Of a stretch of DNA of 64,000 nt, positions 1 to 64,000 are shown in pieces. The stretch spans positions 1,116,001-1,180,000 of the forward strand of contig NZ_CP047897.1 of assembly GCF_009913235.1 (NCBI RefSeq), written 5' to 3'. Numbering within the stretch: the first letter of the stretch is position 1; every line of letters starts with the position of its first letter. Under the pieces are notes generated by a model. The model searched no databases. It was given only the letters and a program-made list of their open reading frames with translations, and had not been told where the DNA came from. Both the position numbers and the translations under genes were made by a program. The DNA comes from Nibribacter ruber. Lineage in GTDB: Bacteria; Bacteroidota; Bacteroidia; Cytophagales; Hymenobacteraceae.

Positions 1-1
1 T

Positions 2-772
2 ACGTTTAGAAAGGTGTTGGACAACGTCATTTCCATCGCGCTGAAGAAAACCACCGTATCTGTGCAGCTCACAGATGAGGCTGGCAAGCCCGTGGAAACC
101 AACGTGAACATGACCTTCGTGAACAACGTCACAGACCAGCCCGAGTACAATTACGTGCACCACATGGACGCCAACGGCAAGCCTGATGCCCTGGAGATTG
201 ATGCTTTGCTGAGCTATGACCTGGTCGTGAATACACTGCCTTCTGTGACGTTGCGCAACCTGGACATCAAGCCCGGGCAGAACAACGTGTTCAAGGTGAA
301 AGCGCCGCAGGGCTCTTTGTTCTTGCAGCAACTGGCACCCACGGCCTATGGCCGGGTTGATGCCTTGATCAGGCCCAAAGGAAACACCGCTTTATTGCAG
401 CCGCAGCCCTTCCCTAGCAAAGTGAAGTACCTGGCCGGAAGCTATGAAGTGGAGCTATTAACCTTGCCTAGGATCAGGGAGCAGATAAGCATTAAGCAGG
501 GCCAGACCACGGTACTCAACTTTCCGGCGCCGGGCATCATGAGCATTACGCAGGCGCTGGCCGGCTTTGGCAGTTTGTATGTGCTGGAGGCAGACGGCAG
601 CCAGCGCTGGATTCATAACTTGCCAGAGACCAGTAGTAAAATTAATTTACCTTTACAGCCGGGCCGTTACCGCCTGGTTTTCAAGATGAAGAATGCCACC
701 AGCCTCTTCACAGATGTAAAGGACTTTACCATTAAATCAAATCAAACCACATCGCTAAAACTTTTCAACTAA
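2..772 (+). CDS. C-terminal part of a larger protein (partial at window start)
   Basis: The reading frame is open from base 2, with codons for T-F-R-K before the first GTG at 14, so the true start lies outside the window. About 257 residues are visible. They are rich in beta-strand-like segments, with phrases such as SVQLTDEAGKPVETNVNM and LRNLDIKPGQNNVFKVKAP that look like repeated immunoglobulin-like or carboxypeptidase-regulatory-like modules of an extracytoplasmic protein. The style resembles the region after a von Willebrand A domain in some Bacteroidota proteins, but the VWA part itself cannot be seen, so that is only a guess. It ends 5 bases before the transketolase gene and may be co-transcribed with it. 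Confidence 0.6.
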   Translation, partial: TFRKVLDNVISIALKKTTVSVQLTDEAGKPVETNVNMTFVNNVTDQPEYNYVHHMDANGKPDALEIDALLSYDLVVNTLPSVTLRNLDIKPGQNNVFKVKAPQGSLFLQQLAPTAYGRVDALIRPKGNTALLQPQPFPSKVKYLAGSYEVELLTLPRIREQISIKQGQTTVLNFPAPGIMSITQALAGFGSLYVLEADGSQRWIHNLPETSSKINLPLQPGRYRLVFKMKNATSLFTDVKDFTIKSNQTTSLKLFN

Positions 773-777
773 GATAG

Positions 778-1737
778 ATGAAAGATTTCCCATACACCGA
801 ATCAAAAGACACGCGCTCCGGTTTCGGGGCTGGCCTATTGGAACTGGGCCGTACCAACCCGAACGTGGTAGCTCTTTGCGCCGACCTGACCGGCTCTCTG
901 AAAATGGACGCCTTCCAGAAAGAATACCCAGAGCGTTTCTTCCAGGTGGGCATTGCCGAAGCCAACATGATTGGACTGGCCGCTGGTATGACCATTGGCG
1001 GTAAAATCCCGTTCACGGGTACGTTTGCCAACTTCTCTACGGGCCGCGTGTATGACCAGATCCGTCAGAGTGTGGCTTATTCTGGCAAGAACGTAAAAAT
1101 CTGTGCGTCGCACGCCGGCTTAACTTTGGGCGAGGACGGAGCCACGCACCAGATTCTGGAGGATGTGGGCATGATGAAGATGCTACCTCACATGACGGTC
1201 ATCAACCCATGTGACTTCAACCAGACCAAAGCCGCCACTATGGCCATTGCTGAATTTGAAGGCCCGGTGTATTTGCGCTTCGGGCGCCCGGTAGTGCCTA
1301 ACTTCACGCCCGCTGACCAGAAGTTTGAGATTGGCAAGGCTTTGATGCTGAATGAAGGCACCGACGTGACCATCATTGCCACCGGTCACCTGGTTTGGAA
1401 AGCTATCTTGGCCGGTAAGATTCTGGCAGAGAAAGGCATCAACGCCGAAATCATCAACATCCACACCATCAAGCCACTAGACGCCAGAGCCATCTTGGAA
1501 TCTGTGCGCAAAACAGGTTGCGTAGTTACTGCAGAAGAGCACAACTACATGGGCGGCTTAGGTGAGTCTGTAGCCCGCGTGTTGGCCCAGGAGTTGCCAT
1601 CTCCGCAGGAGTTTGTGGCCACGCAAGACACCTTCGGGGAAAGCGGAACGCCAGACCAACTCATGGAGAAATACGGCCTGAACGAGCAAGCCATTGTAGC
1701 CGCCGTTGAGAAAGTTATTGCCCGCAAGAAACAGTAG
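778..1737 (+). CDS. Transketolase, C-terminal subunit (pyrimidine and C-terminal domains)
   Basis: This 319-residue protein matches the second half of transketolase, which is a separate gene in many Bacteroidota and Archaea. It transfers two-carbon ketol units in the non-oxidative pentose phosphate pathway, in the cytoplasm, using thiamine diphosphate. The pyrimidine-binding domain covers roughly residues 8-175. GIAEANMIGLAAGM holds the conserved glutamate that contacts the cofactor, and the C-terminal domain follows at about 190-310. The partner subunit carrying the diphosphate-binding domain is not directly upstream; the preceding gene is an unrelated partial protein, so the partner must be encoded elsewhere or beyond the window edge. 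ATG at 778 is the natural start. A hairpin and a dispersed palindrome follow the stop. Confidence 0.93.
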   Translation: MKDFPYTESKDTRSGFGAGLLELGRTNPNVVALCADLTGSLKMDAFQKEYPERFFQVGIAEANMIGLAAGMTIGGKIPFTGTFANFSTGRVYDQIRQSVAYSGKNVKICASHAGLTLGEDGATHQILEDVGMMKMLPHMTVINPCDFNQTKAATMAIAEFEGPVYLRFGRPVVPNFTPADQKFEIGKALMLNEGTDVTIIATGHLVWKAILAGKILAEKGINAEIINIHTIKPLDARAILESVRKTGCVVTAEEHNYMGGLGESVARVLAQELPSPQEFVATQDTFGESGTPDQLMEKYGLNEQAIVAAVEKVIARKKQ

Positions 1738-1788
1738 TTTCGTTGCTCGTTATTAGTTGTTCGTTATTTGAATAATGGCATAATTAAG

Positions 1789-1815
1789 AAGGCTGTTCCA
1801 AGTTTGGACAGCCTT
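1789..1815 (+). terminator. Hairpin after transketolase gene
   Basis: AAGGCTGT and ACAGCCTT form arms that continue into TCC/GGA with one bulged base around a short AAGTTT loop. The downstream T run is the CGTTTTT end of the dispersed palindrome that starts at 1820, so the two elements together look like a working terminator. Confidence 0.6.
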
Positions 1816-1819
1816 CTCT

Positions 1820-1857
1820 CGTTTTTGGGCTGTTTTCTGGAAATAGGGTCAAAAACG
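1820..1857. repeat. Dispersed 38-bp palindrome, copy 1
   Basis: It has the outer ends CGTTTTT and AAAAACG with centre TTTTCTGGAAA. The inner arms are imperfect here (GGGCTG against AGGGTC). The core is extended by the private arms TTCTCT and AGAGAA, which are perfect complements. It lies between two genes on the same strand. Confidence 0.85.
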
Positions 1858-1909
1858 AGAGAATGACTATTTTGCTCAAGCATATTTCCAAACACGTAAA
1901 ACTTACCCT

Positions 1910-1917
1910 TATCTTTA
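1910..1917 (+). promoter_or_regulatory. Probable -7 box for the first ECF sigma operon
   Basis: TATCTTTA matches the Bacteroidota -7 consensus TAnnTTTG at seven of eight positions. A TTT at 1885-1887 lies about 22 bases upstream, as expected for the -33 element. The sigma gene starts 65 bases downstream. Confidence 0.45.
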
Positions 1918-1981
1918 AACCTCAGCCTTTACTACCCACGTCATAATCTTCGAATAACAAACAACGAATAACCAGCAACGA

Positions 1982-2521
1982 TTGGAAGACCACGAGATAC
2001 TAGCCAAATTCCAGAACCCGGATTCCCGGAACCTGGCCTTCAACCAACTGGTGCGCAAGTACCAGCAGAAGGTGTATTGGCATATCCGGAAGATGGTGGT
2101 GGACCATGATGACGCCGATGACCTGACGCAGGAAGTGTTCGTGAAAGTGTGGACCAACCTGGAGAATTTCCGGCAGGACGCTCAGCTCTACACCTGGATT
2201 TACCGCATCGCTACCAATGAGTGCCTCAACTTCCTGAACGCCAAAAAAAAGCGGTTCTTCCTGCCCATCCATGACGTGGCCGCCGAGCTCTCTGAGAAGC
2301 TGGACAACTCAGACACGTTGTCTGGCGATGAGATTCAACTGAAGCTACAGAAGGCCTTGCTGCGTCTGCCAGACAAGCAACGGCTGGTCTTTAACATGAA
2401 ATACTTTGATGAGCTCAAGTACGAGGAAATCTCGGAAATACTGGGCACCTCAGTGGGCGCTCTAAAGGCCTCGTATCACATTGCCGTGAAAAAAATTGAA
2501 GAGTTTTTGAAGACAGATTAA
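1982..2521 (+). CDS. ECF RNA polymerase sigma factor (sigma-70 family)
   Basis: This 179-residue protein has region 2 at about residues 22-90 (KMVVDHDDADDLTQEVFVKVW and YTWIYRIATNECLNFL) and region 4 at about 120-175 (LPDKQRLVFNMKYFDELKYEEISEILGTSVGALKASYHIAVKKI). It would direct RNA polymerase to a small stress regulon. TTG at 1982 is the only start that keeps the whole N-terminal helix; no in-frame ATG precedes region 2. The next two genes encode a one-TM anti-sigma-like protein and a Spy-like periplasmic protein. The same triplet recurs at 47820-49358 on the other strand, with clear sequence similarity (YTWIYRIATNECLNFL here, YTWLYRVATNECLRLL there). The target signal is unknown. Confidence 0.93.
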   Translation: MEDHEILAKFQNPDSRNLAFNQLVRKYQQKVYWHIRKMVVDHDDADDLTQEVFVKVWTNLENFRQDAQLYTWIYRIATNECLNFLNAKKKRFFLPIHDVAAELSEKLDNSDTLSGDEIQLKLQKALLRLPDKQRLVFNMKYFDELKYEEISEILGTSVGALKASYHIAVKKIEEFLKTD

Positions 2522-2556
2522 ACCCTGACCGGTAAAACGCATCTAATCCCTTGAGT

Positions 2557-3003
2557 ATGAAAGAAGAGTTTAACATAAACCGTTTACCCAAGCACCCCGG
2601 CTACCAGGTGCCAGAAGGCTACTTTGACAAGTTGCCCCTGCGCATCATGAAGAAGACGGCTTATGCCGCCCCGGTGGCAGAGCCGCTGAAAGCCTGGTTC
2701 TGGCAGTTGAAGACTGCCTTGGCTGGTCTGGGAATGGCCATGGTGTTCACGGCGGCTTTTCTCATCACGCAGTACACAGACCAGACCCTTTCCACGCAAG
2801 AGGCCATGGCGCAGGTGTCCCAGAAAGACATTTATCAATACCTGCTCAACAACGTGGAGCTGGAAACCTCAGATTTAGCTGAAGCCACCACGGTAAACCC
2901 CGTACAGACCCTGGAGTTCTATGACGTGCGCACCGAAGACGTGAGCGAGGTAGTCACCCAGGAACTGCTGGAAGAACAAATGACCACAACCCCTACTAAA
3001 TAA
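2557..3003 (+). CDS. Membrane-anchored anti-sigma-like protein
   Basis: This 148-residue protein has no characterised relative that I recognise. A cytoplasmic N-terminus (MKEEFNINRLPKHPGYQVP) is followed by one hydrophobic segment at about residues 52-72 (ALAGLGMAMVFTAAFLI) and an acidic periplasmic C-terminus. The opening motif recurs in the protein at 48274-48810 (MKEEFDFDKVGKQMPYHVP), which also directly follows an ECF sigma gene. By position and topology it should hold the upstream sigma factor at the membrane. ATG at 2557 is preferred over the TTG at 2551 because of that paralogue. It lies 2 bases from the next gene. Confidence 0.8.
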   Translation: MKEEFNINRLPKHPGYQVPEGYFDKLPLRIMKKTAYAAPVAEPLKAWFWQLKTALAGLGMAMVFTAAFLITQYTDQTLSTQEAMAQVSQKDIYQYLLNNVELETSDLAEATTVNPVQTLEFYDVRTEDVSEVVTQELLEEQMTTTPTK

Positions 3004-3005
3004 GA

Positions 3006-3467
3006 ATGAACGTCAAACGTATGATGGCCCTGTGCCTGCTGCTCTTTTGCGCAGTTTTCACGCAGGTGCACGCCCAAACCAAGAAAGAAACCCCAGAGGA
3101 ACGCAAGGCGCGGTATGAGAAAATCAACAACGCCAAGATTGCCTTCATTGCCGACAAGGTGAACCTCACCGCAGAGCAGGCCCAGCGCTTCTGGCCCATC
3201 TACAATGAGCACGAGGCCCGCAAACGCGACCTGCGTCACAAAGCCAAGCAGTTCAGAGATGAGAACCTGGCCAGCATGACCGATGAGCAGATTCAGACGG
3301 GGCTTGAAAACCGCCTGGCCTACCGCCAACGCGAACTAGACATGGACAAAGAGTACATGGAACGATACCTGCGGGTCATCACCTCCAGGCAACTGGCCCT
3401 GTTCTACCGTGCGGAGCGGGAGTTCACCAAGCTTCTCTTAGACCGCCTGCAAACGGCTAGCAAATAA
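3006..3467 (+). CDS. Spy/CpxP-like periplasmic protein
   Basis: This is a 153-residue secreted protein. A signal peptide ends near residue 23 (LLLFCAVFTQVHA-Q), and the rest is a highly charged, all-helical domain. LTAEQAQRFWPIYNEHEARKR is the LTxxQ-type segment seen in Spy and CpxP, which are periplasmic chaperones or stress sensors in Enterobacteria. Its position at the end of a sigma/anti-sigma operon suggests that it senses or buffers envelope stress and feeds back on the anti-sigma protein; that is inference. It is paralogous in role to the gene at 47820-48281. A strong hairpin follows. Confidence 0.82.
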   Translation: MNVKRMMALCLLLFCAVFTQVHAQTKKETPEERKARYEKINNAKIAFIADKVNLTAEQAQRFWPIYNEHEARKRDLRHKAKQFRDENLASMTDEQIQTGLENRLAYRQRELDMDKEYMERYLRVITSRQLALFYRAEREFTKLLLDRLQTASK

Positions 3468-3489
3468 CATTTCGTTTGGTTTATTTTTT

Positions 3490-3517
3490 GAGAGGGAGGC
3501 TATATGGCCTCCCTCTC
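3490..3517 (+). terminator. Terminator of the first ECF operon
   Basis: GAGAGGGAGGC and GCCTCCCTCTC are perfect 11-bp arms around a 6-base loop. They are followed at once by GTTTTT, which is the left end of the next dispersed palindrome. The repeat therefore supplies the U tract. Confidence 0.85.
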
Positions 3518-3554
3518 GTTTTTAGCCTGTTTTCTGGGAAATTGCCCAAAAACG
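3517..3554. repeat. Dispersed 38-bp palindrome, copy 2
   Basis: It has CGTTTTT/AAAAACG ends and centre TTTTCTGGGAAA. The inner arms AGCCTG and TTGCCC pair imperfectly. It abuts the terminator hairpin of the ECF operon. Confidence 0.85.
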
Positions 3555-3610
3555 TATTTCCAAGGTTGCACACACCTGACGCAGGTTTCAGGACTCGCGG
3601 TGAAATCCCC

Positions 3611-3618
3611 TATCTTTG
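3611..3618 (+). promoter_or_regulatory. -7 promoter box of the aminotransferase gene
   Basis: TATCTTTG is a perfect match to TAnnTTTG, 18 bases before the ATG at 3637. It overlaps an in-frame TTG at 3616, which rules that TTG out as the start of translation. A TTT at 3586-3588 is a plausible -33 element. Confidence 0.75.
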
Positions 3619-3636
3619 CGACTTAAATTGAATCCT

Positions 3637-4830
3637 ATGCTTTCTGCCCGTCAACTCTTTCTGCAACACCAGGCCCAAACCACAGACTTCCCGTTATTGT
3701 TAGAAGTAGAGCGGGCCGAGGGCGTGTTTATGTACGGGCCCAATGGGGAGCGGTACTTGGATCTGATTTCAGGCATTGGCGTGAGCAATGTGGGGCATCG
3801 GCATCCTAAAGTCATTTCTGCAATACAAGGCCAGTTAGACAAATACCTGCACTTGATGGTGTACGGTGAGATTGTGCAGACCCCGCCAGCCCGGTTGGCG
3901 CACGCGCTGGCGCAGACCTTGCCAGCGGGATTAGACAACGTGTATTTTGTGTCTTCGGGGAGCGAGGCGATAGAAGGAGCCATGAAACTAGCCAAGCGGT
4001 TTACTGGCCGGACAGAGCTGATTGCCTTTGACAAGGCCTACCACGGCTCCACGCAGGGATCGCTTTCCTTGAACGGGGCGGAGAGTTTCAAACGGTCGTT
4101 CAGGCCCTTGCTACCCGACGTCAATCACCTTGAGCACAACCATCTGCCAGACTTGGAGAAAATCACCCGAAGAACGGCAGCCGTCATTTTAGAAACAGTG
4201 CAGGGCGAGGCCGGCGTGCGCGTTCCCAGCAAAGCCTACATGCAGGCGCTGCGGGCCCGGTGCACGAAAGTGGGAGCCTTGCTAGTGCTGGATGAGATTC
4301 AATGCGGATTTGGCCGGACCGGTACGTTTTGGGCGTTTGAACAGTTTGGCATTGTGCCAGACATTCTCACCTGTGCCAAGGGTATGGGCGGCGGCATGCC
4401 CATTGGGGCGTTCATTTCCAGGCAGGAAATCATGCATAGCTTCAAGAATGATCCCATGCTGGGCCACATCACCACCTTTGGCGGGCACCCGGTTTCCTGC
4501 GCGGCTTCACTGGCCACCTTGCAGATTATTCAGGAAGAAGGCCTGCTGGAGCAAGTGACAGCCAAGGCCGAGCGCTTCAAGCAACGGTTGGCCCACCCGG
4601 CCATCAAGAGCATCCGGAACCTGGGTTTGATGATGGCCGCCGAGATGGAGTCTTTTGAGGTCTTGAAGAAAGTCATTGACACGGCCATCTTAAAGGGTGT
4701 TCTAACGGACTGGTTCTTGTTCTGCGACAATTCCATGCGCCTGGCCCCGCCTTTGACCATCACGTTTGAAGAGATTGACCAGGCCTGCGACATTCTGCTG
4801 GAGGCCATTGATGAGCATTGCCGTTTTTAG
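3637..4830 (+). CDS. Class III pyridoxal-phosphate aminotransferase
   Basis: This 397-residue protein has acetylornithine/ornithine aminotransferase style (ArgD/RocD/GabT clan). The cofactor-site features are VSSGSEAIEGAMKLAKR (about residues 105-121), the Asp in LLVLDEIQCGFGRTG and the Schiff-base Lys in LTCAKGMGGGMPIGAF. The exact amino donor cannot be told from sequence, and no arginine genes are nearby. The start is fixed by the promoter box that ends at 3618. The stop codon TAG at 4828-4830 lies inside a dispersed palindrome copy, so the last residues (Cys-Arg-Phe) are partly encoded by the repeat. Confidence 0.9.
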   Translation: MLSARQLFLQHQAQTTDFPLLLEVERAEGVFMYGPNGERYLDLISGIGVSNVGHRHPKVISAIQGQLDKYLHLMVYGEIVQTPPARLAHALAQTLPAGLDNVYFVSSGSEAIEGAMKLAKRFTGRTELIAFDKAYHGSTQGSLSLNGAESFKRSFRPLLPDVNHLEHNHLPDLEKITRRTAAVILETVQGEAGVRVPSKAYMQALRARCTKVGALLVLDEIQCGFGRTGTFWAFEQFGIVPDILTCAKGMGGGMPIGAFISRQEIMHSFKNDPMLGHITTFGGHPVSCAASLATLQIIQEEGLLEQVTAKAERFKQRLAHPAIKSIRNLGLMMAAEMESFEVLKKVIDTAILKGVLTDWFLFCDNSMRLAPPLTITFEEIDQACDILLEAIDEHCRF

Positions 4831-4859
4831 GCTATTTTCTGGAAAAGAAGGCAAAAACG
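4822..4859. repeat. Dispersed 38-bp palindrome, copy 3, overlapping a stop codon
   Basis: The CGTTTTTAG left end encodes Arg-Phe-stop of the aminotransferase. The inner arms are imperfect (AGGCTA against GAAGGC), with centre TTTTCTGGAAAA and right end AAAAACG. Confidence 0.83.
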
Positions 4860-4990
4860 GCAAATCTTCAGCGGGTGCTAACCTTTTCTAGCCGGTAAGA
4901 GTACAACACACGAATTGAAGTATCCCCTAGTTCCGTCGGTGAATCCCTCTCAATTCTTTATCTTACCCTAGATTAAACTGCGCTGCCCTT

Positions 4991-6748
4991 ATGGAGATTG
5001 CCTTCGTCTTGATTCTGCTTTTGGTGGCTATTATTTTGTTTGCCACTGAGAAGTTGTCAGTAGACGTGATCACGCTGCTCTTGCTCATTGCGCTCACCAG
5101 TGCCAAAATCATCACCCCAGAACAGGCCTTTGACGGTTTCAGCAGTGATTTCATCATCATCCTGGCTTCCATCTTCGTGCTGAGTGCGGCGCTGGAAGAC
5201 ACCGGCGTACTGGATTTTCTGGTCAACTGGCTCATGCGCAAGGTGGGCCATAACCCCAACTCCCTCCTGCTGTTCATCATGGTGATACCGGGCATAGTGT
5301 CTGCGTTCATGAACAACACCACCGTCACGGCGCTGTTTGTGACGCCCATTGTGGGCGTGGCCAAGAAAATGCACACCAGCAGCTCTAAGTTTCTCATGCC
5401 GCTGGCGTACGCGTCCATTCTGGGCGGTACCTGTACTTTGATCGGGACTTCTACCAACGTGGCTGTGAGCGGGTACATGACCAAGGCCGGCTATGAACCC
5501 TTCGGGTTCTTTGAGTTCTCGGGCATTGGCCTCATCATCTTCGTGGTGGGCATTGTGTACATGATGACCATTGGCAAACGCATGCTCCCCAAGGGCGTGT
5601 CACAGGGCCTCACCTCCAAATACAACATCAAAACCTACCTCACTGAGGTGATGATCATGCCAGACTCGCCCCTGATTGGCCAGGTGGCGTTCACCTCAGA
5701 CCTGTCAAAAATGGGCTTCCGGATTCTAAACATCATCAGGGCCAAGGAAAACTTTCTGCCAGACTACCGCACCCGCATACGGGAACGCGATGTGCTGCTG
5801 GTTGAAGGCGAGATTGATGATTTGATGAAGGTTAAGGAAACCAAGGGCATTGAGATTGTAGCCGATGTGATTATAGAGGATGACCTGGTGGGCGGCGATG
5901 TGCGGCTGGCAGAGATCCTGATCACGGGCAAGTCTGACATCATCAAACGCACCGTGCGCGAGTCTGATTTCCTACGCAGGTTTGGGTTGGTGGTGCTGGC
6001 GGTGTCCCGGCAGAACGAAACCATCAGGACTAAAATTGGCGACATTCAACTACAGCTGGGCGACATGCTGTTGGTGCAGGGCACCAGTGACCGTTTGGAG
6101 TTCCTGAAGACCAACCAACACCTGGCCGTACTAGATGAGTTCAAGCCCATTCTCTTCAAAGGCCGAAAAGGTCTTTTAACGCTGGGTTTCTTTGTGCTGT
6201 CCATCATTGTGGGGAGTCTGGGCCTGTTGCCGCTTTCTGTGAGCTTTATGAGTGCGGCGGTGTTGGCCGTGTTGTTCAAATGCATTTCCACAGACCGCGC
6301 CTACCAGGTCATTGACTGGCGGCTGCTGGTGTTGATTGGCGGCATGACGGCCTTCGGGATGGCCATGCAAAACACCGGCGCAGACAAATTCCTGGCAGAG
6401 TGGATTGTGCACCTACTAGAACCGTTCGGGCTGGTGGTGATTCTAGGCGGATTCATTGTGCTCACGGTGTTCTTAACCCAGCCCATGTCCAATGCGGCGG
6501 CGGCCCTGGTGGTGCTGCCGGTGGCCTTGCAGACGGCTATTCAATTAGACGCCAACCCGCGCACGTTTGCCATTGCCATTATGCTGTCTGCCTCTGTGTC
6601 ATTGATTACGCCATTTGAGCCCTCCTGCATTTTGGTCTACAGCCCCGGCAAATACAAGTTCAGCGACTTTTTAAAGATTGGCTCCGGCCTCACGCTTATT
6701 CTCATGGCCATCATTTTAGTATTGGTACCCACATTCTGGCCCTTGTAA
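4991..6748 (+). CDS. SLC13/DASS-family permease with two TrkA-C domains
   Basis: This 585-residue membrane protein has two sets of hydrophobic helices (about residues 1-200 and 395-585) flanking a soluble insert. The insert at about 205-375 holds two TrkA-C (RCK-C) regulatory domains, seen in MPDSPLIGQVAFTSDLSKMG and TVRESDFLRRFGLVVLAV. Family signatures include GTCTLIGTSTNVAVSGYM in the first half and TQPMSNAAAALVVLPVA in the second, the two substrate/sodium-site hairpins. Relatives carry dicarboxylates, sulfate or other anions with sodium; the substrate here is open. It is flanked on both sides by dispersed palindromes, which suggests a single-gene unit. Confidence 0.9.
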   Translation: MEIAFVLILLLVAIILFATEKLSVDVITLLLLIALTSAKIITPEQAFDGFSSDFIIILASIFVLSAALEDTGVLDFLVNWLMRKVGHNPNSLLLFIMVIPGIVSAFMNNTTVTALFVTPIVGVAKKMHTSSSKFLMPLAYASILGGTCTLIGTSTNVAVSGYMTKAGYEPFGFFEFSGIGLIIFVVGIVYMMTIGKRMLPKGVSQGLTSKYNIKTYLTEVMIMPDSPLIGQVAFTSDLSKMGFRILNIIRAKENFLPDYRTRIRERDVLLVEGEIDDLMKVKETKGIEIVADVIIEDDLVGGDVRLAEILITGKSDIIKRTVRESDFLRRFGLVVLAVSRQNETIRTKIGDIQLQLGDMLLVQGTSDRLEFLKTNQHLAVLDEFKPILFKGRKGLLTLGFFVLSIIVGSLGLLPLSVSFMSAAVLAVLFKCISTDRAYQVIDWRLLVLIGGMTAFGMAMQNTGADKFLAEWIVHLLEPFGLVVILGGFIVLTVFLTQPMSNAAAALVVLPVALQTAIQLDANPRTFAIAIMLSASVSLITPFEPSCILVYSPGKYKFSDFLKIGSGLTLILMAIILVLVPTFWPL

Positions 6749-6753
6749 CCGAT

Positions 6754-6791
6754 CGTTTTTGGGCTGTTTTCGCTAAAAGAAGCCAAAAACG
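6754..6791. repeat. Dispersed 38-bp palindrome, copy 4
   Basis: It starts 5 bases after the permease stop, with CGTTTTT and AAAAACG ends. The inner arms GGGCT and AGCC pair, and the centre is changed to CGCT. Confidence 0.82.
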
Positions 6792-6838
6792 GCTTAACCC
6801 GCCAACAGTGCTAGTTGGGTTGCGTAAGTGGTTATCTT

Positions 6839-7486
6839 ATGAGATGGTTTCCCTTGTATCTGATGTTGCTTTTGATGGCAAGTTGCCAGCCCAAAGAGGC
6901 GACGGAAGCGGGGCTTGTCTCCACCGGACCAGACACGTTACAGTTGGACGAAACTATTGACTCGGCTAACAACACCAGGCAGGACGGCACCCAGGCCCCA
7001 ACCGCTCTTCCAGAAGACCCGAAACAGCAACTGCCGCCCACCCTGGAGGTTTACCTGGATCAAACCCATGGCCTATGGCAGCTCCCGGAACTTCGCCCTA
7101 AAGACATAACCCGGCTTACTCAAGATCAGCAAGGCCCCTACTTTTTACAGACAGACCTCAACCAAGATAACCAGTTAGACTACGTAGCGCAGTTGATGGA
7201 GCGGGACTCGGTTTTTCTGTATGCCTTCATTAGCACCGGGCCAGACGAAGCCTTCAAAGAAGTCTTGTTGGACCAGCGCCCACTGGTGAAATTGGATGGT
7301 GAAGGTATAAGCCCTTGGGTTTTGTGCCTACCGCAAGAGCAGCAAACTCAGGATAAATCTGGCAAGGGAACATCGGCGCAAGCCACCGCAGATGGATTTC
7401 TGGTACTAGAGGATGAGAACACCACGCTTTACCAATGGCGAAAAGGGACGTTCAGAAAATCGCCCTACAAAGCTGCAGGATTCTAA
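6839..7486 (+). CDS. Predicted lipoprotein of unknown function
   Basis: This 215-residue protein has a short lipoprotein signal, MRWFPLYLMLLLMASC, with Cys at residue 16 as the likely lipid anchor. The mature part starts with an acidic, Thr/Asn-rich linker of about 60 residues. A small domain follows, containing QTDLNQDNQLDYVAQLMERDSVFLYAF, which resembles an FG-GAP or VCBS-like calcium loop (DLNQDNQLD). I do not recognise a family. ATG at 6839 is chosen over the upstream TTG at 6815 because it gives a proper lipoprotein signal. Confidence 0.7.
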   Translation: MRWFPLYLMLLLMASCQPKEATEAGLVSTGPDTLQLDETIDSANNTRQDGTQAPTALPEDPKQQLPPTLEVYLDQTHGLWQLPELRPKDITRLTQDQQGPYFLQTDLNQDNQLDYVAQLMERDSVFLYAFISTGPDEAFKEVLLDQRPLVKLDGEGISPWVLCLPQEQQTQDKSGKGTSAQATADGFLVLEDENTTLYQWRKGTFRKSPYKAAGF

Positions 7487-7563
7487 AACTAAGAAAGGTG
7501 ATGCTGGCAAGGCAGGTTGTTCTAGGCAATGACCTCAAAATGATTGGCAGGCGTAGTTAGATA

Positions 7564-7995
7564 CTACTGCAGTTCCAGGAAATTGATGGCTTCTTCTTTG
7601 ATTTCTTCGCGGCCTAAGCCGTCTTTTACGCCTGTGGTAATCTTCTTGATCAAGACCCCCACCACTGCCTTCCTGAAGCCCATTTTCATGGCCATGTCAA
7701 TACAGAATTCCATCTCATGGTCGTCTACAATCCCATCAGCTAGCATCATTTCCACCAGGTCATAGATTTGGTCAAACCGGTCCATGTCATTGTTGGGCAT
7801 GGTGAGTTTCACCTTGGAACTGTCAGACAAAAGGGTACGCACTTCCTGGGCGCGCATGCCTTTGCGCTCGCCAATGGAGATGATATGGTCCATCTCAGCC
7901 GAGTCAATGTGCCCATCAATTTTGGCCAGAGCTCCCAGATTGATGATATGACTCTTGAGCCGCTTGGTCTCCTCACTCTCAAATAGTGAAAACAT
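7564..7995 (-). CDS. TerB-like protein
   Basis: This 143-residue all-helical cytoplasmic protein resembles the TerB (tellurite resistance protein B/DjlA N-terminal) fold. It has an acidic repeat pattern: ALAKIDGHIDSAEMDHI at about residues 24-40 and MLADGIVDDHEMEF at about 88-101. In family members these acidic helix-turn stretches bind metal ions. No other ter genes are close, so resistance is not implied. It is divergently transcribed from pfkA across about 280 bases. Confidence 0.65.
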   Translation of the reverse strand: MFSLFESEETKRLKSHIINLGALAKIDGHIDSAEMDHIISIGERKGMRAQEVRTLLSDSSKVKLTMPNNDMDRFDQIYDLVEMMLADGIVDDHEMEFCIDMAMKMGFRKAVVGVLIKKITTGVKDGLGREEIKEEAINFLELQ

Positions 7996-8087
7996 AGGTC
8001 ACTTTTGCTTTAGGTAGGTATTTTTTTGCCTGAGAACGTAGGTCTTAGGGTCAGACACTATCGCCTGATAATTTACGAGTTTCTAAA

Positions 8088-8125
8088 AAAAACGGTGCTG
8101 TTTTCCTGAAAAACTGCCAAAATTA
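8088..8125. repeat. Decayed copy of the dispersed palindrome
   Basis: The centre and right half are recognisable (GCTGTTTTCCTGAAAAACTGCCAAAA), but the CGTTTTT and AAAAACG ends are lost. It lies in the divergent region between the TerB-like gene and pfkA. Confidence 0.4.
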
Positions 8126-8273
8126 TAGGCATTTGTGACAAATACTGAAGACTAGCTAATGCTACTCCCCTATTACTAGGTGCCGCCGTACACCCTGGGT
8201 AGAGAGATTGGCCGGCAGCATCTTGTGAATTGTGGTACATTCCCGTAATTTGGTCTGGAGTATAAGAGTAATT

Positions 8274-9245
8274 ATGAAAAAAATAGGAGTATTTACGTCT
8301 GGGGGAGATGCCCCGGGCATGAATGCCTGCATACGCGCCGTGGTGCGCACCGCAGTATATCATAAGTTAGAAGTGTACGGCATTGGCAGAGGCTACAACG
8401 GCATGATCCAGGGAGAGATCTACCGGCTTTTCTCGCATTCCGTGAGCAATATCATTCAAAAGGGAGGCACCATCCTTAAATCGGCGCGCAGCCCAGAGTT
8501 CCAGACGGCAGAGGGCCGCAAAAAAGCCTTTGACCAGATTTCCAAGTTCGGGATTGAGGGCATTGTGGCCATTGGCGGAAACGGGACCTTCACGGGCGCC
8601 GAGGTCTTTCACCAGGAATACGGCATTCCAGTGATTGGTTGTCCCGGCACCATTGACAACGACCTTTTCGGGACGGACTACACCATTGGGTATGACACCG
8701 CCGTGAACACCGCTCTAGACGCCATTGACAAGATACGCGACACCGCCGACAGCCACGAGCGGGTGTTCTTTGTGGAGGTGATGGGCCGCGACTCTGGCTA
8801 CATTGCCCTGCCCTGCGCCATTGGCGGCGGCGCCGAAATGGTCATGATTCCAGAGACCACCACATCCATGGCCGAAGTGATTGAAACCCTGCAGCAGGGC
8901 TGGCGCCGGTCCAAGACTTCGTTCATCATCATTGTGGCTGAGGGCGACGACGAAGGCGGCGCCACCGAGATTGCTGCCAAGGTAAAAGAAGCCCTGCCGC
9001 AAATGGACGCCAAAGTAACCATCATAGGCCACGTGCAGCGGGGCGGCGCTCCAACCGCCGCCGACCGCCTTTTAAGCAGTCAGATGGGCATGGCCGCCGT
9101 TGAAGGTCTAATTGCCGGCCGCACCAATGAGATGGTAGGCGTCATGAACGGAGAGATTGTCTACACGCCTTTCCATGATACCATCACCAAGAAGAAGCCC
9201 ATCAGCGAGAGCTTCCTGAAACTAGTGCAGGTATTGAGCGTGTAG
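8274..9245 (+). CDS. pfkA: ATP-dependent 6-phosphofructokinase
   Basis: This 323-residue glycolytic enzyme phosphorylates fructose 6-phosphate to the 1,6-bisphosphate. It shows the ATP-binding start MKKIGVFTSGGDAPGMNA, the catalytic PGTIDNDLFGTDYTIGYDTA (about residues 121-140, with the catalytic Asp in TIDND) and the substrate-binding MGRDSGYIAL. The Gly in GGNGTF at the ATP site marks it as ATP- rather than pyrophosphate-dependent. ATG at 8274 is the start because it places the conserved MKKIGV at the N-terminus; the GTG at 8232 would add an unconserved 14-residue tail. Two dispersed palindromes follow. Confidence 0.97.
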   Translation: MKKIGVFTSGGDAPGMNACIRAVVRTAVYHKLEVYGIGRGYNGMIQGEIYRLFSHSVSNIIQKGGTILKSARSPEFQTAEGRKKAFDQISKFGIEGIVAIGGNGTFTGAEVFHQEYGIPVIGCPGTIDNDLFGTDYTIGYDTAVNTALDAIDKIRDTADSHERVFFVEVMGRDSGYIALPCAIGGGAEMVMIPETTTSMAEVIETLQQGWRRSKTSFIIIVAEGDDEGGATEIAAKVKEALPQMDAKVTIIGHVQRGGAPTAADRLLSSQMGMAAVEGLIAGRTNEMVGVMNGEIVYTPFHDTITKKKPISESFLKLVQVLSV

Positions 9246-9279
9246 AAAGCCTCACTCCTGCTGTGAGGTAGTACCGCCT

Positions 9280-9317
9280 CGTTTTTGGGTTATTTTCTAG
9301 AAAATAACCCAAAAACG
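9280..9317. repeat. Dispersed 38-bp palindrome, copy 5 (perfect)
   Basis: This is a perfect palindrome with inner arms GGGTTA/TAACCC and centre CTAG. It is extended by the private arms CCGCCT (9274-9279) and AGGCGG (9318-9323), giving 50 bp of unbroken symmetry. It lies between the convergent genes pfkA and miaA. Confidence 0.93.
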
Positions 9318-9353
9318 AGGCGGTCTGCTTTGAAAGGAATCTTGGCCTGTCAC

Positions 9354-9391
9354 CGTTTTTAGCCATTTTCTCAGGAAACAAGCTTAAAACG
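9354..9391. repeat. Dispersed 38-bp palindrome, copy 6
   Basis: It lies 36 bases after copy 5, in the same convergent gap. It has left end CGTTTTT, centre TTTTCTCAGGAAA and right end TTAAAACG. The inner arms are AGCC and AGCT, so it is more worn than copy 5. Confidence 0.78.
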
Positions 9392-9425
9392 GCGGGCCTT
9401 CTTCATAACAAAATCCAATGGCTTG

Positions 9426-10346
9426 CTAATTTTTCTGGTGCATTCTTTCCTGAAGGAAAGCCAGTATTTCCTGCCGTTGCTCGGGGTGAAACCAGGTAAT
9501 CTCCGGGTCTCTTCTAAACCAGGTGAGCTGTCTCTTGGCGTACCGGCGGCTATTTCGTTTTAGTAACCTCACAGCTTCTTCATAATCATAGGTGCCAGCT
9601 AGGTAATCGAAGAGTTCTGTGTAGCCCACGGTCTGCAAAGCCTGGTGATGCTGGTAGGGCAAGACGCTTTTCACTTCGTCTAGCAGGCCTTGTTCCAACA
9701 TGAGGTCCATGCGCTGGTCAATGCGTTGGTACAGTTGCTCGCGGTCTCTGGTAAGGCCAATTTTAATGGTGGTAAAAGGGCGGGCCTTCTGGCTGGACTG
9801 GGTCCGGAACGAGGAATACGGCTGGCCACTGCTCAGGCATACTTCCAGGGCGCGCATGACCCGCTGCGGATTGTGCAGGTCTACTTGCTGCGCATACACG
9901 GGATCCAGTTCCTGGAGTTGTTGGCTGAGAGAGGCCAATCCCTCCTGCTCCAGCCGGGTGATTAAGGTCTCTCGTACGCCTGGTGTTACGTCGGGCATTT
10001 CATCCAATCCTTCGCACAGCGCACGCACATACAAACCAGAACCGCCCGTGGCAATCACTACCTGGTGCTCCTGAAACAAGGAATCTAGTAGAGTGAGGGC
10101 ATCCTGCTCAAAAGCACCGGCGTTGTATTCCTCTGCAATGGAATGCGAGTCTATGAAATGATGAGGCACGCCCTGCTGTTCTTGCGCAGTGGGTTTGGCC
10201 GTACCTATGCTCAATTCTTTAAAAAACTGCCGAGAGTCCATAGACAGTACATGCGTGTGAAACTGCTGCGCCAACTGCACGCACAGGTCAGTTTTACCCA
10301 CGGCCGTTGGGCCTACTACTACCACTAAAAACGCATCTCTCTTCAT
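9426..10346 (-). CDS. miaA: tRNA dimethylallyltransferase
   Basis: This 306-residue enzyme adds an isopentenyl group to A37 of tRNAs that read UNN codons. The P-loop is VVGPTAVGKTDLCVQLA at about residues 9-25. SMDSRQFFKELSIGTAKPT holds the conserved Asp-Ser-x-Gln-like catalytic segment, with Arg in place of the usual second residue. TVGYTELFDYL and RRYAKRQLTWFR are the tRNA-binding C-terminal motifs. Its start overlaps the stop of the upstream glycosyltransferase gene by 4 bases (ATGA), so translation is probably coupled. Confidence 0.96.
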   Translation of the reverse strand: MKRDAFLVVVVGPTAVGKTDLCVQLAQQFHTHVLSMDSRQFFKELSIGTAKPTAQEQQGVPHHFIDSHSIAEEYNAGAFEQDALTLLDSLFQEHQVVIATGGSGLYVRALCEGLDEMPDVTPGVRETLITRLEQEGLASLSQQLQELDPVYAQQVDLHNPQRVMRALEVCLSSGQPYSSFRTQSSQKARPFTTIKIGLTRDREQLYQRIDQRMDLMLEQGLLDEVKSVLPYQHHQALQTVGYTELFDYLAGTYDYEEAVRLLKRNSRRYAKRQLTWFRRDPEITWFHPEQRQEILAFLQERMHQKN

Positions 10347-11425
10347 AATTGGGCATATATCTGTAGCAGGCGCTGGCTTTCAATAGACCAGTTCCAGTTT
10401 TGGCGCGCCTGCAGACAGGCGTGTTGCATGCGGGCATAGTGGGGTTGGTCCAGTAACAATCGTTGCAACGCTTCCCTCACCTGCTGTACTTCCAAATCCA
10501 CTAACAGCGCTACTTCATGCACCTGGTTCAAGGCCCTGTATTCTGGAAAATTCACGCACACCTGCGGAATACCTGCCTGCACGTAATCAAAAAACTTATT
10601 GGCCAGGGAGTAATAGTAACTCAATCCAGTCTGTTCCAGAAGCATAATACCGGCAATGGCCTGTTGCGTGAGCATAATTAACTGCTCTGGCGGCACGTTG
10701 CCCATGAACTGCACCCTGTCTTCTACCTGTAGCTGTTTGGCCAGGTTCTTCAACTCTTGTTCTAAAGGACCGGTGCCGCAGATCATAAGCCTGGCTTCTG
10801 TGCCCTGCAGGGCGTGCAGCAGGCATTCCAGACCGCGGCCAACGTTCAAGGCACCCTGGTATATAAAATATGGCGGTTGCTGCGGCATAGGAAGCATCTC
10901 TACCTGAAACGGCATGTTGCGCACCACGGCCACGGGACGTTGGTATTGGTTTTGAAAATACTCGGCCAGCGAGGCGCTTACCGTGTAGGTTTGGTCTGCT
11001 CCTTTGAAGGCCAACCGTTCACACCAGGACCAGATTTTTTTGACCAAGGGGCGGTTGACTACCTCGGGCATTTGAGGGAAGAGTTCGTGGGCATCATAGG
11101 TTACTTTCAGACGTCTTACTTTAGCAGCCAGCACTCCGGACAGGGCCGTGTCTGCGTCAACTATGCCCAGAATATCCACCGGTGCACGCAAAATCCAGAA
11201 AAAGAGACGTAGGTTGAACTCCAAGTAAAACAACGGTCCCTTATGGAAGACGCAGGAAAGCCGGTGTTGGCCGTAGGGCGCAGATGGCAGCGGCTGGGAG
11301 TTGGGCAGTTTTCTACCCACCAGGGTCACCTGGCACCCCGCCTGCGCCAAAGTAGTGGCAATGCGCTGCATGCGCTGGTCATGGCGCAAGTCTGTGGTAA
11401 CCGTAAAAAGGATCTTTTCAGGCAT
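10343..11425 (-). CDS. Glycosyltransferase, GT4-like (GT-B fold)
   Basis: This 360-residue cytoplasmic enzyme has a two-domain GT-B layout. The N-terminal half contains LRHDQRMQRIATTLAQAGCQVTLVG, and the C-terminal half contains YIFQGALNVGRGLE-type nucleotide-sugar binding (IYQGALNVGRGLECLLHAL) and the EX7E-like stretch SYYYSLANKFFDYVQAGIPQV. The donor and acceptor are unknown. It is the first gene of a two-gene operon with miaA, a pairing with no obvious functional logic. Confidence 0.85.
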   Translation of the reverse strand: MPEKILFTVTTDLRHDQRMQRIATTLAQAGCQVTLVGRKLPNSQPLPSAPYGQHRLSCVFHKGPLFYLEFNLRLFFWILRAPVDILGIVDADTALSGVLAAKVRRLKVTYDAHELFPQMPEVVNRPLVKKIWSWCERLAFKGADQTYTVSASLAEYFQNQYQRPVAVVRNMPFQVEMLPMPQQPPYFIYQGALNVGRGLECLLHALQGTEARLMICGTGPLEQELKNLAKQLQVEDRVQFMGNVPPEQLIMLTQQAIAGIMLLEQTGLSYYYSLANKFFDYVQAGIPQVCVNFPEYRALNQVHEVALLVDLEVQQVREALQRLLLDQPHYARMQHACLQARQNWNWSIESQRLLQIYAQL

Positions 11426-11583
11426 GTGGGGCAGGAAAACGGCACCTAAATTCCTCTGGCCTCTTTCCCTTGAGAATCAAAGACAACTTGCCAATTATCT
11501 GGCTTTAAAATGCTAAATTACACGTTTTCTAAACAAGTCCCGAAGAGTTTTGTATACCCCCTTGGGCCAATTGTTTTTTGATT

Positions 11584-14500
11584 ATGACTTTTATGAAGAC
11601 GTCTGCAGAAGGAAGCTCCATGGTGAAGGCAGCAGAGCACCTCATTGATTTGGCTGAGCATGTGAGCGGCAGTAGAAAAATGATGTTTGTCTGCACGCCC
11701 CAGGGAAAAGTGCTGGCTCTTAATGCACAGGCAAGTGAGGTCTTCTTTGAAGGAGAAGCATTTCCGGCGGGCATGAACATCAAAGACCTGTTGGAAGAAA
11801 AGTACCTGCCCCAGTTTGAGAAGAACCTTCGGCAGTTGCGTACCCGCAAGAACATCAGCGGCTTTCTCCAGTCAAATGCAAAGGCAGTAGGCAACGGACT
11901 TTTGTATTTCAAATCCAGCCTGGTGCACCAGGACGGGCATGAACTGCTGTACATTGCCGTCCGGTCAGCCTCTGCCGAGGTGATGCCCGTAGGCGATATG
12001 TTTGCCTCTGAGTCCAGCTACCGCAGCATTTTTGAGGACAGCAACGAGCCCATGTTCATTCTGGACAAAAAAGGCGTTTTCATAGACATCAATAAAGAGG
12101 CGCTGGGCCTGGTGCAGTCTACCAAAGAAGAACTGACCGGGCATACCGTGTTTGAAGCCTTTGACCTGAACCCTTCAGAGAAGATAGCGTTCAAAAAACG
12201 CATTCAACAAGCCTGTGAGGGCAAGAGCATCAAATTTGACTGGTGGTTTAAAGACAGCCATGACATCCTGCACCCCACCCTGCTTTCCTTTAGGTGCGGC
12301 AAGTATTTTGGGCAGGAAGTTGTGCTGGGCACGGCCAAACCCATGGAAGACAAGCGCCAGTGGCAGGAGTCTGGCAAGCAACGCCTGGACCAGCAGGAAT
12401 TCATGGCTCATCTGGTGCCCGCCCTCTCTGACCTGAAAGCAGCCGATGATATTCTGGCAACCGCCCTGGACGCCTTTTTAAAACGGCCCCATATCATGGG
12501 CGGCGGCGTGTATGTGTACCAGCCCACTTCACGCATGGTGCAGTTGGTGAAAAGCAAAGGAGAAGCCTCTTTTTTACTGCAGGAACAGAGTGTGCTGGCC
12601 CTCAAGCCCGAGTTTCTGTCCCAGTTGGAAAACAAGCGTAAGAACAGGTCCATCCTGAGCATCTCGCGCAACTTTCAGCACCTTTTCAAAAAGCGGGAAG
12701 TGGTAGCCTTGCCCATCAGTACAGATAAAGGCTACGTGGCTGCCATCATTTTATTGGTGGACGATGCCAAGCACATGACCAGCACCCTCACTGAGTTTGT
12801 GAACCAGGTGGGGTTTGAGCTAAACTCGTTTCTGTCCAGGTTTGAGCTGCGCCAGGAACTGCATTACTCCGAAGGCAAGTACAAAACCTTATTTGAGTCT
12901 TCCAATGACGCCATCTTCCTGCTCAACAACTCTCAAATAGCCGACTGTAATTTTCAGGCGACCATGCTGCTGGATTGTGACAAGCAAGACATCATTGGCA
13001 AGCGTCTGGCAGATTTCTCACCAGCTTTGCAGGCAGACGGCAGCTCCTCTCTGGAGAAGTCCTTGCACATGATTGATGAAACATTACTGGCCGGCAACCC
13101 GCAAACCGTGGAATGGCGCCTGGAACGCACAGACGGCAACAACATAGACAGCGAAATCAGCTTTAGTGCCATCCAGCTGGAGGGCGTTTCTTTTGTGCAA
13201 TGCATTGTGCGGGACATTACCCAGCGCAAAGAGGCCCAGGCCCTTTTGCGCAAGCAGGAAGTGCTGCGCGAGTCTATGCTTCAGTTCCGGTCTTTCCTGA
13301 GCCAAGTGAATCTCGCCTACATCAGTCTGGACCTGGACCTGCGCGTGCTGTACGTGAATGACTATTTTCTACAGTACACGGGCTATAAGCGCGAAGAAGT
13401 GGTGGGGCAGAACTACTATGAGCTCTTCGTGTCTGAGCATGAGCGGCCCAGCCGCGTGCAGGAGATTCAGAAGGCCCTGCATACGCAGTCGTTGCGCAGC
13501 TATTATGAGTGGGACCTGGTAACCAAGTCGCATTCCGTTAAAATCCTGCGCTGGAACATCATGTTTGAGATGGATGCCGAAGGTAAAGTGACGGGAATTA
13601 CCGCCGTGGGCAAGGACATGACCGATAAGCGCATCGCCATGGAAGCCCTCAAGGACAACAAGATCAGGCTGCAGGACTTGTTTGACAACGCCCATGACTT
13701 GATCCAGAACATCTCCACTGACAATAAATTCATCTTCGTAAACCGGGCCTGGAAAGAGAAATTGGGCTACAACGATTATGATATTGAAAACCTTACCCTC
13801 ACCGACATTGTCCACCCCTACTACAAGGCCAAGCTCATCTACCAGCTGCGCAACCTGTACAAGGGCGAGAATGTGAACAAGATAGAGACCGTTTTCCTTA
13901 CTAAGAGCGGCAAGCCCATTCACTTGATTGGTAGTATCAACTGCAGCTGGCAGGACGGAAAGCCCATAGCCACCCGCGCCATTCTCCATGACATTACTGA
14001 CCGCATCAAGGCCGAGCGTCTGCAGAAGGTGTACTACTCCATCGCCAACCTGGCCATCAGTTCCAAAGACTTACCCTCATTGTACAGCGCCATTCACCGG
14101 GAGCTGAGCAAGATCATTGAGACGCACAACTTCTTCATTGCGCTGTATGATGACACCAAGCATTTGATTGACTTTGTGTACTACGTAGACCAGCTCTCAG
14201 ACTTGCCGGCAGAGTCTACCTCGCGGCCTTTCTCTTCTGGAATGACCGAGTACATCATCAAAACGGGCAAGCCGCTGTACGCCACCAAAGATGATTTCAT
14301 GCAGTTGGAGGCAGAAGGCAAGCTATCCATCAACGGCGTCATTCCAGAGGTCATGCTCTTTTCGCCGCTGTCCATTGGCGAACGCATCATTGGCGTAATT
14401 GCCGTGCGGGATTACAAAAACCCGGAGGCGTACGTCCAAACCGACATTGAGATTCTGCACTTCATCTCCAACCAGGTGGCCTTGGCCATTGAACGGAAAC

Positions 14501-16857
14501 GCAATGAAGAGCAGATTAACATTCAGAATGCCAGACTCAAGGCTATCTTTGAGAGCGGCACGCATTTGATGTGGTCGGTGAACCGGCAGTACAAACTCAC
14601 GTCCTTCAACCAGAACTTCTCCAGCGCCGTCCAGAACTGGGGCTCAGACTCGCCAGAAGTGGGCATGCTGCTAGCAGACATGGTGCAGCCTTACATTGCC
14701 GGCGAAGACTATGCCTTAATGAAGAGTTCGTATGACCTGGCATTTTCAGGCCATGCCCGGCAGTTTGAACTGGAGCTCAAGTCCACTGACCAGCACAGCG
14801 AATGGCTGGAGATTCTGTTGAACCCTATCTATTTGGAAGACGGCAGTTTTGAAGATGTGTCTGCCATTGCCCTAGACATCACCGACAAGAAAATCTCCCA
14901 ACTGGCCCTGGCTGAGAACGAGGAGAAGTTCCGGAGCATCTTTGAGTCATTTCAGGATATGTACTACAAGACGGGCATTGGCGGCGAATTCCAGTTGCTG
15001 AGCCCCTCGGTACAGGACCTGCTGGGCTTCACGCAATCAGAAGCCGTAGGCATGAACGTGAGCGACCTGTACATCCATCCGCAGGACCGTGACCAACTCC
15101 TGAACGCCCTCTACACCCAACGCAAAGTGCGCAACTTTGAAACCGCATTGCGCACAAAGGACGAAGGTGAGATTGAGGTGTTGATTAACTCGCGCCTCAT
15201 CACCAACCTGGAGGGCGAGGCCATTGCCATTGAAGGCGTCTGCCGTGACATCACTGAACTCAAGAACACCCAACGCGAGCTGATACGGGCCAAAGAACTG
15301 GCAGAAAACTCCCTGCAGGTAAAAAACCAGTTTCTGGCCAACATGAGCCATGAGCTACGCACGCCCATGAACGGAATCATTGGCATGATAGACCTGCTCT
15401 ACCATACCGCCTCCACTGAGGAACAGATTGACTACATTGACACTCTGCGCAAGTCCTCAGACGCCTTGCTGGACATTTTGAACGACATCCTGGACCTTTC
15501 CAAAATACAGGCCGGTAAGATGGAGGTGAATGAATCGGGCATAGACTTACACTATACATTAGATAAGATTCATTCCTTGTTTGCCAATCGGGCCCAGCAG
15601 AAAGACCTGGAGTTTACCTATTTTATTTCTAAAGACACGCCTCGGTACATTGTCACTGATGAAACCCGCCTGTTGCAGATTCTCTCTAACCTCACCTCCA
15701 ACGCCATCAAGTTCACCAATGAAGGCCGGGTAAGCGTAGAAGTGGCCCAGTTAGAAGTAAAGAATGACCAGCATTTGTTGGAGTTCAGAGTGCGGGACTC
15801 TGGTATTGGCATTTCTGAGGAAGACATACAGATTCTGTTCACCAACTTCACGCAGCTGGACAACTCCTCCACAAAGACCTTTGGCGGTACAGGGTTGGGA
15901 CTGGCCATTTCCAAGCAATTGAGTGAGTTGCTGGGCGGTGAGATTGGCGTGGAGTCAGAGCCTGGACAGGGAAGCACCTTCTGGTTCACCATCCAATGTC
16001 GCCTGGCAGAGAATGAGGAACAGATTAATGAGCAATTACAACTGGCCAAGGAAACGGAGACCATTGACAGATTTGACCCTGCTCCGGTGGTGTTGCTGGT
16101 AGATGACAACCAGATCAACCAGAAAGTGGCCATCAAGCTTCTGGAGCGTTTGGGCTGTACGCCAGATGTAGCCTCCAACGGGTTTGAAGCCATAGAAAAA
16201 GCGACCCAGAACCAATATGAGATCATCTTCATGGACATTCAAATGCCGGAGATGGACGGGGTTACCGCTACCAAAGAATTAAAGCGATTGCTGGGAGAAA
16301 ACTGTCCGCCCATTGTGGCCATGACCGCTTATTCCATGAAGGGTGAGGCAGAGAAGTTCATAAGTGAAGGTCTAGATGATTATATCTCTAAACCTGTGAG
16401 AAGCACAGATCTGGCAGACCGGATCAATACCTGGCGCCAGAAAAATATGGCCATGGCAGACAGCACCCGTACCTTCATCCCGCAGGCTACAGCGCCAAAA
16501 GAAAAAGAGGATCAGCAACTGGTAGACCTGTCTGTGGTGGAGCAGCTGCGCAGCATTGGCGGCGTTGATTTTGCCCTTCAGTTATACGTTGATTTTGAAG
16601 AGGAAACTACCCACCTGCTGCAGGAAGCTAAAAACGAGGTAGAGGCACAACATTACGAGGCCATTTTAAGTACACTGCATCAGATTAAGGGAACAGCCTC
16701 TACGTTGGGTTTAATGACCATCACGTCCATTGCCAAAACCCTGGAGCACAACATCCGGAAGGGAGAAATGAGTGATGTGGCCACTGCGTATGCTGATTTA
16801 GAATCTAGTTTTGCTAATTTTAGAGCTCACTATCGTAATATAATCTTACCAAACTAA
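11584..16857 (+). CDS. Giant hybrid histidine kinase (six PAS, two GAF, HisKA, HATPase, REC, Hpt)
   Basis: This 1757-residue protein has no predicted membrane segments, so the sensor is cytoplasmic. Rough layout: an N-terminal divergent PAS (20-125), PAS (135-245), GAF-like (265-415), PAS (430-550), PAS (575-690), PAS (695-810), GAF (815-975), PAS (985-1105), PAS (1110-1235). The dimerisation/phosphoacceptor domain has His in ANMSHELRTPMNG (about 1255). HATPase follows with LSNLTSNAIKFT and GGTGLGLAISKQL (1350-1470), then a receiver with Asp in IIFMDIQMPEMDG (1500-1620), and a terminal Hpt with His in LHQIKGTASTLG (about 1700). The full internal phosphorelay is present. A lone CheY-like protein is encoded 2 bases downstream and is the obvious output partner. 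ATG at 11584 is preferred to the TTG at 11578. Confidence 0.93.
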   Translation: MTFMKTSAEGSSMVKAAEHLIDLAEHVSGSRKMMFVCTPQGKVLALNAQASEVFFEGEAFPAGMNIKDLLEEKYLPQFEKNLRQLRTRKNISGFLQSNAKAVGNGLLYFKSSLVHQDGHELLYIAVRSASAEVMPVGDMFASESSYRSIFEDSNEPMFILDKKGVFIDINKEALGLVQSTKEELTGHTVFEAFDLNPSEKIAFKKRIQQACEGKSIKFDWWFKDSHDILHPTLLSFRCGKYFGQEVVLGTAKPMEDKRQWQESGKQRLDQQEFMAHLVPALSDLKAADDILATALDAFLKRPHIMGGGVYVYQPTSRMVQLVKSKGEASFLLQEQSVLALKPEFLSQLENKRKNRSILSISRNFQHLFKKREVVALPISTDKGYVAAIILLVDDAKHMTSTLTEFVNQVGFELNSFLSRFELRQELHYSEGKYKTLFESSNDAIFLLNNSQIADCNFQATMLLDCDKQDIIGKRLADFSPALQADGSSSLEKSLHMIDETLLAGNPQTVEWRLERTDGNNIDSEISFSAIQLEGVSFVQCIVRDITQRKEAQALLRKQEVLRESMLQFRSFLSQVNLAYISLDLDLRVLYVNDYFLQYTGYKREEVVGQNYYELFVSEHERPSRVQEIQKALHTQSLRSYYEWDLVTKSHSVKILRWNIMFEMDAEGKVTGITAVGKDMTDKRIAMEALKDNKIRLQDLFDNAHDLIQNISTDNKFIFVNRAWKEKLGYNDYDIENLTLTDIVHPYYKAKLIYQLRNLYKGENVNKIETVFLTKSGKPIHLIGSINCSWQDGKPIATRAILHDITDRIKAERLQKVYYSIANLAISSKDLPSLYSAIHRELSKIIETHNFFIALYDDTKHLIDFVYYVDQLSDLPAESTSRPFSSGMTEYIIKTGKPLYATKDDFMQLEAEGKLSINGVIPEVMLFSPLSIGERIIGVIAVRDYKNPEAYVQTDIEILHFISNQVALAIERKRNEEQINIQNARLKAIFESGTHLMWSVNRQYKLTSFNQNFSSAVQNWGSDSPEVGMLLADMVQPYIAGEDYALMKSSYDLAFSGHARQFELELKSTDQHSEWLEILLNPIYLEDGSFEDVSAIALDITDKKISQLALAENEEKFRSIFESFQDMYYKTGIGGEFQLLSPSVQDLLGFTQSEAVGMNVSDLYIHPQDRDQLLNALYTQRKVRNFETALRTKDEGEIEVLINSRLITNLEGEAIAIEGVCRDITELKNTQRELIRAKELAENSLQVKNQFLANMSHELRTPMNGIIGMIDLLYHTASTEEQIDYIDTLRKSSDALLDILNDILDLSKIQAGKMEVNESGIDLHYTLDKIHSLFANRAQQKDLEFTYFISKDTPRYIVTDETRLLQILSNLTSNAIKFTNEGRVSVEVAQLEVKNDQHLLEFRVRDSGIGISEEDIQILFTNFTQLDNSSTKTFGGTGLGLAISKQLSELLGGEIGVESEPGQGSTFWFTIQCRLAENEEQINEQLQLAKETETIDRFDPAPVVLLVDDNQINQKVAIKLLERLGCTPDVASNGFEAIEKATQNQYEIIFMDIQMPEMDGVTATKELKRLLGENCPPIVAMTAYSMKGEAEKFISEGLDDYISKPVRSTDLADRINTWRQKNMAMADSTRTFIPQATAPKEKEDQQLVDLSVVEQLRSIGGVDFALQLYVDFEEETTHLLQEAKNEVEAQHYEAILSTLHQIKGTASTLGLMTITSIAKTLEHNIRKGEMSDVATAYADLESSFANFRAHYRNIILPN

Positions 16858-16859
16858 CC

Positions 16860-17237
16860 ATGGCTGATTCAAAAACCATACTTATTGCAGAGGATAGCTC
16901 TGTGATTCTGAACCTTACCAAGAAGATCCTGGAGTTGCAGAACTACAAGGTGCTTTCGGCCAAGAACGGCGGGGAGGTGATCAAAAGAATTAATGAGGAG
17001 AAAATTGACGCCATTCTCATGGACTTGAACATACCCGTGAAGGACGGGATGGAATGTACCAAAGAGATCCGCACTTCCTCCAATCCAGAGGTGGCCAACA
17101 TTCCTATCATTGCTGTGACTGGTAACGCCAACAACTACACCCTGGAGGAATTCAAACAAGCAGGCATCAACGCCTACCTGCCAAAACCTTTGGATTTTGA
17201 CATGTTGGTGCAAACCGTAAAAGAGTACGTGAAATAG
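16860..17237 (+). CDS. Single-domain CheY-like response regulator
   Basis: This 125-residue receiver has no output domain. The acidic pocket is in LIAEDSSVILNL, the phospho-Asp in AILMDLNIPVKDGME (about residue 56), the conserved Thr in IIAVTGNANNYT and the Lys in AYLPKPLDFDML. It starts 2 bases after the giant kinase and should receive phosphate from its Hpt domain. With no DNA-binding domain, output must be through protein contact or a further relay. Confidence 0.93.
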   Translation: MADSKTILIAEDSSVILNLTKKILELQNYKVLSAKNGGEVIKRINEEKIDAILMDLNIPVKDGMECTKEIRTSSNPEVANIPIIAVTGNANNYTLEEFKQAGINAYLPKPLDFDMLVQTVKEYVK

Positions 17238-17264
17238 CGTACCCCCTTAGAGCTTTCTACATTT

Positions 17265-17543
17265 ATGCAGCTAAAATACACCCGGCCCTTTTTAACCCGG
17301 TTAGAGGATATTTTTGCGGAGTCTGAGTACATGCTGCGCTATGAAAAAGGCACCTTTAAGTCTGGATTTTGCATCTTGAAAGACACAAAGGTGGCGGTAG
17401 TGAACAAATACTTCCCGTTGGAAGGCAAAATCAACTGCCTGGTAGAGATCCTGCGGGCAATTGAAATGGATGCAGAGGCCCTTCGGCCCGAAAGCCGGGA
17501 ACTGTACCTGGCCATTAAAAATCAAACCTTGGCGTCTGCGTGA
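17265..17543 (+). CDS. Conserved hypothetical protein
   Basis: This 92-residue small cytoplasmic protein has no signal or membrane segment. Its sequence suggests a mixed alpha/beta fold (YEKGTFKSGFCILKDTKVAVVNKYF followed by a helical tail). I do not recognise the family. It lies 27 bases after the receiver gene, and its stop overlaps the GTG start of the MBL-fold gene by 4 bases, which supports its being a real, co-translated gene. Confidence 0.65.
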   Translation: MQLKYTRPFLTRLEDIFAESEYMLRYEKGTFKSGFCILKDTKVAVVNKYFPLEGKINCLVEILRAIEMDAEALRPESRELYLAIKNQTLASA

Positions 17544-18301
17544 AAATCACCTTACTAGGAACCGGCACCTCACAGGGAGTACCCGTCATTGGGTGCGAAT
17601 GTGAGGTTTGCCGCTCCTTAGACTATAGAGACAAGCGCCTGAGAGTGTCTGTGCATGTGGAGGTAGAAGGAAAGAGCCTGATCATTGACTCTGGCCCCGA
17701 TTTTAGGCAGCAGATGCTGCGAGAGCGCATTAAACGGGTAGACGCCCTGCTCTTCACGCACGAGCACAAAGACCACACCGCCGGCATGGATGACATACGG
17801 GCATTCAACTTCATGCAACACATAGACATGCCGGTGTACGCAGACCCGCGCGTGCTACGGCAGCTGCAGCAAGAATTCAGCTACATCTTCACCAATACCA
17901 CCTATCCCGGCGTGCCCAGGGTAGAACTCAATCCCATCCAGAACGAGCCGTTCATGGTGGTAGGCCAGCAGGTGACGCCCATCGCAGTCATGCACCATAA
18001 ACTGCCCGTCTTTGGGTTTAGGATTGGGGATTTCACCTATATCACAGACGCTAATTTCATTTCTGAGGAAGAGAAGGATAAGATAAGGGGATCCAAGATA
18101 TTGGTCTTGAACGCCCTTCGCAAAGAACCGCATATCTCGCACTTCTCCCTGCCTGAAGCCCTTTCTCTGATAGAAGAGCTAGCCCCAGAGCAGGCCTACC
18201 TTACCCACATCAGCCATTTGCTGGGCCTGCACCGCGAGGTGGAGCAAGAGCTGCCCCCGCACGTGCGGCTGGCCTATGACGGTCTTTCCTTTACCCTGTA
18301 A
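17540..18301 (+). CDS. MBL-fold metallo-hydrolase (PhnP/ribonuclease Z-like)
   Basis: This 253-residue protein has the family's opening LLGTGTSQGVPVIGCECEVC, a cysteine pattern typical of PhnP-type phosphodiesterases. The metal site is in LLFTHEHKDHTAGMDD, with further ligands in AVMHHKLPVFGFR and TDANFIS and a late His in LTHISHLLGLH. It probably hydrolyses a phosphodiester such as a cyclic nucleotide or tRNA-like substrate; the precise substrate is not set by sequence. The start is GTG at 17540, coupled to the previous gene. Confidence 0.88.
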   Translation: MKITLLGTGTSQGVPVIGCECEVCRSLDYRDKRLRVSVHVEVEGKSLIIDSGPDFRQQMLRERIKRVDALLFTHEHKDHTAGMDDIRAFNFMQHIDMPVYADPRVLRQLQQEFSYIFTNTTYPGVPRVELNPIQNEPFMVVGQQVTPIAVMHHKLPVFGFRIGDFTYITDANFISEEEKDKIRGSKILVLNALRKEPHISHFSLPEALSLIEELAPEQAYLTHISHLLGLHREVEQELPPHVRLAYDGLSFTL

Positions 18302-18303
18302 GC

Positions 18304-19866
18304 GTGCACCAGAATTTCTATTTTATCAGGCAATTGGCCGGGCAGCTGCATACACGACTGCATGGGGCTACTTGCGTGGCAGCCTTTAGCCAGGAAAAGG
18401 ATGAGTTGATGTTGGAGTTTGACCAGAAAGGAGCCTCCTTCTTCTTAAAAGCCATCCAGACGCCCACTTTCTCCAGCTTGCAGGTTCCTGGCAGTTTCAA
18501 CAGAGCCCGACAGAACTCAGTAGACCTGTTCCACCCATTGATTGGCCAGCAGGTGCTTGAAGTAGTTGCCCACCAACAGGAACGGAGCTTCTACATAAGA
18601 TTCACGCATGATAAAGTTCTGCTGTTCAAGCTCTTCGGGAACCGGTCTAACGTAGTACTGTTTGAAGATGACCACGCCACTGACCTTTTTCACCGCAAGC
18701 TAGCCAAAGATTTAACCTTAGATTACCGGTCCATGGACCAGCCTTGGCGGTTTGACCGGGCACAGTTCATGAACCAGCCAGGCTCGCTCAAGAAGATGCT
18801 GCCCACACTGGGAGAAGTCCCGTTTCTTTATCTGGAGGAGCAGGGATGGACTGAAAGGCCCGTGGAAGAACAGGTGAAGTTGGTAGAAGCCATGCTGGCC
18901 CAATTGGAAAACCCCGAAGGCTACTACCTGACCACAGTTCAGAAAATATTGCGCTTATCTTTGCTCCCCGTTGGCATAGTACAGGAAACGTACCAAGACC
19001 CGCTTCAGGCATTGAATGCCTTTGTACCCCAGTTCAGGGCGCAGGAATATTTCCAGAGCACCTACCGCACCACGCACCGAGCCTTGGAACGGCAGCTGGA
19101 GGTGGCCAACAAAATCTGGTACCAGATACAGGAACAGTTGGAACAATGGCATCACGGCACGCCATACGCGCAAACCGCCGATGTGATCATGGCCAACCTG
19201 AGCAACATACCGGCAGGTGCCACGGAGATGGAGTTGTTTGACTTTTACCAGGATCAGCCCCGGCTTATTAAACTGTCCCGCACCGAAACACCCCAGAAGA
19301 CCGCCGAAAAGCTTTATAAGAAGGCCAAAAACCAGCAGATAGAATGGCGGTTATTGCAGGAACGCGCCCAGCGCAAAGAAGAAGAAGTAGAACGGCTGAG
19401 CCAGCAACTACAGGAATTGGAACAGATTGAGACCGCCCCGCTCCTACGCCAGTACGTCAAGAAATACACCGTCACACAGGCCGCTTATTCCCCAGATCTG
19501 CCCTATCATGCGTTTGAGTTGGACGGATTTAAGATCTGGGTAGGCAAGAACGCCAAGGCCAATGACGCGCTTACTCTTAAGCATACCCACAAGGATGACC
19601 TATGGCTGCATGCCAAAGACGTGCCCGGCTCTCACGTAGTCATCAAGCAGGTACCCGGCAAGGCCATTCCCATGCGCGTCATAGAGACCGCGGCCCAGTT
19701 GGCAGCATTCTATTCCAAACGCAAAAGCGACACGCTCTGCCCCGTCTTATACACGCCCAAGAAATATGTGCGCAAACCCAAAAGCGCCACGGCCGGCTCT
19801 GTCATGGTAGAAAGAGAGAAAGTGGTGTTGGTTAAGCCTGATAATCCTTTTAGAACTCGCCCCTAG
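18304..19866 (+). CDS. rqcH: NFACT-family protein, ribosome quality control factor RqcH-like
   Basis: This 520-residue protein has NFACT-N (about 1-190), a helical coiled-coil middle (250-390, with EEEVERLSQQLQELEQIE) and NFACT-R (395-505, with DDLWLHAKDVPGSHVVIK). The family (Rqc2/NEMF/RqcH) binds stalled 50S-peptidyl-tRNA and adds an alanine tail to the nascent chain. It was formerly misnamed fibronectin-binding protein. The conserved Asp-Arg pair of the N-domain appears here as Glu-Arg (HQQERSFYIRF) if my alignment is right. It is shorter than the roughly 570-residue Firmicutes form. The GTG start at 18304 gives a conserved N-terminus (NFYFIRQLAGQL). Confidence 0.88.
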   Translation: MHQNFYFIRQLAGQLHTRLHGATCVAAFSQEKDELMLEFDQKGASFFLKAIQTPTFSSLQVPGSFNRARQNSVDLFHPLIGQQVLEVVAHQQERSFYIRFTHDKVLLFKLFGNRSNVVLFEDDHATDLFHRKLAKDLTLDYRSMDQPWRFDRAQFMNQPGSLKKMLPTLGEVPFLYLEEQGWTERPVEEQVKLVEAMLAQLENPEGYYLTTVQKILRLSLLPVGIVQETYQDPLQALNAFVPQFRAQEYFQSTYRTTHRALERQLEVANKIWYQIQEQLEQWHHGTPYAQTADVIMANLSNIPAGATEMELFDFYQDQPRLIKLSRTETPQKTAEKLYKKAKNQQIEWRLLQERAQRKEEEVERLSQQLQELEQIETAPLLRQYVKKYTVTQAAYSPDLPYHAFELDGFKIWVGKNAKANDALTLKHTHKDDLWLHAKDVPGSHVVIKQVPGKAIPMRVIETAAQLAAFYSKRKSDTLCPVLYTPKKYVRKPKSATAGSVMVEREKVVLVKPDNPFRTRP

Positions 19867-19885
19867 CTACTAAAACATAACGCCC

Positions 19886-19923
19886 CGTTTTTGGCCTGAT
19901 TCTTAGAAAACAGGCCAAAAACG
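19886..19923. repeat. Dispersed 38-bp palindrome, copy 7
   Basis: The inner arms GGCCTG/CAGGCC are intact and the centre is ATTCTTAGAAAA. It is extended by the private arms AACGCCC (19879-19885) and GGGCGTT (19924-19930). It lies between convergent genes. Confidence 0.9.
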
Positions 19924-19969
19924 GGGCGTTCAATTCTAATATGCTTTACAGCCCTAGGATTGTCTAAAC

Positions 19970-20404
19970 TTACACATCTGCGAAAAGCCACTCCAAGGCA
20001 TCTTCTTTGTCCAGGAACAGCTCAAAACGCGTCTTGATGCCTAGTGCTTCAGACCCAACCGTCAATTTATCATACACCTGTACAATGTCCATTAATTCCA
20101 AGCTCTCTTTGGTGACAAGGCGGGCAAACCTGTGGAGTTTGGACTGTCTCAACAGCGGCATCATGTCATTCAACAGCCAGTTCTGGTTTCCGAACTCCAG
20201 GTAGTGAATGGCTCTGGGATCACTCAACCAGTATTTGCACTCAGACTGGACGGTCATCTCAGCTACCTTCTGAAAGGTGGTTTTGAATTGCTGCGAATCT
20301 GGGTGCTGGGACCACTCCACGTAAATAAAGGAAAGATTGGAATCCAGTTGCGCCAGAACAAACTCGTCCTGGTACACTGTCTCAAATTGAAATGCTGGGA
20401 ACAT
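19970..20404 (-). CDS. STAS/SpoIIAA-like small protein
   Basis: This 144-residue cytoplasmic protein has an alternating strand-helix pattern (FETVYQDEFVLAQLDSNLSFIYVEW, then WLSDPRAIHYLEFGNQNWLLND, ending FELFLDKEDALEWLF) like STAS-related domains. It resembles the protein at 51472-51894, which ends AFKNFKDIPSAVEWL. A longer open frame runs upstream into the tRNA gene, so ATG at 20404, just after the tRNA terminator, is the likely start. The function is unknown; such proteins in Bacteroidota are often linked to signalling. Confidence 0.68.
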   Translation of the reverse strand: MFPAFQFETVYQDEFVLAQLDSNLSFIYVEWSQHPDSQQFKTTFQKVAEMTVQSECKYWLSDPRAIHYLEFGNQNWLLNDMMPLLRQSKLHRFARLVTKESLELMDIVQVYDKLTVGSEALGIKTRFELFLDKEDALEWLFADV

Positions 20405-20446
20405 GAAAGAGTAAGGGGGAATAGTAAGCACAAGTATAAAAAGAAA

Positions 20447-20476
20447 AAGCCCCATAACATCTATGTTACAGGGCTT
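20447..20476 (-). terminator. Terminator of the tRNA-Leu gene
   Basis: On the minus strand AAGCCCTGTAACA pairs with TGTTATGGGGCTT around a TAGA loop and runs into a T tract. It begins 14 bases after the tRNA 3' end. Confidence 0.8.
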
Positions 20477-20489
20477 CATTTTCATTCTG

Positions 20490-20571
20490 TGCGCGCGGGG
20501 AGATTCGAACTCCCACACCCGAAGGCACCACCCCCTCAAGATGGCGTGTCTACCAATTTCACCACGTGCGC
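20490..20571 (-). tRNA. tRNA-Leu, anticodon GAG
   Basis: This is an 82-nt class II tRNA read on the minus strand. The anticodon stem CCATC/GGTGG encloses the loop TTGAGGG, giving anticodon GAG for CUC/CUU. The D-arm region AAATTGGTAGACACG and T-arm GGGAGTTCGAATCTCCC are standard, and a long variable arm (TGCCTTCGGGTGT) marks it as Leu. The acceptor arms GCGCACG and CGCGCGC pair except for one A-C mismatch at the fifth pair. CCA is not encoded. Confidence 0.93.
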
Positions 20572-20617
20572 AATTGAAACTGCAGGTATTTCTGAGGACT
20601 CACCTACAATTCGGTCA

Positions 20618-20648
20618 CAAATGTATTAGTTCCTTTGAATACCTGCAA
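20618..20648 (-). promoter_or_regulatory. Promoter of the tRNA-Leu gene
   Basis: On the minus strand TTG (20648-20646) is followed after 20 bases by TACATTTG (20625-20618), a perfect Bacteroidota -33/-7 pair. The mature tRNA starts about 47 bases downstream. Confidence 0.75.
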
Positions 20649-20649
20649 G

Positions 20650-22014
20650 CCCTCCCCAAAATTCTTTCCAGCACCGCAAGTTTCACATCTGAACCTAAAT
20701 CACGTCTATTATATTAAATAAGCAAGTAATTAGAATCTTATATCATTCTTCAAACAGGATATTGTCCATCTAAAAGTTCCCAATAATTAAATCTTTAATT
20801 AATCTTTTACGAAAGTAAAACCAACTATTATTCCATATTTTCTCAATATGGGTAGCAACTAGTCAATCATTTTATCAACACTCTATAAATACAATATTAA
20901 AAATTAAATTCTCACTCAACAGTACCGAATAAAATCAGTAATAAATCTGTGTTTAAAATTTAATTCTCTACACATACCTAATAACATGGATACTCTTCCA
21001 AATCAAGAACGCTAATTATTTATTCAAAGCACATTCCTATTTTTTTCATAAATCATCTATCCTTCCATTAATCATTATCCATTGATTCCAAAACATTACG
21101 AACCATCATTTCCTGCATACCATAAGGCATATTCATACGGCTACGAATTCTATAGCACATCACTGCATTTGATTCCGAAGGGCGGCCAACCTTGTGGCTA
21201 AAGTAGAAGCGGCATTAATTTGGTGGCAGTAAACTTCCTTTTCAAGATTCTTTTAGCAGCACACATTCCAGGATACGATCTTCCTTTGAAACTGGGATAA
21301 GAACAGTTTTCATAATCAGCTATTGGCAGCACCCAAGGAATTCAACGTTGCTTTTTTTTAAAGGCACCATACCTTAATTTTTATTTGCGATTCTATCTGA
21401 TATTATGGAAGCATAACCATCCTTTCATAATTCCGTTTAGTAAAAAATACGCTTGAAATTTTGCCTACTCTTTTTAGAGGTTTCAAGCGTTTCAGGACCA
21501 AGAAGCACCGTCCCTGCACCCGAAACGCTAAGCTTTCCTCCAAAACGCCTCTTTCAGACCTTCACTTAAATCATATCTTTAGTCTGCTGCCTTTAACAAT
21601 GTTATCAACCAATCATTTATACCTATTCATATAAAGCAACAGTTTATCCTATAATATTGGGTTAAACAGGCCATCACAGCCTGTCTACTCCATTATATCA
21701 TCAAAATGCTAACGGTTTTGTCAAAGGGAAATAGATTTTAATAAGCTTGAGCCCTATTTTCCTCAATTACATTTTATTGGCCATCAATTCCTTCAGGCCA
21801 AGCATAAAGTAAGGTCAACTAACTTCTCTTAAGACGGATTACATTTCATTCTTAGGACACACCTTGTACAAGTCTGTCTGGGTAGATAGGCCATGCTTCC
21901 AAAACCTAGAGCCGTTAGATTACGTCCTACGCAACAGAGGCCCTGCTTCATTCGGGTATGTACCCTCTTCCTTCATGGGCAGTCTCTCCATGCTTTTAAA
22001 ACCAAAACCTTAAC
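20650..22014. other. AT-rich stretch without recognisable genes
   Basis: About 1.36 kb has clearly lower GC than its surroundings and no open frame of convincing length on either strand. It lies directly behind the tRNA-Leu promoter. Two inverted repeats overlap near its middle: ACGCTTGAAA (21449-21458) with TTTCAAGCGT (21481-21490), and AGCGTTTC (21486-21493) with GAAACGCT (21522-21529). They share bases and so could form alternative hairpins. The stretch may be the remains of an inserted element or hold a small RNA; I cannot tell which. Confidence 0.6.
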
Positions 22015-22815
22015 ATGCAACAGCAGAAGAAAGATTGGATCATCAAGTACGCCCGCGTAGGCTATGTAGCCAAAGGGATTGTCTATTGCTTAATTGGGAT
22101 ATTAACGGCGATGTACGCCCTGGGAATTGGAGGAGAAAAAGCCTCTAAGACAGATGCGTTCATGGAAGTAAAAGAATTACCAGGCGGCAGCTTTTTATTA
22201 GGCTTAATTGCCGCCGGCTTAATCGGGTATTCTTTATGGCGTTTCACACAAGCCATTGCCGACACTGAGAACAAAGGCACGGATTTTAAAGGAATAGGCA
22301 AAAGATTAGCGTATGCCTTTAGCGGACTTATTTACGGATCCTTTGCTTTTGTGGCATTTAAAATTGCTACAAATACAGGCGGAGGGTCCAGCAATGGCTC
22401 TTCGCAAAAAACCTTTTTAGCTGAACTATTAGACAAGCCATTTGGCAAGTACTTAGCTATAATCATCGGGTTAATTACCATAGGTAATGGACTGCTACAA
22501 TTAAAGCGTGTCATTACCGGTTCCTTTATGAAAGACGTGCATGGCATGCCGCAGGACCAGTTCAGGATTTTGGAAAGAGCCGGCAAAATTGGGTATGCCG
22601 CCAGAGGAGTGGTCTTCGGGATTTTGGGGTACCTGTTTGCGAAGGCCGCTTGGAACCGTAATCCGTCACAGGCCCAGGACACCGAGGGAGTGTTCGGCTT
22701 TTTAAGAGACAATCCCATGGGAGACTTCCTGCTGGCCGCCGTGGCCATCGGGTTGGTGGGCTACGGTATCTTCATGTTCGTACGGGCCAGATACAGCGAG
22801 ATTTCCTTCAATTAA
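22015..22815 (+). CDS. DUF1206 membrane protein
   Basis: This 266-residue integral membrane protein has about six hydrophobic helices arranged as three related pairs. The DUF1206 repeat motif (ARVGYVAKGIVYCLIGIL, then LAYAFSGLIYGSFAFVAFK, then AGKIGYAARGVVFGILGYL) appears three times, each about 85 residues apart. The function of the family is unknown. It stands alone at the end of the AT-rich stretch, with the phzF-like gene 40 bases downstream in the same direction. Confidence 0.88.
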   Translation: MQQQKKDWIIKYARVGYVAKGIVYCLIGILTAMYALGIGGEKASKTDAFMEVKELPGGSFLLGLIAAGLIGYSLWRFTQAIADTENKGTDFKGIGKRLAYAFSGLIYGSFAFVAFKIATNTGGGSSNGSSQKTFLAELLDKPFGKYLAIIIGLITIGNGLLQLKRVITGSFMKDVHGMPQDQFRILERAGKIGYAARGVVFGILGYLFAKAAWNRNPSQAQDTEGVFGFLRDNPMGDFLLAAVAIGLVGYGIFMFVRARYSEISFN

Positions 22816-22855
22816 AGGGGTAAGGTAGAACGCCAGAAAAGTGTACCTTCAGGCC

Positions 22856-23788
22856 ATGCAAACCTTACCCTTCTACATAGTTGACGTCTTTGCAGACCAA
22901 CCTTACAGAGGCAACCAACTAGCCGTCTTTTTACAGGCTGGCAACCTACGCACAGAGCAGATGCAGCAGATAGCCCAGGAGATTGGCTTCGCTGAATCTG
23001 CTTTTGTGCTTCAGGATACTGCTACTCCTGCCGGCTACCCGGCGCGGTATTTCACGGTAGAATATGAGGTGCCATTTGCGGGGCATCCTACGCTGGGCAC
23101 CGCCTTCGTCCTCCAGCAAGTGTTGGAGAAGACATCAGTCCCTGAGGTGAAACTGCATTTGCCCGTAGGTACCATACCCGTCTCTTTTTCTTATGACCAG
23201 CAGGGCCAACCTGACTTTTTGATGATGCAACAAATCAATCCGGTGTTGGAGGAGCCGCTTCCGGCAGATGACCTACCGCTGGTGTTGGGACTTCCCGGTG
23301 AGGCACTGCACCCGGAGTTCCCGGTGCAGGTGGTGTCCACGGGCCTTCCGTTCCTCCTCATTCCGTTGCAACGATTAGAAGACATGCGGCAGATACACAT
23401 CAAGGAAGAAGTGCTGCTCGCCTTTCTACAGAAGCACCATTTATTTAAAACTCAGCGCGAAGACGGACTATCGGTGGCGCTTTACCTGTTCTGCCCCGAA
23501 ACCTACCAGAAAGACCGCCAAATCAACGCGCGCATGTTAGCCTATGAGAATGGCAAGGTAATAGAGGATGCGGCCACAGGAAGCGCCAATGGCTGTCTTT
23601 TAGGCTATCTGCTCCAACATGAATACCTGGGTCCTGGAGCGGTAGACATTTTGGTGGAGCAAGGCTGTGAAATCAACCGGCATGCCACCATCAGGCTACA
23701 AGGGCAGCAACACCCCAACCATCAATTTGACATCAGGGTGGGCGGACAAGTACAGCTCATCTCCAAAGGCGAATGGTATGTACACTAA
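22856..23788 (+). CDS. PhzF-family isomerase/epimerase-like protein
   Basis: This 310-residue protein has the PhzF/DAP-epimerase-like double fold: QTLPFYIVDVFADQPYRGNQLAVF at the start, the catalytic Glu region GFAESAFVLQ (about residues 45-54), VPFAGHPTLGTAFVL and EDAATGSANGCLLGYLL. Only PhzF itself is well characterised (phenazine synthesis), and no other phenazine genes are near, so the role here is open. ATG at 22856 is used; the GTG at 22841 would add residues outside the conserved start. Confidence 0.88.
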   Translation: MQTLPFYIVDVFADQPYRGNQLAVFLQAGNLRTEQMQQIAQEIGFAESAFVLQDTATPAGYPARYFTVEYEVPFAGHPTLGTAFVLQQVLEKTSVPEVKLHLPVGTIPVSFSYDQQGQPDFLMMQQINPVLEEPLPADDLPLVLGLPGEALHPEFPVQVVSTGLPFLLIPLQRLEDMRQIHIKEEVLLAFLQKHHLFKTQREDGLSVALYLFCPETYQKDRQINARMLAYENGKVIEDAATGSANGCLLGYLLQHEYLGPGAVDILVEQGCEINRHATIRLQGQQHPNHQFDIRVGGQVQLISKGEWYVH

Positions 23789-23801
23789 GAGCATAAACAC
23801 C

Positions 23802-25088
23802 ATGAGGAAAGCACTTCTGGCCATCCTGATTGTAGGGAGCACCTCGTTTTTCGCTTCTTTTGGCCAAAATACGCCAAAAACGGATTCCATCTTTGTGTTG
23901 CGCCCAGACCGAGTATTTGACGGCCAGGACCTGCACCAAGGCTGGGTGGTGGTAGTAAAAGGCGACCGCATCCTTTCGGCGGGGCCGAGCAATAAAGTCT
24001 CCCTTCCGGCCAATGCCCGGACCATTTCCTTGCCCGGTCAGACCCTAATGCCCGGACTCATTGAAGGCCACTCTCATTTGCTGCTGCACCCCTACAATGA
24101 AACCTCCTGGAACGACCAGGTTTTGAAAGAGGCAGACGCCCTGCGTGTGGCCCGGGCCACAGTGCACGCCCGCAACACGCTCCTGGCCGGTTTTACCACC
24201 GTGCGGGACCTGGGCTCTGAAGGCGCCGAGTATGCAGACGTGGGCCTGAAGCAAGCCATAGACCAGAACATCATTCCGGGCCCCAGAATGCTGGTGGCGG
24301 GCAAAGCCATCATTGCCACCGGCAGCTACGGCCCCAAAGGATTTGACCCCGCGTTTGAAGTGCCCCAAGGTGCAGAATCCGCCGACGGCGTGGACAACCT
24401 CATACGCGTGGTACGCGACCAGATAGGCAAGGGCGCCGACATCATCAAAGTCTACGCCGACTACCGCTGGGGACCAAACGGAGAAGCCATGCCTACGTTT
24501 ACTGTGGACGAACTTAAACTGATGGTGGAAGTAGCCAAAAGCAGCGGCCGGCCGGTAGTGGCCCATGCCAGCACTCCAGAAGGCATGCGCCGCGCCGCCG
24601 AAGCAGGCGTAGAAACCATTGAACACGGGGACAACGGCACTCCAGAAGTCTTTAAATTAATGGCGAAGAAAGGCGTTGCCCTCTGCCCTACCGTGGCCGC
24701 CGGCGATGCCATTTTGCAGTACAGCGGTTGGCGCAAAGGCCAGGACCCAGAGCCAGCCCGCATCGCGCAGAAGAGAGCCAGCCTCAAAGCCGCCCTGGCC
24801 GCCAAAGTGCCGCTGTGCGTGGGTGGTGACGTAGGCGTGTTTCCGCATGGTGAGAATGCCCGCGAACTAGAATTATTGGTAGACTACGGAGTGGCACCAT
24901 TGGACGTACTGAGAGCCGCCACCGCCGGCAATGCCAAGTTGTTCCATCTGGACCAAAAACTGGGACGGGTGCAAGACGGCTTGTTAGCTGATCTGGTGTC
25001 AGTGGAAGGCAATCCTTTACAAGACATGACCACCCTTAGAAAAGTTAAGTTGGTCATGAAGGGCGGCGTCCTTTACAAGCAACCCTAA
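23802..25088 (+). CDS. Secreted amidohydrolase (imidazolonepropionase-related)
   Basis: This 428-residue metal-dependent hydrolase has a signal peptide (MRKALLAILIVGSTSFFASF). Metal ligands are visible in MPGLIEGHSHLLLH (HxH), a Lys-like region in GADIIKVYADYRW, VVAHASTPEG and VETIEHGDNG, and a late Asp in CVGGDVGVFPHGEN. Related proteins act as peptidases on Xaa-Pro or cyclic dipeptide-like substrates. Unusually, codons about 15-27, across the signal peptide end (TSFFASFGQNTPKT), coincide with a 38-bp sequence matching the dispersed palindrome. Another perfect copy with a T tract follows the stop. Confidence 0.9.
   Translation: MRKALLAILIVGSTSFFASFGQNTPKTDSIFVLRPDRVFDGQDLHQGWVVVVKGDRILSAGPSNKVSLPANARTISLPGQTLMPGLIEGHSHLLLHPYNETSWNDQVLKEADALRVARATVHARNTLLAGFTTVRDLGSEGAEYADVGLKQAIDQNIIPGPRMLVAGKAIIATGSYGPKGFDPAFEVPQGAESADGVDNLIRVVRDQIGKGADIIKVYADYRWGPNGEAMPTFTVDELKLMVEVAKSSGRPVVAHASTPEGMRRAAEAGVETIEHGDNGTPEVFKLMAKKGVALCPTVAAGDAILQYSGWRKGQDPEPARIAQKRASLKAALAAKVPLCVGGDVGVFPHGENARELELLVDYGVAPLDVLRAATAGNAKLFHLDQKLGRVQDGLLADLVSVEGNPLQDMTTLRKVKLVMKGGVLYKQP
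23845..23882. repeat. Dispersed 38-bp palindrome inside a coding sequence
   Basis: It is exactly 38 bases between CGTTTTT and AAAAACG, with partly matching inner arms (CGCTTC, TACGCC) and TTTT/AAAA spacing kept; the centre is GGCC. It encodes the end of the amidohydrolase signal peptide. Either an insertion has been tolerated in this flexible region, or the match is by chance. Confidence 0.6.
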
Positions 25089-25106
25089 CCCGCTTTCTCC
25101 CATTTT

Positions 25107-25168
25107 ACAACCGCCTGTCGTTTTTGGGCTACTTCTTGGAAAAGAGCCCAAAAACGACAGGCGGTTGT
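25107..25168. terminator. Long terminator built around a dispersed palindrome
   Basis: The private arms ACAACCGCCTGT (25107-25118) and ACAGGCGGTTGT (25157-25168) flank the 38-bp core and are followed by TTTTTATC. Here the whole structure is a genuine terminator for the amidohydrolase gene. Confidence 0.85.
25119..25156. repeat. Dispersed 38-bp palindrome, copy 8
   Basis: It has CGTTTTT/AAAAACG ends, inner arms GGGCT/AGCCC and centre TTCTTGGAAAA. It forms the core of the amidohydrolase terminator. Confidence 0.9.
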
Positions 25169-25622
25169 TTTTTATCTTCAGCTACAGATTGTTATTTAAC
25201 ATATTTTTTTCACCCTGTGACATATCTTATTAAAAATGGCGAACTATTGGGAATGAATTGCAACTCTTCTCCTCTCAACTGTTAACTCACCAAGGTGCAA
25301 GTGTTCGCTTGTGTCCGCACGCAGGGCTGAATTGGTATACCAAGGACAAGGATTCGCTGTGCCCAAGGATAAGCTGTCTAAGAATGTGGGGGATGCGGAT
25401 TGTGTGCAGACTGTCCGAGCCCTATTCCTACGGCAGAATCTGACTGCCCTGTAGAAACCATTCACTGCCTTGCCTCACACGCATCGCTCTACCCTACCCG
25501 CAGACAAACGCAGGTGTTTAGGCCCTAGCCCGCTTCAGTCACTTAAAGACCGCAACTTTAAAAAGTAAGATTCTCAATCTCCACCCACTTGCTTCTTCCC
25601 GCACTCTCAAGTAGTAAAAGCA
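25169..25622. other. Intergenic stretch, no supported gene
   Basis: It is about 450 bases with only short overlapping open frames in both directions, none with a convincing start or family likeness. The part 25260-25460 has coding-like GC content and could be a decayed gene fragment, but I cannot identify it. Confidence 0.5.
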
Positions 25623-25653
25623 AGAAGCCTCCCCTGTTCAAAGGAAGGCTTCT
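25617..25653 (-). terminator. Hairpin after the DUF2461 gene
   Basis: On the minus strand AGAAGCCT and AGGCTTCT pair, with an inner CC/GG, followed by TTGCTTTTA. It lies just beyond the palindrome copy at 25665-25702. Confidence 0.55.
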
Positions 25654-25664
25654 GGTTAGCGAAT

Positions 25665-25702
25665 CGTTTTTTGGCTGTTTTCCGGAAATCTGGCCAAAAA
25701 CG
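25665..25702. repeat. Dispersed 38-bp palindrome, copy 9
   Basis: It has CGTTTTT/AAAAACG ends, with one extra T displacing the left inner arm (TGGCTG against CTGGCC) and a symmetric centre CCGG. It lies 3 bases beyond the stop of the DUF2461 gene. Confidence 0.85.
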
Positions 25703-25705
25703 GCT

Positions 25706-26395
25706 TTACACTGTCTCTCCCTTCAGCTCCAGCATTGGACGAAGGAAGAAGTCATTAATGGGTTTTACGGCCTGCATCACCGCCAGACATTCCTCAAAAA
25801 ACTGGGCACTGGTTACCACGGCATCTGGGAAGGTATGGCTGGCGTTCCAGCTCTTGTGTCTCAGCAACTCAATGGCGGGGTTCTCGCTGTCATAGCCCTT
25901 GGGCGTAGTTTTCAGTTTGTCACCGCCTAGGCCTTTGAAATATTTTTGGAACGACGGAGCCGCTACCAAGTCCTGCAACTCCTGCCAGTTGTAGTCAATC
26001 TCCTGTCTGATTGCTTTCAACTCAGGTGCGGGCGGCATCCAGACACCGCCTGCCAGAAAGGACTCGTTGTTGGGGCTGATGTGCAGGTAGAAACCCGGGT
26101 TGATGGTCTTTCTTCCGCCGTCTGCCATGTACGCACAAATATGGTCCTTATACGGACGCTTGTCGTTGGAGAAGCGCACATCGCGGTAAATCCTAAAAAT
26201 AAGGTCCTTGGGCTGCTGGTTGGCCACGGCCGGCTCAAAGGCAGCCACCGCCGGCAGCAGGGTTTCCAGGAAAGCGATGAAGTCATTTTTGGCAGCCTCG
26301 TACCGAGATTTGTTCGCGGCAAACCACTCGCGGTTGTTGTTGTTTCTGAGGTCTCTGACGAAGTCTAACGTGGAGGTATCTAAGTATTTTTTCAT
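25706..26395 (-). CDS. DUF2461/TIGR02453-family protein
   Basis: This 229-residue protein has the family's opening segment LDFVRDLRNNNNREWFAANKSRYE and the conserved core IFRIYRDVRFSNDKRPYKDHI, followed by GFYLHISPNNESFLAGGVW. The function is unknown. It is a cytoplasmic single gene with its own promoter box and an end marked by a palindrome plus hairpin. Confidence 0.9.
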   Translation of the reverse strand: MKKYLDTSTLDFVRDLRNNNNREWFAANKSRYEAAKNDFIAFLETLLPAVAAFEPAVANQQPKDLIFRIYRDVRFSNDKRPYKDHICAYMADGGRKTINPGFYLHISPNNESFLAGGVWMPPAPELKAIRQEIDYNWQELQDLVAAPSFQKYFKGLGGDKLKTTPKGYDSENPAIELLRHKSWNASHTFPDAVVTSAQFFEECLAVMQAVKPINDFFLRPMLELKGETV

Positions 26396-26469
26396 GTAGT
26401 GGATGGAGGTCTTTATGACCTTTCAGGAAACAAGAATAGTGGGTAGTAAGTTCTTTGCTAGGAACTATT

Positions 26470-26477
26470 CAAAGATA
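26470..26477 (-). promoter_or_regulatory. -7 box upstream of the DUF2461 gene
   Basis: On the minus strand TATCTTTG is a perfect TAnnTTTG match, 75 bases before the ATG. No clear TTG lies at the ideal distance. Confidence 0.5.
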
Positions 26478-26592
26478 ATCTCTGACCTATTGAACGAGTC
26501 ATTTTATTTCCGAAAGGAAAAGTAAATTACCTTTAAAATAAATTTTACCTGAACACCCAACTGCATTTTATTCAATCAATAAATCAAACACA

Positions 26593-27243
26593 TTGACGAT
26601 TAAGCAAGCTTATAGACAGTTCCTAGAACAAAATTTCCAAGGTCTGAGAATCAAAGCCCCGTTATTTTTTAATTGGGGTAAGGGATTAAGATTTGATCTC
26701 CAAGTGGGAGAAACCGACACAGACCAATACTTTCAGGAGGTGGTTAGAAGGGCAACAGCTTTGTTTGAAGCTACCTTTCAACAAACTGATACCATTTATT
26801 TAGTCCTTCAAGAGCGCACTGGCAAACGCGGCAAGATTAGGTTCTCAAATTACTGCTTCAATCAAATTAGTGGGCTTAAGGAAGAGGACGTGGCGTACTC
26901 AAAAGTAAATAGACTTTATGACTCCGCAGACAACACTGAAATCTGGAACGTGGCAGTAGTCAAACTCACAATTAACAGAGTAAATTACAAGAATATAATT
27001 GAGGCCATTAGCGTGATGGATTTTCCGCCAAGGCAACCAAGACTAGACAGCAGGGGATTCCTTACCAATAAACAGATTTTCTTTCTGAATGTAGACAAGA
27101 AACTCATTTACCATATGTATGACGACCGAGGCTTAGATATTGTAGCAAAAGAGAAAGAAACCTTACTACCCGTTTACACCGAGTTCAATGATTGGATTCT
27201 TGAATGCAACCGTGAGCAGATTGAAAACACATTTAAGAAGTAG
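26593..27243 (+). CDS. DUF3885-family protein
   Basis: This 216-residue cytoplasmic protein has a DUF3885-like C-terminal half, with KQIFFLNVDKKLIYHMYDDRGLDIVA (about residues 155-180) and the end pattern LLPVYTEFNDWILECNREQI. The function is unknown; some relatives occur near toxin/immunity loci, but nothing here shows that. The start is TTG at 26593. The gene and its leader are more AT-rich than the neighbours, which may reflect transfer. Confidence 0.75.
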   Translation: MTIKQAYRQFLEQNFQGLRIKAPLFFNWGKGLRFDLQVGETDTDQYFQEVVRRATALFEATFQQTDTIYLVLQERTGKRGKIRFSNYCFNQISGLKEEDVAYSKVNRLYDSADNTEIWNVAVVKLTINRVNYKNIIEAISVMDFPPRQPRLDSRGFLTNKQIFFLNVDKKLIYHMYDDRGLDIVAKEKETLLPVYTEFNDWILECNREQIENTFKK

Positions 27244-27290
27244 GATCCCTGAACCTTTAAAGAATTAGAGATAAAAGTCCTCGTCCTTTA

Positions 27291-27328
27291 CATTTTTGTC
27301 CTGAACTCCTGAAAACAACCCAAAAACG
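27291..27328. repeat. Dispersed 38-bp palindrome, copy 10
   Basis: The right end CCCAAAAACG is intact and the left end is worn (CATTTTT), with centre CTCCTGAAAA. It lies between convergent units, 9 bases from the stop of the anti-sigma relic. Confidence 0.7.
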
Positions 27329-27337
27329 GCATCTCGC

Positions 27338-27995
27338 TTAAATGCCGCCCATCACATACATGGCTTCCAGCGTGGGGTTCACACTGCCACCTTTCGGTTC
27401 AAGGGTGACGGCAAAGGCCTGGGCTTTTTCAATGGTTTTCATTCTAAGCAACGCATCTGATGAAGAAGCCACTACGCCAGCATCTACGGGTTTGCCATCT
27501 ACCAAGGCCCAGAGCTGGTACTGTCTGTCACTTGGGGCGGCTGGTAAAGAGGCCGGGTCCTGGAACACCTCTTTGGTTTCTTGGTTCCAGAAGACTTTGG
27601 CGGCGGCAGTGGCATGCTGAGACACTCCTTTCAAGGCAATGGACTGGGTCTGCGGGTCTCGCACCACAGACAAGAAGTTCTCAGTGCGGTCTGTGCGGTA
27701 TTGTAACTGGCTAGTCTCATAGGCGTACTGCTTCATAGACTGCTGGGCTATGGCAAGTTCCTGCTCGGCGTCTTTCCATTGATAGAAGAAATAGAAGTTG
27801 GCCGCGGCGCTCAGCAAAAGTAAAATCTTGGCGGCCGCGCGTAGGCTGCTGTTCAGCTTGCTGGAGCGGTCAATGTCCTGCGTAGGTCATGTAAAAACTT
27901 TGGCCTCCTGAGAAGTACCTGTTGTAGAGGAGGTGTTATGAGAACCGGAAGCACCGGTTTCCTGATGCGCAAACTCTTCAGGAGATTCTTGCACT
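27338..27995 (-). pseudogene. Anti-sigma-K factor (RskA-like) relic
   Basis: The reading frame is homologous to the intact anti-sigma gene at 31427-32314, with near-identical DNA over the last 250 bases. FYFFYQWKDAEQELAIAQQ, ETKEVFQDPASLPAAPSDR and AVTLEPKGGSVNPTLEAMYV all have counterparts there. An in-frame TGA at 27887-27889 interrupts it right after EAKVFT. The N-terminal third and the cognate sigma gene are missing; instead the sequence joins an MFS transporter relic. The open part (27338-27817) is only the TM segment and the RskA domain. Confidence 0.8.
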
Positions 27996-28765
27996 GACGG
28001 GTTGGGGCTTAGGTTCTGGATTTGCCCTGCTGTACCTGTATTATTACCCCGAAGACTATACGACCCTTTTCTACATCGCTTTCATTCCAGGTCTGCTGGC
28101 TATTCTGGCTACGTTCTTTTTAAAGGAAAGCAGCGCCAAAAGCGACCAGACACGTAAAGCCTCCACCCCGTTTTTCTCTTTTCTTCATTACTGGAAAGAC
28201 AGTCCTGCCTCTTACAGAAAAGTGGTCATTGGGTTACTGGTCTTTACCTTGTTCAACAACTCTGACGTCTTCCTATTATTGAAAGCCAAACAAGCCGGGC
28301 TGGATGATACCCTGGTCATAGGTATTTACGTTTTTTTACAACCTGGTCTACGCCTTGCTGTCCTTCCCGCTAGGGATTCTGGCAGATAAAATTGGGTTGA
28401 AACCAGTCCTTTTAGCAGGGTTTGCGGCTTTTGCGGCCGTGTATGTGGGCATGGCATATGCCACCAACCTATACCTTTTCTTAGGGCTGTTCTTGCTTTA
28501 TGGATTTTACGCCGCCTCCACCGAGGGTATCTCCAAGGCCTGGATTTCTAACATCACAGATAAAAAACACACCGCCACCGCCATTGGCACCTACACCGGC
28601 TTGCAAAGCATTTGCACCATGCTGGCCAGTTCACTCACCGGCTTTATCTGGTATAGGTATGGGGCCACGTCCGCCTTTCTCACCACATCCCTCGCCACTC
28701 TGCTGGTGGTCATATATTTCTTTACCGTACCCAGCCCGCAAACCGTTCAAGTAGAGGCTGCTTAG
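27994..28765 (+). pseudogene. MFS transporter relic with frameshift
   Basis: Only the C-terminal half of a 12-TM transporter is present. It starts near GWGLGSGFALLYLYYYPEDY with no start codon in context. It runs to about 28334 and is then interrupted by a one-base loss in a T run (seven Ts where eight would restore IYVFFYNLVYALLSFP). The rest (LGILADKIGLKPVLLAGF onwards) reads in the next frame to a stop at 28765. The missing N-terminal half and the junction with an anti-sigma relic make a true pseudogene more likely than a sequencing error. Confidence 0.82.
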
Positions 28766-28846
28766 AACCAGAAGTGATGAGCTTACAGATGGTATACGAC
28801 TCCCCTTCTCTCTTTACAAGAACAATCACCGAATGACAATGAAGAG

Positions 28847-28884
28847 CGTTTTGGGGCTGTTTTCCAGAAAATAGTCCAAAAACG
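28847..28884. repeat. Dispersed 38-bp palindrome, copy 11
   Basis: It has CGTTTT and AAAAACG ends with centre TTTTCCAGAAAA. The inner arms GGGGCTG and ATAGTCC pair poorly. It lies between convergent genes. Confidence 0.8.
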
Positions 28885-28890
28885 AAAAGA

Positions 28891-28912
28891 GCTGCCCCGC
28901 AAAGGAGGCAGC
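28891..28912 (-). terminator. Terminator of the multicopper oxidase gene
   Basis: The GCTGCC and GGCAGC arms, read on the minus strand, are followed by TCTTTTCGTTTTT. The T run comes from the neighbouring palindrome copy. Confidence 0.65.
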
Positions 28913-28928
28913 CCTTCTGGATGGCATG

Positions 28929-30953
28929 CTATCTGGCTACGACCAGGCGCTGCCTGTAGGATTGCTGATTGACGGTTACCTCACAGACATAGATGCCGGC
29001 GGGCAGGTTGTGCCCGTTCAGGAAGAGTTGGTGCGCTCCTTTACCATAGGCCTTACCTTCTATTGCATGCCTAAGGTGGCCGTTCAGGTCAAGAAGTTTC
29101 ACGCCCACCTGTGACGACTCGGGCAATTTTACGGTAATGGTAGCCGCCCCAGAAAAGGGATTTGGCACCACTTGAAACAGGTCATTTTTCTCATCAGAAC
29201 CAATTGGTTGATTTGCCAACATTTTGGTTGGGAGCTGGCCTACGTACAGAGGGCGCATCATGTCATGGTCTTCATGGGAGAGAATATGGCAGTGCCAGGT
29301 ATACAGGCCTTGTTTGTCAAACGTGGCTATCAGTCGGGTGACCTGGCCGGGCGCTACGGGGTAAGTGTCCTTTCTGCCCGCCTGGCCTGGTTCTGGCACC
29401 ATGAGCGGGCCTTCTAGCTGCACGTTTGACAGCATGCCGGTCTCCTCATTCACCGTGCCATTGAATTTCTGATTACTCAAGACTCTAAAAGAGACCAAGT
29501 GCAGGTGAATTGGATGGGCGTCTGGTGTCAGGTTGTAGATTTCCCAAATCTCGGTTTTGTTCATGCCCGGGTTCTCCGTGATAGGATCATGTGAGCGCAT
29601 GGCGCCTCCTTCCATGGTCCCCAGCATAGGCAGTAGCCTGCCGTACTCATCCTCGCCTTCAAACAAAATGAGTTTTCTGGTTTTGGTGGCGGGTGGCATC
29701 TTTGCCAAAGGTTTATTAAAGGTAGCCGGCAAAAAGGTTAAAGGATAGGCTTTATTGAGCGGAAGGGTCACAGAAAAGGCCATGATCTGCGAAGGGCTGT
29801 CATCTGCATCTACGTCATCACCGAAGGGGTATGGCGTACGGGCATTGTTAGTTAGAATAAGCGTCTTGCCCTGTAAGGCGGCATTAGAAAAATCAAGGAT
29901 AACTTCCTTGCGCTCGCCGGGCCCCAGAAGCAGTTCGTTTTGCAGAATGGGTTGGGCCAGCAGCCCCTGGTCTGAGGCTATCTGCCACATTGCAACCCCT
30001 TCCGGAAGCTTTAAGTTATAAAACCTGGAATCTGACCCGTTCAATAACCTGAAACGGTACTGCCGAGGTTCTACTTTTAATTTAGGCCAGGCTTTGCCGT
30101 TTACCAGAATGATATCCCCAAAAAACTCTGGCAAGATGCTGGGGCCTGTCGTGCCTTCCACTTCAGACTCAGAAGGATAAAACAACTGCCCGTCTGCGGT
30201 GAACATCCTGTCCTGTATGGCCAGGCCAATGTCATAAGGTTGGGCAGGCAGCCAGTTGCTTTGCTGAAGTGCCTTTTCTATCCCATCGGTTAATAGGTAA
30301 AAACCAGCTAGCCCCGCGTAGACGTTAAGCCGTGTTATGCCCAACGTGTGGTCATGGTACCACAAGGTGGCGGCCTCCTGGCTGTTGTCATAGTAATACG
30401 GCACCTGCTCTCCTTTCTTAAATATGGGTCCTTTGCTTTGACCATAGGGAGTGTACCAGGCCTCTGGCAGGCCATCGCTCGCTGATTCTGTGTGTCCGCC
30501 ATGCAAGTGAGTGACAATGGGTACTCCCGGAGAGGTGGGTTTTGCCAAATCAATAGTAGGATCTACTGGGAGCAAATGTGGCAGGGCGTTCCCGTTGGCA
30601 TCTACCAGCCGGTTCAACCATTTAACAGATACCGGCTTGCCTTTGGTAGCTACAATGGTGGGGCCAGGATATTGATCGTTGTACCCCCAAACAGTAGTCA
30701 AGATAGGTTTCCCCAAGGCGTCTTTCAATCCCAACCCCAAGTCTTGCTGAAATTGAGACACGGTCATGGTAATAACTTGGTTGCCAGAACCGGGACCCGC
30801 ATTAATAACCGATGGAATGGGTAAGGGATTTACAAACTTGGGTACGTCCTTTGAATTTAAAAGAATTTGAGCCTCAAGGGGTAGGCTTTGCAGAGAAAAA
30901 CAAAAAAAAACAGGCATCACCCACTGGAGAGCAGGTTGGTAGAAAATTTTCAT
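28929..30953 (-). CDS. Multicopper oxidase with type IX secretion sorting domain
   Basis: This 674-residue secreted laccase/bilirubin-oxidase-like enzyme couples substrate oxidation to reduction of oxygen to water. A signal peptide ends near residue 29. All four copper motifs are present: THLHGGHTES (about 145), TLWYHDHTLG (about 197), HPIHLHLVSF (about 475) and WHCHILSHEDHDMM (about 550). The last 80 residues (FQVVPNPFSGAATITVKLP to PAGIYVCEV and YRQRLVVAR) form a type A sorting domain, so the enzyme should leave the cell through the type IX system. A sigma/anti-sigma pair is encoded upstream on the same strand across 470 bases. Metal or phenolic substrate is not determined. Confidence 0.95.
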   Translation of the reverse strand: MKIFYQPALQWVMPVFFCFSLQSLPLEAQILLNSKDVPKFVNPLPIPSVINAGPGSGNQVITMTVSQFQQDLGLGLKDALGKPILTTVWGYNDQYPGPTIVATKGKPVSVKWLNRLVDANGNALPHLLPVDPTIDLAKPTSPGVPIVTHLHGGHTESASDGLPEAWYTPYGQSKGPIFKKGEQVPYYYDNSQEAATLWYHDHTLGITRLNVYAGLAGFYLLTDGIEKALQQSNWLPAQPYDIGLAIQDRMFTADGQLFYPSESEVEGTTGPSILPEFFGDIILVNGKAWPKLKVEPRQYRFRLLNGSDSRFYNLKLPEGVAMWQIASDQGLLAQPILQNELLLGPGERKEVILDFSNAALQGKTLILTNNARTPYPFGDDVDADDSPSQIMAFSVTLPLNKAYPLTFLPATFNKPLAKMPPATKTRKLILFEGEDEYGRLLPMLGTMEGGAMRSHDPITENPGMNKTEIWEIYNLTPDAHPIHLHLVSFRVLSNQKFNGTVNEETGMLSNVQLEGPLMVPEPGQAGRKDTYPVAPGQVTRLIATFDKQGLYTWHCHILSHEDHDMMRPLYVGQLPTKMLANQPIGSDEKNDLFQVVPNPFSGAATITVKLPESSQVGVKLLDLNGHLRHAIEGKAYGKGAHQLFLNGHNLPAGIYVCEVTVNQQSYRQRLVVAR

Positions 30954-30960
30954 AACGCAC

Positions 30961-30968
30961 CAAAGTTA
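30961..30968 (-). promoter_or_regulatory. -7 box directly before the multicopper oxidase ATG
   Basis: On the minus strand TAACTTTG is a perfect TAnnTTTG and ends only 7 bases before the ATG. Transcription would start at or within a few bases of the start codon, giving a leaderless message. No good -33 TTG is seen. Confidence 0.5.
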
Positions 30969-31379
30969 ATTTTGAGGAAGAGAGCGGACAGGTAACAAAC
31001 CACTCCTCAAGGGTAAAAGAAGGGTACAACGACAAGAGAAGCCATTCTCTTGCACTTTGGGAGGAATTCTGTTTAACTACTTGTATTTACGATTTCTCTC
31101 CTAGAAAGCTGTCTTTTGCTAGTATTTCTAACTTAAATACAACAAACATGCATTTAATAACTATCAATGGCAGAGCGGATTACAAGCATATTTAAGCCTA
31201 CACCCATGCAACTCAGGCATTCCTTCTCTCTAAACAAAAAACCCATATTCAACCCAACAAACGGGTGAGCATTGCTTAGAGGAAGGATAAGGAAATACTG
31301 GTTGATCCCTATGAAAGGGCTAAATCAATGGAGGAAGTGGAGATAGGTTGCTATTGCAAGACGTGTGACCTGCAGCCAT
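30969..31379. other. Intergenic stretch, no supported gene
   Basis: It is about 410 bases and AT-rich in the middle. It has no open frame of note and no strong hairpin. It ends at a dispersed palindrome copy. Confidence 0.6.
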
Positions 31380-31417
31380 CGTTTTTCGCCTTATTTCCAG
31401 AAAACAGTTTAAAAACG
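31380..31417. repeat. Dispersed 38-bp palindrome, copy 12
   Basis: It has CGTTTTT/AAAAACG ends, inner arms CGCC/GTTT that no longer pair, and centre TTTCCAGAAAA. It lies 9 bases after the stop of the anti-sigma gene, the same spacing as at the relic (27291-27328). Confidence 0.8.
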
Positions 31418-31426
31418 CTTTGTCTT

Positions 31427-32314
31427 TTAGATAGCACCCATCACATACATGGCTTCCATGGTTGGATTGACACTGCCCCCTTTGGGCTCAAGGGTGACGG
31501 CAAAGGCCTGGGCTTTTTCAATGGTTTTCATTCTAAGCAACGCATCTGAGGAAGAAGCCACTACGCCAGCATCTACGGGTTTGCCATCTACCAGCGCCCA
31601 TAGTTGATACTGTTTGTCACTGGGGGCTTGGGGTAAAGAGGCCGGGTCTAGGAAAACTTCTTTGGTTGCTTGGTTCCAGAAAACTCTGGCTGCAGCCTTA
31701 GCGTGTTGCGGAGTTCCTTTTAAAGAGACAGGCTTGGTTTCAGGATCGCGTAACACGGCTAGAAAATTCTCAGTGCGGTCTGTGCGGTATTCTAACTGGC
31801 TGGTCTCATAGGCGTACTGCTTCACAGACTGCTGGGCAATAGTTAACTCCTTTTCAGAATCCTTCCATTGAAAGTACAGGTAGAAATTGGTAGCGGCACT
31901 TATCAAAAGCAGCAATATGGCCGCCACGCGCATACGGTCAGCGGTAGACTTCTTGCGGGCGTTGAAGAAGGCCTCCTCCATAGAGATCACCTTTGCCTCT
32001 GGTTCATTGGTGCTGGACTGCTGGGAAGGCTCATGCAACAGATTAATTTCTTGGTGTGGGACAGAACCAGACATGGAAACATCATGTCCTAATTTATGAA
32101 TCTGCTGAAGAATTCTGTCTTGCAGGTACGCAGGCGGCGTCTGGGCATGGTACAGGGCATAGGCTTCCATGGCCAGATGCGCGTTTTCCAGCGCCGCTTT
32201 CACCTCTGGGTCCTGCGCCGCCCTACGGTCCACGTCTAAGCGTTCCGCGTCGTTCAGCCCCCCGGCTGCGTACACTTCCAGAATCCCGGACTCTATATAC
32301 TCCTGTGTATTCAA
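31427..32314 (-). CDS. Anti-sigma-K factor (RskA-like)
   Basis: This is a 295-residue membrane protein. The N-terminal cytoplasmic zinc-finger-like/ASD region (about 1-100, with ESGILEVYAAGGLNDAERLDVD) binds the sigma factor. One TM segment follows at about 133-155 (AAILLLLISAATNFYLYFQW), and then the periplasmic RskA domain (160-295, ending AVTLEPKGGSVNPTMEAMYVM). It lies 2 bases after its sigma gene. A second, broken copy lies at 27338-27995. The pair probably controls an envelope or redox response; the nearby multicopper oxidase is a candidate target by position only. Confidence 0.92.
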   Translation of the reverse strand: MNTQEYIESGILEVYAAGGLNDAERLDVDRRAAQDPEVKAALENAHLAMEAYALYHAQTPPAYLQDRILQQIHKLGHDVSMSGSVPHQEINLLHEPSQQSSTNEPEAKVISMEEAFFNARKKSTADRMRVAAILLLLISAATNFYLYFQWKDSEKELTIAQQSVKQYAYETSQLEYRTDRTENFLAVLRDPETKPVSLKGTPQHAKAAARVFWNQATKEVFLDPASLPQAPSDKQYQLWALVDGKPVDAGVVASSSDALLRMKTIEKAQAFAVTLEPKGGSVNPTMEAMYVMGAI

Positions 32315-32316
32315 CG

Positions 32317-32862
32317 CTATTTGATTAATTTGCCCAATGCTTTAATGGCCATGCGGGCGCGGGTTTTGACGGTGCCTAAAGGAATGTTCAAGGTTTCGGC
32401 CACCTCTGTCTGGGTGTAGCCCCCAAAATACATCATGTCAATGATGACCTTCTGGTCTGGAATGAGCTTTTCAGTGATCTCCTTGATTCCAATATGATCT
32501 GGTCTAATGCCTTCGCTGCTTACCATGCCCCGGGTGTTGGCGTCTTCCACGGGATCTGTTTTTGAACTTACGCGATATTGCTTTGACCGGATTTTATCAA
32601 TGGCCAGATTCCGGCTGATGTTGAGCATCCAGGTGAAGAGTCTTCCCTTATGGGCGTCATAGCTGTCAAAAGAAGACCAGATCTTCACAAAACTTTCCTG
32701 CAACACATCCTCTGCCACTTCTTCTACCTTTACTATGCGCAGGATCACGCCGTACAGAGCAGCCGAATAATTCTTATACAGCAAGGCGATGGCTTTTTGG
32801 TCCTGGGCCCTCAAGCGCTCCACAAGAACTTCCTCAGAATCAATATTTACAGTAGTCTCCAA
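32317..32862 (-). CDS. ECF sigma factor, SigK-like
   Basis: This 181-residue protein has region 2 with VAEDVLQESFVKIWSSFDSY and LFTWMLNISRNLAIDKIRSK, and region 4 with PDQKVIIDMMYFGGYTQTEVAETLNIPLGTVKTRARMAI. The pairing with an RskA-type anti-sigma factor is the usual SigK/RskA arrangement. It differs from the two other ECF factors in this window, whose partners are short one-TM proteins. Confidence 0.94.
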   Translation of the reverse strand: METTVNIDSEEVLVERLRAQDQKAIALLYKNYSAALYGVILRIVKVEEVAEDVLQESFVKIWSSFDSYDAHKGRLFTWMLNISRNLAIDKIRSKQYRVSSKTDPVEDANTRGMVSSEGIRPDHIGIKEITEKLIPDQKVIIDMMYFGGYTQTEVAETLNIPLGTVKTRARMAIKALGKLIK

Positions 32863-33095
32863 AAAGAAAAGGACGTTAAACGTAGCAATAATACATAAAC
32901 CAACCTGTAAGAAAAAAGAGGCGAAGATATTTTGTCTGCCCGGGTAACCATCTTAACCACCGGTTGGTAGATTTGTTTAGGCAATCTGCCGTTTCTGAAT
33001 ACAATGCGTATCTATACGGTACCCATTCAGAAAGACTAAGTCTAAATACGTATTTCTTTCATTTATACCCAAAACCAACGCAATTTCCTCCACTC

Positions 33096-34475
33096 ATGGC
33101 TATACAAACCATCAACCCCTATACCAACCAAGTAGTCAAAGACTTTGAGCCCGCCAGCGCCCAACAAGTAGAAAAAGTGCTACAGACGGCAGAAGACACG
33201 TTCCAGTCCTGGCGTAGCACCCACTTTGACCACCGCGCCCAGCTCATGCACAAGGCCGGCCAGGAACTGGAAAACCGCACCAACCATTACGCCCGCCTCA
33301 TCTCCCTGGAAATGGGCAAGCCCCTTAAACAAGCCCGCTCCGAAGTCCAGAAATGCGCCAAGGTGTGTCATTATTATGCAGACCACGCCCAGGAGTTTCT
33401 GCAAGACGAGGACATTGCCACAGACGCCACGCGCAGCTTCATTAGCTATGAACCCATGGGTGTGGTACTGGCCGTCATGCCCTGGAACTTCCCGTTCTGG
33501 CAGGTGTTTAGGTTTGCGGCCCCGGCTCTCATGGCGGGCAACGTGGGCATTTTAAAGCACGCCTCCAACGTGCCACAATGCGCCCTCGCCATTCAGGAAG
33601 TGTTTGAAAACGCCGGCTTCCCGAAGGGTTGTTTCCAGTCCTTGCTCATTGGTTCTAAGGAAGTAGACGCGCTCATCAAAGACCCGCGCATTAAGGCGGT
33701 CACGCTTACGGGCAGCGAAGGCGCCGGCGCCAAGGTGGCCTCCACGGCCGGGCAGGAAATCAAGAAGACAGTGCTGGAACTGGGCGGATCAGATGCGTTC
33801 ATAGTTCTAGCTGATGCAGACATTGACGCCGTTTCTGAGAAAGCCGTGCAGGCCCGCCTCATCAACACGGGGCAAAGCTGCATTGCCGCCAAACGCTTTA
33901 TCATTGAGCAGTCCATTGCCGAGCCGTTTTTGGCCGCTTTTTCTGAAAAGATGCAAAAACTGAAAACCGGCAACCCGCTGGAGGACGAAGACATTGACTA
34001 TGGCCCTCTGGCGCGGGTTGACCTGGCCCAGGAACTCACAGACCAGGTAGAGCGCTCTATCCAAGCCGGCGCGAAACTCTATCTGAAAGGCGGCCAGAAG
34101 GACAAAGACAGCGCCGTTTTCCATCCCGCCATTCTCACGCACATTGAAAAAAGAAACCCCGCCTACGAGGAAGAGTTCTTCGGGCCAGTGGCGCTGGTGT
34201 TCATTGCCCAGGACGCCGAGGACGCCATCAGGATTGCCAATGACTCTCCCTTTGGCCTGGGCGGCTCCATCTGGACCAAAGACATTAAGCGCGGGCAGGA
34301 ACTGGCCAGGAAAGTAGAGGCTGGGGCTGTGTTTGTGAACGCCGTGGTGGCCTCAGACCCTGCCCTGCCGTTTGGCGGCATCAAGAAATCTGGCTACGGC
34401 CGCGAGCTTTCTTATGTGGGCATCCGGGAGTTTGTAAACCAAAAAACCATCTGGGTGAGTACGCCTCAGGAATAG
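33096..34475 (+). CDS. NAD(P)-dependent aldehyde dehydrogenase, succinate-semialdehyde type
   Basis: This 459-residue enzyme has GVVLAVMPWNFPFWQVFRF (cofactor site, about residue 130), the catalytic Glu in VLELGGSDAFIVL (about 230) and the catalytic Cys in NTGQSCIAAKRF (about 264). It is closest in style to the Sad/GabD short form (EEEFFGPVALVF near the C-terminus). ATG at 33096 (MAIQTINPYT) is the family start; the open frame extends upstream with unconserved sequence. Its stop overlaps the end of the convergent YdcF-like gene by 10 bases. A palindrome-like sequence at 33925-33962 falls on EPFLAAFSEKMQK. Confidence 0.94.
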   Translation: MAIQTINPYTNQVVKDFEPASAQQVEKVLQTAEDTFQSWRSTHFDHRAQLMHKAGQELENRTNHYARLISLEMGKPLKQARSEVQKCAKVCHYYADHAQEFLQDEDIATDATRSFISYEPMGVVLAVMPWNFPFWQVFRFAAPALMAGNVGILKHASNVPQCALAIQEVFENAGFPKGCFQSLLIGSKEVDALIKDPRIKAVTLTGSEGAGAKVASTAGQEIKKTVLELGGSDAFIVLADADIDAVSEKAVQARLINTGQSCIAAKRFIIEQSIAEPFLAAFSEKMQKLKTGNPLEDEDIDYGPLARVDLAQELTDQVERSIQAGAKLYLKGGQKDKDSAVFHPAILTHIEKRNPAYEEEFFGPVALVFIAQDAEDAIRIANDSPFGLGGSIWTKDIKRGQELARKVEAGAVFVNAVVASDPALPFGGIKKSGYGRELSYVGIREFVNQKTIWVSTPQE

Positions 34476-35230
34476 CCCAGTAGTTTGTAGGTAAGAACGC
34501 CTACCCATTCATGAAGGAGGCGGGTCCAGTCCTGGAGAGCCTCGGCAGAAGGGATGAGCAGATCATCCAAATGGAAACTCCTATCGTGGGTCTGGAAATC
34601 GGCGGGAAACGTGTCGAAGTTCAGGCCCACTTTTTCAAAGCATGCTTGAGCCCGCCGCATGTGAAACGCCGATGTAATGAGCAGCAGCCTCTGCAGTTCT
34701 GGGTGTTGGCTTAGCAGCTCCTTGGTGTACAAAGCATTTTCTCTGGTGTTGCGGCTGCGCTGCTCTATTAGGATGTCCTGCTTCGGCACCCCGGCATACA
34801 AGGCGGTCTGTTCCAGGTTTTCGGCCTCTGTCCTGACCACGTCCTTGATGGCTCCAGAACCACCCGTGATGATGATCTTTTGCACGCGCCCCATCTTGTA
34901 CAGTTGCACGGCATCCAGAATCCGTTCGGCGCCTTCGTTAAAATGCACCCGGTCATGCGGCGATCTGTTCACCTCTGTCACGCCCGTGAGCACAATGGCT
35001 GCATCATAGTTTTTGACGTCTTTCATCAAAACCGCCTCGGGCTCCCAGGCCAGCCACACCTCATTGGAGATAAACGGATTTGAAAAGAAGAACAGCAGCA
35101 CCAACCCCACCCGGAACGCCCATCTTTTTTTCCCCTGATTCCTGGAAAACAGGCCAAAAACGAAAACCGCCATGATCCAGAGAAACGGCGAGGTGAGGTA
35201 CTGCAACAATTTTGAGAGAATGAAAAACAT
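34466..35230 (-). CDS. YdcF/DUF218-family membrane protein (ElyC/SanA-like)
   Basis: This 254-residue protein has two hydrophobic segments at the N-terminus (about residues 13-31 and 40-58) and a DUF218 domain. The domain is marked by YDAAIVLTGVTE (about 81), IIITGGSG, the SRNTRENALYT signature and LLITSAFHMRRAQACFEKVG. Relatives ElyC and SanA act in envelope integrity. ATG at 35230 is chosen because it puts the first TM at the usual place. Residues about 23-35 (VFGLFSRNQGKK), the loop after the first TM, are encoded by a copy of the dispersed palindrome. Confidence 0.87.
   Translation of the reverse strand: MFFILSKLLQYLTSPFLWIMAVFVFGLFSRNQGKKRWAFRVGLVLLFFFSNPFISNEVWLAWEPEAVLMKDVKNYDAAIVLTGVTEVNRSPHDRVHFNEGAERILDAVQLYKMGRVQKIIITGGSGAIKDVVRTEAENLEQTALYAGVPKQDILIEQRSRNTRENALYTKELLSQHPELQRLLLITSAFHMRRAQACFEKVGLNFDTFPADFQTHDRSFHLDDLLIPSAEALQDWTRLLHEWVGVLTYKLLGYS
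35125..35162. repeat. Dispersed 38-bp palindrome inside the YdcF-like gene
   Basis: CTGGAAAACAGGCCAAAAACG matches the full right half; the left half has become TTTTTTTCCCCTGATTC. It encodes the loop after the first membrane segment, a place that tolerates insertion. Confidence 0.75.
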
Positions 35231-35314
35231 AGTTCGTTCACAGGAGGCCAATGCCATGTTGCATTTCAGGTAGGAATTGGCCACCGCCACCTGGGTTCTT
35301 TTTACCCGAAATGC

Positions 35315-35539
35315 CTACTCAAAGAAACGGCGCACCAGCCAAAGCACCAAACTCAGCAGCACGCTCAACAACAACATAGTGGTAAACGGCGCGAAAAACT
35401 TGAACTCAGGTTTGTCTATCCTTACATCGCCAGGCAGCCGGCCAAACCAATCCACCCGTGGTCCCACCAGCCAAAGGACTAAGCCCATGATGATGAGAAT
35501 GGTGCCGAGGAGGATTAATGTTTTGCTCATTGGTTGCAT
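35315..35539 (-). CDS. DUF2905 small membrane protein
   Basis: This 74-residue protein has two TM helices (about 5-24 and 48-68) and the family signature LPGDVRIDKPEFKFFAPFTTMLL between them. The function is unknown. It lies 84 bases upstream of the YdcF-like gene on the same strand and may share its transcript. Confidence 0.88.
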   Translation of the reverse strand: MQPMSKTLILLGTILIIMGLVLWLVGPRVDWFGRLPGDVRIDKPEFKFFAPFTTMLLLSVLLSLVLWLVRRFFE

Positions 35540-35599
35540 GAGGAAGCGGAGGTTGGTGTAGCGGTTTTATACGGAAAATTAGGCTTTCGTATATCCATC

Positions 35600-35637
35600 C
35601 GTTTTTGGCTTGTTTTCTGGGAAACAGGCCAAAAGCC
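35600..35637. repeat. Dispersed 38-bp palindrome, copy 13
   Basis: CGTTTTTGGCTTG is intact, the centre is TTTTCTGGGAAA and CAGGCC is intact. The last bases read AAAAGCC instead of AAAAACG, because they merge into the next hairpin. Confidence 0.82.
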
Positions 35638-35664
35638 CCACCCCAACAGAGAGGGGCTTTTTTA
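35631..35664. terminator. Bidirectional hairpin fused to palindrome copy 13
   Basis: AAAGCCCC and GGGGCTTT form the arms, with an A run before and a T run after, so it has terminator polarity on both strands. Confidence 0.6.
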
Positions 35665-35830
35665 TTTACATCTGCTGACGCTGGCGTGAGTCTCCTGACT
35701 CGTAACTTTGGATGACGGGTAGTCTCCAGACTACTCTCGCGGGCATCGCGAAGCAAGTGCACATTGCTTTCTTCTGCTGGAGTTGATCAGTAATAGTATT
35801 CATGCCCTACCCCCTTCAAATAGGGACGAT

Positions 35831-35869
35831 ATGCGTGAGAGACCAGCCAGTGCCTGGTCTCTCACGCAT
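35831..35869. repeat. Perfect 16-bp inverted repeat
   Basis: ATGCGTGAGAGACCAG and CTGGTCTCTCACGCAT are separated by 7 bases. No gene ends close to it. It is followed by TGCTTTATTC on the plus strand, so it is terminator-like but has no client. Confidence 0.8.
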
Positions 35870-35926
35870 TGCTTTATTCTACCGAGCTTACCACCCCCTA
35901 TTAAAATAGAAGTGGAGCATTTGATT

Positions 35927-35967
35927 TGTTGATGCCCCCCTTCGCTCGCCTCAAGAGGGGAATCAGA
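35927..35967. repeat. Half-copy of a small inverted-repeat element
   Basis: On the minus strand GATTCCCCTCTTGAGG followed by CGAGCGAAGGGGGGC matches the terminal repeats at 59893 and 60049 (GATTCTCCCCTTGAGGAGCG). Only one end is present. Confidence 0.5.
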
Positions 35968-36072
35968 GGCAGGAGCCGCAATTGGTGCAGAAGCTTGTAG
36001 GTTTCACAGATGGTTAGAAACCCTTCCAAAAGACACTTTACTTTAAGGAGGTTTTCAAAAGCCTTTAGATTT

Positions 36073-36110
36073 CGTTTTTGACCTTCTTTCCAGAGAATAA
36101 GCCAAAAACG
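36073..36110. repeat. Dispersed 38-bp palindrome, copy 14
   Basis: It has CGTTTTT/AAAAACG ends, imperfect inner arms (GACCTT against AAGCC) and centre TTTCCAGAGAA. It lies beyond the stop of topB. Confidence 0.82.
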
Positions 36111-36148
36111 GCAATTTACATTAACACAGAAAGCCCCTTAGTTTAATC

Positions 36149-38617
36149 TTAGTCAAACAGATACACTACTTTAAACTCCTCATTCAACTTTAGGGCGGCG
36201 TCAAAGCTGTTGCCGGTTTTAGGGGAAATGAAGCCTTTGATTTTAGCGGTCTTGCCTTTGGTGAGCAAGGCCGAGAGGTGGCTTTCGCTTAAAGTGCGGC
36301 CGTGTAGTTCAAAGGGAACTACAAATTGACAGCCCTCTTTGTAGCGGCTGCAACCGTAGGCACTTTTGCCTTTGAGCATCTGGCCCTGCTGGCATTTGGG
36401 GCAGATCCAGACGGAGGGCTTTTTAGTTTTGGGCTCGGCCTTTTCTGCATGAAGGGCAAAGGCGGCATCCAGCTGAAGGGCGCCGTCAAATTTTTCACCG
36501 GAGGAAGCGTCTACCAATCCTTTGATTACCGGGGTTTTGCCTTTCTTGAGCAGGGCCTGCACGTGCTTTTCGGTGAGGGGTTTGCCATGAGTTTGCATAG
36601 GCAGTCTGAACTGGCAGCCTTCCTTGAACCGCACGCAGCCGTATGCCTGGCTACCCTTAACCACGTGACCGGTTTTACAGACGGGACAAGTACCCAATCC
36701 AGCAGCAGCAGGAGCCGATCCGTTTTTGGCCTCTTTTTTGGGTTTTGCGTCTTTTTTAGCGCCGTCTTTGGGGACAGGTTTAGTGAGTTCCATGGGTTGC
36801 AAAGTGACGGACGCTCTGTCTTGCTTTACCTCCTGCACCATCTCCTCTACCAACTGCTGCAACTCGCGCAGAAACTCGGTGGCTTCAAATTCACCGGCTT
36901 CAATCTGGCGAAGTTTCTTTTCCCATTGGCCCGTCATCTCCGCAGATTTAAGGGTAGGGTTTTTAATCACCTGAATCAGGTCAATGCCGGTTTGGGTGGG
37001 AAGGATTTTCTTCTTCTCCTTCCGGATGTAGTTGCGTTTGAAAAGCGTCTCAATGATGGCGGCACGGGTAGACGGCCGGCCAATGCCGTTTTCTTTGAGC
37101 GCTTCTTTCAGTTCGTCATCATCTACCTGCTTGCCGGCGGTTTCCATGGAGCGCAACAAAGTGGCCTCAGTGTAGTCTTTGGGCGGACTGGTCATTTTAC
37201 GCTCCAGCAAAGGGCTATGCGGACCACGCTCGCCGGCATCAAAATGCGGAAGCACCGCCAACTCCTCTTCCTTCTCCTCTCCATCCATTGTGGTCTTGGG
37301 AGCAGTGGGTTTGGCAGGCGTTTTGGTTTCTTCCTGGGCGTACACCACGCGCCAGCCGGGCTCTAGAATTTGCTTGCCTTTGGCCCTGAACGCATGGTTA
37401 GCCGCCTCGCCGCTCACCACCGTATTGCTCACAATACAGTCTGGGTAAAAGGCGGCAATAAAGCGCTTGGCCACCAGGTCAAACACTTTTGCCTCTGTGC
37501 CAAACAAATTACCCGAAGTCGCTCCCGTAGGAATGATAGCGTGGTGGTCTGTGACTTTGTTGTTGTTAAAAACTTTGGCGCTCTTTCTGATCTTCTTTCC
37601 TTGTAGTTCCTGCATCAAATGGCTGTACTCGCGCAAGCCGGTCAAGATGTTAGGAATCTTGGGATAGATGTCATCTGGCAAATAGGTAGTGTCTACCCTT
37701 GGATAGGAAACTACTTTTTTCTCATACAGACTTTGCACGGTTTTAAGCGTCTCATCTGCAGACATGGCAAACTTGTTGTTGCACTCCACCTGCAGAGAGG
37801 TCAGGTCAAAAAGCCGCGGAGAACTTTCGGTGCCTTTCTTGGTCTCTACGTCCTTGATTTCAAACTCAGACGGTTTGATTTGTTCCAGAATGGCCAAGGC
37901 TTTTTCTTCGTCTTTGAACCGCCCGTTGGTGCTGCTAAACGTCACGTCACGGTATACGGTCTTAAGTTCAAAGAAGGGCTCTGGCTTGAAGTTGAGAATT
38001 TCCAGGTGGCGCTGCACAATCATGGCCAGCGTAGGCGTTTGCACACGGCCCAAGGAAAGGAGCTGACGGCCTTGCGCATACTTCAAAGTAAATAGGCGCG
38101 TGGCGTTGATGCCTAGTAGCCAATCACCAATGGCGCGGCTTCTGCCGGCTTGGTACAACTGGTCAAATTCCTTGCCATCGCGCAGCTTAGAAAACCCCTG
38201 CCGAATGGCTTCTTCGGTGAGCGAAGAAATCCAGAGACGCTTGACGGGTTTGCGGCAGCGCGCCTGATACAAGACCCACCGCTGAATCACTTCTCCCTCC
38301 TGCCCGGCATCACCGCAATTGATCACTTCCTCAGCGCCGTCTATCAATTGCTTGATGACTTTAAACTGCTGGGCCACGCCTTTGTTCTGAATGAGTTTGA
38401 TGTCAAACTTTTCGGGCACCAAGGGGAGGTCTGGCAGATGCCAGCGTTTCCAGTGGGGGTTGTAATCATCTGGTTCGTTGAGTTGGCAGAAGTGCCCGAA
38501 CGTCCAGGTGACCTGGTAGCCATTGCCTTCAAAATAACCGTCTTTCCGGCTATTGGCTCCAATCACATGGGCAATTTCACGGGCTACGCTGGGTTTTTCG
38601 GCAATGCAGACTTTCAA
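36149..38617 (-). CDS. topB: DNA topoisomerase III (type IA)
   Basis: This 822-residue protein relaxes and decatenates DNA through a 5'-phosphotyrosine. It has a Toprim domain at 1-150 (MKVCIAEKPSVAREIA and INCGDAGQEGEVI) and a central domain with the active-site Tyr in VVSYPRVDTTYLPDD (about residue 307). A Lys-rich linker (about 625-650) precedes two tandem C-terminal modules of about 85 residues. Each module starts with CPxCxxG and a zinc-finger-like CxxxxEGCQF and ends in a GKTxxIKG stretch. The canonical Toprim DxDREGE reads DAGQEGE, so the second Asp and the Arg are replaced. The start is TTG at 38617, which gives the conserved MKVCIAEKPS. Confidence 0.93.
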   Translation of the reverse strand: MKVCIAEKPSVAREIAHVIGANSRKDGYFEGNGYQVTWTFGHFCQLNEPDDYNPHWKRWHLPDLPLVPEKFDIKLIQNKGVAQQFKVIKQLIDGAEEVINCGDAGQEGEVIQRWVLYQARCRKPVKRLWISSLTEEAIRQGFSKLRDGKEFDQLYQAGRSRAIGDWLLGINATRLFTLKYAQGRQLLSLGRVQTPTLAMIVQRHLEILNFKPEPFFELKTVYRDVTFSSTNGRFKDEEKALAILEQIKPSEFEIKDVETKKGTESSPRLFDLTSLQVECNNKFAMSADETLKTVQSLYEKKVVSYPRVDTTYLPDDIYPKIPNILTGLREYSHLMQELQGKKIRKSAKVFNNNKVTDHHAIIPTGATSGNLFGTEAKVFDLVAKRFIAAFYPDCIVSNTVVSGEAANHAFRAKGKQILEPGWRVVYAQEETKTPAKPTAPKTTMDGEEKEEELAVLPHFDAGERGPHSPLLERKMTSPPKDYTEATLLRSMETAGKQVDDDELKEALKENGIGRPSTRAAIIETLFKRNYIRKEKKKILPTQTGIDLIQVIKNPTLKSAEMTGQWEKKLRQIEAGEFEATEFLRELQQLVEEMVQEVKQDRASVTLQPMELTKPVPKDGAKKDAKPKKEAKNGSAPAAAGLGTCPVCKTGHVVKGSQAYGCVRFKEGCQFRLPMQTHGKPLTEKHVQALLKKGKTPVIKGLVDASSGEKFDGALQLDAAFALHAEKAEPKTKKPSVWICPKCQQGQMLKGKSAYGCSRYKEGCQFVVPFELHGRTLSESHLSALLTKGKTAKIKGFISPKTGNSFDAALKLNEEFKVVYLFD

Positions 38618-38646
38618 GGTATTTCAGGGAAAACAGGTCAAAAACG
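38609..38646. repeat. Right half of a dispersed palindrome at the topB start
   Basis: AGGGAAAACAGGTCAAAAACG is the conserved right half. The expected left half is topB coding sequence, so the element sits over the translation start region. Confidence 0.6.
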
Positions 38647-38700
38647 AATCTCAAAGATACGCATTTTTACCGGCATGGGCTAGCACAAACAAATACATCA

Positions 38701-38724
38701 TGATATAGAACTATTACTATATCA
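38701..38724. promoter_or_regulatory. Possible operator dyad
   Basis: TGATATAG and CTATATCA are perfect 8-bp arms separated by 8 bases, in the divergent region between topB and the low-complexity protein gene. Its size suits a dimeric repressor. No regulator gene is adjacent. Confidence 0.35.
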
Positions 38725-38927
38725 CACCCTAAAACCAAGGCAATCACCAAGCAGTTTATCACTTCATTTACAGGTGTTTGTCAAATTCAAATCACTATTC
38801 TCACCCACCCTACATTTAGAATATTTTACACATAAGCCTGAACCCGTGTTTACCAGGCTCGTATTAGTTTCTACGGCCCCGTAAGGCCTGCAAGAAACCA
38901 TCGTTCACCTTAAACTAACAATACACT

Positions 38928-40496
38928 ATGAGAAATCACGAGCAATCCGGTTACGACACATTTAATTCGTACCGTTCAGGTCATGAGAATACCAACCGCC
39001 ACCAATGGGGCAGCTTGGGCAACCGTGAAGAAGGACAAGGATCAAAAGACTATCAATCATATGGCGGAAGCCAGAACCGCGGAGACAACGGAAACCGCGG
39101 CGGCGAAAGCCACTACAGCAGCCACACGTCTAACTATGGCGGCAACATGGGCCAGGGAGGTCAGCATGGCAACAGCAGCGGCTGGAGCGGTCACTCCATG
39201 CAAAACCAGGGAGGCTCTGGTTCCTCCATGGGCCAGTCTGGCAGAAGCGGCTCTAGCTACGGTGGAACATCCATGGGTTCTACCATGGGCAACACGGGCA
39301 GCTCCAACTACGGCGGCTCTTCTAACTATTCTTCTGGCCAGGGAGGCTACGGTTCTTCGCAGCACCAGCAGGGAGATTCCAGAAGCTACGGCCAAGGCAG
39401 CATGAACCAGGGTGGCTACGGCTCTTCAGGATCTGGCTCTTCTTACAGAAGCGGTGCTTCTAACTACGGTTCATCACCAAGCAGCAGCTCTTCAAATTAT
39501 GGATCATCCCAGCAGAGAGGTTCTTACGGCCAGTCTGGCAACAGCTACTCTGGCAACTACGGTTCTTCTGGCAGCTCTAACCAAGGTGGGTCTTCTTCTT
39601 ACGGACAAGGCAACTCTAGCATGGGCGCTGGCTCAACCCGTTCTTCTAACATAGGCACTTACGGCGGTGCCAGATCTGGCTATGCCGGTTCTTCTTCTGG
39701 CAACAACCCAACCGGCGGCGCTTTAGACAGAGGCAACGCCTACGGCAACTTTGGGTCTACCAATGACTTCCACGGTTCCAATAACTATGGATCTGGTTCG
39801 TCTCAATATGGATCTGGATCCACTAACTATGGTTCAGGTTCCTCTCAATATGGCTCAGGCTCTTCTAACCAGGGCAGCTATGGCGGAAGCTCTCAATACG
39901 GGAGATCGTCACAGAACCCATCCTCAGGGTCTTCTAACTACGGCGGCTCTTACGGACACAGCGGCACTTCTTCCTACGGAGGGGGTACCGGCTCTTCTTA
40001 CGGGCAGTCTTCCAGAAACTACGGAATGGGGCAGAATGTAGAGAACCGCGGTGGCTTGGGCTACACAGACCATGACCGCAGCTACACGTCTCTGAACACC
40101 AACCAATACAGCGGCACGTCTGGCAACAGACCTACCGGCGGAAGCACCAGCTGGATGGGCGACAATGACAATGAGCATGCGCAGTACAGCCATGGCAACG
40201 CCAATGAAAACCGCTATTCTGACGACTACAACCACCCATCCAATAGAAACAACATGGGTGGCCAGTATGAGCAGGACCGGTATGGCCAACACCGTGACAA
40301 CTATAGAAGCAATGACAACGACCAGAACGACGAAGGCTTCTTTGAGCGCATTGGCCACGGCATAAAAGACGTCTGGAACAGCATTGCCGGCGATGATAAT
40401 GACAATGACCGCGACAGAGACCATTACACCGGCCGCACTTCTGCGGGTGGCCCTCCTTACGGATATGGGTCAGGTGCCAACACCCCAGGTTGGTAA
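38928..40496 (+). CDS. Gly/Ser/Tyr/Asn-rich low-complexity (prion-like) protein
   Basis: This 522-residue protein has no signal peptide or membrane segment. Residues about 45-385 are almost only Gly, Ser, Tyr, Asn and Gln, with dozens of [GS]-Y-[GS] and NYGSS units (for example SNYGGSSNYSSGQGGYGSS). That is the composition of FUS/TAF15-type domains that phase-separate. The acidic, Asn/Asp-rich C-terminus (about 405-522) contains SWMGDNDNEHAQYSH and GFFERIGHGIKDVWNSIAGDD, reminiscent of the SWFGDDEAERRR-type stress proteins of Bacteroidota. That likeness and the cytoplasmic location are inference. It stands alone between topB (divergent) and a terminator. Confidence 0.85.
   Translation: MRNHEQSGYDTFNSYRSGHENTNRHQWGSLGNREEGQGSKDYQSYGGSQNRGDNGNRGGESHYSSHTSNYGGNMGQGGQHGNSSGWSGHSMQNQGGSGSSMGQSGRSGSSYGGTSMGSTMGNTGSSNYGGSSNYSSGQGGYGSSQHQQGDSRSYGQGSMNQGGYGSSGSGSSYRSGASNYGSSPSSSSSNYGSSQQRGSYGQSGNSYSGNYGSSGSSNQGGSSSYGQGNSSMGAGSTRSSNIGTYGGARSGYAGSSSGNNPTGGALDRGNAYGNFGSTNDFHGSNNYGSGSSQYGSGSTNYGSGSSQYGSGSSNQGSYGGSSQYGRSSQNPSSGSSNYGGSYGHSGTSSYGGGTGSSYGQSSRNYGMGQNVENRGGLGYTDHDRSYTSLNTNQYSGTSGNRPTGGSTSWMGDNDNEHAQYSHGNANENRYSDDYNHPSNRNNMGGQYEQDRYGQHRDNYRSNDNDQNDEGFFERIGHGIKDVWNSIAGDDNDNDRDRDHYTGRTSAGGPPYGYGSGANTPGW
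39781..39880 (+). repeat. Imperfect tandem repeat inside the low-complexity gene
   Basis: A 14-residue unit, NYGSGSSQYGSGST or close variants, occurs about two and a half times in a row. Synonymous differences between units show that the protein pattern, rather than the DNA, has been kept. Confidence 0.7.
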
Positions 40497-40513
40497 TGGA
40501 CCAGATTAATTTA

Positions 40514-40549
40514 TAAAAAAAAGCCCTGCCAAATTGGCGGGGCTTTTTT
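40514..40549 (+). terminator. Terminator of the low-complexity protein gene
   Basis: AAGCCCTGCC and GGCGGGGCTT arms surround an AAATT loop, with A and T runs on either side. It is active on both strands in principle and also faces the end of the carbonic anhydrase gene. Confidence 0.85.
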
Positions 40550-40590
40550 GTGAACCTGAGTTTCTTATTCTCTAAAATGGAGGTTCCTTC

Positions 40591-41262
40591 TTATTGCATG
40601 CCGTAAATGTGTTCAAACCGCTTAATCATTTTGGTCTGCACGTTCAGGTTATGCAAGATGCCGTCATGCAGGTCATATACCAACCCGTGCAATTGCGGCG
40701 GCTTTTCATTCTTCATGGCGTTCTGGATGATGGAGGTTTTAGAAAGGTTGATCACCTGCTCAATCACGTTCAGTTCTACCAGTCTTCTAAAGCGCTGCTC
40801 CTCATTGTCCAGATCATGGAATTCATCCTCATGCAACCTGATCACGTCCTTGATGTTGGTAAGCCAGTTGTCAATCAAACCAAACTGCTTGTCGCTCATG
40901 GCGGCGGCCACGCCGCCGCAACCGTAATGCCCCACCACCATAATGTGCTTCACCTTCAATACCTCCACGGCATACTGTAGCACAGACAACAGGTTCGCAT
41001 CTGTATGTACCACCATGTTGGCAATGTTGCGGTGCACGAACATCTCACCGGGCGCAGTACCAGAAATTTGGCTGGCAGGCACGCGGCTGTCTGAGCAACC
41101 TATAAACAAATACTTGGGGGCCTGGCCTTTGGCCGAGCGTTCAAAGAACCCAGGGTCGTTGAGCATCTTGGTGGCTACCCACTCACGGTTTCCTTTAAAG
41201 ATGCGCTCCATGTCTGGGTGCAGCGGCTTGTCACTTTTATTAATTGCTTCCATATAGTTCAT
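40591..41262 (-). CDS. Beta-class carbonic anhydrase
   Basis: This 223-residue enzyme interconverts carbon dioxide and bicarbonate. The zinc ligands are Cys in FIGCSDSRVPAS (about residue 54, with the Asp-Arg pair) and His and Cys in VVGHYGCGGV (about 110-113). It is the second gene of an operon with a SulP transporter 4 bases upstream. The pair forms a bicarbonate uptake and conversion unit that would supply carboxylases or aid pH control. No signal peptide; cytoplasmic. Confidence 0.95.
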   Translation of the reverse strand: MNYMEAINKSDKPLHPDMERIFKGNREWVATKMLNDPGFFERSAKGQAPKYLFIGCSDSRVPASQISGTAPGEMFVHRNIANMVVHTDANLLSVLQYAVEVLKVKHIMVVGHYGCGGVAAAMSDKQFGLIDNWLTNIKDVIRLHEDEFHDLDNEEQRFRRLVELNVIEQVINLSKTSIIQNAMKNEKPPQLHGLVYDLHDGILHNLNVQTKMIKRFEHIYGMQ

Positions 41263-41266
41263 TGGT

Positions 41267-42826
41267 TTAGTGCATGTTCATGGTGGCCACAGAAGGAATA
41301 TCGCGCAGCGTCAAGCGGATGTCTTTTTCTGAGGCAACGGTTTTAAAATTCTCAATGGCTTCTAACACATCATGGTCAATGTAGGTAGAGGCAGACCCGT
41401 CAATCAACACCTCACTGTTCTCTGGCAGGTGGTGCAGGGTAAGCGCCACGCTGGCTTTGTTCAGGAAAGTCACGTTCTCACTCAATTTGATGTGAATCTG
41501 CTCCCCCGCATGGCCTGCCACTTTCTTAAAGAAGTAGGGCGTTTTGTAGTTGGCCTTGAGGATGTAGAAGATGCCCACCACCAGACCAATGGAGATGCCT
41601 TTCAACAAGTCTGTAAACAGGATGGCCACAATGGTGATGATGAACGGCAGGAACTGATCCATGCCCAGACGCCACTGCGCTTTGTACAGTACCGGTTTGG
41701 TGAGCTTAAAACCTACCATCAACAAGATGGCGGCCAGCGCGGCCAGAGGTACATGTTGCAGCACACCCGTCAGGAACAGGATACTCATGACCAGGAACAA
41801 GCCATGGAAGAAACTGGCCAGCTTGGTTTCACCGCCCGCATTCACGTTGGCAGAGCTTCGCACAATCACCGCGGTCAACGGAATACCGCCAATCAAACCA
41901 CTGATCACGTTCCCCAGGCCTTGTGCTTTCAACTCGCGGTTGGTAGGCGTGCGGCGTTTGTGCGGGTCCAACTTGTCTACCGCCTCTACACTCAAGAGAC
42001 TTTCCAAGCTGGCCACAATGGCAATGGTAAAGGCCAGAATGTACACGTTGGCATTGGTCAGAACGGAAAGGTCAGGGAATCTGAGCTCTGCTAATAAAGT
42101 GGCCGGCCCTGAGATTTCTGGCAGCTGCACCAAGTGCGTGTTAGCAATAGCCAGGGCGGGGAACGAGCTTTGGAACAGGAAGTTTAACCCGATGGACAAG
42201 ACCACCGCTACCAAGGCGCCCGGTATCAGTTTAATGGCTTTCACTTTCTGCATGAAGGGCCGCTCCCAGAGCAGCATGAGGGCCAGTGACACCAGTCCCA
42301 CCACCAAAGAACCCAACTGCAACTGAGAGAGCGCAAAGCCAATCTCAGAGAAGGTGTTGCGGCCGTCTGACTGCAGGAAATTCAGGTCGCCCAGGAAGTC
42401 ATCATCTGCCCCTAAAAAGTGCGGAATCTGCTTTAAGATAAGTATGAGACCAATGGCGGCCAGCATTCCTTTAATCACCGAAGACGGGAAATACAGACCA
42501 ATAATACCGGCCTTCAAATAGCCCAGCGCAATCTGGATAATACCCGCCAACACCACGGCGGTCAGGAAGGCTTCAAAGGTTTGCATCTGGGCAATCCCAT
42601 TGATCACAATCACGGTAAGGCCCGCAGCCGGTCCGCTTACACTCAACTGGGAGCCGCTGGCCCAAGAGACCACCAAGCCCCCCACCACTCCGGCAATAAG
42701 CCCAGAGAACAAGGGCGCGCCAGAGGCCAGGGAAATACCCAGACAAAGCGGAAGCGCCACCAAGAACACCACCAGCCCCGCCGAGAGGTCTTTCCCCACG
42801 GAATCAAATAATCGTTTTTCTTTCAT
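41267..42826 (-). CDS. SulP-family anion transporter (probable bicarbonate)
   Basis: This 519-residue membrane protein has about 12-14 hydrophobic helices and a short C-terminal STAS domain (about 440-519, with NKASVALTLHHLPENSEVLIDGSAS). The opening DLSAGLVVFLVALPLCLGISLASGAPLFSGLIAG is the SulP signature. Family members carry sulfate, bicarbonate or other anions. Direct coupling to a carbonic anhydrase gene is a common arrangement for bicarbonate transporters, which is the main reason for that assignment. Confidence 0.92.
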   Translation of the reverse strand: MKEKRLFDSVGKDLSAGLVVFLVALPLCLGISLASGAPLFSGLIAGVVGGLVVSWASGSQLSVSGPAAGLTVIVINGIAQMQTFEAFLTAVVLAGIIQIALGYLKAGIIGLYFPSSVIKGMLAAIGLILILKQIPHFLGADDDFLGDLNFLQSDGRNTFSEIGFALSQLQLGSLVVGLVSLALMLLWERPFMQKVKAIKLIPGALVAVVLSIGLNFLFQSSFPALAIANTHLVQLPEISGPATLLAELRFPDLSVLTNANVYILAFTIAIVASLESLLSVEAVDKLDPHKRRTPTNRELKAQGLGNVISGLIGGIPLTAVIVRSSANVNAGGETKLASFFHGLFLVMSILFLTGVLQHVPLAALAAILLMVGFKLTKPVLYKAQWRLGMDQFLPFIITIVAILFTDLLKGISIGLVVGIFYILKANYKTPYFFKKVAGHAGEQIHIKLSENVTFLNKASVALTLHHLPENSEVLIDGSASTYIDHDVLEAIENFKTVASEKDIRLTLRDIPSVATMNMH

Positions 42827-42973
42827 AGTCCCTACGTCACGTTTGGTATAGGCACTCTGGCCGCGGGACTGTTGCCCAGGGACTCAGAATACACCACAAA
42901 GGTGCGGCAGGGAGATTAAGACGAAATTAAAGCCACATTAAAAAGCTATTAAAATAGCCTTAGGCCAAAAAGC

Positions 42974-43011
42974 CGTTTTTAGGCTCTTTTCTGGGATTTA
43001 GATTAAAATCA
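42974..43011. repeat. Left half of a dispersed palindrome
   Basis: CGTTTTTAGGCTCTTTTCTGGGA matches the left half and centre. The right half has decayed to TTTAGATTAAAATC. It lies 3 bases beyond the stop of the sensor kinase gene. Confidence 0.6.
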
Positions 43012-43013
43012 GA

Positions 43014-44399
43014 TTAAAGCGTATAGACTTGCTTCAGTTTTGGAAAGGAAAGGACCACCTCGGTGCCCTGGTTCAATTGGGAATTCACCTGGATGGAGCC
43101 GCGGTGCAGCTTAATGATTTTCTCAGCCAGGGGCAGACCTATGCCATGACCAGAGATGTCGCGTACGTTCTCAGCCCTAAAGAAGGGAACAAACACCTTG
43201 CGCACATCCTCAGGGGTCATGCCGATGCCCTGGTCCCGCACTTTCAAGATCAGGTCCTGGGCCTGAACTTCAATGGTCACCGAGATGGCGGCGTCTTTCA
43301 TGGAAAACTTGCTGGCATTCTCCAACACGTTGACCACGGCAATGAGTAAGAGTGCGTCATTACCCCAGACCTGCAGTTCCTTCTCGTCTTCGGGCATGTT
43401 TTCAAACTGCACGTCCAGCATGATGGCGGGTGAGCGCTTCTTGGCTTCGGTGCAGGCCTGCCATACCAGTTCATCCATCTGCAGCGCGGCCATGGGAATT
43501 TTAGAGGAGTCTGTACTAGCCTGCACCATTTGCAACAAGCCGTTGGAGAGTTGGGCCAGCAAGTGGGCGTCTTCCAGGGAGGACTGCAAAACCCGCTTGT
43601 ATTCCGGGGCCTCGCGGTCTTTCATAAGGGCCACCTGTAATTCGCCTATCATGGCTGTGAGCGGCGTGCGCAACTCATGTGAGGCGCTGTACACAAACGT
43701 GCGCTGGGCTTCAAACGCGATCTCAATCCGGTCCAGCATCTTGTTGAAGGTCTGAGCCAACTGAGCTACCTCATCAGTGCCCTGCGCTTGCGTTAACCGC
43801 AAAGACAGGTCAGAGGCGTTTATCTTCTCTACTTCAGAAATCACTTTCAAGAAAGGCTTGAGCGCGGCGCGCGCAAACACCCAGCCAGACGCCACCACCA
43901 CCAGCATAGAAGCCACCAGACCAGAGATTAAAAGCGTAAGCAAATGATCCAGTGTGCGCAGGTTGTATAAGTCCACTGAGGAGGCAATGATGACATGTGG
44001 CCTGCCCCGGTGCAGGTACCGGACACCCACTATCTGCCGCTCTCCCTGCATGGTGCGTACCTCACCGCTCGCCACTACCTGCTGCAGAAAACCGGGGCTG
44101 AGGTTTAAATCGTCCTCGCCTTCAGTAAAAAGCAAGTTAAGGTTCTGGTCGTACACCTGCACAATTTCCCGGGGCAGCATCTGGTGGTAGAGGCGTTGGT
44201 CCAGGGCGTGTTGCTGTTCGCTCACCGTGTCTGCATCCAGCACAAAATGAGCGGTGGCATAAGCCCGGTTTAGAATACGGCCATCATAGTCATTCTTGCG
44301 GGACAGGGAGCTGAAGTAATACACCGTCAAGCAGAAAAGCAGTAAAATCCCGGCAATGATGCCGGAGAACTGCAGCATGAGTCTGGTCTTGATTTTCAT
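43014..44399 (-). CDS. Sensor histidine kinase (two-TM, HAMP)
   Basis: This 461-residue membrane kinase has TM1 at about 10-30, a periplasmic sensor of about 115 residues, TM2 at about 155-175 and HAMP at 178-230. The phosphoacceptor is His in VYSASHELRTPLTAM (about 243), and ATP binding is seen in VVNVLENASKFS, VRDQGIGMTPED and GHGIGLPLAEKII. It pairs with the OmpR-type regulator whose gene lies 3 bases upstream. The overall form is that of CusS-like metal or envelope sensors, but the signal cannot be read from sequence. Confidence 0.94.
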   Translation of the reverse strand: MKIKTRLMLQFSGIIAGILLLFCLTVYYFSSLSRKNDYDGRILNRAYATAHFVLDADTVSEQQHALDQRLYHQMLPREIVQVYDQNLNLLFTEGEDDLNLSPGFLQQVVASGEVRTMQGERQIVGVRYLHRGRPHVIIASSVDLYNLRTLDHLLTLLISGLVASMLVVVASGWVFARAALKPFLKVISEVEKINASDLSLRLTQAQGTDEVAQLAQTFNKMLDRIEIAFEAQRTFVYSASHELRTPLTAMIGELQVALMKDREAPEYKRVLQSSLEDAHLLAQLSNGLLQMVQASTDSSKIPMAALQMDELVWQACTEAKKRSPAIMLDVQFENMPEDEKELQVWGNDALLLIAVVNVLENASKFSMKDAAISVTIEVQAQDLILKVRDQGIGMTPEDVRKVFVPFFRAENVRDISGHGIGLPLAEKIIKLHRGSIQVNSQLNQGTEVVLSFPKLKQVYTL

Positions 44400-44402
44400 G
44401 CC

Positions 44403-45080
44403 TTACTCCTGTTCTTTTAACACATAGCCCATGCCCACCAGCGTATGAATAAGCTTGGGTGAAAAGTCTTTGTCTATCTTCTTGCGCAGGAAATTGATGT
44501 ACACGTCTATCACGTTGCTGCCGGTGTCAAAAGACGTTTCCCAGACCTGCTCAATGATGTCTACCCTTGAGACTACGCGCTCCTTGTTGCGCAGCAAATA
44601 CTGCAGCAGGGCAAACTCACGGGCGGTCAAAGAGATAGGCACGCCGCTGCGGGTCACGGTCTTCTTCTGCACGTCCAGCTCCAGGTCGGCCAACTGCAAC
44701 ACCTCACTGGACACTCCCTCCTGCGTCCGCCTGGTCAAGGCCCGAATCCTGGCCAGCAACTCCTGAAACTCAAACGGCTTCACCAGGTAGTCATCGGCAC
44801 CGGAGTCCAGGCCCAGGATCTTGTCATCTGTGCTGCCCAGGGCGGTGAGCATGAGAATGGGCAGGTTCTGGTTTTGCTGGCGTATGGTCTTGCACACCTC
44901 CAGGCCGTTCATGCGGGGCAGAATCACGTCCAGCACCACCAGGGCGTAGTCATTCTCCAGCGCCAGTTTGGCACCGTAGAACCCATCATAGGCCAGGTCT
45001 ACCTCATAGGTCTGCTCTTCCAGCCCTTTCTTGATGAAGGCGCTTACTTTGGGTTCATCTTCTATGAGCAGGATTTTCAT
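44403..45080 (-). CDS. OmpR/PhoB-family response regulator
   Basis: This 225-residue protein has a receiver domain at 1-118 (acidic pair in LLIEDEPKV, phospho-Asp in LVVLDVILPRMNG, Lys in DYLVKPFEFQELL). A winged-helix DNA-binding domain follows at 128-222 (LTAREFALLQYLLRNKERVVSR and YINFLRKKIDKDF). First gene of a two-gene operon with its kinase. Targets are unknown; the adjacent Bcr/CflA exporter gene is on the same strand but upstream. Confidence 0.95.
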   Translation of the reverse strand: MKILLIEDEPKVSAFIKKGLEEQTYEVDLAYDGFYGAKLALENDYALVVLDVILPRMNGLEVCKTIRQQNQNLPILMLTALGSTDDKILGLDSGADDYLVKPFEFQELLARIRALTRRTQEGVSSEVLQLADLELDVQKKTVTRSGVPISLTAREFALLQYLLRNKERVVSRVDIIEQVWETSFDTGSNVIDVYINFLRKKIDKDFSPKLIHTLVGMGYVLKEQE

Positions 45081-45175
45081 GGCAATGGTCAGTGGAAAGG
45101 GTACGCAGAAGCGGCAAGATACAACCTGCGCGTTTCAGGACAATAGTTACTGTTCCCAGCATATCAGGCGATCCT

Positions 45176-45213
45176 CGTTTTTGGCCTCTTTTCCAGGAAA
45201 CAGGCTAAAAACG
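45176..45213. repeat. Dispersed 38-bp palindrome, copy 15
   Basis: It has CGTTTTT/AAAAACG ends, inner arms GGCCT/AGGCT and centre TTTTCCAGGAAA. It lies between the exporter stop and the regulator start on the same strand. Confidence 0.87.
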
Positions 45214-45236
45214 AAGATGGCCCTCCAAATCTTGTC

Positions 45237-46472
45237 TTACAGAACCGGTTCCGTGGCTATTTCATCCTGCTCTTCGCGGCTCATGCGTTTCTTAATGACA
45301 TTGCCGCCAATCAATAAAATGACCAGTCCGGTTACCGTGCAAAGGCCCATCACCAGTACCATGGGCAAAGCCGTGCCGTTGTGGAGCACGCTTACGGCCG
45401 CAGACACCAAGGCTCCTACGCCCATGCGTACACTCCCCATCAAGGCAGAAGCGCTGCCCGCGTGCCGGGAGAAAGGCGCCAAGGACAAAGCCGAAGAATT
45501 GGGGTTGGTAAGGCCCTGTCCGCAGAGAAAAAGAAACAGCACTACAATCAAAGTCATCAGCGAAAACCACTGCGCATACACGCCATACACCAGCAGCGCC
45601 CCAATCACAGCCTGGTACGTAAGCCCCGCCTTGATGATCTGTTCACTGGTGTATTTGCGCAGCAGCAAGTGGTTCAACTGCGGAGAACCAATCAAGGCCA
45701 CCGAAAGAATGGCGAAGATCCAACCATAGTGCTGCTCACTCACCTTATAAATATTCATGAACACGTCTGGCGAGCCCGCGATGTACGCAAACGGAGCCGC
45801 CGAGGCAATGCCGCCCACCAACGTATACACCAGAAACTGCGGGTTCCTGAGCACGTTCCAGAAATTGGAGAGCACCGCCCTGGGCTTCAAGGACATGGTG
45901 GAGTCTGGACCCTTGCCCTGGGGCAGCACGAAATAAATACCCAGCAGAATAAGCCCCGTAATTAAAGCTAGCGCAATGAAAACGGCGTGCCACCCAAAGG
46001 CCGTGGTCACGTAGCCGCCCACCGTTGGGGCCACCATGGGTGACACCGCAATCACCAGCGTGAGGGTAGAAAAAACCTTGGCCGTCTCTGTCACCGGAAA
46101 CAAATCCCGTACCAGCGCCTGGGCCGCCACCATGCCTGCGCAACCACCAATGGCCTGCAGAAAGCGCATGGCAATTAGCGCATCTACAGAAGTGGTGAAC
46201 GCACAACCCACCGAGGCCAAAATGTACAGGAACATGCCCGCGTACAAAGGCATTTTTCGGCCGTACCGGTCCAGCAGTGGGCCATACAGCAACTGGCCGG
46301 CAGAAATACCAATCAAATACGCGGTAAGGGAAAGCTGAACCTGGGAGATGGTGGTCTGCAGGTCCTGGGCAATGGCCGGAAAGCCCGGCAAATACATGTC
46401 TATGGAAAAGGGACTGATGGTGCAGAGCGCACCCAGAATTAATATGATGGATATATGTTGTTTACGCGTCAT
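45237..46472 (-). CDS. Bcr/CflA-family drug resistance transporter (MFS)
   Basis: This 411-residue protein has 12 predicted TM helices. The signature ISPFSIDMYLPGFPAIAQDL near the N-terminus and the MFS loop GPLLDRYGRKMPLY (about residues 65-78) place it in the Bcr/CflA drug:proton antiporter group. Substrate is unknown. ATG at 46472 (MTRKQHISIILIL) is taken as the start; the open frame runs 11 residues further upstream without conservation. Confidence 0.92.
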   Translation of the reverse strand: MTRKQHISIILILGALCTISPFSIDMYLPGFPAIAQDLQTTISQVQLSLTAYLIGISAGQLLYGPLLDRYGRKMPLYAGMFLYILASVGCAFTTSVDALIAMRFLQAIGGCAGMVAAQALVRDLFPVTETAKVFSTLTLVIAVSPMVAPTVGGYVTTAFGWHAVFIALALITGLILLGIYFVLPQGKGPDSTMSLKPRAVLSNFWNVLRNPQFLVYTLVGGIASAAPFAYIAGSPDVFMNIYKVSEQHYGWIFAILSVALIGSPQLNHLLLRKYTSEQIIKAGLTYQAVIGALLVYGVYAQWFSLMTLIVVLFLFLCGQGLTNPNSSALSLAPFSRHAGSASALMGSVRMGVGALVSAAVSVLHNGTALPMVLVMGLCTVTGLVILLIGGNVIKKRMSREEQDEIATEPVL

Positions 46473-46632
46473 AAAAAAAAAGCAAGGGGCAAAGATACGC
46501 TCCATTTATCCGTCACCCTACCCTGGCTCAAGATTAAGAGAATTCCGTTCAGTATCTAGGAGTATACTAGCCCTTCGGCCGGAAGTTCAAAGGATGCCTT
46601 CCTCCTCTCCTTTTGTCCTATCCGCAGCCCTC

Positions 46633-46670
46633 CGTTTTTGGCCTCTTTTCCAGGCAACAAGCCAAAAACG
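46633..46670. repeat. Dispersed 38-bp palindrome, copy 16
   Basis: It has CGTTTTTGGCCTC and GCCAAAAACG, with centre TTTTCCAGGCAA. This is one of the few copies between divergent genes, where a terminator role makes little sense. Confidence 0.85.
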
Positions 46671-46776
46671 TTCGGTCACAAAACAGGGGCTCCCAACAAC
46701 CGAGGGACTCCAGAGAAAGTGAGGATTGTCATGTGCCAGGGTAATCAATCTCATAGGGTCTGCCTGCGCCCGCCGG

Positions 46777-46784
46777 TACTTTTG
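46777..46784 (+). promoter_or_regulatory. -7 box of the universal stress protein gene
   Basis: TACTTTTG is a perfect TAnnTTTG match, 53 bases before the ATG. A clear -33 TTG is not seen. Confidence 0.6.
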
Positions 46785-46837
46785 TTATGTGTTACAGAGA
46801 GGTCTGTAGCAGTCCGCACCAAACCTAAAACCACCTT

Positions 46838-47710
46838 ATGAAAACCATCCTTACGCCCACAGATTTCTCTCCCAACGCTGTCAATGCCATTGCGTACGCC
46901 GCCCAGGTGGCCAAAAAAGTGAGAGGCAAACTGATACTGGTACACGCGCTGCCGTTTCCCGTAGCCAGCACCCCTGAGCTACCCGGCGGCATCACGCCGC
47001 AAAAAGCCCTACGTGAAGCCTATCTACGGGAACTGGAGCAACTGTCCAAAAACCTGAGACTAGAGAACGGCTTTGCCTTTGACGTGGAGTGCTACTGCAC
47101 CCAGGGTCCCTTGTTCCAGAGCCTGGGCACCATGGTAGAAGAACATAAAGTAGACATGATTGTAATGGGTACTAAAGGCGCTTCTGGCTTTATGCAAAAG
47201 CTGGCCGGCACCAACGCCCTTACCATCATGCGCCAGGTCAACTGCCCGGTGCTGGTGGTTCCGGCCACGGCCCAATATACGGCCTGGGAAAAGGTAGCCT
47301 ACGCCTCAGACTTTGAGAAAGAAGAGAAGGTGTTTTTGCAGCAGCTCTTTACAGTGACGGCTCCCTTCGCTCCCATCATTGAGGTCATGAACGTACAAGC
47401 CGAAGAGCAACTGAACCTGGTAGCCGATCATCAGATCATCAAAGCCATGGTGCAGGACCAACCGGTACAGATCAAGCAAGTGAAGGCTGCTTCTGTACTG
47501 GCCGGCATCAAACAATATATACAGGAAAATCAGGTGCAGGTACTGGCCGTGGCCATTGAGAAACGCACCTGGCTGGAGGCACTCTTCCATCAGAGCGTGT
47601 CTGCCCAACTGGCTTTTGCCAGCAACCTACCCATTTTGGCCTTGCCACAGACGCCGTACCAAACCATAGCCCCGCAAGCAGTGGCTAGTAAAGTGGTAAA
47701 CGTCAACTAA
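46838..47710 (+). CDS. Universal stress protein, tandem two-domain
   Basis: This 290-residue protein has two UspA domains. Domain 1 (1-145) begins KTILTPTDFSPNAVNAIAYAA and carries the nucleotide-binding loop VMGTKGASGFMQKLAGTNA. Domain 2 (150-280) is more divergent and lacks a clear GxxG loop (AVAIEKRTWLEALFHQSVSAQ instead). The tandem form is common in Bacteroidota. Cytoplasmic. Followed by the longest palindrome in the window. Confidence 0.92.
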   Translation: MKTILTPTDFSPNAVNAIAYAAQVAKKVRGKLILVHALPFPVASTPELPGGITPQKALREAYLRELEQLSKNLRLENGFAFDVECYCTQGPLFQSLGTMVEEHKVDMIVMGTKGASGFMQKLAGTNALTIMRQVNCPVLVVPATAQYTAWEKVAYASDFEKEEKVFLQQLFTVTAPFAPIIEVMNVQAEEQLNLVADHQIIKAMVQDQPVQIKQVKAASVLAGIKQYIQENQVQVLAVAIEKRTWLEALFHQSVSAQLAFASNLPILALPQTPYQTIAPQAVASKVVNVN

Positions 47711-47749
47711 TATTACTACCGTGATCGTCATGTAAGGCGAGGACATAAA

Positions 47750-47813
47750 GAGGCCCGGCTGCCGTTTTTGGCTTGTTTTCTGGAAAACAAGCCAAAAACG
47801 GCAGCCGGGCCTC
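47750..47813. terminator. 64-bp near-perfect palindrome between convergent genes
   Basis: The private arms GAGGCCCGGCTGC (47750-47762) and GCAGCCGGGCCTC (47801-47813) extend the 38-bp core on both sides without a mismatch. It ends 6 bases before the stop of the Spy-like gene. No long T run follows, but the stability alone could stop polymerase. Confidence 0.75.
47763..47800. repeat. Dispersed 38-bp palindrome, copy 17
   Basis: The core has inner arms GGCTTG/CAAGCC, a covaried form of GGCCTG/CAGGCC, and centre TTTTCTGGAAAA. The ends are CGTTTTT and AAAAACG. Confidence 0.95.
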
Positions 47814-47819
47814 TTGGGT

Positions 47820-48281
47820 TTACTTGGTTTTGTTGAGCATGCGGCGGCGCAGTTCCTGCTGCACCCGGCGGCGCATCTGGGCTTCTGAACGGTACATGGC
47901 CATTACCTGCTGCGGGGTCAGGACGGTCTTAAACTCGGCATAATAGTTTTTGCGCACGGTGCTCAGTTTTACGGCATTCTCCAATAAGGCAGCCACTACT
48001 TTGTCGGCTTCTTCATTGGAAAGGTTGGCTAGACGACCGGCTTGCAGCAAATCCTGGCGGGCGAAATGGATGGCGTTGACCTCGGCGTCATAGCGGCGGT
48101 AGATGGGGGCCAGCGCGTTCATCTTCTCCTGCGGGATGGCCAGATTTCTCTGAATCTCCCCCAGCTTGGCCTGGGTCAGGCGTTCTTGCAGTTTCACGTT
48201 GTTCCGGAGGCCCTGGGCGTGGACCATTCCTGAGAGTAAAAGGCACAAGCCCAGTACCAGAGCTTTAAAAAGGCTATTCAT
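47820..48281 (-). CDS. Spy-like periplasmic protein (second ECF operon)
   Basis: This 153-residue protein has a signal peptide ending near residue 22 (LLLSGMVHA-Q) and a helical, Arg/Gln-rich mature part. IPQEKMNALAPIYRRYDAEVN and VLTPQQVMAMYRSEAQMRRR hold LTxxQ-like turns. Same length and operon place as the protein at 3006-3467. Its start overlaps the stop of the anti-sigma-like gene by 8 bases. Confidence 0.8.
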   Translation of the reverse strand: MNSLFKALVLGLCLLLSGMVHAQGLRNNVKLQERLTQAKLGEIQRNLAIPQEKMNALAPIYRRYDAEVNAIHFARQDLLQAGRLANLSNEEADKVVAALLENAVKLSTVRKNYYAEFKTVLTPQQVMAMYRSEAQMRRRVQQELRRRMLNKTK

Positions 48282-48810
48282 AGGTCAAAGTTTCTCCATA
48301 TACATATTCTTCGGCTTCGGCGGCCAGGGCTAGTTGTTGCAGCTCCTCATCTGAGAGCGAAGCCAGCAGGTTATCCAGGGTTTCTGGCGCCACCGGCTTA
48401 GGTGTTTTATTCAGTTGCTTCTCCTTCTTAGCGGGGCTCACTTTGGCAATGGATTGCGGCTGATGTTTCTCCTGAGGCGCATGGGCCAATTCTTGTGGGG
48501 CATTTTCCTCCTTCTGTGCAACCGTAGCGGGCCGCAAGACTGCCGGCTGCTGGGTAACCGTGGCCATTGGCCGAGCAGACTGCTCTGTTTGGCGGGCAGT
48601 TAAGAAATAGGCGGCCACCAACAGCACGGCCACGCTGGCGGCTACAGACAACACCTTCCAGAGCGGCAGAAGCGGGGTGCGCGCAGGCTCAGGTTGCTCG
48701 CGTCTTTTGGCTTCGGCCAGCGTGGCCTGGGTGATGTCCTTGAAAAAGCCGTCTGGGACGTGGTAGGGCATCTGCTTGCCCACTTTGTCAAAATCAAATT
48801 CTTCTTTCAT
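48274..48810 (-). CDS. Membrane-anchored anti-sigma-like protein (second ECF operon)
   Basis: This 178-residue protein has a cytoplasmic start MKEEFDFDKVGKQMPYHVPDG, one TM segment at about 50-70 (VLSVAASVAVLLVAAYFL), a Pro/Gln/Lys-rich periplasmic linker and an acidic tail (LASLSDEELQQLALAAEAEEY). It is parallel to the gene at 2557-3003. It overlaps the sigma gene by 4 bases and so is translationally coupled to it. Confidence 0.82.
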   Translation of the reverse strand: MKEEFDFDKVGKQMPYHVPDGFFKDITQATLAEAKRREQPEPARTPLLPLWKVLSVAASVAVLLVAAYFLTARQTEQSARPMATVTQQPAVLRPATVAQKEENAPQELAHAPQEKHQPQSIAKVSPAKKEKQLNKTPKPVAPETLDNLLASLSDEELQQLALAAEAEEYVYGETLTYE

Positions 48811-49358
48811 ACTTCCTGCAGCATAAACGCCTTCACCTTGGTGCTGGCGTGGTGGTAATTGGTTTTAAGCGAAGACACAGAACTGTCCAGTATTTTGCTG
48901 ATCTCTTCATACGGCAGCTCATCATAGTACCGAAGCGTAAACACCAGGCGCTGCTTTTCTGGCAGGCGCAGAATGGCTTCCTGCAGCTGCACCAGAATCT
49001 TTTCTTCCTGGTTGGGAGCAGTGGTGCTCTGCAGGGAGTCAATCAGTTTTTCGCTGATTTCCTCAAAAGAGCCCAAAAACCGCTTGCGCTCCCGCAGCAG
49101 CCGGAGGCACTCATTAGTGGCCACCCGGTACAGCCAGGTATAGAGCTTGCTGTCACCGGTAAAGGTGTGCAGGTGCCGGTACACGTTGATAAACGTTTCT
49201 TGCAATAGGTCCTGGGCGTCTTCATGGGTCACCACCAGGCGCCGTATGTGCCAGTACATGCGGGCGCTGTAGGTATCCATCAACAAGGTAAAGCCCTTGT
49301 CTTTGGTACGCGCCTCCTTGAACAAGGACAGGATCTGCTCATCTGTTGGCTCACGCAT
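48807..49358 (-). CDS. ECF sigma factor (second operon)
   Basis: This protein of about 183 residues has region 2 with LVVTHEDAQDLLQETFINVYRHL and YTWLYRVATNECLRLLRERK, and region 4 with LPEKQRLVFTLRYYDELPYEEISKILDSSVSSLKTNYHHA. It is closely related to the factor at 1982-2521. ATG at 49358 (MREPTDEQIL) matches the paralogue best; an upstream ATG at 49376 is possible. The linker KRFLGSFEEISEKLIDS is encoded by DNA that resembles the dispersed palindrome (49044-49081). Confidence 0.93.
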   Translation of the reverse strand: MREPTDEQILSLFKEARTKDKGFTLLMDTYSARMYWHIRRLVVTHEDAQDLLQETFINVYRHLHTFTGDSKLYTWLYRVATNECLRLLRERKRFLGSFEEISEKLIDSLQSTTAPNQEEKILVQLQEAILRLPEKQRLVFTLRYYDELPYEEISKILDSSVSSLKTNYHHASTKVKAFMLQEV

Positions 49359-49634
49359 CCCTGTCCAAATAAACATCCGTCATACTGCTTAGAGGCTTCT
49401 GGCCCCGAAAGGTTAAAACTGAAAAGAAAATAATTCTTGCGCCACCAAGCTGCCTGTGCCAGCGGAAACATTTTTTCAAGGGTCATTTAACCTTTCCAGA
49501 TTTTCATACTCCTAGAGATGCCTGTGCCTGGAAAGCCCGTGAGTGTAAAAGTACGGCGGGCAGTTAGCGCAAGCAATCCGTCATAAAATTCATAAACCCA
49601 AATCAATCTTACATCCAACTAAAACAAAACCCAC

Positions 49635-50246
49635 ATGAAAAAAATGAGACACACCTGGAGTTTGCTGGCCATGTCCTTGGCCCTGGTTTTTACTGCGTGC
49701 CAAAAAGAAGAGGCGCCCGCCCCAGACAGCATTGAGTTTGCCTCTGCTGAGTACCAGCTACCCGATCTCCAAGACCTGGAAACCCCAGAGATCTCCATTG
49801 GCTCAGAAACGGCTCCTTTCACCTGCACGCCGCTAGAAAACCAACGCGAAAAACTGGAGGCCCTGAAGAAGGCCCTGCAAAGTCTGCACCTGGACCAGAA
49901 TCAGAGAACCGCCATCAAAGGATTTGTGCAACAGCACCATGCCTGCATTGCCCAACACCTTGCCGCCTTGCAGAACCTGCACCAAAACCTCCTGCAAAGA
50001 GCCAACGCCCAACGCGAAGCATATGTAAAAGCCTACAAAGCCGGAGAAATCACCAAGGCCCAGCTGGAGGAAAAACTAACCACCCTGCGGGCAACTTTAA
50101 AAGAGCAAATGGCCAAGCATGAGGTGAAAGAAAGGCAGATGCGCCTTCTTCGGAAATGCCGCCAGGAGCTGTTGCAAAAAATTGAGTCGGTTTTGAGCCA
50201 GGAGCAGCTCCAGAAATGGAACACCTGGAAAAGCCGCCTGGGATAA
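49635..50246 (+). CDS. Predicted lipoprotein, Spy-like helical domain
   Basis: This 203-residue protein has a lipoprotein signal with lipobox FTAC (Cys near residue 22) and an acidic linker. A long helical domain follows, rich in Lys/Gln/Glu (LHLDQNQRTAIKGFVQQHHACIAQHLAALQNLHQNLLQR) with LxxEQLQKW near the end. Divergent from the second ECF operon across 258 bases, so it is a likely regulon member by position. The exact function is unknown; it resembles CpxP/Spy-type sensors. Confidence 0.75.
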   Translation: MKKMRHTWSLLAMSLALVFTACQKEEAPAPDSIEFASAEYQLPDLQDLETPEISIGSETAPFTCTPLENQREKLEALKKALQSLHLDQNQRTAIKGFVQQHHACIAQHLAALQNLHQNLLQRANAQREAYVKAYKAGEITKAQLEEKLTTLRATLKEQMAKHEVKERQMRLLRKCRQELLQKIESVLSQEQLQKWNTWKSRLG

Positions 50247-50284
50247 GGATTACTTCGCAAGCGAACTAACAAAAAAACGCCCTT

Positions 50285-50322
50285 CGTTTTTGGCTTGTTT
50301 TCTCAGAAACTGGCCAAAAACG
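50285..50322. repeat. Dispersed 38-bp palindrome, copy 18
   Basis: It has CGTTTTTGGCTTG and TGGCCAAAAACG, centre TTTTCTCAGAAA. Near-complementary outer arms (CGCCCTT and AAGAGCG) extend it, and a TTTTT run follows. It lies between convergent genes. Confidence 0.87.
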
Positions 50323-50352
50323 AAGAGCGTTTTTCAAACAGAACAACGGCTT

Positions 50353-50856
50353 CTACCGCCCGAAATCATCCTGCACCCGCACGATGTCTTCTTCATTGGA
50401 TGGGTTGGCATTGTCTGTATGCTGCCAGATTTCAGCTAGAATGCCCCAGTCCTCCAGGCCCACCAAACGGTGGCGCTCCCCCTGCCGAAGCGTGATTTTC
50501 TGGCCGGCAGATAGTTTTTGCAAAGCACCTTCCTCGTCTGTCTCACTGGTTACCACGCCCACGGTGCCCTTGATGACTTGCCAGATTTCGGCGCGACGAT
50601 GGTGGTACTGCCAGGACAGGCGCTTCTGAGGAGCTACCACCAAGATCTTCGGGCTTAATTTGCCTGAAATCTTGAGGTCTTCCACTGAGATGCCATTGAA
50701 ATATGTATTGGCAAACTGCTGGGCCTGGTCTTCTTCTATGACAAAAAAACCACCCCAGGGACGGCTTTGGTCCTGGGCGGCAATGGTGAATCCTTGTTGC
50801 GTGAGCTCTTGCTCTATCTCCTTAAAAAGGCGCTGTTTCTGGTTTTCTTCTGACAT
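50353..50856 (-). CDS. Cupin protein, mannose-6-phosphate isomerase type II-like
   Basis: This 167-residue single-cupin protein resembles the isomerase half of ManC-type proteins. It shows RPWGGFFVIEED, the cupin motif 1 region LSWQYHHRRAEIWQVIKGT and motif 2 with LRQGERHRLVGLEDWGILAEIW. It may isomerise a sugar phosphate such as mannose 6-phosphate. The nucleotidyltransferase half found in full ManC is absent. Confidence 0.82.
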   Translation of the reverse strand: MSEENQKQRLFKEIEQELTQQGFTIAAQDQSRPWGGFFVIEEDQAQQFANTYFNGISVEDLKISGKLSPKILVVAPQKRLSWQYHHRRAEIWQVIKGTVGVVTSETDEEGALQKLSAGQKITLRQGERHRLVGLEDWGILAEIWQHTDNANPSNEEDIVRVQDDFGR

Positions 50857-50926
50857 CTGGGGAATAAGTAAAAGTAGTTATTTGGAAGCAGGGGTTACTG
50901 CGTGCCCAAAAATAATAGGCTGACGT

Positions 50927-50964
50927 CGTTTTTTGGCTGTTTTCTGGAAAAGTGGCTAAAAACG
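50927..50964. repeat. Dispersed 38-bp palindrome, copy 19
   Basis: It has CGTTTTT with one extra T and a TAAAAACG end, centre TTTTCTGGAAAA, and short inner arms (GGCTG against AGTGGC). It lies between two genes of the same strand, 23 bases from the acetyltransferase stop. Confidence 0.83.
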
Positions 50965-50987
50965 GCTTTTCAGTTCTTGGCAATTAG

Positions 50988-51434
50988 CTAGGGTCTGATC
51001 ATGTGGATGTGGTCAATGCCGTCTTCGTCATAAACGTCGCCGGCTTGAACAAACCCCAGGTTTTCATAGAACTTGCGGGCATACACCTGGGCTCCAATCT
51101 TAATAGGCCCTTCCCCGAACAATTCCTGGCAATAGGCAATGGAGGCTTCCATGAGTTTCTTTCCAAGTCCGGTGCCCCTTGCTGCCTGGCTGGTCACTAC
51201 CCGGCCAATGGAAGCCTCTGGATAACTCACGCCCGGCGGCACCAGCCTAGACGATGCCTCCAGCACCCCGTTTTGGTACACGAGTACGTGGTGGCAGGCT
51301 TGGTCTTTGTTGTCCAGGTCCAGGAACACGCAGGTTTGCTCCACCACAAACACGTCGCTGCGCAAACGCAAGTTCTCATATAATTCAAAAGGCGTAAAAT
51401 CCTGAAAGGGCTTACAGATAAGGGTTGTTTCCAT
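50988..51434 (-). CDS. GNAT-family N-acetyltransferase, ElaA-like
   Basis: This 148-residue protein has the ElaA opening FQDFTPFELYENLRLRSDVFVVEQTC and the acetyl-CoA loop VVTSQAARGTGLGKKLMEASI (about residues 90-110). It ends with KFYENLGFVQAGDVYDEDGIDHIHM. Acceptor unknown. Cytoplasmic. Confidence 0.92.
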   Translation of the reverse strand: METTLICKPFQDFTPFELYENLRLRSDVFVVEQTCVFLDLDNKDQACHHVLVYQNGVLEASSRLVPPGVSYPEASIGRVVTSQAARGTGLGKKLMEASIAYCQELFGEGPIKIGAQVYARKFYENLGFVQAGDVYDEDGIDHIHMIRP

Positions 51435-51471
51435 AAAACGGAAAAAGGAATGGAATAAGGCGCAAAACTAC

Positions 51472-51894
51472 TTAACTGCTTTGACTTTTGAGCCATTCTA
51501 CCGCCGAAGGAATATCCTTGAAATTTTTGAAGGCAAAGGGAATATTGCCTTCGTCAATTACCTGCAATACGCTGTTTTCGCGCTGGTCATCTTCGGTCAT
51601 GATTCTGGCAAATTTCTTTAGTTTAGTCGAATACAGATTAAGCGCGAACAGCTCCAGCACCGCTTTGTGCTGCTGAGAGCTCACATCCAAATAAGACAGC
51701 CTGGAATCTATCATGAGTTTGGTGATACCGTGCTGCAAAAGGGTCTTCACTACCTCTTTAAAGGCATTGTTAGACTCTTTCATGTTCATGTCCGTGAAAT
51801 CTGGACAATACCCAAACAGGATGTCATGCGTAGCATCATACTCCAGTTTTATAAAACTGTCTTGGTCTAGGTTTATCCGTTGAGGTTTGTCCAT
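51472..51894 (-). CDS. STAS/SpoIIAA-like small protein
   Basis: This 140-residue protein has alternating strands and helices (FIKLEYDATHDILFGYCPDF, LLQHGITKLMIDSRLSYLDV, FARIMTEDDQRENSVLQVI, FKDIPSAVEWL). It resembles the protein at 19970-20404 in length, layout and ending. Probable cytoplasmic regulatory or sensory domain; function unknown. Confidence 0.7.
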   Translation of the reverse strand: MDKPQRINLDQDSFIKLEYDATHDILFGYCPDFTDMNMKESNNAFKEVVKTLLQHGITKLMIDSRLSYLDVSSQQHKAVLELFALNLYSTKLKKFARIMTEDDQRENSVLQVIDEGNIPFAFKNFKDIPSAVEWLKSQSS

Positions 51895-52035
51895 CTTGTA
51901 GGGCTCGCGCTTATTATTTCAGGTTCAACAAATTGTAAGCTACCTCTTGTATCCTATTTCTAAGCTATTTCTTTCTGCCATGAAATTGTATCTTACGTAA
52001 CCGCCCAAATCATGAAGGACTTTGAAATCAAATTG

Positions 52036-54462
52036 TTACTGTACAGAGGTTAAGGTGACTTTGGCCGATTGTAGCCCTTTTCCCTTTACAGTCAATTCCA
52101 TGGTTCCGGCTTCCTTAATGGACTGCACCAGCACCACCAATTTGCCGCTGAAGAGTTTCATGGTGGGTAAATGGAACATTTCCAGCGAGGTGGGGTCGCC
52201 GTTGCTGGCCGCGCGGTAAGTGCCTTTGCCTTTCACTGAGAAGGCCAACTGATTTGTGGCCTTGGGGCAGGGAACGCCGTTTTTGTCCACCACTGATACC
52301 GTTACAAATGACAAGTCCTGGCCGTCCGCTGAAATCTCTTTCCTGTCGGGTTGCAGAATGATCTTGTAGGGTTTGCCGGCAGTCTTCATTTCTCTTTCCG
52401 CCACGGCTTTGCCGTCTTTGCCAAAAGCCACCACTTTGACGGTGCCGGGTTCATATTTCACGTCCATCCACATGAGGCGGTACCGGTTCTGGGGCGTGGC
52501 GCTGTGCTTTTTTTGGATGCCTTGACTTTTACCGTTTACAAACAGTTCGGCGCTGTCATAGTTGGTATACACAAACACCGGCGTAGTCTGGCCTTCTCTT
52601 CCTTCCCAGTTCCAATGCGGCAAGATATGCAAGGTTTCTTCTTGCGTGTTCCAGCGGCTGCGGTACAGGTAAAACCGGTCCTTGGGCAGACCCGCCAAAT
52701 CGTTTATGCCAAAGTAAGAGCTGCGCGACGGCCAATTGTCATCATAGGGCGTGGGTTCTCCCAGATAATCAAAACCAGTCCAGACAAACTCGCCAATCAC
52801 CCAAGGCTTGTCATCCTGCAGGACAAAATCGTCATCGGGTACGTTGGACCAGTTACAATATTCCAGATCATAGGAAGAGCTCTGCAGATCTGGGTACTGC
52901 TTGTCTATGCCTTTTTCTACCGGGAATTTATAAATACCGCGGGAGCTCACCGTAGAGGCCGTTTCAGAACCAAGGATGAATCCCTGCGGAAAGGTCTTGT
53001 ACGCCTCTTCATACAAATGCGTGCGGTAGTTAAGCCCCGGAATGTCCAGCAGAGCGCCGAAGCCCGAGGCCATGGTGGCCTTTACCTGGTCCATGCCCAC
53101 GGTTACCGGGCGGGTGGGGTCTTCGCGGTGGAAGATGTCTTGCAGCGACTTGGCGCGTTTCACGCCCTCGGCTCCCCATTGGTCGGGCACCTCATTGCCC
53201 GCGCTCCACATCACAATGGACGGGTGGTTTCTGGTGGCCTGCACCAGGTTGATAATGTCTTTCTCTGCATACTCGTCAAAGAAGCGATTGTATCCGTTTT
53301 TCACTTTGGGCTTGGCCCACTCGTCAAAACTTTCGGCTAAGAACATGAAGCCCATCTCATCTGCCAACTCCAGTTGTTCCAAGCTGGGCATGTTGTGCGA
53401 ACTTCTGATAGCGTCACAACCCATGTCTTTTAAGATGCGCAATTGCCGGCGCAGGGCGGCTTTGTTCACGGCCGCGCCCAAGGGTCCCAGGTCATGGTGC
53501 AGGCAGACGCCCTTGAACTTGCGCACCTTGCCGTTGAGACTGAAGCCCACATTGGGCTTGTAGCTGATTTCCCGTATCCCGAAGCGCGTGGTCACTTCAT
53601 CTTTGAGCGTGTTGCCCACATATAATTTAGTGACGGCGGTGTACAGATACGGCTTCTCGGGGCTCCACAACTGAGGATTCTGCACGGCCAGGTTCTGCTC
53701 AAACTCCCTCCCGAACACCTTACTGGTGCTGTCTGCAGCCACTACTTTCCCTTGGGCGTCCATTACCTGCGTCAACAGCCTTACCCTGTCACCAGAAACC
53801 TTGGTTTTAATATTAACTTTGGCCAGTTCTCCCGAGATGAACGGCGTGGTGACAAACGTGCCCCACTGGTCAATGCTCTCCTTATTCTTGACGATGACCT
53901 GCACCTTGCGGTACAATCCCGCTCCCGGGTACCACCTAGATGATTCGCCCTGGTTGGTGAGATGGACGGCCAAAATGTTCTTCTTGCCTTCCAGCACTTG
54001 ATCTGTGATGTCAAAATAAAAGTAGCTATAGCCATACGCCCACTCCCCTACTTTCTGGCCGTTCAAGAATACCCTGGGCTCGCTCATGGCGCCTTCAAAG
54101 ACTATCAACACCTTCTGCCCTTTTTTATAATGCGGCAACGTGAATTCATTACGGTACCAGGCCTCGCCAATGTAGGGTAATGCGCCCGTACGCCCGGTTT
54201 TCTCAGAGGCTACCTTTTCGCCGTTTTGCTCAATGGCGACCACCTGCTTGTCAATCTCCTTGTCAAAGGGTCCGTAGATGGCCCAGTCATGCGGCACCGT
54301 CACCTTCTGCCAGGCTTTGTCATTGAAATTGACCTGGTAGGCCTGGTCCTGCTTGCCCTTCTGAAACTTCCAGTTAGCCACTAATTCTGTGACCACTCTG
54401 CCTTGCGCCAAACCTATTTGTGAAACCAGCAGCAACAATGCCACCATCCATCTATATCTCAT
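52036..54462 (-). CDS. Glycoside hydrolase family 2, beta-galactosidase-like
   Basis: This 808-residue secreted enzyme has a signal peptide ending near residue 19 (VSQIGLA-Q). It then has a GH2 jelly-roll domain (20-190), an Ig-like domain (190-290), a TIM barrel (295-600) and C-terminal Ig-like domains (620-808). The acid/base Glu is in VMWSAGNEVPDQW (about 425) and the likely nucleophile in FILGSETASTVSS (about 498). It would remove beta-linked galactose from glycan ends. Divergently transcribed from the endo-mannosidase gene and the first gene of the N-glycan cluster. Confidence 0.92.
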   Translation of the reverse strand: MRYRWMVALLLLVSQIGLAQGRVVTELVANWKFQKGKQDQAYQVNFNDKAWQKVTVPHDWAIYGPFDKEIDKQVVAIEQNGEKVASEKTGRTGALPYIGEAWYRNEFTLPHYKKGQKVLIVFEGAMSEPRVFLNGQKVGEWAYGYSYFYFDITDQVLEGKKNILAVHLTNQGESSRWYPGAGLYRKVQVIVKNKESIDQWGTFVTTPFISGELAKVNIKTKVSGDRVRLLTQVMDAQGKVVAADSTSKVFGREFEQNLAVQNPQLWSPEKPYLYTAVTKLYVGNTLKDEVTTRFGIREISYKPNVGFSLNGKVRKFKGVCLHHDLGPLGAAVNKAALRRQLRILKDMGCDAIRSSHNMPSLEQLELADEMGFMFLAESFDEWAKPKVKNGYNRFFDEYAEKDIINLVQATRNHPSIVMWSAGNEVPDQWGAEGVKRAKSLQDIFHREDPTRPVTVGMDQVKATMASGFGALLDIPGLNYRTHLYEEAYKTFPQGFILGSETASTVSSRGIYKFPVEKGIDKQYPDLQSSSYDLEYCNWSNVPDDDFVLQDDKPWVIGEFVWTGFDYLGEPTPYDDNWPSRSSYFGINDLAGLPKDRFYLYRSRWNTQEETLHILPHWNWEGREGQTTPVFVYTNYDSAELFVNGKSQGIQKKHSATPQNRYRLMWMDVKYEPGTVKVVAFGKDGKAVAEREMKTAGKPYKIILQPDRKEISADGQDLSFVTVSVVDKNGVPCPKATNQLAFSVKGKGTYRAASNGDPTSLEMFHLPTMKLFSGKLVVLVQSIKEAGTMELTVKGKGLQSAKVTLTSVQ

Positions 54463-54709
54463 AAAACTGTTTATTTAATGCGATGTGAGAAAGTAAATCC
54501 TTCTGCTTTCATTTAACCTTAGGCAATAAAGGTCCAGAAAAGGAGCGCTCTTCCTTCAAGCCCTAAATATATCCAACAATTTCTGGTATTGGGTTTGGGA
54601 AGCAGTTAAGGCAAGTAAAATTGCGGGTATGCCCTTTTTCCTGATACATTTACAGCTAGAGAAATTGAAACTTCTCCTTCCTTACTTGTCAGGAAATCCG
54701 CTCCCCACC

Positions 54710-57370
54710 ATGAAGCACAAACTGCCTTTTCTTCTCTCTTTTCTTTTTCTGAACTTCTTCCATTTCCCGGCTACGTCCCAAACTAGCTATGAGCTGAACG
54801 CAGGCTGGAAATGCCAGTCTATTGCTAAAGTGAAAGAAAACGGACACGCCATTTCTAAGGCAACATATTCTACGGCTACCTGGCAGCCGGCGGTAGTACC
54901 GGGCACGGTGCTCACCACCCAGCTCGCCAACCAGCAAATCCCCGATCCTTTCTACGGGATGAACAACCAACGCATACCTGACATCTATACAACCGGCCGG
55001 GATTATTACACCTATTGGTTTGCAAAGGATTTTCAGGAAGCGCCTCCTCAGAAAAATGAGCAGGTGTGGCTGCACCTGCGCGGAGTCAATTACAGTTGTG
55101 ATGTATTCTTGAACGGCCAGAAACTGAATGACAAGACGCACGAGGGCATGTTCCTGCGGCAGAGTTACAACATCACCCAACATTTGGCCAAAGACGGCAA
55201 GAACCGGCTGGCTCTAGTGGTGTTTCCGCCGGACCCGGTGGGCAACCCCAACGGCGGACAAGGTGGCGATGGTACCATTGCCAAGAACGTGACCCACCAA
55301 TATGTGGCCGGTTGGGACTGGATTCAACCCATACGGGACAGAAACACCGGCATCTGGGACAAGGTAACCATAGAGAAAACCCAGCTAATCAATGTTAAGA
55401 ATCCGCATATCATCACCTTGGTGCCGGGCAAGCGGAAACCAGAAGGCACCCAGGCACCAGCCACGGTTAAAGTCTCTGCTGAATTGGAGAACAGTACAGA
55501 CAAGAAAGTGACGGGCGTGTTGCAGTATACCCTGGATAGGAAAACTGTTTCTCAGAAAGTGACCCTTCCGGCAAAGGCAACCCAACTGGTACGGCTCAAG
55601 GACCTGGTGCTGCAGAACCCCAAACTTTGGTGGCCCAATACCTACGGTGCCCAGCCTTTATACCATTTGCAACTGCGGTTTCTGGTGAACGGCAAGACGG
55701 TCTCTGACGAAGAAACCGTGCAGGTGGGCATCAGGGAAATTCAGAGAGAATGGAACGTCCACACCCGAAGCATGCAGGTACTGGTGAACGGCCAGAAAAT
55801 CTTCCTGAAAGGCGCCAACTGGATTATCTCTGATGCCATGCTACGGTTCAGCCCGGCGCGCTATGATGCTGAACTGCGCTTCCACCGCGACATGAACCTG
55901 AACCTGATGCGTGTCTGGGGCGGGGCCCTGGTGGAACGCCCTGAGTTCTTTGAAGCCTGTGATAAATATGGCCTGTTGGTGATACAAGACTTCTGGATTA
56001 CCGGCGATGCGAACGGCAAGTGGGTAGACCCGATGAAGAAAGACGACCAGTGGACCCGCCGTAAATACCCGGATGATCATCACTTGTTCCTAACCTCAGC
56101 GGCTGACCAGGTGAAGATGATACGCAACCATCCATCTTTGGCCATGTGGTGCGGCGGCAATGAAATCACACCACCCAAAGACCTGTTAACCGCACTTGAG
56201 GATTCTATTTTACCCAGCCTGGACGGTACCCGCTGGTTTATTCCTTATTCCAACGCTGACAGTATGTCCTTCAACTCCATTGGCGGCGGTGGAGACGGAC
56301 CGTACACCATCCAACCTATCAGTCAGTTCTGGGCGTATAGAACCTGGCCATTTAACTCAGAAGTCGGGTCGGTGGGCGTGGGCGACATGGAGTCCCTGCA
56401 ACGCTTCCTTCCGAAGGAGAACCTAATAGCACCGCAGTACCTGGGACCAAACAGTAAGCCAACGGAGAAAGTAGATTCGGTCTGGCATTACCATAACTAC
56501 ACCGGCGTGGGGTACGAACAACACCTGCTCCCCTATGGCGCACCCACCAGCATAGAGGACTTCGCCAGAAAAGCGCAGTTGGTGAACTATGACCAGTACC
56601 GGGGATTGATGGAGGGCTTCAGCTCACATATGTGGGACTGGTACACGGGCACTATCATCTGGAAAACCCAGAACCCCTGGACCTCCATGCGCGGCCAGCT
56701 ATACGATTACTACCTGGACCCCAATGCCGGTCTTTATGGCCTGAGGAACGGGAGCGCGCCGCTCCACATCATGTTTGACCCGGTAGACAGCATGGTTCTG
56801 GCCGTGAACAACAGCTTTGAGATCAAGCGAGACATGATGCTGGTGGCCACGGCCTATGACATGGCAGGAAAAAGCACCTCTTTGGGGCAGGTCATAGTAG
56901 AAATAGGTGCCTCTACTTCTAAGAAATACTTTCCTCTTAAGGGAAGCCTAAGAAAGCTGGCCAAAGACAAAGGCGTTTTTTTATCGCTTCGGTTACTGAA
57001 TCTGGAGAAAAACTGTATCAGCAGCAACTTCTATTGGCTGGCAGACGCGAAGGGTACTTATTCCGGTTTGCAGGAACTGACGAATGCACCTTTGCAGGTA
57101 GCGGCCAAACAATCAGCCAAGAGTAAGATTGAAGTAACGCTCAGCAACCCTGCCGGCCAACCGGTGGCTTTCTTTAACCGGATTTCAGTTGTGCATTCAT
57201 TGACGGGCCAGCGCCTTCTGCCCGCTTTTTACAGCGACAACTACGTTTCCATTTTACCCGGCGAAAAACAAACCATAACAGTGGAATACACGACCATAGC
57301 GGGTGCCCCCTTACCAAGTATCACAGTAGAAGGCTGGAATGTGCCTAAGCAAACCTACTTGGTTAAATAG
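54710..57370 (+). CDS. Glycoside hydrolase family 2, endo-beta-mannosidase type
   Basis: This 886-residue enzyme has a signal peptide ending near residue 23 (FHFPATSQ) and the GH2 layout of sugar-binding, Ig-like, TIM-barrel and C-terminal Ig-like domains. The acid/base Glu is in AMWCGGNEITPPKD and the nucleophile in WPFNSEVGSVGVGDME, a wording I associate with mannosylglycoprotein endo-beta-mannosidases. These cut the Man-beta-1,4-GlcNAc bond of the N-glycan core. An exo-beta-glucosaminidase-type activity is the main alternative. GH92 follows 41 bases downstream, so the two form an operon. Confidence 0.9.
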   Translation: MKHKLPFLLSFLFLNFFHFPATSQTSYELNAGWKCQSIAKVKENGHAISKATYSTATWQPAVVPGTVLTTQLANQQIPDPFYGMNNQRIPDIYTTGRDYYTYWFAKDFQEAPPQKNEQVWLHLRGVNYSCDVFLNGQKLNDKTHEGMFLRQSYNITQHLAKDGKNRLALVVFPPDPVGNPNGGQGGDGTIAKNVTHQYVAGWDWIQPIRDRNTGIWDKVTIEKTQLINVKNPHIITLVPGKRKPEGTQAPATVKVSAELENSTDKKVTGVLQYTLDRKTVSQKVTLPAKATQLVRLKDLVLQNPKLWWPNTYGAQPLYHLQLRFLVNGKTVSDEETVQVGIREIQREWNVHTRSMQVLVNGQKIFLKGANWIISDAMLRFSPARYDAELRFHRDMNLNLMRVWGGALVERPEFFEACDKYGLLVIQDFWITGDANGKWVDPMKKDDQWTRRKYPDDHHLFLTSAADQVKMIRNHPSLAMWCGGNEITPPKDLLTALEDSILPSLDGTRWFIPYSNADSMSFNSIGGGGDGPYTIQPISQFWAYRTWPFNSEVGSVGVGDMESLQRFLPKENLIAPQYLGPNSKPTEKVDSVWHYHNYTGVGYEQHLLPYGAPTSIEDFARKAQLVNYDQYRGLMEGFSSHMWDWYTGTIIWKTQNPWTSMRGQLYDYYLDPNAGLYGLRNGSAPLHIMFDPVDSMVLAVNNSFEIKRDMMLVATAYDMAGKSTSLGQVIVEIGASTSKKYFPLKGSLRKLAKDKGVFLSLRLLNLEKNCISSNFYWLADAKGTYSGLQELTNAPLQVAAKQSAKSKIEVTLSNPAGQPVAFFNRISVVHSLTGQRLLPAFYSDNYVSILPGEKQTITVEYTTIAGAPLPSITVEGWNVPKQTYLVK

Positions 57371-57411
57371 CAAGACATCATCATAAGACAGTGGTCTTAA
57401 ACTAGAAGAAC

Positions 57412-59715
57412 ATGCACGTAAACGCCTTCACAAAATCGTATTTCCGCTTGGCGGTCTTATTGGTGGTCACGGTAGCGGCCTGTACGCAAACGAATCTTCA
57501 AAAGAGCAAGGCTACCCCTCCTTCTCTCACTCAATGGGTAGATCCTTACATTGGCAGCAGCTTTCACGGACACGTGTTCATGGGCGCGAACGTGCCATTT
57601 GGGGCCGTGCAATTGGGGCCCACCAACATGTCGCATGGCTGGGACTGGTGTTCGGGGTACCACTACTCAGACTCCACCATTGTGGGTTTTGCGCACACGC
57701 ACTTGAGTGGCACTGGCATTGGAGATTTGGGCGATATTCTGGTCATGCCCGCCACCGGCAACGTAACCCTGGTGCGCGGCAGTTTGAAGGACCCAAATAG
57801 TGGCTATTACTCCCTTTTCTCACATGATGAAGAACAGGCCAAACCAGGCTACTATGCCGTTAAGCTTAAGCGCTACAACATCCAAGTAGAACTCACGGCC
57901 ACCGAGCGGGTGGGCCTGCACCAATATACCTTCCCGCAGGCAGATCAGGCCAGCATCATCTTTGACCTGAAGGAAGGCATTGGCTGGGACACACCCACCG
58001 AGACTTTTATTGAACAATTGAATGATACGACTATTGCTGGCTACCGCTTCTCCAAAGGTTGGGCCAACGACCAGCGCGTTTATTTCACGGCCGTGTTCTC
58101 CAAGCCCATCCAAAAATTTGAGAGCTATCAGGTCTATGATACGGCTGCCACCTCTACTACGCCAGCTCAGAAAGGCACCCGCATCAAGGGCATCGCGCGG
58201 TTTCAAACCAAGGCAGGCGAAAAGGTATTGGTAAAGGTGGGCATCTCGCCGGTGAGTTCAGAAAACGCTTTGGCTAATATTCGTGCCGAAGTCCCGCATT
58301 GGAACTTTGACCAGGTAGTACGCGAGGCAGACCAAATCTGGAACAAGGAGTTGCAGAAGGTAGAAATTGAGGCTTTGGAGGATGCCCAGATGCGCACCTT
58401 CTACACGGCGCTGTACCACTCCATGATTGCCCCATCCCTCTTCAACGACCACAACGGCGACTACCGCGGCACTGATAAAAAAGTATACCCTAAAGCCAAC
58501 TTCACCAACCTTACCACTTTCTCGCTCTGGGATACCTATCGCGCCGCCCACCCGCTGTACACTATCCTGCAAACCAACCGCGTGAATGACATGATCAACT
58601 CCATGCTGGCCATCTACCAACAACAAGGCAAACTGCCCGTTTGGCATTTGATGGGTAATGAAACCAACACCATGGTAGGCTATAGCGGCGTACCCGTAGT
58701 GGCAGACGCTATCCTTAAAGGCTTTGATGGCTTTGACAAGAACCTAGCCTATGAGTCCATGAAGGCCACGGCCATGGGCAATGAATTCGAGTTGAAGAAA
58801 GTGAAGGAACTGGGTTTCATTCCGGCAGACGATGAAGTAGAAAGCGTGGCCAAAGGCTTGGAATATGCCATTAGTGACGGAGCTATTGCCCTGGTGGCCA
58901 AGAAACTAGGCAAGGAGCAAGACTATCAATACTTTAGCAAACGGGCGCAGAACTACCAAAACTATTTTGACCAACAGACGCGGTTCATGCGCGGTAGGAT
59001 CTCCCAGAACAGCTGGCGCACGCCCTTCGACCCATTCAAATCTAAACACCGCGAGGATGACTATGCCGAAGGCAATTCCTGGCAGTACACCTGGCTGGTA
59101 CCGCAAGACGTGGAGGGACTAGTGAAGCTTATGGGTGGTGAAAAACCGTTTGCCAACAAACTGGATTCACTGTTCACCGCGCAAGGCGATATGGGCGAAG
59201 GTGCCTCTAATGACATTACCGGCCTCATTGGCCAGTACGCGCACGGCAACGAACCCAGCCACCACATCACCTACCTTTACCCGTACGTGGGCCAGCCCTG
59301 GAAAACCGCCGAGAAAGTACGTCATATTGTGCATACTATGTACACGGATAAGCCCGACGGCATCATCGGCAACGAAGACGTGGGCCAGATGTCGTCCTGG
59401 TACATTCTCTCCACGCTAGGCTTTTACCAGGTGCACCCCGCCAACGGCGCCTTTGTCTTCGGGAGCCCGGCCGTCAAGAAAGCGACGCTTCACTTACCCA
59501 ACGGGAAAACGCTAGTGATATCTGCCCCGCAAAACAGCCGCGAGAACATCTATATCCAGCGCGTGACTCTCAACAGGAAGCCCTACACCAAATCGTATAT
59601 TTCGCACAAAGATTTAATGCGAGGCGGCACGTTAGAATTTGAGATGGGCAGCAAACCCAGCACCACCTGGGGAGTAGCCAAAGAAAGCTGGCCATCTTCT
59701 CAACTTACTGAGTAA
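57412..59715 (+). CDS. GH92 alpha-mannosidase, lipoprotein
   Basis: This 767-residue protein has the lipoprotein signal VLLVVTVAAC (Cys near residue 24), so it is anchored in a membrane facing the periplasm or surface. The GH92 signatures are QWVDPYIGSSFHGHVFMGAN, DYRGTDKKVY, GNEPSHHITYLYPYVGQPW and GIIGNEDVGQMSSWYILSTLG, which holds the catalytic acidic residues. It is a calcium-dependent exo-alpha-mannosidase, most often alpha-1,2-specific, that trims high-mannose arms. Second gene of the operon with the endo-mannosidase type GH2; a strong terminator follows. Confidence 0.95.
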   Translation: MHVNAFTKSYFRLAVLLVVTVAACTQTNLQKSKATPPSLTQWVDPYIGSSFHGHVFMGANVPFGAVQLGPTNMSHGWDWCSGYHYSDSTIVGFAHTHLSGTGIGDLGDILVMPATGNVTLVRGSLKDPNSGYYSLFSHDEEQAKPGYYAVKLKRYNIQVELTATERVGLHQYTFPQADQASIIFDLKEGIGWDTPTETFIEQLNDTTIAGYRFSKGWANDQRVYFTAVFSKPIQKFESYQVYDTAATSTTPAQKGTRIKGIARFQTKAGEKVLVKVGISPVSSENALANIRAEVPHWNFDQVVREADQIWNKELQKVEIEALEDAQMRTFYTALYHSMIAPSLFNDHNGDYRGTDKKVYPKANFTNLTTFSLWDTYRAAHPLYTILQTNRVNDMINSMLAIYQQQGKLPVWHLMGNETNTMVGYSGVPVVADAILKGFDGFDKNLAYESMKATAMGNEFELKKVKELGFIPADDEVESVAKGLEYAISDGAIALVAKKLGKEQDYQYFSKRAQNYQNYFDQQTRFMRGRISQNSWRTPFDPFKSKHREDDYAEGNSWQYTWLVPQDVEGLVKLMGGEKPFANKLDSLFTAQGDMGEGASNDITGLIGQYAHGNEPSHHITYLYPYVGQPWKTAEKVRHIVHTMYTDKPDGIIGNEDVGQMSSWYILSTLGFYQVHPANGAFVFGSPAVKKATLHLPNGKTLVISAPQNSRENIYIQRVTLNRKPYTKSYISHKDLMRGGTLEFEMGSKPSTTWGVAKESWPSSQLTE

Positions 59716-59736
59716 ACCTACCAACTTACCTGCCTT

Positions 59737-59781
59737 TAAAAAAGATGACCCGAAAGTGTAAACTTTCGGGTCATCTTTTTT
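59737..59781 (+). terminator. Terminator of the GH2-GH92 operon
   Basis: AAGATGACCCGAAAGT and ACTTTCGGGTCATCTT are perfect arms around a 4-base loop, with A and T runs outside. It is effective on both strands. Confidence 0.92.
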
Positions 59782-59892
59782 AGCGATGGAGGATTGATTT
59801 CTTCTTACCTAATCTATTATTTTCTTCTTCCTACTTTATTGTCATCCTGAAAGGACCATGTGGGCAAGATAGAAAAGCGCTTAAGTAAACGC

Positions 59893-60049
59893 AGATTCTC
59901 CCCTTGACGGGAGCGTAGAGGGGTGTATGTGTCTAAGTCAAATATCTTATTCAAAAAGCTCTCTTGAAATTCTCCTTACACAACAGATAAAAACGAAGCG
60001 TTTATTCTCCTGTGTAAACACCACTCTGCGCTCCTCAAGGGGAGAATCT
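59893..60049. mobile_element. 157-bp MITE-like element with terminal inverted repeats
   Basis: The left end (59893-59926) starts AGATTCTCCCCTTGA, then CGGGAGCGTAGAGGGGTGT. The right end (60018-60049), read inverted, starts AGATTCTCCCCTTGA, then GGAGCGCAGAGTGGTGT. The interior of about 90 bases is AT-rich and non-coding. No target duplication is clear. A related single end lies at 35927-35967. Confidence 0.65.
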
Positions 60050-60067
60050 TCGTTGATTAAAGCTATT

Positions 60068-60105
60068 CGTTTTTGGCTTCTTTTCTGGAAAACAAGCCAA
60101 AAACG
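60068..60105. repeat. Dispersed 38-bp palindrome, copy 20
   Basis: It has CGTTTTTGGCTTC and CAAGCCAAAAACG with centre TTTTCTGGAAAA. It lies 8 bases from the GH20 stop, between convergent genes. Confidence 0.93.
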
Positions 60106-60113
60106 GCAACTCC

Positions 60114-62420
60114 TTACCGCTGCCACCAACTCTGCGGAATGGGTTGAGGCTGGCTGCCATCTTTGCTATAGAGCAGTTTAAGGGTGTACCCGCCACCGCC
60201 TTCAATGAAGTCCAGGGCGAAGGGTTGCAGCCCTTTCTCCAGGGCCACTTGTCCACTTTTTTCTAGAGGCGCATGCAGGCCGTCATTGTCTACCACCAAC
60301 CGGTTGGCAATTTTAAGGACGCCTCCATCATCACAGGTCAGGTAAAAGCTGTAGATCCCCGGTTCAGGAATGTTTAGATACCCCTTAAACTGCACGCCGA
60401 AGCTCCCGTCCTTTATTGTCTCCGGCACTTTTAACATTTCTACCGTCATCGTTTCGGTTGGCTTTGCAACTGACTGCATTGCCTGGGTATTTTTGAAAAA
60501 GCCTTTGTAGTAGGTGGCCGTCAACCCCGGAATGGTTTTAAGAGGTTTAATGGCAGGTGCCAAAGTCTGCTTTTCATAGGCTATCGTATAGGTATCTCCC
60601 ATTCGACCTTCCGGGGAAAAAGCGGCTACCTGGAGGGTCATTGATTCGGTGATCTCCAGAGGTTTTTCCAGTAATGTGGAGGTTTGGTGGGGCGTGCTTC
60701 CATCTGTAGTGTACCTGATGTTCAGGCTTTCCAAAGGCTTTTGGATAGTTAACACAGCTTTGTCAGTGAACACCATGCGGTCGGTGAAACCTTCCAAATC
60801 TGGCAGGCGGTAGTGCACATTCAACGCATCCAAGCGAGGGTAATGGTTCTTTAGGCGGTTCAGATAGTTGCCATAGTTCCTTTCTTTAGACCAGACGGCT
60901 TCAGAGAGGGCAGTCATGCGGGGCATGTACAGATACTCGGCACGGTTTTCAGAAGGAACATACTCGGTCCAGAGGTTGGCTTGGGCTCCCAGGATGGCCT
61001 TTGCTTCTTGATTGTTCAAACCCCTGGGCACCACTTGCAACTGGTACACGTTTTGGAGGGAGTTTTTGTCTGGTAGCGCATCAAAATACAGCGGCGCGTT
61101 GGGCGTCATGATGACTTTGTTGCCGTTTTGCGCGGCCAATAACGGGGCATTGGGAACCCAGTTGCGCCAAAACATGACCACCGCCTCAGAATTAATGCCT
61201 CCTTCCAGCACCTCGTCCCAGCCAATGAGGGTTTTGCCTTTGCTTTTGAAGAACTTCTGCATGCGGTATACAAAATAGCTCTGCAATTCCTCCACAGTTT
61301 TAAGGCCTTCGCGCTGCATCAATTCCTGACAAGCCGGCGCATTGGCCCAGGTGGTTTTCTCTACTTCATCGGCACCCAGGTGAATGTATTGACTGGGGAA
61401 GAGGTCTATGATTTCCTGAAAGACGTTTTCTGCGAAGGTATAGGTGCTTTCCTCACAGGGGCAGATAGGCACTGAAAACGTCTTGCCCCAACCCGCCTCT
61501 CCGCAGGTAAGGAACGGATAGGCGTCAATGGCCGCCTTCATGTGGCCGGGCATGTCTATTTCCGGGATGATCTCAATGTGTCTAGCCGATGCGTATTGTA
61601 TAATCTCCCGCATCTCGGCCTGGGTATAAAAGCCCCCGTACAGCGTTTTGCCGTCTTTTTGAAGGATGTGCCGTGGGTCTAGCGCCAGGTCTGGATTCCC
61701 TTTTGACATTTTGATGACCGCTGAGTCCTGGTTGTTGAAGGTGCGCCAGGCGCCTTGCTCCGTCAGTTTGGGGTATTTCTTTATTTCCAGACGCCAGCCC
61801 TGGTCATCGGTGAAGTGCAGGTGTAGTTTGTTGAACTTGTAAAGCGCCAGCACGTCTATGTACTTCTTCAGATAAGCGGTGGTGAAGAAATGCCGGGACA
61901 CGTCTAAATGCATTCCGCGCCAGCCAAACGCAGGAGCATCTTGTATCTGAACGGCCGGCAGTACCAGTGCGCCAGCAGTAACGCCGGCCCGCTCTATAGA
62001 GGCGGGTAACAACTGCCGAAGCGTCTGCACCGCCCTGAACATGCCCGCGGGCTCCCTGGCCACTAGTTTTACCTGCGTTGGTGAAATGAGAACTTGGTAG
62101 CCTTCGGGCGCGGAAATATGTTTATCAAGTAGCAGAATCACGGCATTGGAGGTCTCCCTCTTGACCAGTTTCAAAGGCCTTCCCAGGCTTCTGGAAAATA
62201 ACAGTTGCACCTGCTCTACTTCGTTCTGGAAGACTTTACTTTCCCTGGGCACCACCAGCTTGGTTTGGGCCGTCACCGTGAAGCTTCCTTGCTGAGGCAC
62301 CAGCGCGTTAGGATACGGAATGAGGTTGTAGGTATTCTCTGAGGCCTGACCAAAACAGACGCCAGCACCCAATACCATAGATCCAAACAAGAAGAAGAGG
62401 GGGAGAATTTTTTTCATCAT
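60114..62420 (-). CDS. GH20 beta-N-acetylhexosaminidase with PA14-like domain
   Basis: This 768-residue secreted enzyme has a signal peptide ending near residue 24 (GAGVCFG-Q). An N-terminal GH20b domain (30-150) is followed by the catalytic barrel (155-510) with the Asp-Glu pair in YIHLGADEVEKTTWANAP, and a chitobiase-type C-terminal domain (540-610, IRYTTDGSTPHQ). A PA14-like sugar-binding domain follows (625-760, FKGYLNIPEPGIYSFYLTCDDGG). It removes terminal GlcNAc or GalNAc by substrate-assisted catalysis and completes the antenna-trimming set. Confidence 0.94.
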   Translation of the reverse strand: MMKKILPLFFLFGSMVLGAGVCFGQASENTYNLIPYPNALVPQQGSFTVTAQTKLVVPRESKVFQNEVEQVQLLFSRSLGRPLKLVKRETSNAVILLLDKHISAPEGYQVLISPTQVKLVAREPAGMFRAVQTLRQLLPASIERAGVTAGALVLPAVQIQDAPAFGWRGMHLDVSRHFFTTAYLKKYIDVLALYKFNKLHLHFTDDQGWRLEIKKYPKLTEQGAWRTFNNQDSAVIKMSKGNPDLALDPRHILQKDGKTLYGGFYTQAEMREIIQYASARHIEIIPEIDMPGHMKAAIDAYPFLTCGEAGWGKTFSVPICPCEESTYTFAENVFQEIIDLFPSQYIHLGADEVEKTTWANAPACQELMQREGLKTVEELQSYFVYRMQKFFKSKGKTLIGWDEVLEGGINSEAVVMFWRNWVPNAPLLAAQNGNKVIMTPNAPLYFDALPDKNSLQNVYQLQVVPRGLNNQEAKAILGAQANLWTEYVPSENRAEYLYMPRMTALSEAVWSKERNYGNYLNRLKNHYPRLDALNVHYRLPDLEGFTDRMVFTDKAVLTIQKPLESLNIRYTTDGSTPHQTSTLLEKPLEITESMTLQVAAFSPEGRMGDTYTIAYEKQTLAPAIKPLKTIPGLTATYYKGFFKNTQAMQSVAKPTETMTVEMLKVPETIKDGSFGVQFKGYLNIPEPGIYSFYLTCDDGGVLKIANRLVVDNDGLHAPLEKSGQVALEKGLQPFALDFIEGGGGYTLKLLYSKDGSQPQPIPQSWWQR

Positions 62421-62467
62421 ACTACGGTCCTTATCAGAAGGTCAAAAGTACACAGTAAAATAAAAAC

Positions 62468-62505
62468 CGTTTTTAGCCTCTTTTCAGGAAAACAGGCTAA
62501 AAACG
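62468..62505. repeat. Dispersed 38-bp palindrome, copy 21
   Basis: The inner arms AGCCT/AGGCT are a covaried form, the centre is TTTTCAGGAAAA and the ends are CGTTTTT and AAAAACG. It lies between GH20 and cutC on the same strand. Confidence 0.92.
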
Positions 62506-62619
62506 GTTCCTTAATTTAACATATTTATTGCATTTGAGACATTGAAATGAGATAAAGCTGAATAACCCTAGGAATCGCATCTGCTATCTATCTAAATAGT
62601 TGTGGCACATACTCACCCG

Positions 62620-63390
62620 TTACAGTTCATTCAACAGCTGCCTTATTTTTCTAACCTGGGCTTCATCTGCCACCAACTGCTCAAATTCTGACAGAGGGCT
62701 GTGGCTAGACATGGGTGGATGCTCCTTCCGAAAGACCATCTCCCCGTCCACCCGGCGGCGCACCGAGGCATGCACCTCGGTCACTCCGGTGTGGGTCACT
62801 ATCTCCAGCACATTCTCTGGGGTGATGCCACTGCCGGGCAGGATAATGAGTTCACCAGCCGCGCGCGCTTGCAACTGTTGTAACAAAGGAATGCCCTCCA
62901 GCGCCGTCGCCTGTTGTCCGGAGGTAAGCAAGCGATCAATGTTGAGAGCTAGCAATTGGTCCAGCGCCCGAAAAGGATCTCTGGTCAGGTCAAAGGCGCG
63001 GTGAAAAGTGATGCTCAGAGAACCCGCCGCTTCTATCAGCTCCTGAGTGCTGGCTACGTCTATGTCTCCGTCTTTGGTCAAGGCGCCTATCACCACCCCT
63101 GCCACGCCCAACTCCCGGCATAGCTGGATGTCCCGCTTCATGATGTCAACTTCTGCTGATGAGTACAGGAAATCACCACGGCGGGGCCGAACGAGAACGT
63201 GCACCGGAAGGGAAATACTTTCCTGTACCAGGCTAATCATGCCAGCGCTGGGCGTGGTTCCGCCGCCGGCCAGGTAATCACAGAGTTCCACGCGCTGGGC
63301 ACCGCCTTGCTCAGCGGCTATGGCAGACGCTACAGAGTCAATGCAAATTTCTAGCGTGAACTTCTGTCTAGAGTTTGTATTTGCCATCAA
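62620..63390 (-). CDS. cutC: CutC-family protein
   Basis: This 256-residue TIM-barrel protein matches the CutC family: LEICIDSVASAIAAEQGGAQRVELC at the N-terminus, VLVRPRRGDFLYSSAE, ITFHRAFDLTRDP and LLTSGQQATALEG. The family is named after an E. coli copper-tolerance phenotype, but a direct copper role is disputed. Here it overlaps the glycosylasparaginase gene by 23 bases in one operon, so a step in glycan or sugar metabolism is at least as likely. An alternative ATG lies one codon in. Confidence 0.92.
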   Translation of the reverse strand: MMANTNSRQKFTLEICIDSVASAIAAEQGGAQRVELCDYLAGGGTTPSAGMISLVQESISLPVHVLVRPRRGDFLYSSAEVDIMKRDIQLCRELGVAGVVIGALTKDGDIDVASTQELIEAAGSLSITFHRAFDLTRDPFRALDQLLALNIDRLLTSGQQATALEGIPLLQQLQARAAGELIILPGSGITPENVLEIVTHTGVTEVHASVRRRVDGEMVFRKEHPPMSSHSPLSEFEQLVADEAQVRKIRQLLNEL

Positions 63391-64000
63391 TCAATTTCTT
63401 GCCTTTGGCATCATGCACGGCGTAGTTAAAGCCCTTGTGGATGCAGTAGCCACCGTACTCGCCCTGCTTGTTGAGCGCAATGAATCCCACTTGCAGGTCT
63501 TTCACGTCTTTGTGCTTGGCAATGATGCGCTCCACGGCCAGCTTGCACGCTTTCTCCGGCGAGTTTCCCTGGCGCATGAGTTCCACCACCAAATGGCTTC
63601 CTACCATTCTGATGACGGCCTCACCCAAGCCCGTGGCAGTGGCCGCTCCTACTTCATTGTCCACGAAAAGACCAGCCCCAATGATGGGAGAATCGCCTAC
63701 GCGGCCGTGCATTTTGAAAGCCGCGCCGCTGGTGGTGCAGGCGCCGGCCAGGTCACCGTTGGCGTCCAAGGCCAGCATGCCAATGGTGTCGTGGTTTTCA
63801 ATGTTTATGACAGGTTTGTATTTGGATTCTTTGAGCCAGTTCTTCCAGTCTTTCTCAGATTCCTCGGTCAAGAGGTTCTCTTTCTGGAAGCCATTGGCAA
63901 TGGCAAACTCATACGCGCCCTGCCCTACCAGCATCACGTGCGGCGTGTCTTCCATCACCTTGCGGGCCACAGAGATGGGGTGTTTGATGTGTTGCAGAAA
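63368..64000 (-). CDS. Glycosylasparaginase (N4-(beta-N-acetylglucosaminyl)-L-asparaginase), partial
   Basis: The 5' end of the gene lies beyond the window; the frame stays open through base 64000 (HIKHPISVARKVMED). The visible 211 residues include the autocleavage and nucleophile site, with Thr in ENHDTIGMLALDANGDLAGACTTSG, then GRVGDSPIIGAGLFVDNEVGAA and TGLGEAVIRMVGSHLVVELM. It hydrolyses the GlcNAc-Asn bond left after N-glycan trimming and protein degradation. Location cannot be judged without the N-terminus. It overlaps cutC, so both are translated from one message. Confidence 0.93.
   Translation of the reverse strand, partial: FLQHIKHPISVARKVMEDTPHVMLVGQGAYEFAIANGFQKENLLTEESEKDWKNWLKESKYKPVINIENHDTIGMLALDANGDLAGACTTSGAAFKMHGRVGDSPIIGAGLFVDNEVGAATATGLGEAVIRMVGSHLVVELMRQGNSPEKACKLAVERIIAKHKDVKDLQVGFIALNKQGEYGGYCIHKGFNYAVHDAKGKKLIDGKYKL

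What the first reader, a model, noticed from the sequence alone, without database searches (positions are those of the whole stretch)
1820..62505. A dispersed 38-bp palindrome family with 21 full intergenic copies in 64 kb
Nearly every gap of this window carries a 38-bp unit with fixed ends CGTTTTT and AAAAACG, inner arms near GGCCTG/CAGGCC, a TTTT/AAAA step and a CTGG-like centre. Length is constant to the base in all copies. The T run comes first and the A run last, which is the opposite polarity to an intrinsic terminator, so the fixed sequence is not explained by termination alone. Candidates are a REP-like element moved by a RAYT-type transposase, a site for a DNA-bending or nucleoid protein, or a 3' UTR stabiliser. 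No RAYT gene is in the window.
Basis: partly seen in the sequence, partly recalled or inferred. Interest (0 to 1): 0.92.

Follow-up and report, generated by a model that had tools for sequence, protein, structure and literature searches.

The report
Gene-end 38-bp palindromes in Rufibacter
Bacteria of the genus Rufibacter carry the same 38-letter mirror-image DNA mark after a large share of their genes, held in place while each species spells it in its own dialect, which points to an unknown protein that marks where transcription units end.

Summary
Observation confirmed: 21 copies with at most one mismatch in the 14 end letters, 27 by weight matrix. The own genome (G000, Rufibacter) has 1135 exact-end copies, reversed control 2; about 1740 by extrapolation.

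REP/RAYT is not supported: sister species G007 has 687 exact copies and no Y1 transposase hit. In 97 orthologous G000/G007 gaps the element is in both 54 times, one only 5, neither 38; its place differs by a median of 2 nt, the most fixed columns are kept, free columns are nearly saturated. These are old sites under selection.

All 15 sampled Rufibacter genomes have 300-750 per Mb with a species-specific consensus, often in the same gaps; 188 genomes of five other genera are at background. Rigid spacing, and no arm covariation in 308 of 353 copies, point to duplex DNA, not an RNA hairpin; 45 copies sit in longer covarying stems.

In gaps of 80-199 nt it occurs in 42 of 52 convergent, 84 of 169 tandem, 1 of 17 divergent (pooled). 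Best reading: a bidirectional gene-end boundary bound by an unidentified protein dimer. Protein and termination are inferred.

The parts
1820..1857 (.). 38-bp element, exact ends
   Evidence: also in the orthologous gap of G007
3490..3517 (+). terminator-like hairpin whose U tract is the element's own T run (position read from the sequence; the end may be off by a base or two)
   Evidence: -23.6 kcal/mol
3517..3554 (.). 38-bp element, exact ends
4822..4859 (.). 38-bp element, exact ends, overlaps the stop codon of the ORF 3616-4830; same overlap in G007
6754..6791 (.). 38-bp element, exact ends
9280..9317 (.). 38-bp element, exact ends, perfect palindrome
9354..9391 (.). 38-bp element, 1 end mismatch
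19886..19923 (.). 38-bp element, exact ends
23845..23882 (.). 38-bp element, exact ends; G007 has one in the orthologous gap
25107..25168 (.). 12-bp flanking stem around the element, T run after it: element in the loop of a terminator-like hairpin
25119..25156 (.). 38-bp element, exact ends
25665..25702 (.). 38-bp element, exact ends
27291..27328 (.). 38-bp element, 1 end mismatch
28847..28884 (.). 38-bp element, 1 end mismatch
31380..31417 (.). 38-bp element, exact ends
33925..33962 (.). weak copy (29.7 bits) inside an ORF
35125..35162 (.). copy with 2 end mismatches; absent from the G007 gap, which shows no terminator either
35600..35637 (.). copy with 2 end mismatches
36073..36110 (.). 38-bp element, exact ends
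38609..38646 (.). weak copy (19.5 bits); homologous stretch kept in G007 below the cut
42974..43011 (.). degraded copy (30.7 bits); G007 has a strong copy in the orthologous gap
45176..45213 (.). 38-bp element; the same gap carries a copy in G007, G005, G014 and G008 and weak ones in G009 and G015, each in its own spelling
46633..46670 (.). 38-bp element in a divergent gap
47748..47815 (.). 15-bp flanking stem around the element
47763..47800 (.). 38-bp element, exact ends
49044..49081 (.). weak copy (26.7 bits) inside an ORF
50273..50334 (.). 12-bp flanking stem around the element; the orthologous G007 gap has an ordinary bidirectional intrinsic terminator instead
50285..50322 (.). 38-bp element, exact ends
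50927..50964 (.). 38-bp element, exact ends
60068..60105 (.). 38-bp element, exact ends
62468..62505 (.). 38-bp element, exact ends

Best explanation
The 38-bp palindrome is a duplex-DNA recognition site for an unidentified, genus-specific protein that binds as a symmetric dimer (or dimer of dimers). It sits just after the ends of roughly half of the genes that are followed by a real gap, and acts, with equal effect from both sides, as a transcription boundary: a bound roadblock that stops or pauses RNA polymerase, alone, with Rho, or merged with an intrinsic hairpin. Site and protein specificity drift together, which gives each species its own dialect at the same old places. SHOWN: a fixed-length symmetric site; place at gene ends and near-absence from short divergent gaps; conservation at orthologous places; dialect drift across the genus; no selection for arm pairing in most copies; a genome rich in copies without a Y1 transposase hit. 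INFERRED: the protein, its binding, and the termination or roadblock effect.
For: Orthologous gaps G000/G007: 54 both, 5 in one only, 38 neither (odds ratio 513); 47 single-copy pairs differ in distance from the nearest gene end by a median of 2 nt (uniform placement: 47); the most fixed columns are 0.96-1.0 identical, several free columns are no more alike than between unrelated copies (position 13: 0.43 against 0.42; position 11: 0.57 against 0.54), whole element 0.81 against 0.78, flanks 0.37-0.40 against 0.26. Fifteen genomes, non-independent pairs: 144 both, 20 discordant, 60 neither. Dialects in the same gaps. Rigid length: 262 of 264 in G000, 91 of 91 in G007, 43 of 43 in G013. No arm covariation in 308 of 353 copies: 4281 paired cells against 4299 expected. 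Mirrored half sites with T/A tracts one helical turn apart and a TG/CA centre; 6 solo half sites against 354 full sites in 964 kb. Place, my pooling: gaps of 80-199 nt carry a copy in 42 of 52 convergent, 84 of 169 tandem and 1 of 17 divergent cases; 64 of 292 copies lie 0-9 nt after a stop; no orientation bias. Gene ends with a gap of 60 nt or more and an element within 160 nt: 221 of 379 in G000, 75 of 165 in G007; such ends have an independent intrinsic terminator less often (60 of 296 against 85 of 248, p 3e-4). Both convergent gaps with a copy in one species only carry a bidirectional intrinsic terminator in the element-free species.
Against: No protein was identified and no transcript 3' ends were available. 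The element alone is not a standard intrinsic terminator. In the pooled cross-species test, element-free gaps whose ortholog has an element do not have more terminators (2 of 7 against 19 of 62), so the exchange evidence rests on two gaps and on the within-genome anticorrelation, which may partly reflect lack of space. In one of those two gaps the element-bearing species also has a terminator on one strand, and the one clear tandem loss (window 35125) has no terminator on the element-free side. Near-absence from tandem gaps under 40 nt (2 of 131) proves little, because such a gap cannot hold 38 bp. 42 of 93 divergent gaps of 200 nt or more carry a copy (pooled). In G004 divergent gaps are as rich as tandem ones (2.32 and 2.28 per kb, convergent 1.66). 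In G000 the site holds 51 bits where about 11 would suffice to find it, more than a plain binding site needs. Weak-dialect species (24-34 bits) tolerate 37 bp (7 of 50 in G004).
Confidence: 0.5

Rival explanations
1. Nucleoid or supercoiling site: the element is the loading site of an architectural protein or a topoisomerase that relieves torsion where transcription units end, as gyrase and IHF do at BIMEs (recalled); termination is not its job.
For: Density order convergent > tandem > divergent in G000 (3.78, 2.55, 1.30 per kb of gap); phased T/A tracts and a TG/CA step at the dyad suggest bending; about 400 per Mb.
Against: Copies hug stop codons (64 of 292 within 0-9 nt), closer than a topology site needs; anticorrelation with intrinsic terminators. 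G004 does not show the convergent excess (1.66 against 2.28 tandem).
Confidence: 0.2
2. DNA-uptake watermark: a sequence accumulated by biased uptake and recombination, like the DUS and USS of Neisseriaceae and Pasteurellaceae.
For: Thousands of copies (extrapolated), species dialects, more information than location needs, link to terminator stems, one stray copy in another genus; DUS show dialects and inverted pairs at terminators (PMC3630211, passages read).
Against: Single half sites are almost absent (6 against 354 full), whereas a single DUS is enough for uptake (recalled); few copies lie in coding DNA (10 of 246 placed copies in G000, 0.019 per kb), whereas intragenic DUS are common; the preference for gene ends over short divergent gaps is unexplained.
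Confidence: 0.12
3. RNA hairpin at transcript 3' ends (terminator or stabiliser).
Against: The other 308 copies show no arm covariation (Z -1.0); centre length is rigid; no T tract is conserved after the 38 bp; at -9 kcal/mol the upstream hairpin count is 11 against 6 and 8 shuffled.
Confidence: 0.12
4. Mobile REP or MITE-like family moved by a RAYT-type or other transposase.
For: High copy number, palindrome, extragenic place; three Y1_Tnp hits in G000, one of them apparently between two strong copies (L070: 1325 and 2074).
Against: No Y1_Tnp hit in G007; conservation at orthologous places with nearly saturated free columns; 263 distinct sequences among 265 copies; at a mean spacing of about 2.5 kb copies on both sides of a gene are common.
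Confidence: 0.05

Closest known systems
REP/BIME elements (GTAG class with RAYT transposases; CGTC class without a known transposase)
   Same: Short high-copy extragenic palindromes, many downstream of genes; suggested roles in termination, mRNA stability and supercoiling; the CGTC class has been reported from Bacteroidetes (PMC3733652, abstract and passages)
   Different: No GTAG or CGTC tag, symmetric ends, a copy-rich genome without a Y1 transposase hit, kept at orthologous places, species dialects at the same gaps, no hairpin selection in most copies
DNA uptake sequence dialects (Neisseriaceae)
   Same: Thousands of copies, species dialects, link to terminators (PMC3630211, abstract and passages)
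   Different: 38-bp obligate double site, not a short single word; almost no single half sites; nearly absent from coding DNA in G000; tied to gene ends
Roadblock terminators of eukaryotes (Reb1 sites in yeast; TTF-I sites recalled)
   Same: A sequence-specific bound protein ends transcription at gene ends (the inferred working mode; the papers, e.g. PMC9371891, were seen only as a search listing with abstract starts)
   Different: No protein known here; bacterial; palindromic, so direction-neutral; found after about half of the gene ends that have a gap
Intrinsic terminators
   Same: Place after stop codons; 45 of 353 copies are wrapped in a stem of 7 bp or more
   Different: Fixed sequence and length, T run before and A run after the palindrome, no covariation in the other 308 copies

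Membership tests
REP (GTAG or CGTC class) | Tetranucleotide tag GTAG or CGTC at one end | tested here: not met
   Symmetric CGTTTTT/AAAAACG ends. Matrix of 191 copies: C 0.88, G 0.93, T 0.94, T 1.00 at the first four positions, so no CGTC; beyond the 38 bp only a weak Y/R preference at the next base (123 exact-end copies)
REP (GTAG class) | RAYT (Y1_Tnp) gene in the genome | tested here: not met
   15 of 16 genomes have a hit, but G007, second in copy number, has none at E <= 0.001. This feature does not apply to the CGTC class, which lacks a known transposase
REP (GTAG or CGTC class) | Mobility: presence/absence with exact boundaries | tested here: not met
   54 shared, 5 discordant of 97 gaps between two species; in two of the discordant ones the homologous stretch is kept in both. 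No strain-level comparison was made
DNA uptake sequence | Single copies of the word, common in coding DNA | tested here: not met
   6 solo half sites against 354 full; 0.019 copies per kb of predicted coding DNA in G000
DNA uptake sequence | Raises transformation | not testable with these tools
   Needs an experiment
Intrinsic terminator | Paired stem (covarying arms) followed by a U tract | tested here: not met
   Not met in 308 of 353 copies; stem covariation met in 45; 5 or more T in the 7 nt after the stem in 11 of 90 stem sides, 29 of 616 sides of copies without a stem
Roadblock terminator | Bound protein stops RNA polymerase | not testable with these tools
   No protein known; only place and site anatomy fit
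Protein-binding site (dimer) | Fixed spacing, independent half sites, symmetric consensus | tested here: met
Known RNA family | Match to an Rfam model | tested here: not met
   0 matches in the window at gathering threshold

The most novel reading that the evidence does not exclude
Rufibacter bounds a large share of its transcription units with a dedicated DNA-bound roadblock protein at one to three thousand palindromic sites per genome (extrapolated): a bacterial counterpart of eukaryotic roadblock termination that arose in one genus, partly stands in for intrinsic terminators, and whose protein and sites have drifted together through several dialects without losing the sites' places.
Probability: 0.33. 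Interest if true: 0.93.

Novelty: categorically new. Interest (0 to 1): 0.82.

Why it matters
If true, bacteria have a third, protein-marked way to end transcription units, next to intrinsic and Rho-dependent termination, and it can be studied as a natural experiment: 15 sampled genomes show the sites moving together from one spelling to another while staying in place. That makes the co-evolution of a global DNA-binding protein with its sites directly measurable. Even if the role is architectural, a 38-bp site with 51 bits of information at the gene ends of a single genus is unexplained by the families I compared it with.

Tried and rejected
RAYT-driven mobility, rejected on G007 and on orthologous conservation. 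RNA-hairpin role for the whole family, rejected on covariation and rigid length, kept for 45 of 353 copies. Hairpin plus the element's own T run as a general terminator: 9 of 201 gene sides only. Pooled terminator exchange across species: no effect. Mutual information gave unstable z values for near-invariant columns and is not used. Compensatory double changes: small excess only, 254 against 230.5 expected in weak-dialect species and 253 against 242.5 in strong ones. Element in other genera and one other family: seven genomes sampled, 416 kb; only the known copy in G035 is clear (43 bits); G035 and G027 each give one further marginal hit (6.5 and 11.1 bits against reversed controls of 4.6 and 4.4). 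The gene next to the G035 copy has no match in 16 Rufibacter genomes, so its source is unknown. One search used a mis-typed pattern (36 bp instead of 34) and says nothing about the family; one search replaced it. Literature: searches naming Rufibacter or Hymenobacteraceae listed 2, 1 and 1 papers, with one or two mentions of the repeat term each except Hymenobacteraceae itself (9); I saw listings only and none has such an element in title or abstract start. Broader searches listed nothing on it either. The library holds open-licence PMC papers only.
Full report
THE OBSERVATION. The window is positions 1116001-1180000 of a 4.35-Mb single-contig genome, G000. With the centre allowed to vary from 22 to 26 nt, 18 copies with exact ends are found, all 38 bp, none in 100 shuffles. 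A symmetric weight matrix finds 27 at 18 bits or more, none in the reversed sequence, and scores are bimodal. Genome-wide there are 1135 exact-end copies, reversed-pattern control 2 (the list of places was cut, the count is whole). In 664 kb of G000 there are 265 copies, i.e. about 1740 per genome by extrapolation.

WHICH ORGANISM. A strict version of the motif found only three stretches in genome contigs, in Rufibacter immobilis and R. ruber; the own genome may be left out there. G005 contig C10 has the length of the R. immobilis record NZ_RJJE01000017.1. The genus is therefore Rufibacter, by inference; the species of G000 is not known to me.

ANATOMY. Consensus in G000: CGTTTTT-GGCCTG-TTTT-CYRG-AAAA-CAGGCC-AAAAACG. 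The T and A tracts are centred at about 5, 15.5, 23.5 and 34, so the two tracts of each half lie one helical turn apart. The centre prefers CCAG (50) and CTGG (47) over CTAG (11) and CCGG (5) in 184 copies. Two half sites must stand together: 6 solo half sites against 354 full sites in 964 kb of G000 and G007. With the centre allowed to vary by 3 nt either way, 262 of 264 copies in G000, 91 of 91 in G007, 43 of 43 in G013, 17 of 17 in G005 and 67 of 72 in G006 are 38 bp; in weak-dialect species 37 bp is tolerated (7 of 50 in G004, 5 of 40 in G009, 3 of 15 in G003) (the half models were trained on 38-bp hits). The site holds 51 bits where about 11 would locate it.

PLACE. My pooling of the three stretches (two of G000, one of G007). 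Gaps of 80-199 nt, which all have room, carry a copy in 42 of 52 convergent, 84 of 169 tandem and 1 of 17 divergent cases. Convergent gaps of 80 nt or more: 71 of 92. Divergent gaps of 200 nt or more: 42 of 93. Tandem gaps under 40 nt: 2 of 131, but these cannot hold 38 bp. 64 of 292 copies lie 0-9 nt after a stop, 198 of 292 lie 0-59 nt after it. The centre shows no bias relative to transcription (36/32 against 33/34). Of gene ends followed by a gap of 60 nt or more, 221 of 379 in G000 and 75 of 165 in G007 have an element within 160 nt. In G000 10 of 246 placed copies lie in predicted coding DNA. The order of densities varies among species; in G004 divergent gaps are as rich as tandem ones. 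Gene calls are mine (codon-model ORFs), not a published annotation.

CONSERVATION. G000 against G007 (median 88% protein identity): in 97 orthologous gaps the element is in both 54 times, G000 only 4, G007 only 1, neither 38. In 47 single-copy pairs the distance to the nearest gene end differs by a median of 2 nt (47 expected for uniform placement). The most fixed columns stay fixed (0.96-1.0); several free columns (10, 11, 13, 17, 28) are about as different as between unrelated copies, others (1, 8, 19, 20) keep some likeness; the whole element is 0.81 identical against 0.78 for unrelated copies, flanks 0.37-0.40 against 0.26. Of the five discordant gaps two are homologous stretches kept in both species, one below the cut; both discordant convergent gaps have a bidirectional intrinsic terminator on the element-free side, and in one of them the element-bearing species also has a terminator on one strand; the remaining tandem one has none.

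THE GENUS. With species-specific matrices all 15 sampled Rufibacter genomes (of 16 held; G012 was not sampled) have 300-750 copies per Mb. Samples were only 17-20 kb for eight of them, and in nine the cut lies one bit above the best reversed-sequence score at 11-19 bits, so some weak hits may be false. The spelling differs by species: G013 CGTTTTCGGGCTCATTTC, R. immobilis YGTTTAGGGGCTGTTTTT, G006 YGTTTTRRGCCYGTTTTC. Pooled over species pairs (not independent): both 144, discordant 20, neither 60. In the shared gaps printed, 8 of 8 copies from species with a model score best under their own dialect; over all copies 261 of 265, 15 of 17, 63 of 67 and 41 of 43 do, but the models were trained on these copies. 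The relaxed G000 pattern gives 11-1357 matches in 16 of 16 Rufibacter (control 0-3) and 0-6 in 188 genomes of five other genera (control 0-10). A foreign dialect in those genera would be missed by that pattern; a looser seeded search of 416 kb from seven genomes outside the genus found nothing clear but one copy. That copy lies in G035, another genus, 3 nt after a small ORF.

MECHANISM. A neutral or mobile repeat does not keep its place and its fixed columns while its free columns nearly saturate. A RAYT is not needed: no Y1_Tnp hit in G007. A rigid double site with independent halves is what a symmetric protein complex needs. Its place after genes, its near-absence from short divergent gaps, its merging with stems in convergent gaps, and fewer independent intrinsic terminators at element-bearing gene ends (60 of 296 against 85 of 248; mid-gene background 44 of 531) point to a role in ending transcription. 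Against this, the pooled cross-species exchange test is flat. A Rho domain hit is present in 16 of 16 genomes, so the element does not go with loss of Rho. I rate the DNA-site part at about 0.75 and the transcription-boundary part at about 0.5.

COMPARISON. REP elements are tagged with GTAG or CGTC at one end; GTAG REPs are linked to RAYTs, CGTC REPs lack a known transposase and occur in Bacteroidetes too (PMC3733652, passages). DNA uptake sequences show dialects and inverted pairs at terminators, but intragenic copies are common (PMC3630211, passages). Reb1 roadblock termination in yeast was seen only as search listings; TTF-I and the binding of gyrase and IHF at BIMEs are from memory. The 'categorically new' rating rests on failing these membership tests and on a limited literature search; if a REP-like class were defined broadly as any high-copy gene-end palindrome, this would be a new variant of that.

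Noticed in passing
L110:7562 (G035, another genus of the family): A single strong copy (46 bits under the G000 matrix) 3 nt after a small ORF (110 aa) that has no match in 16 Rufibacter genomes; origin unknown.
   Followed up: partly
G000:C1:957022-957104: An 83-nt tandem gap almost identical between G000 and G007, with a degenerate copy, while many other gaps aligned are diverged; perhaps a structured leader or small RNA.
   Followed up: no
samples of G013 (100 kb) and G006 (200 kb): A second palindromic repeat family around CGGCCGACGGCC/AGGCCGTCGGCC: 14 and 12 counts in G013, 11 and 11 in G006.
   Followed up: no
samples of G005 (R. immobilis), 119 kb: Interspersed words GACTCGCGCCAG (9), GACGCTCGCAGG (9) and CCCCCTTTGAAG (14), several close to elements.
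   Followed up: no
L070:1325 and 2074 (G000 near 1739310): One of the three Y1_Tnp hits apparently lies between two very strong copies of the element; expected by density, but worth a look.
   Followed up: no
G009, G004, G003, G014, G015: Weak-dialect species (24-30 bits) hold some perfect individual palindromes, and several tolerate 37 bp; may show the origin or the decay of the system.
   Followed up: partly
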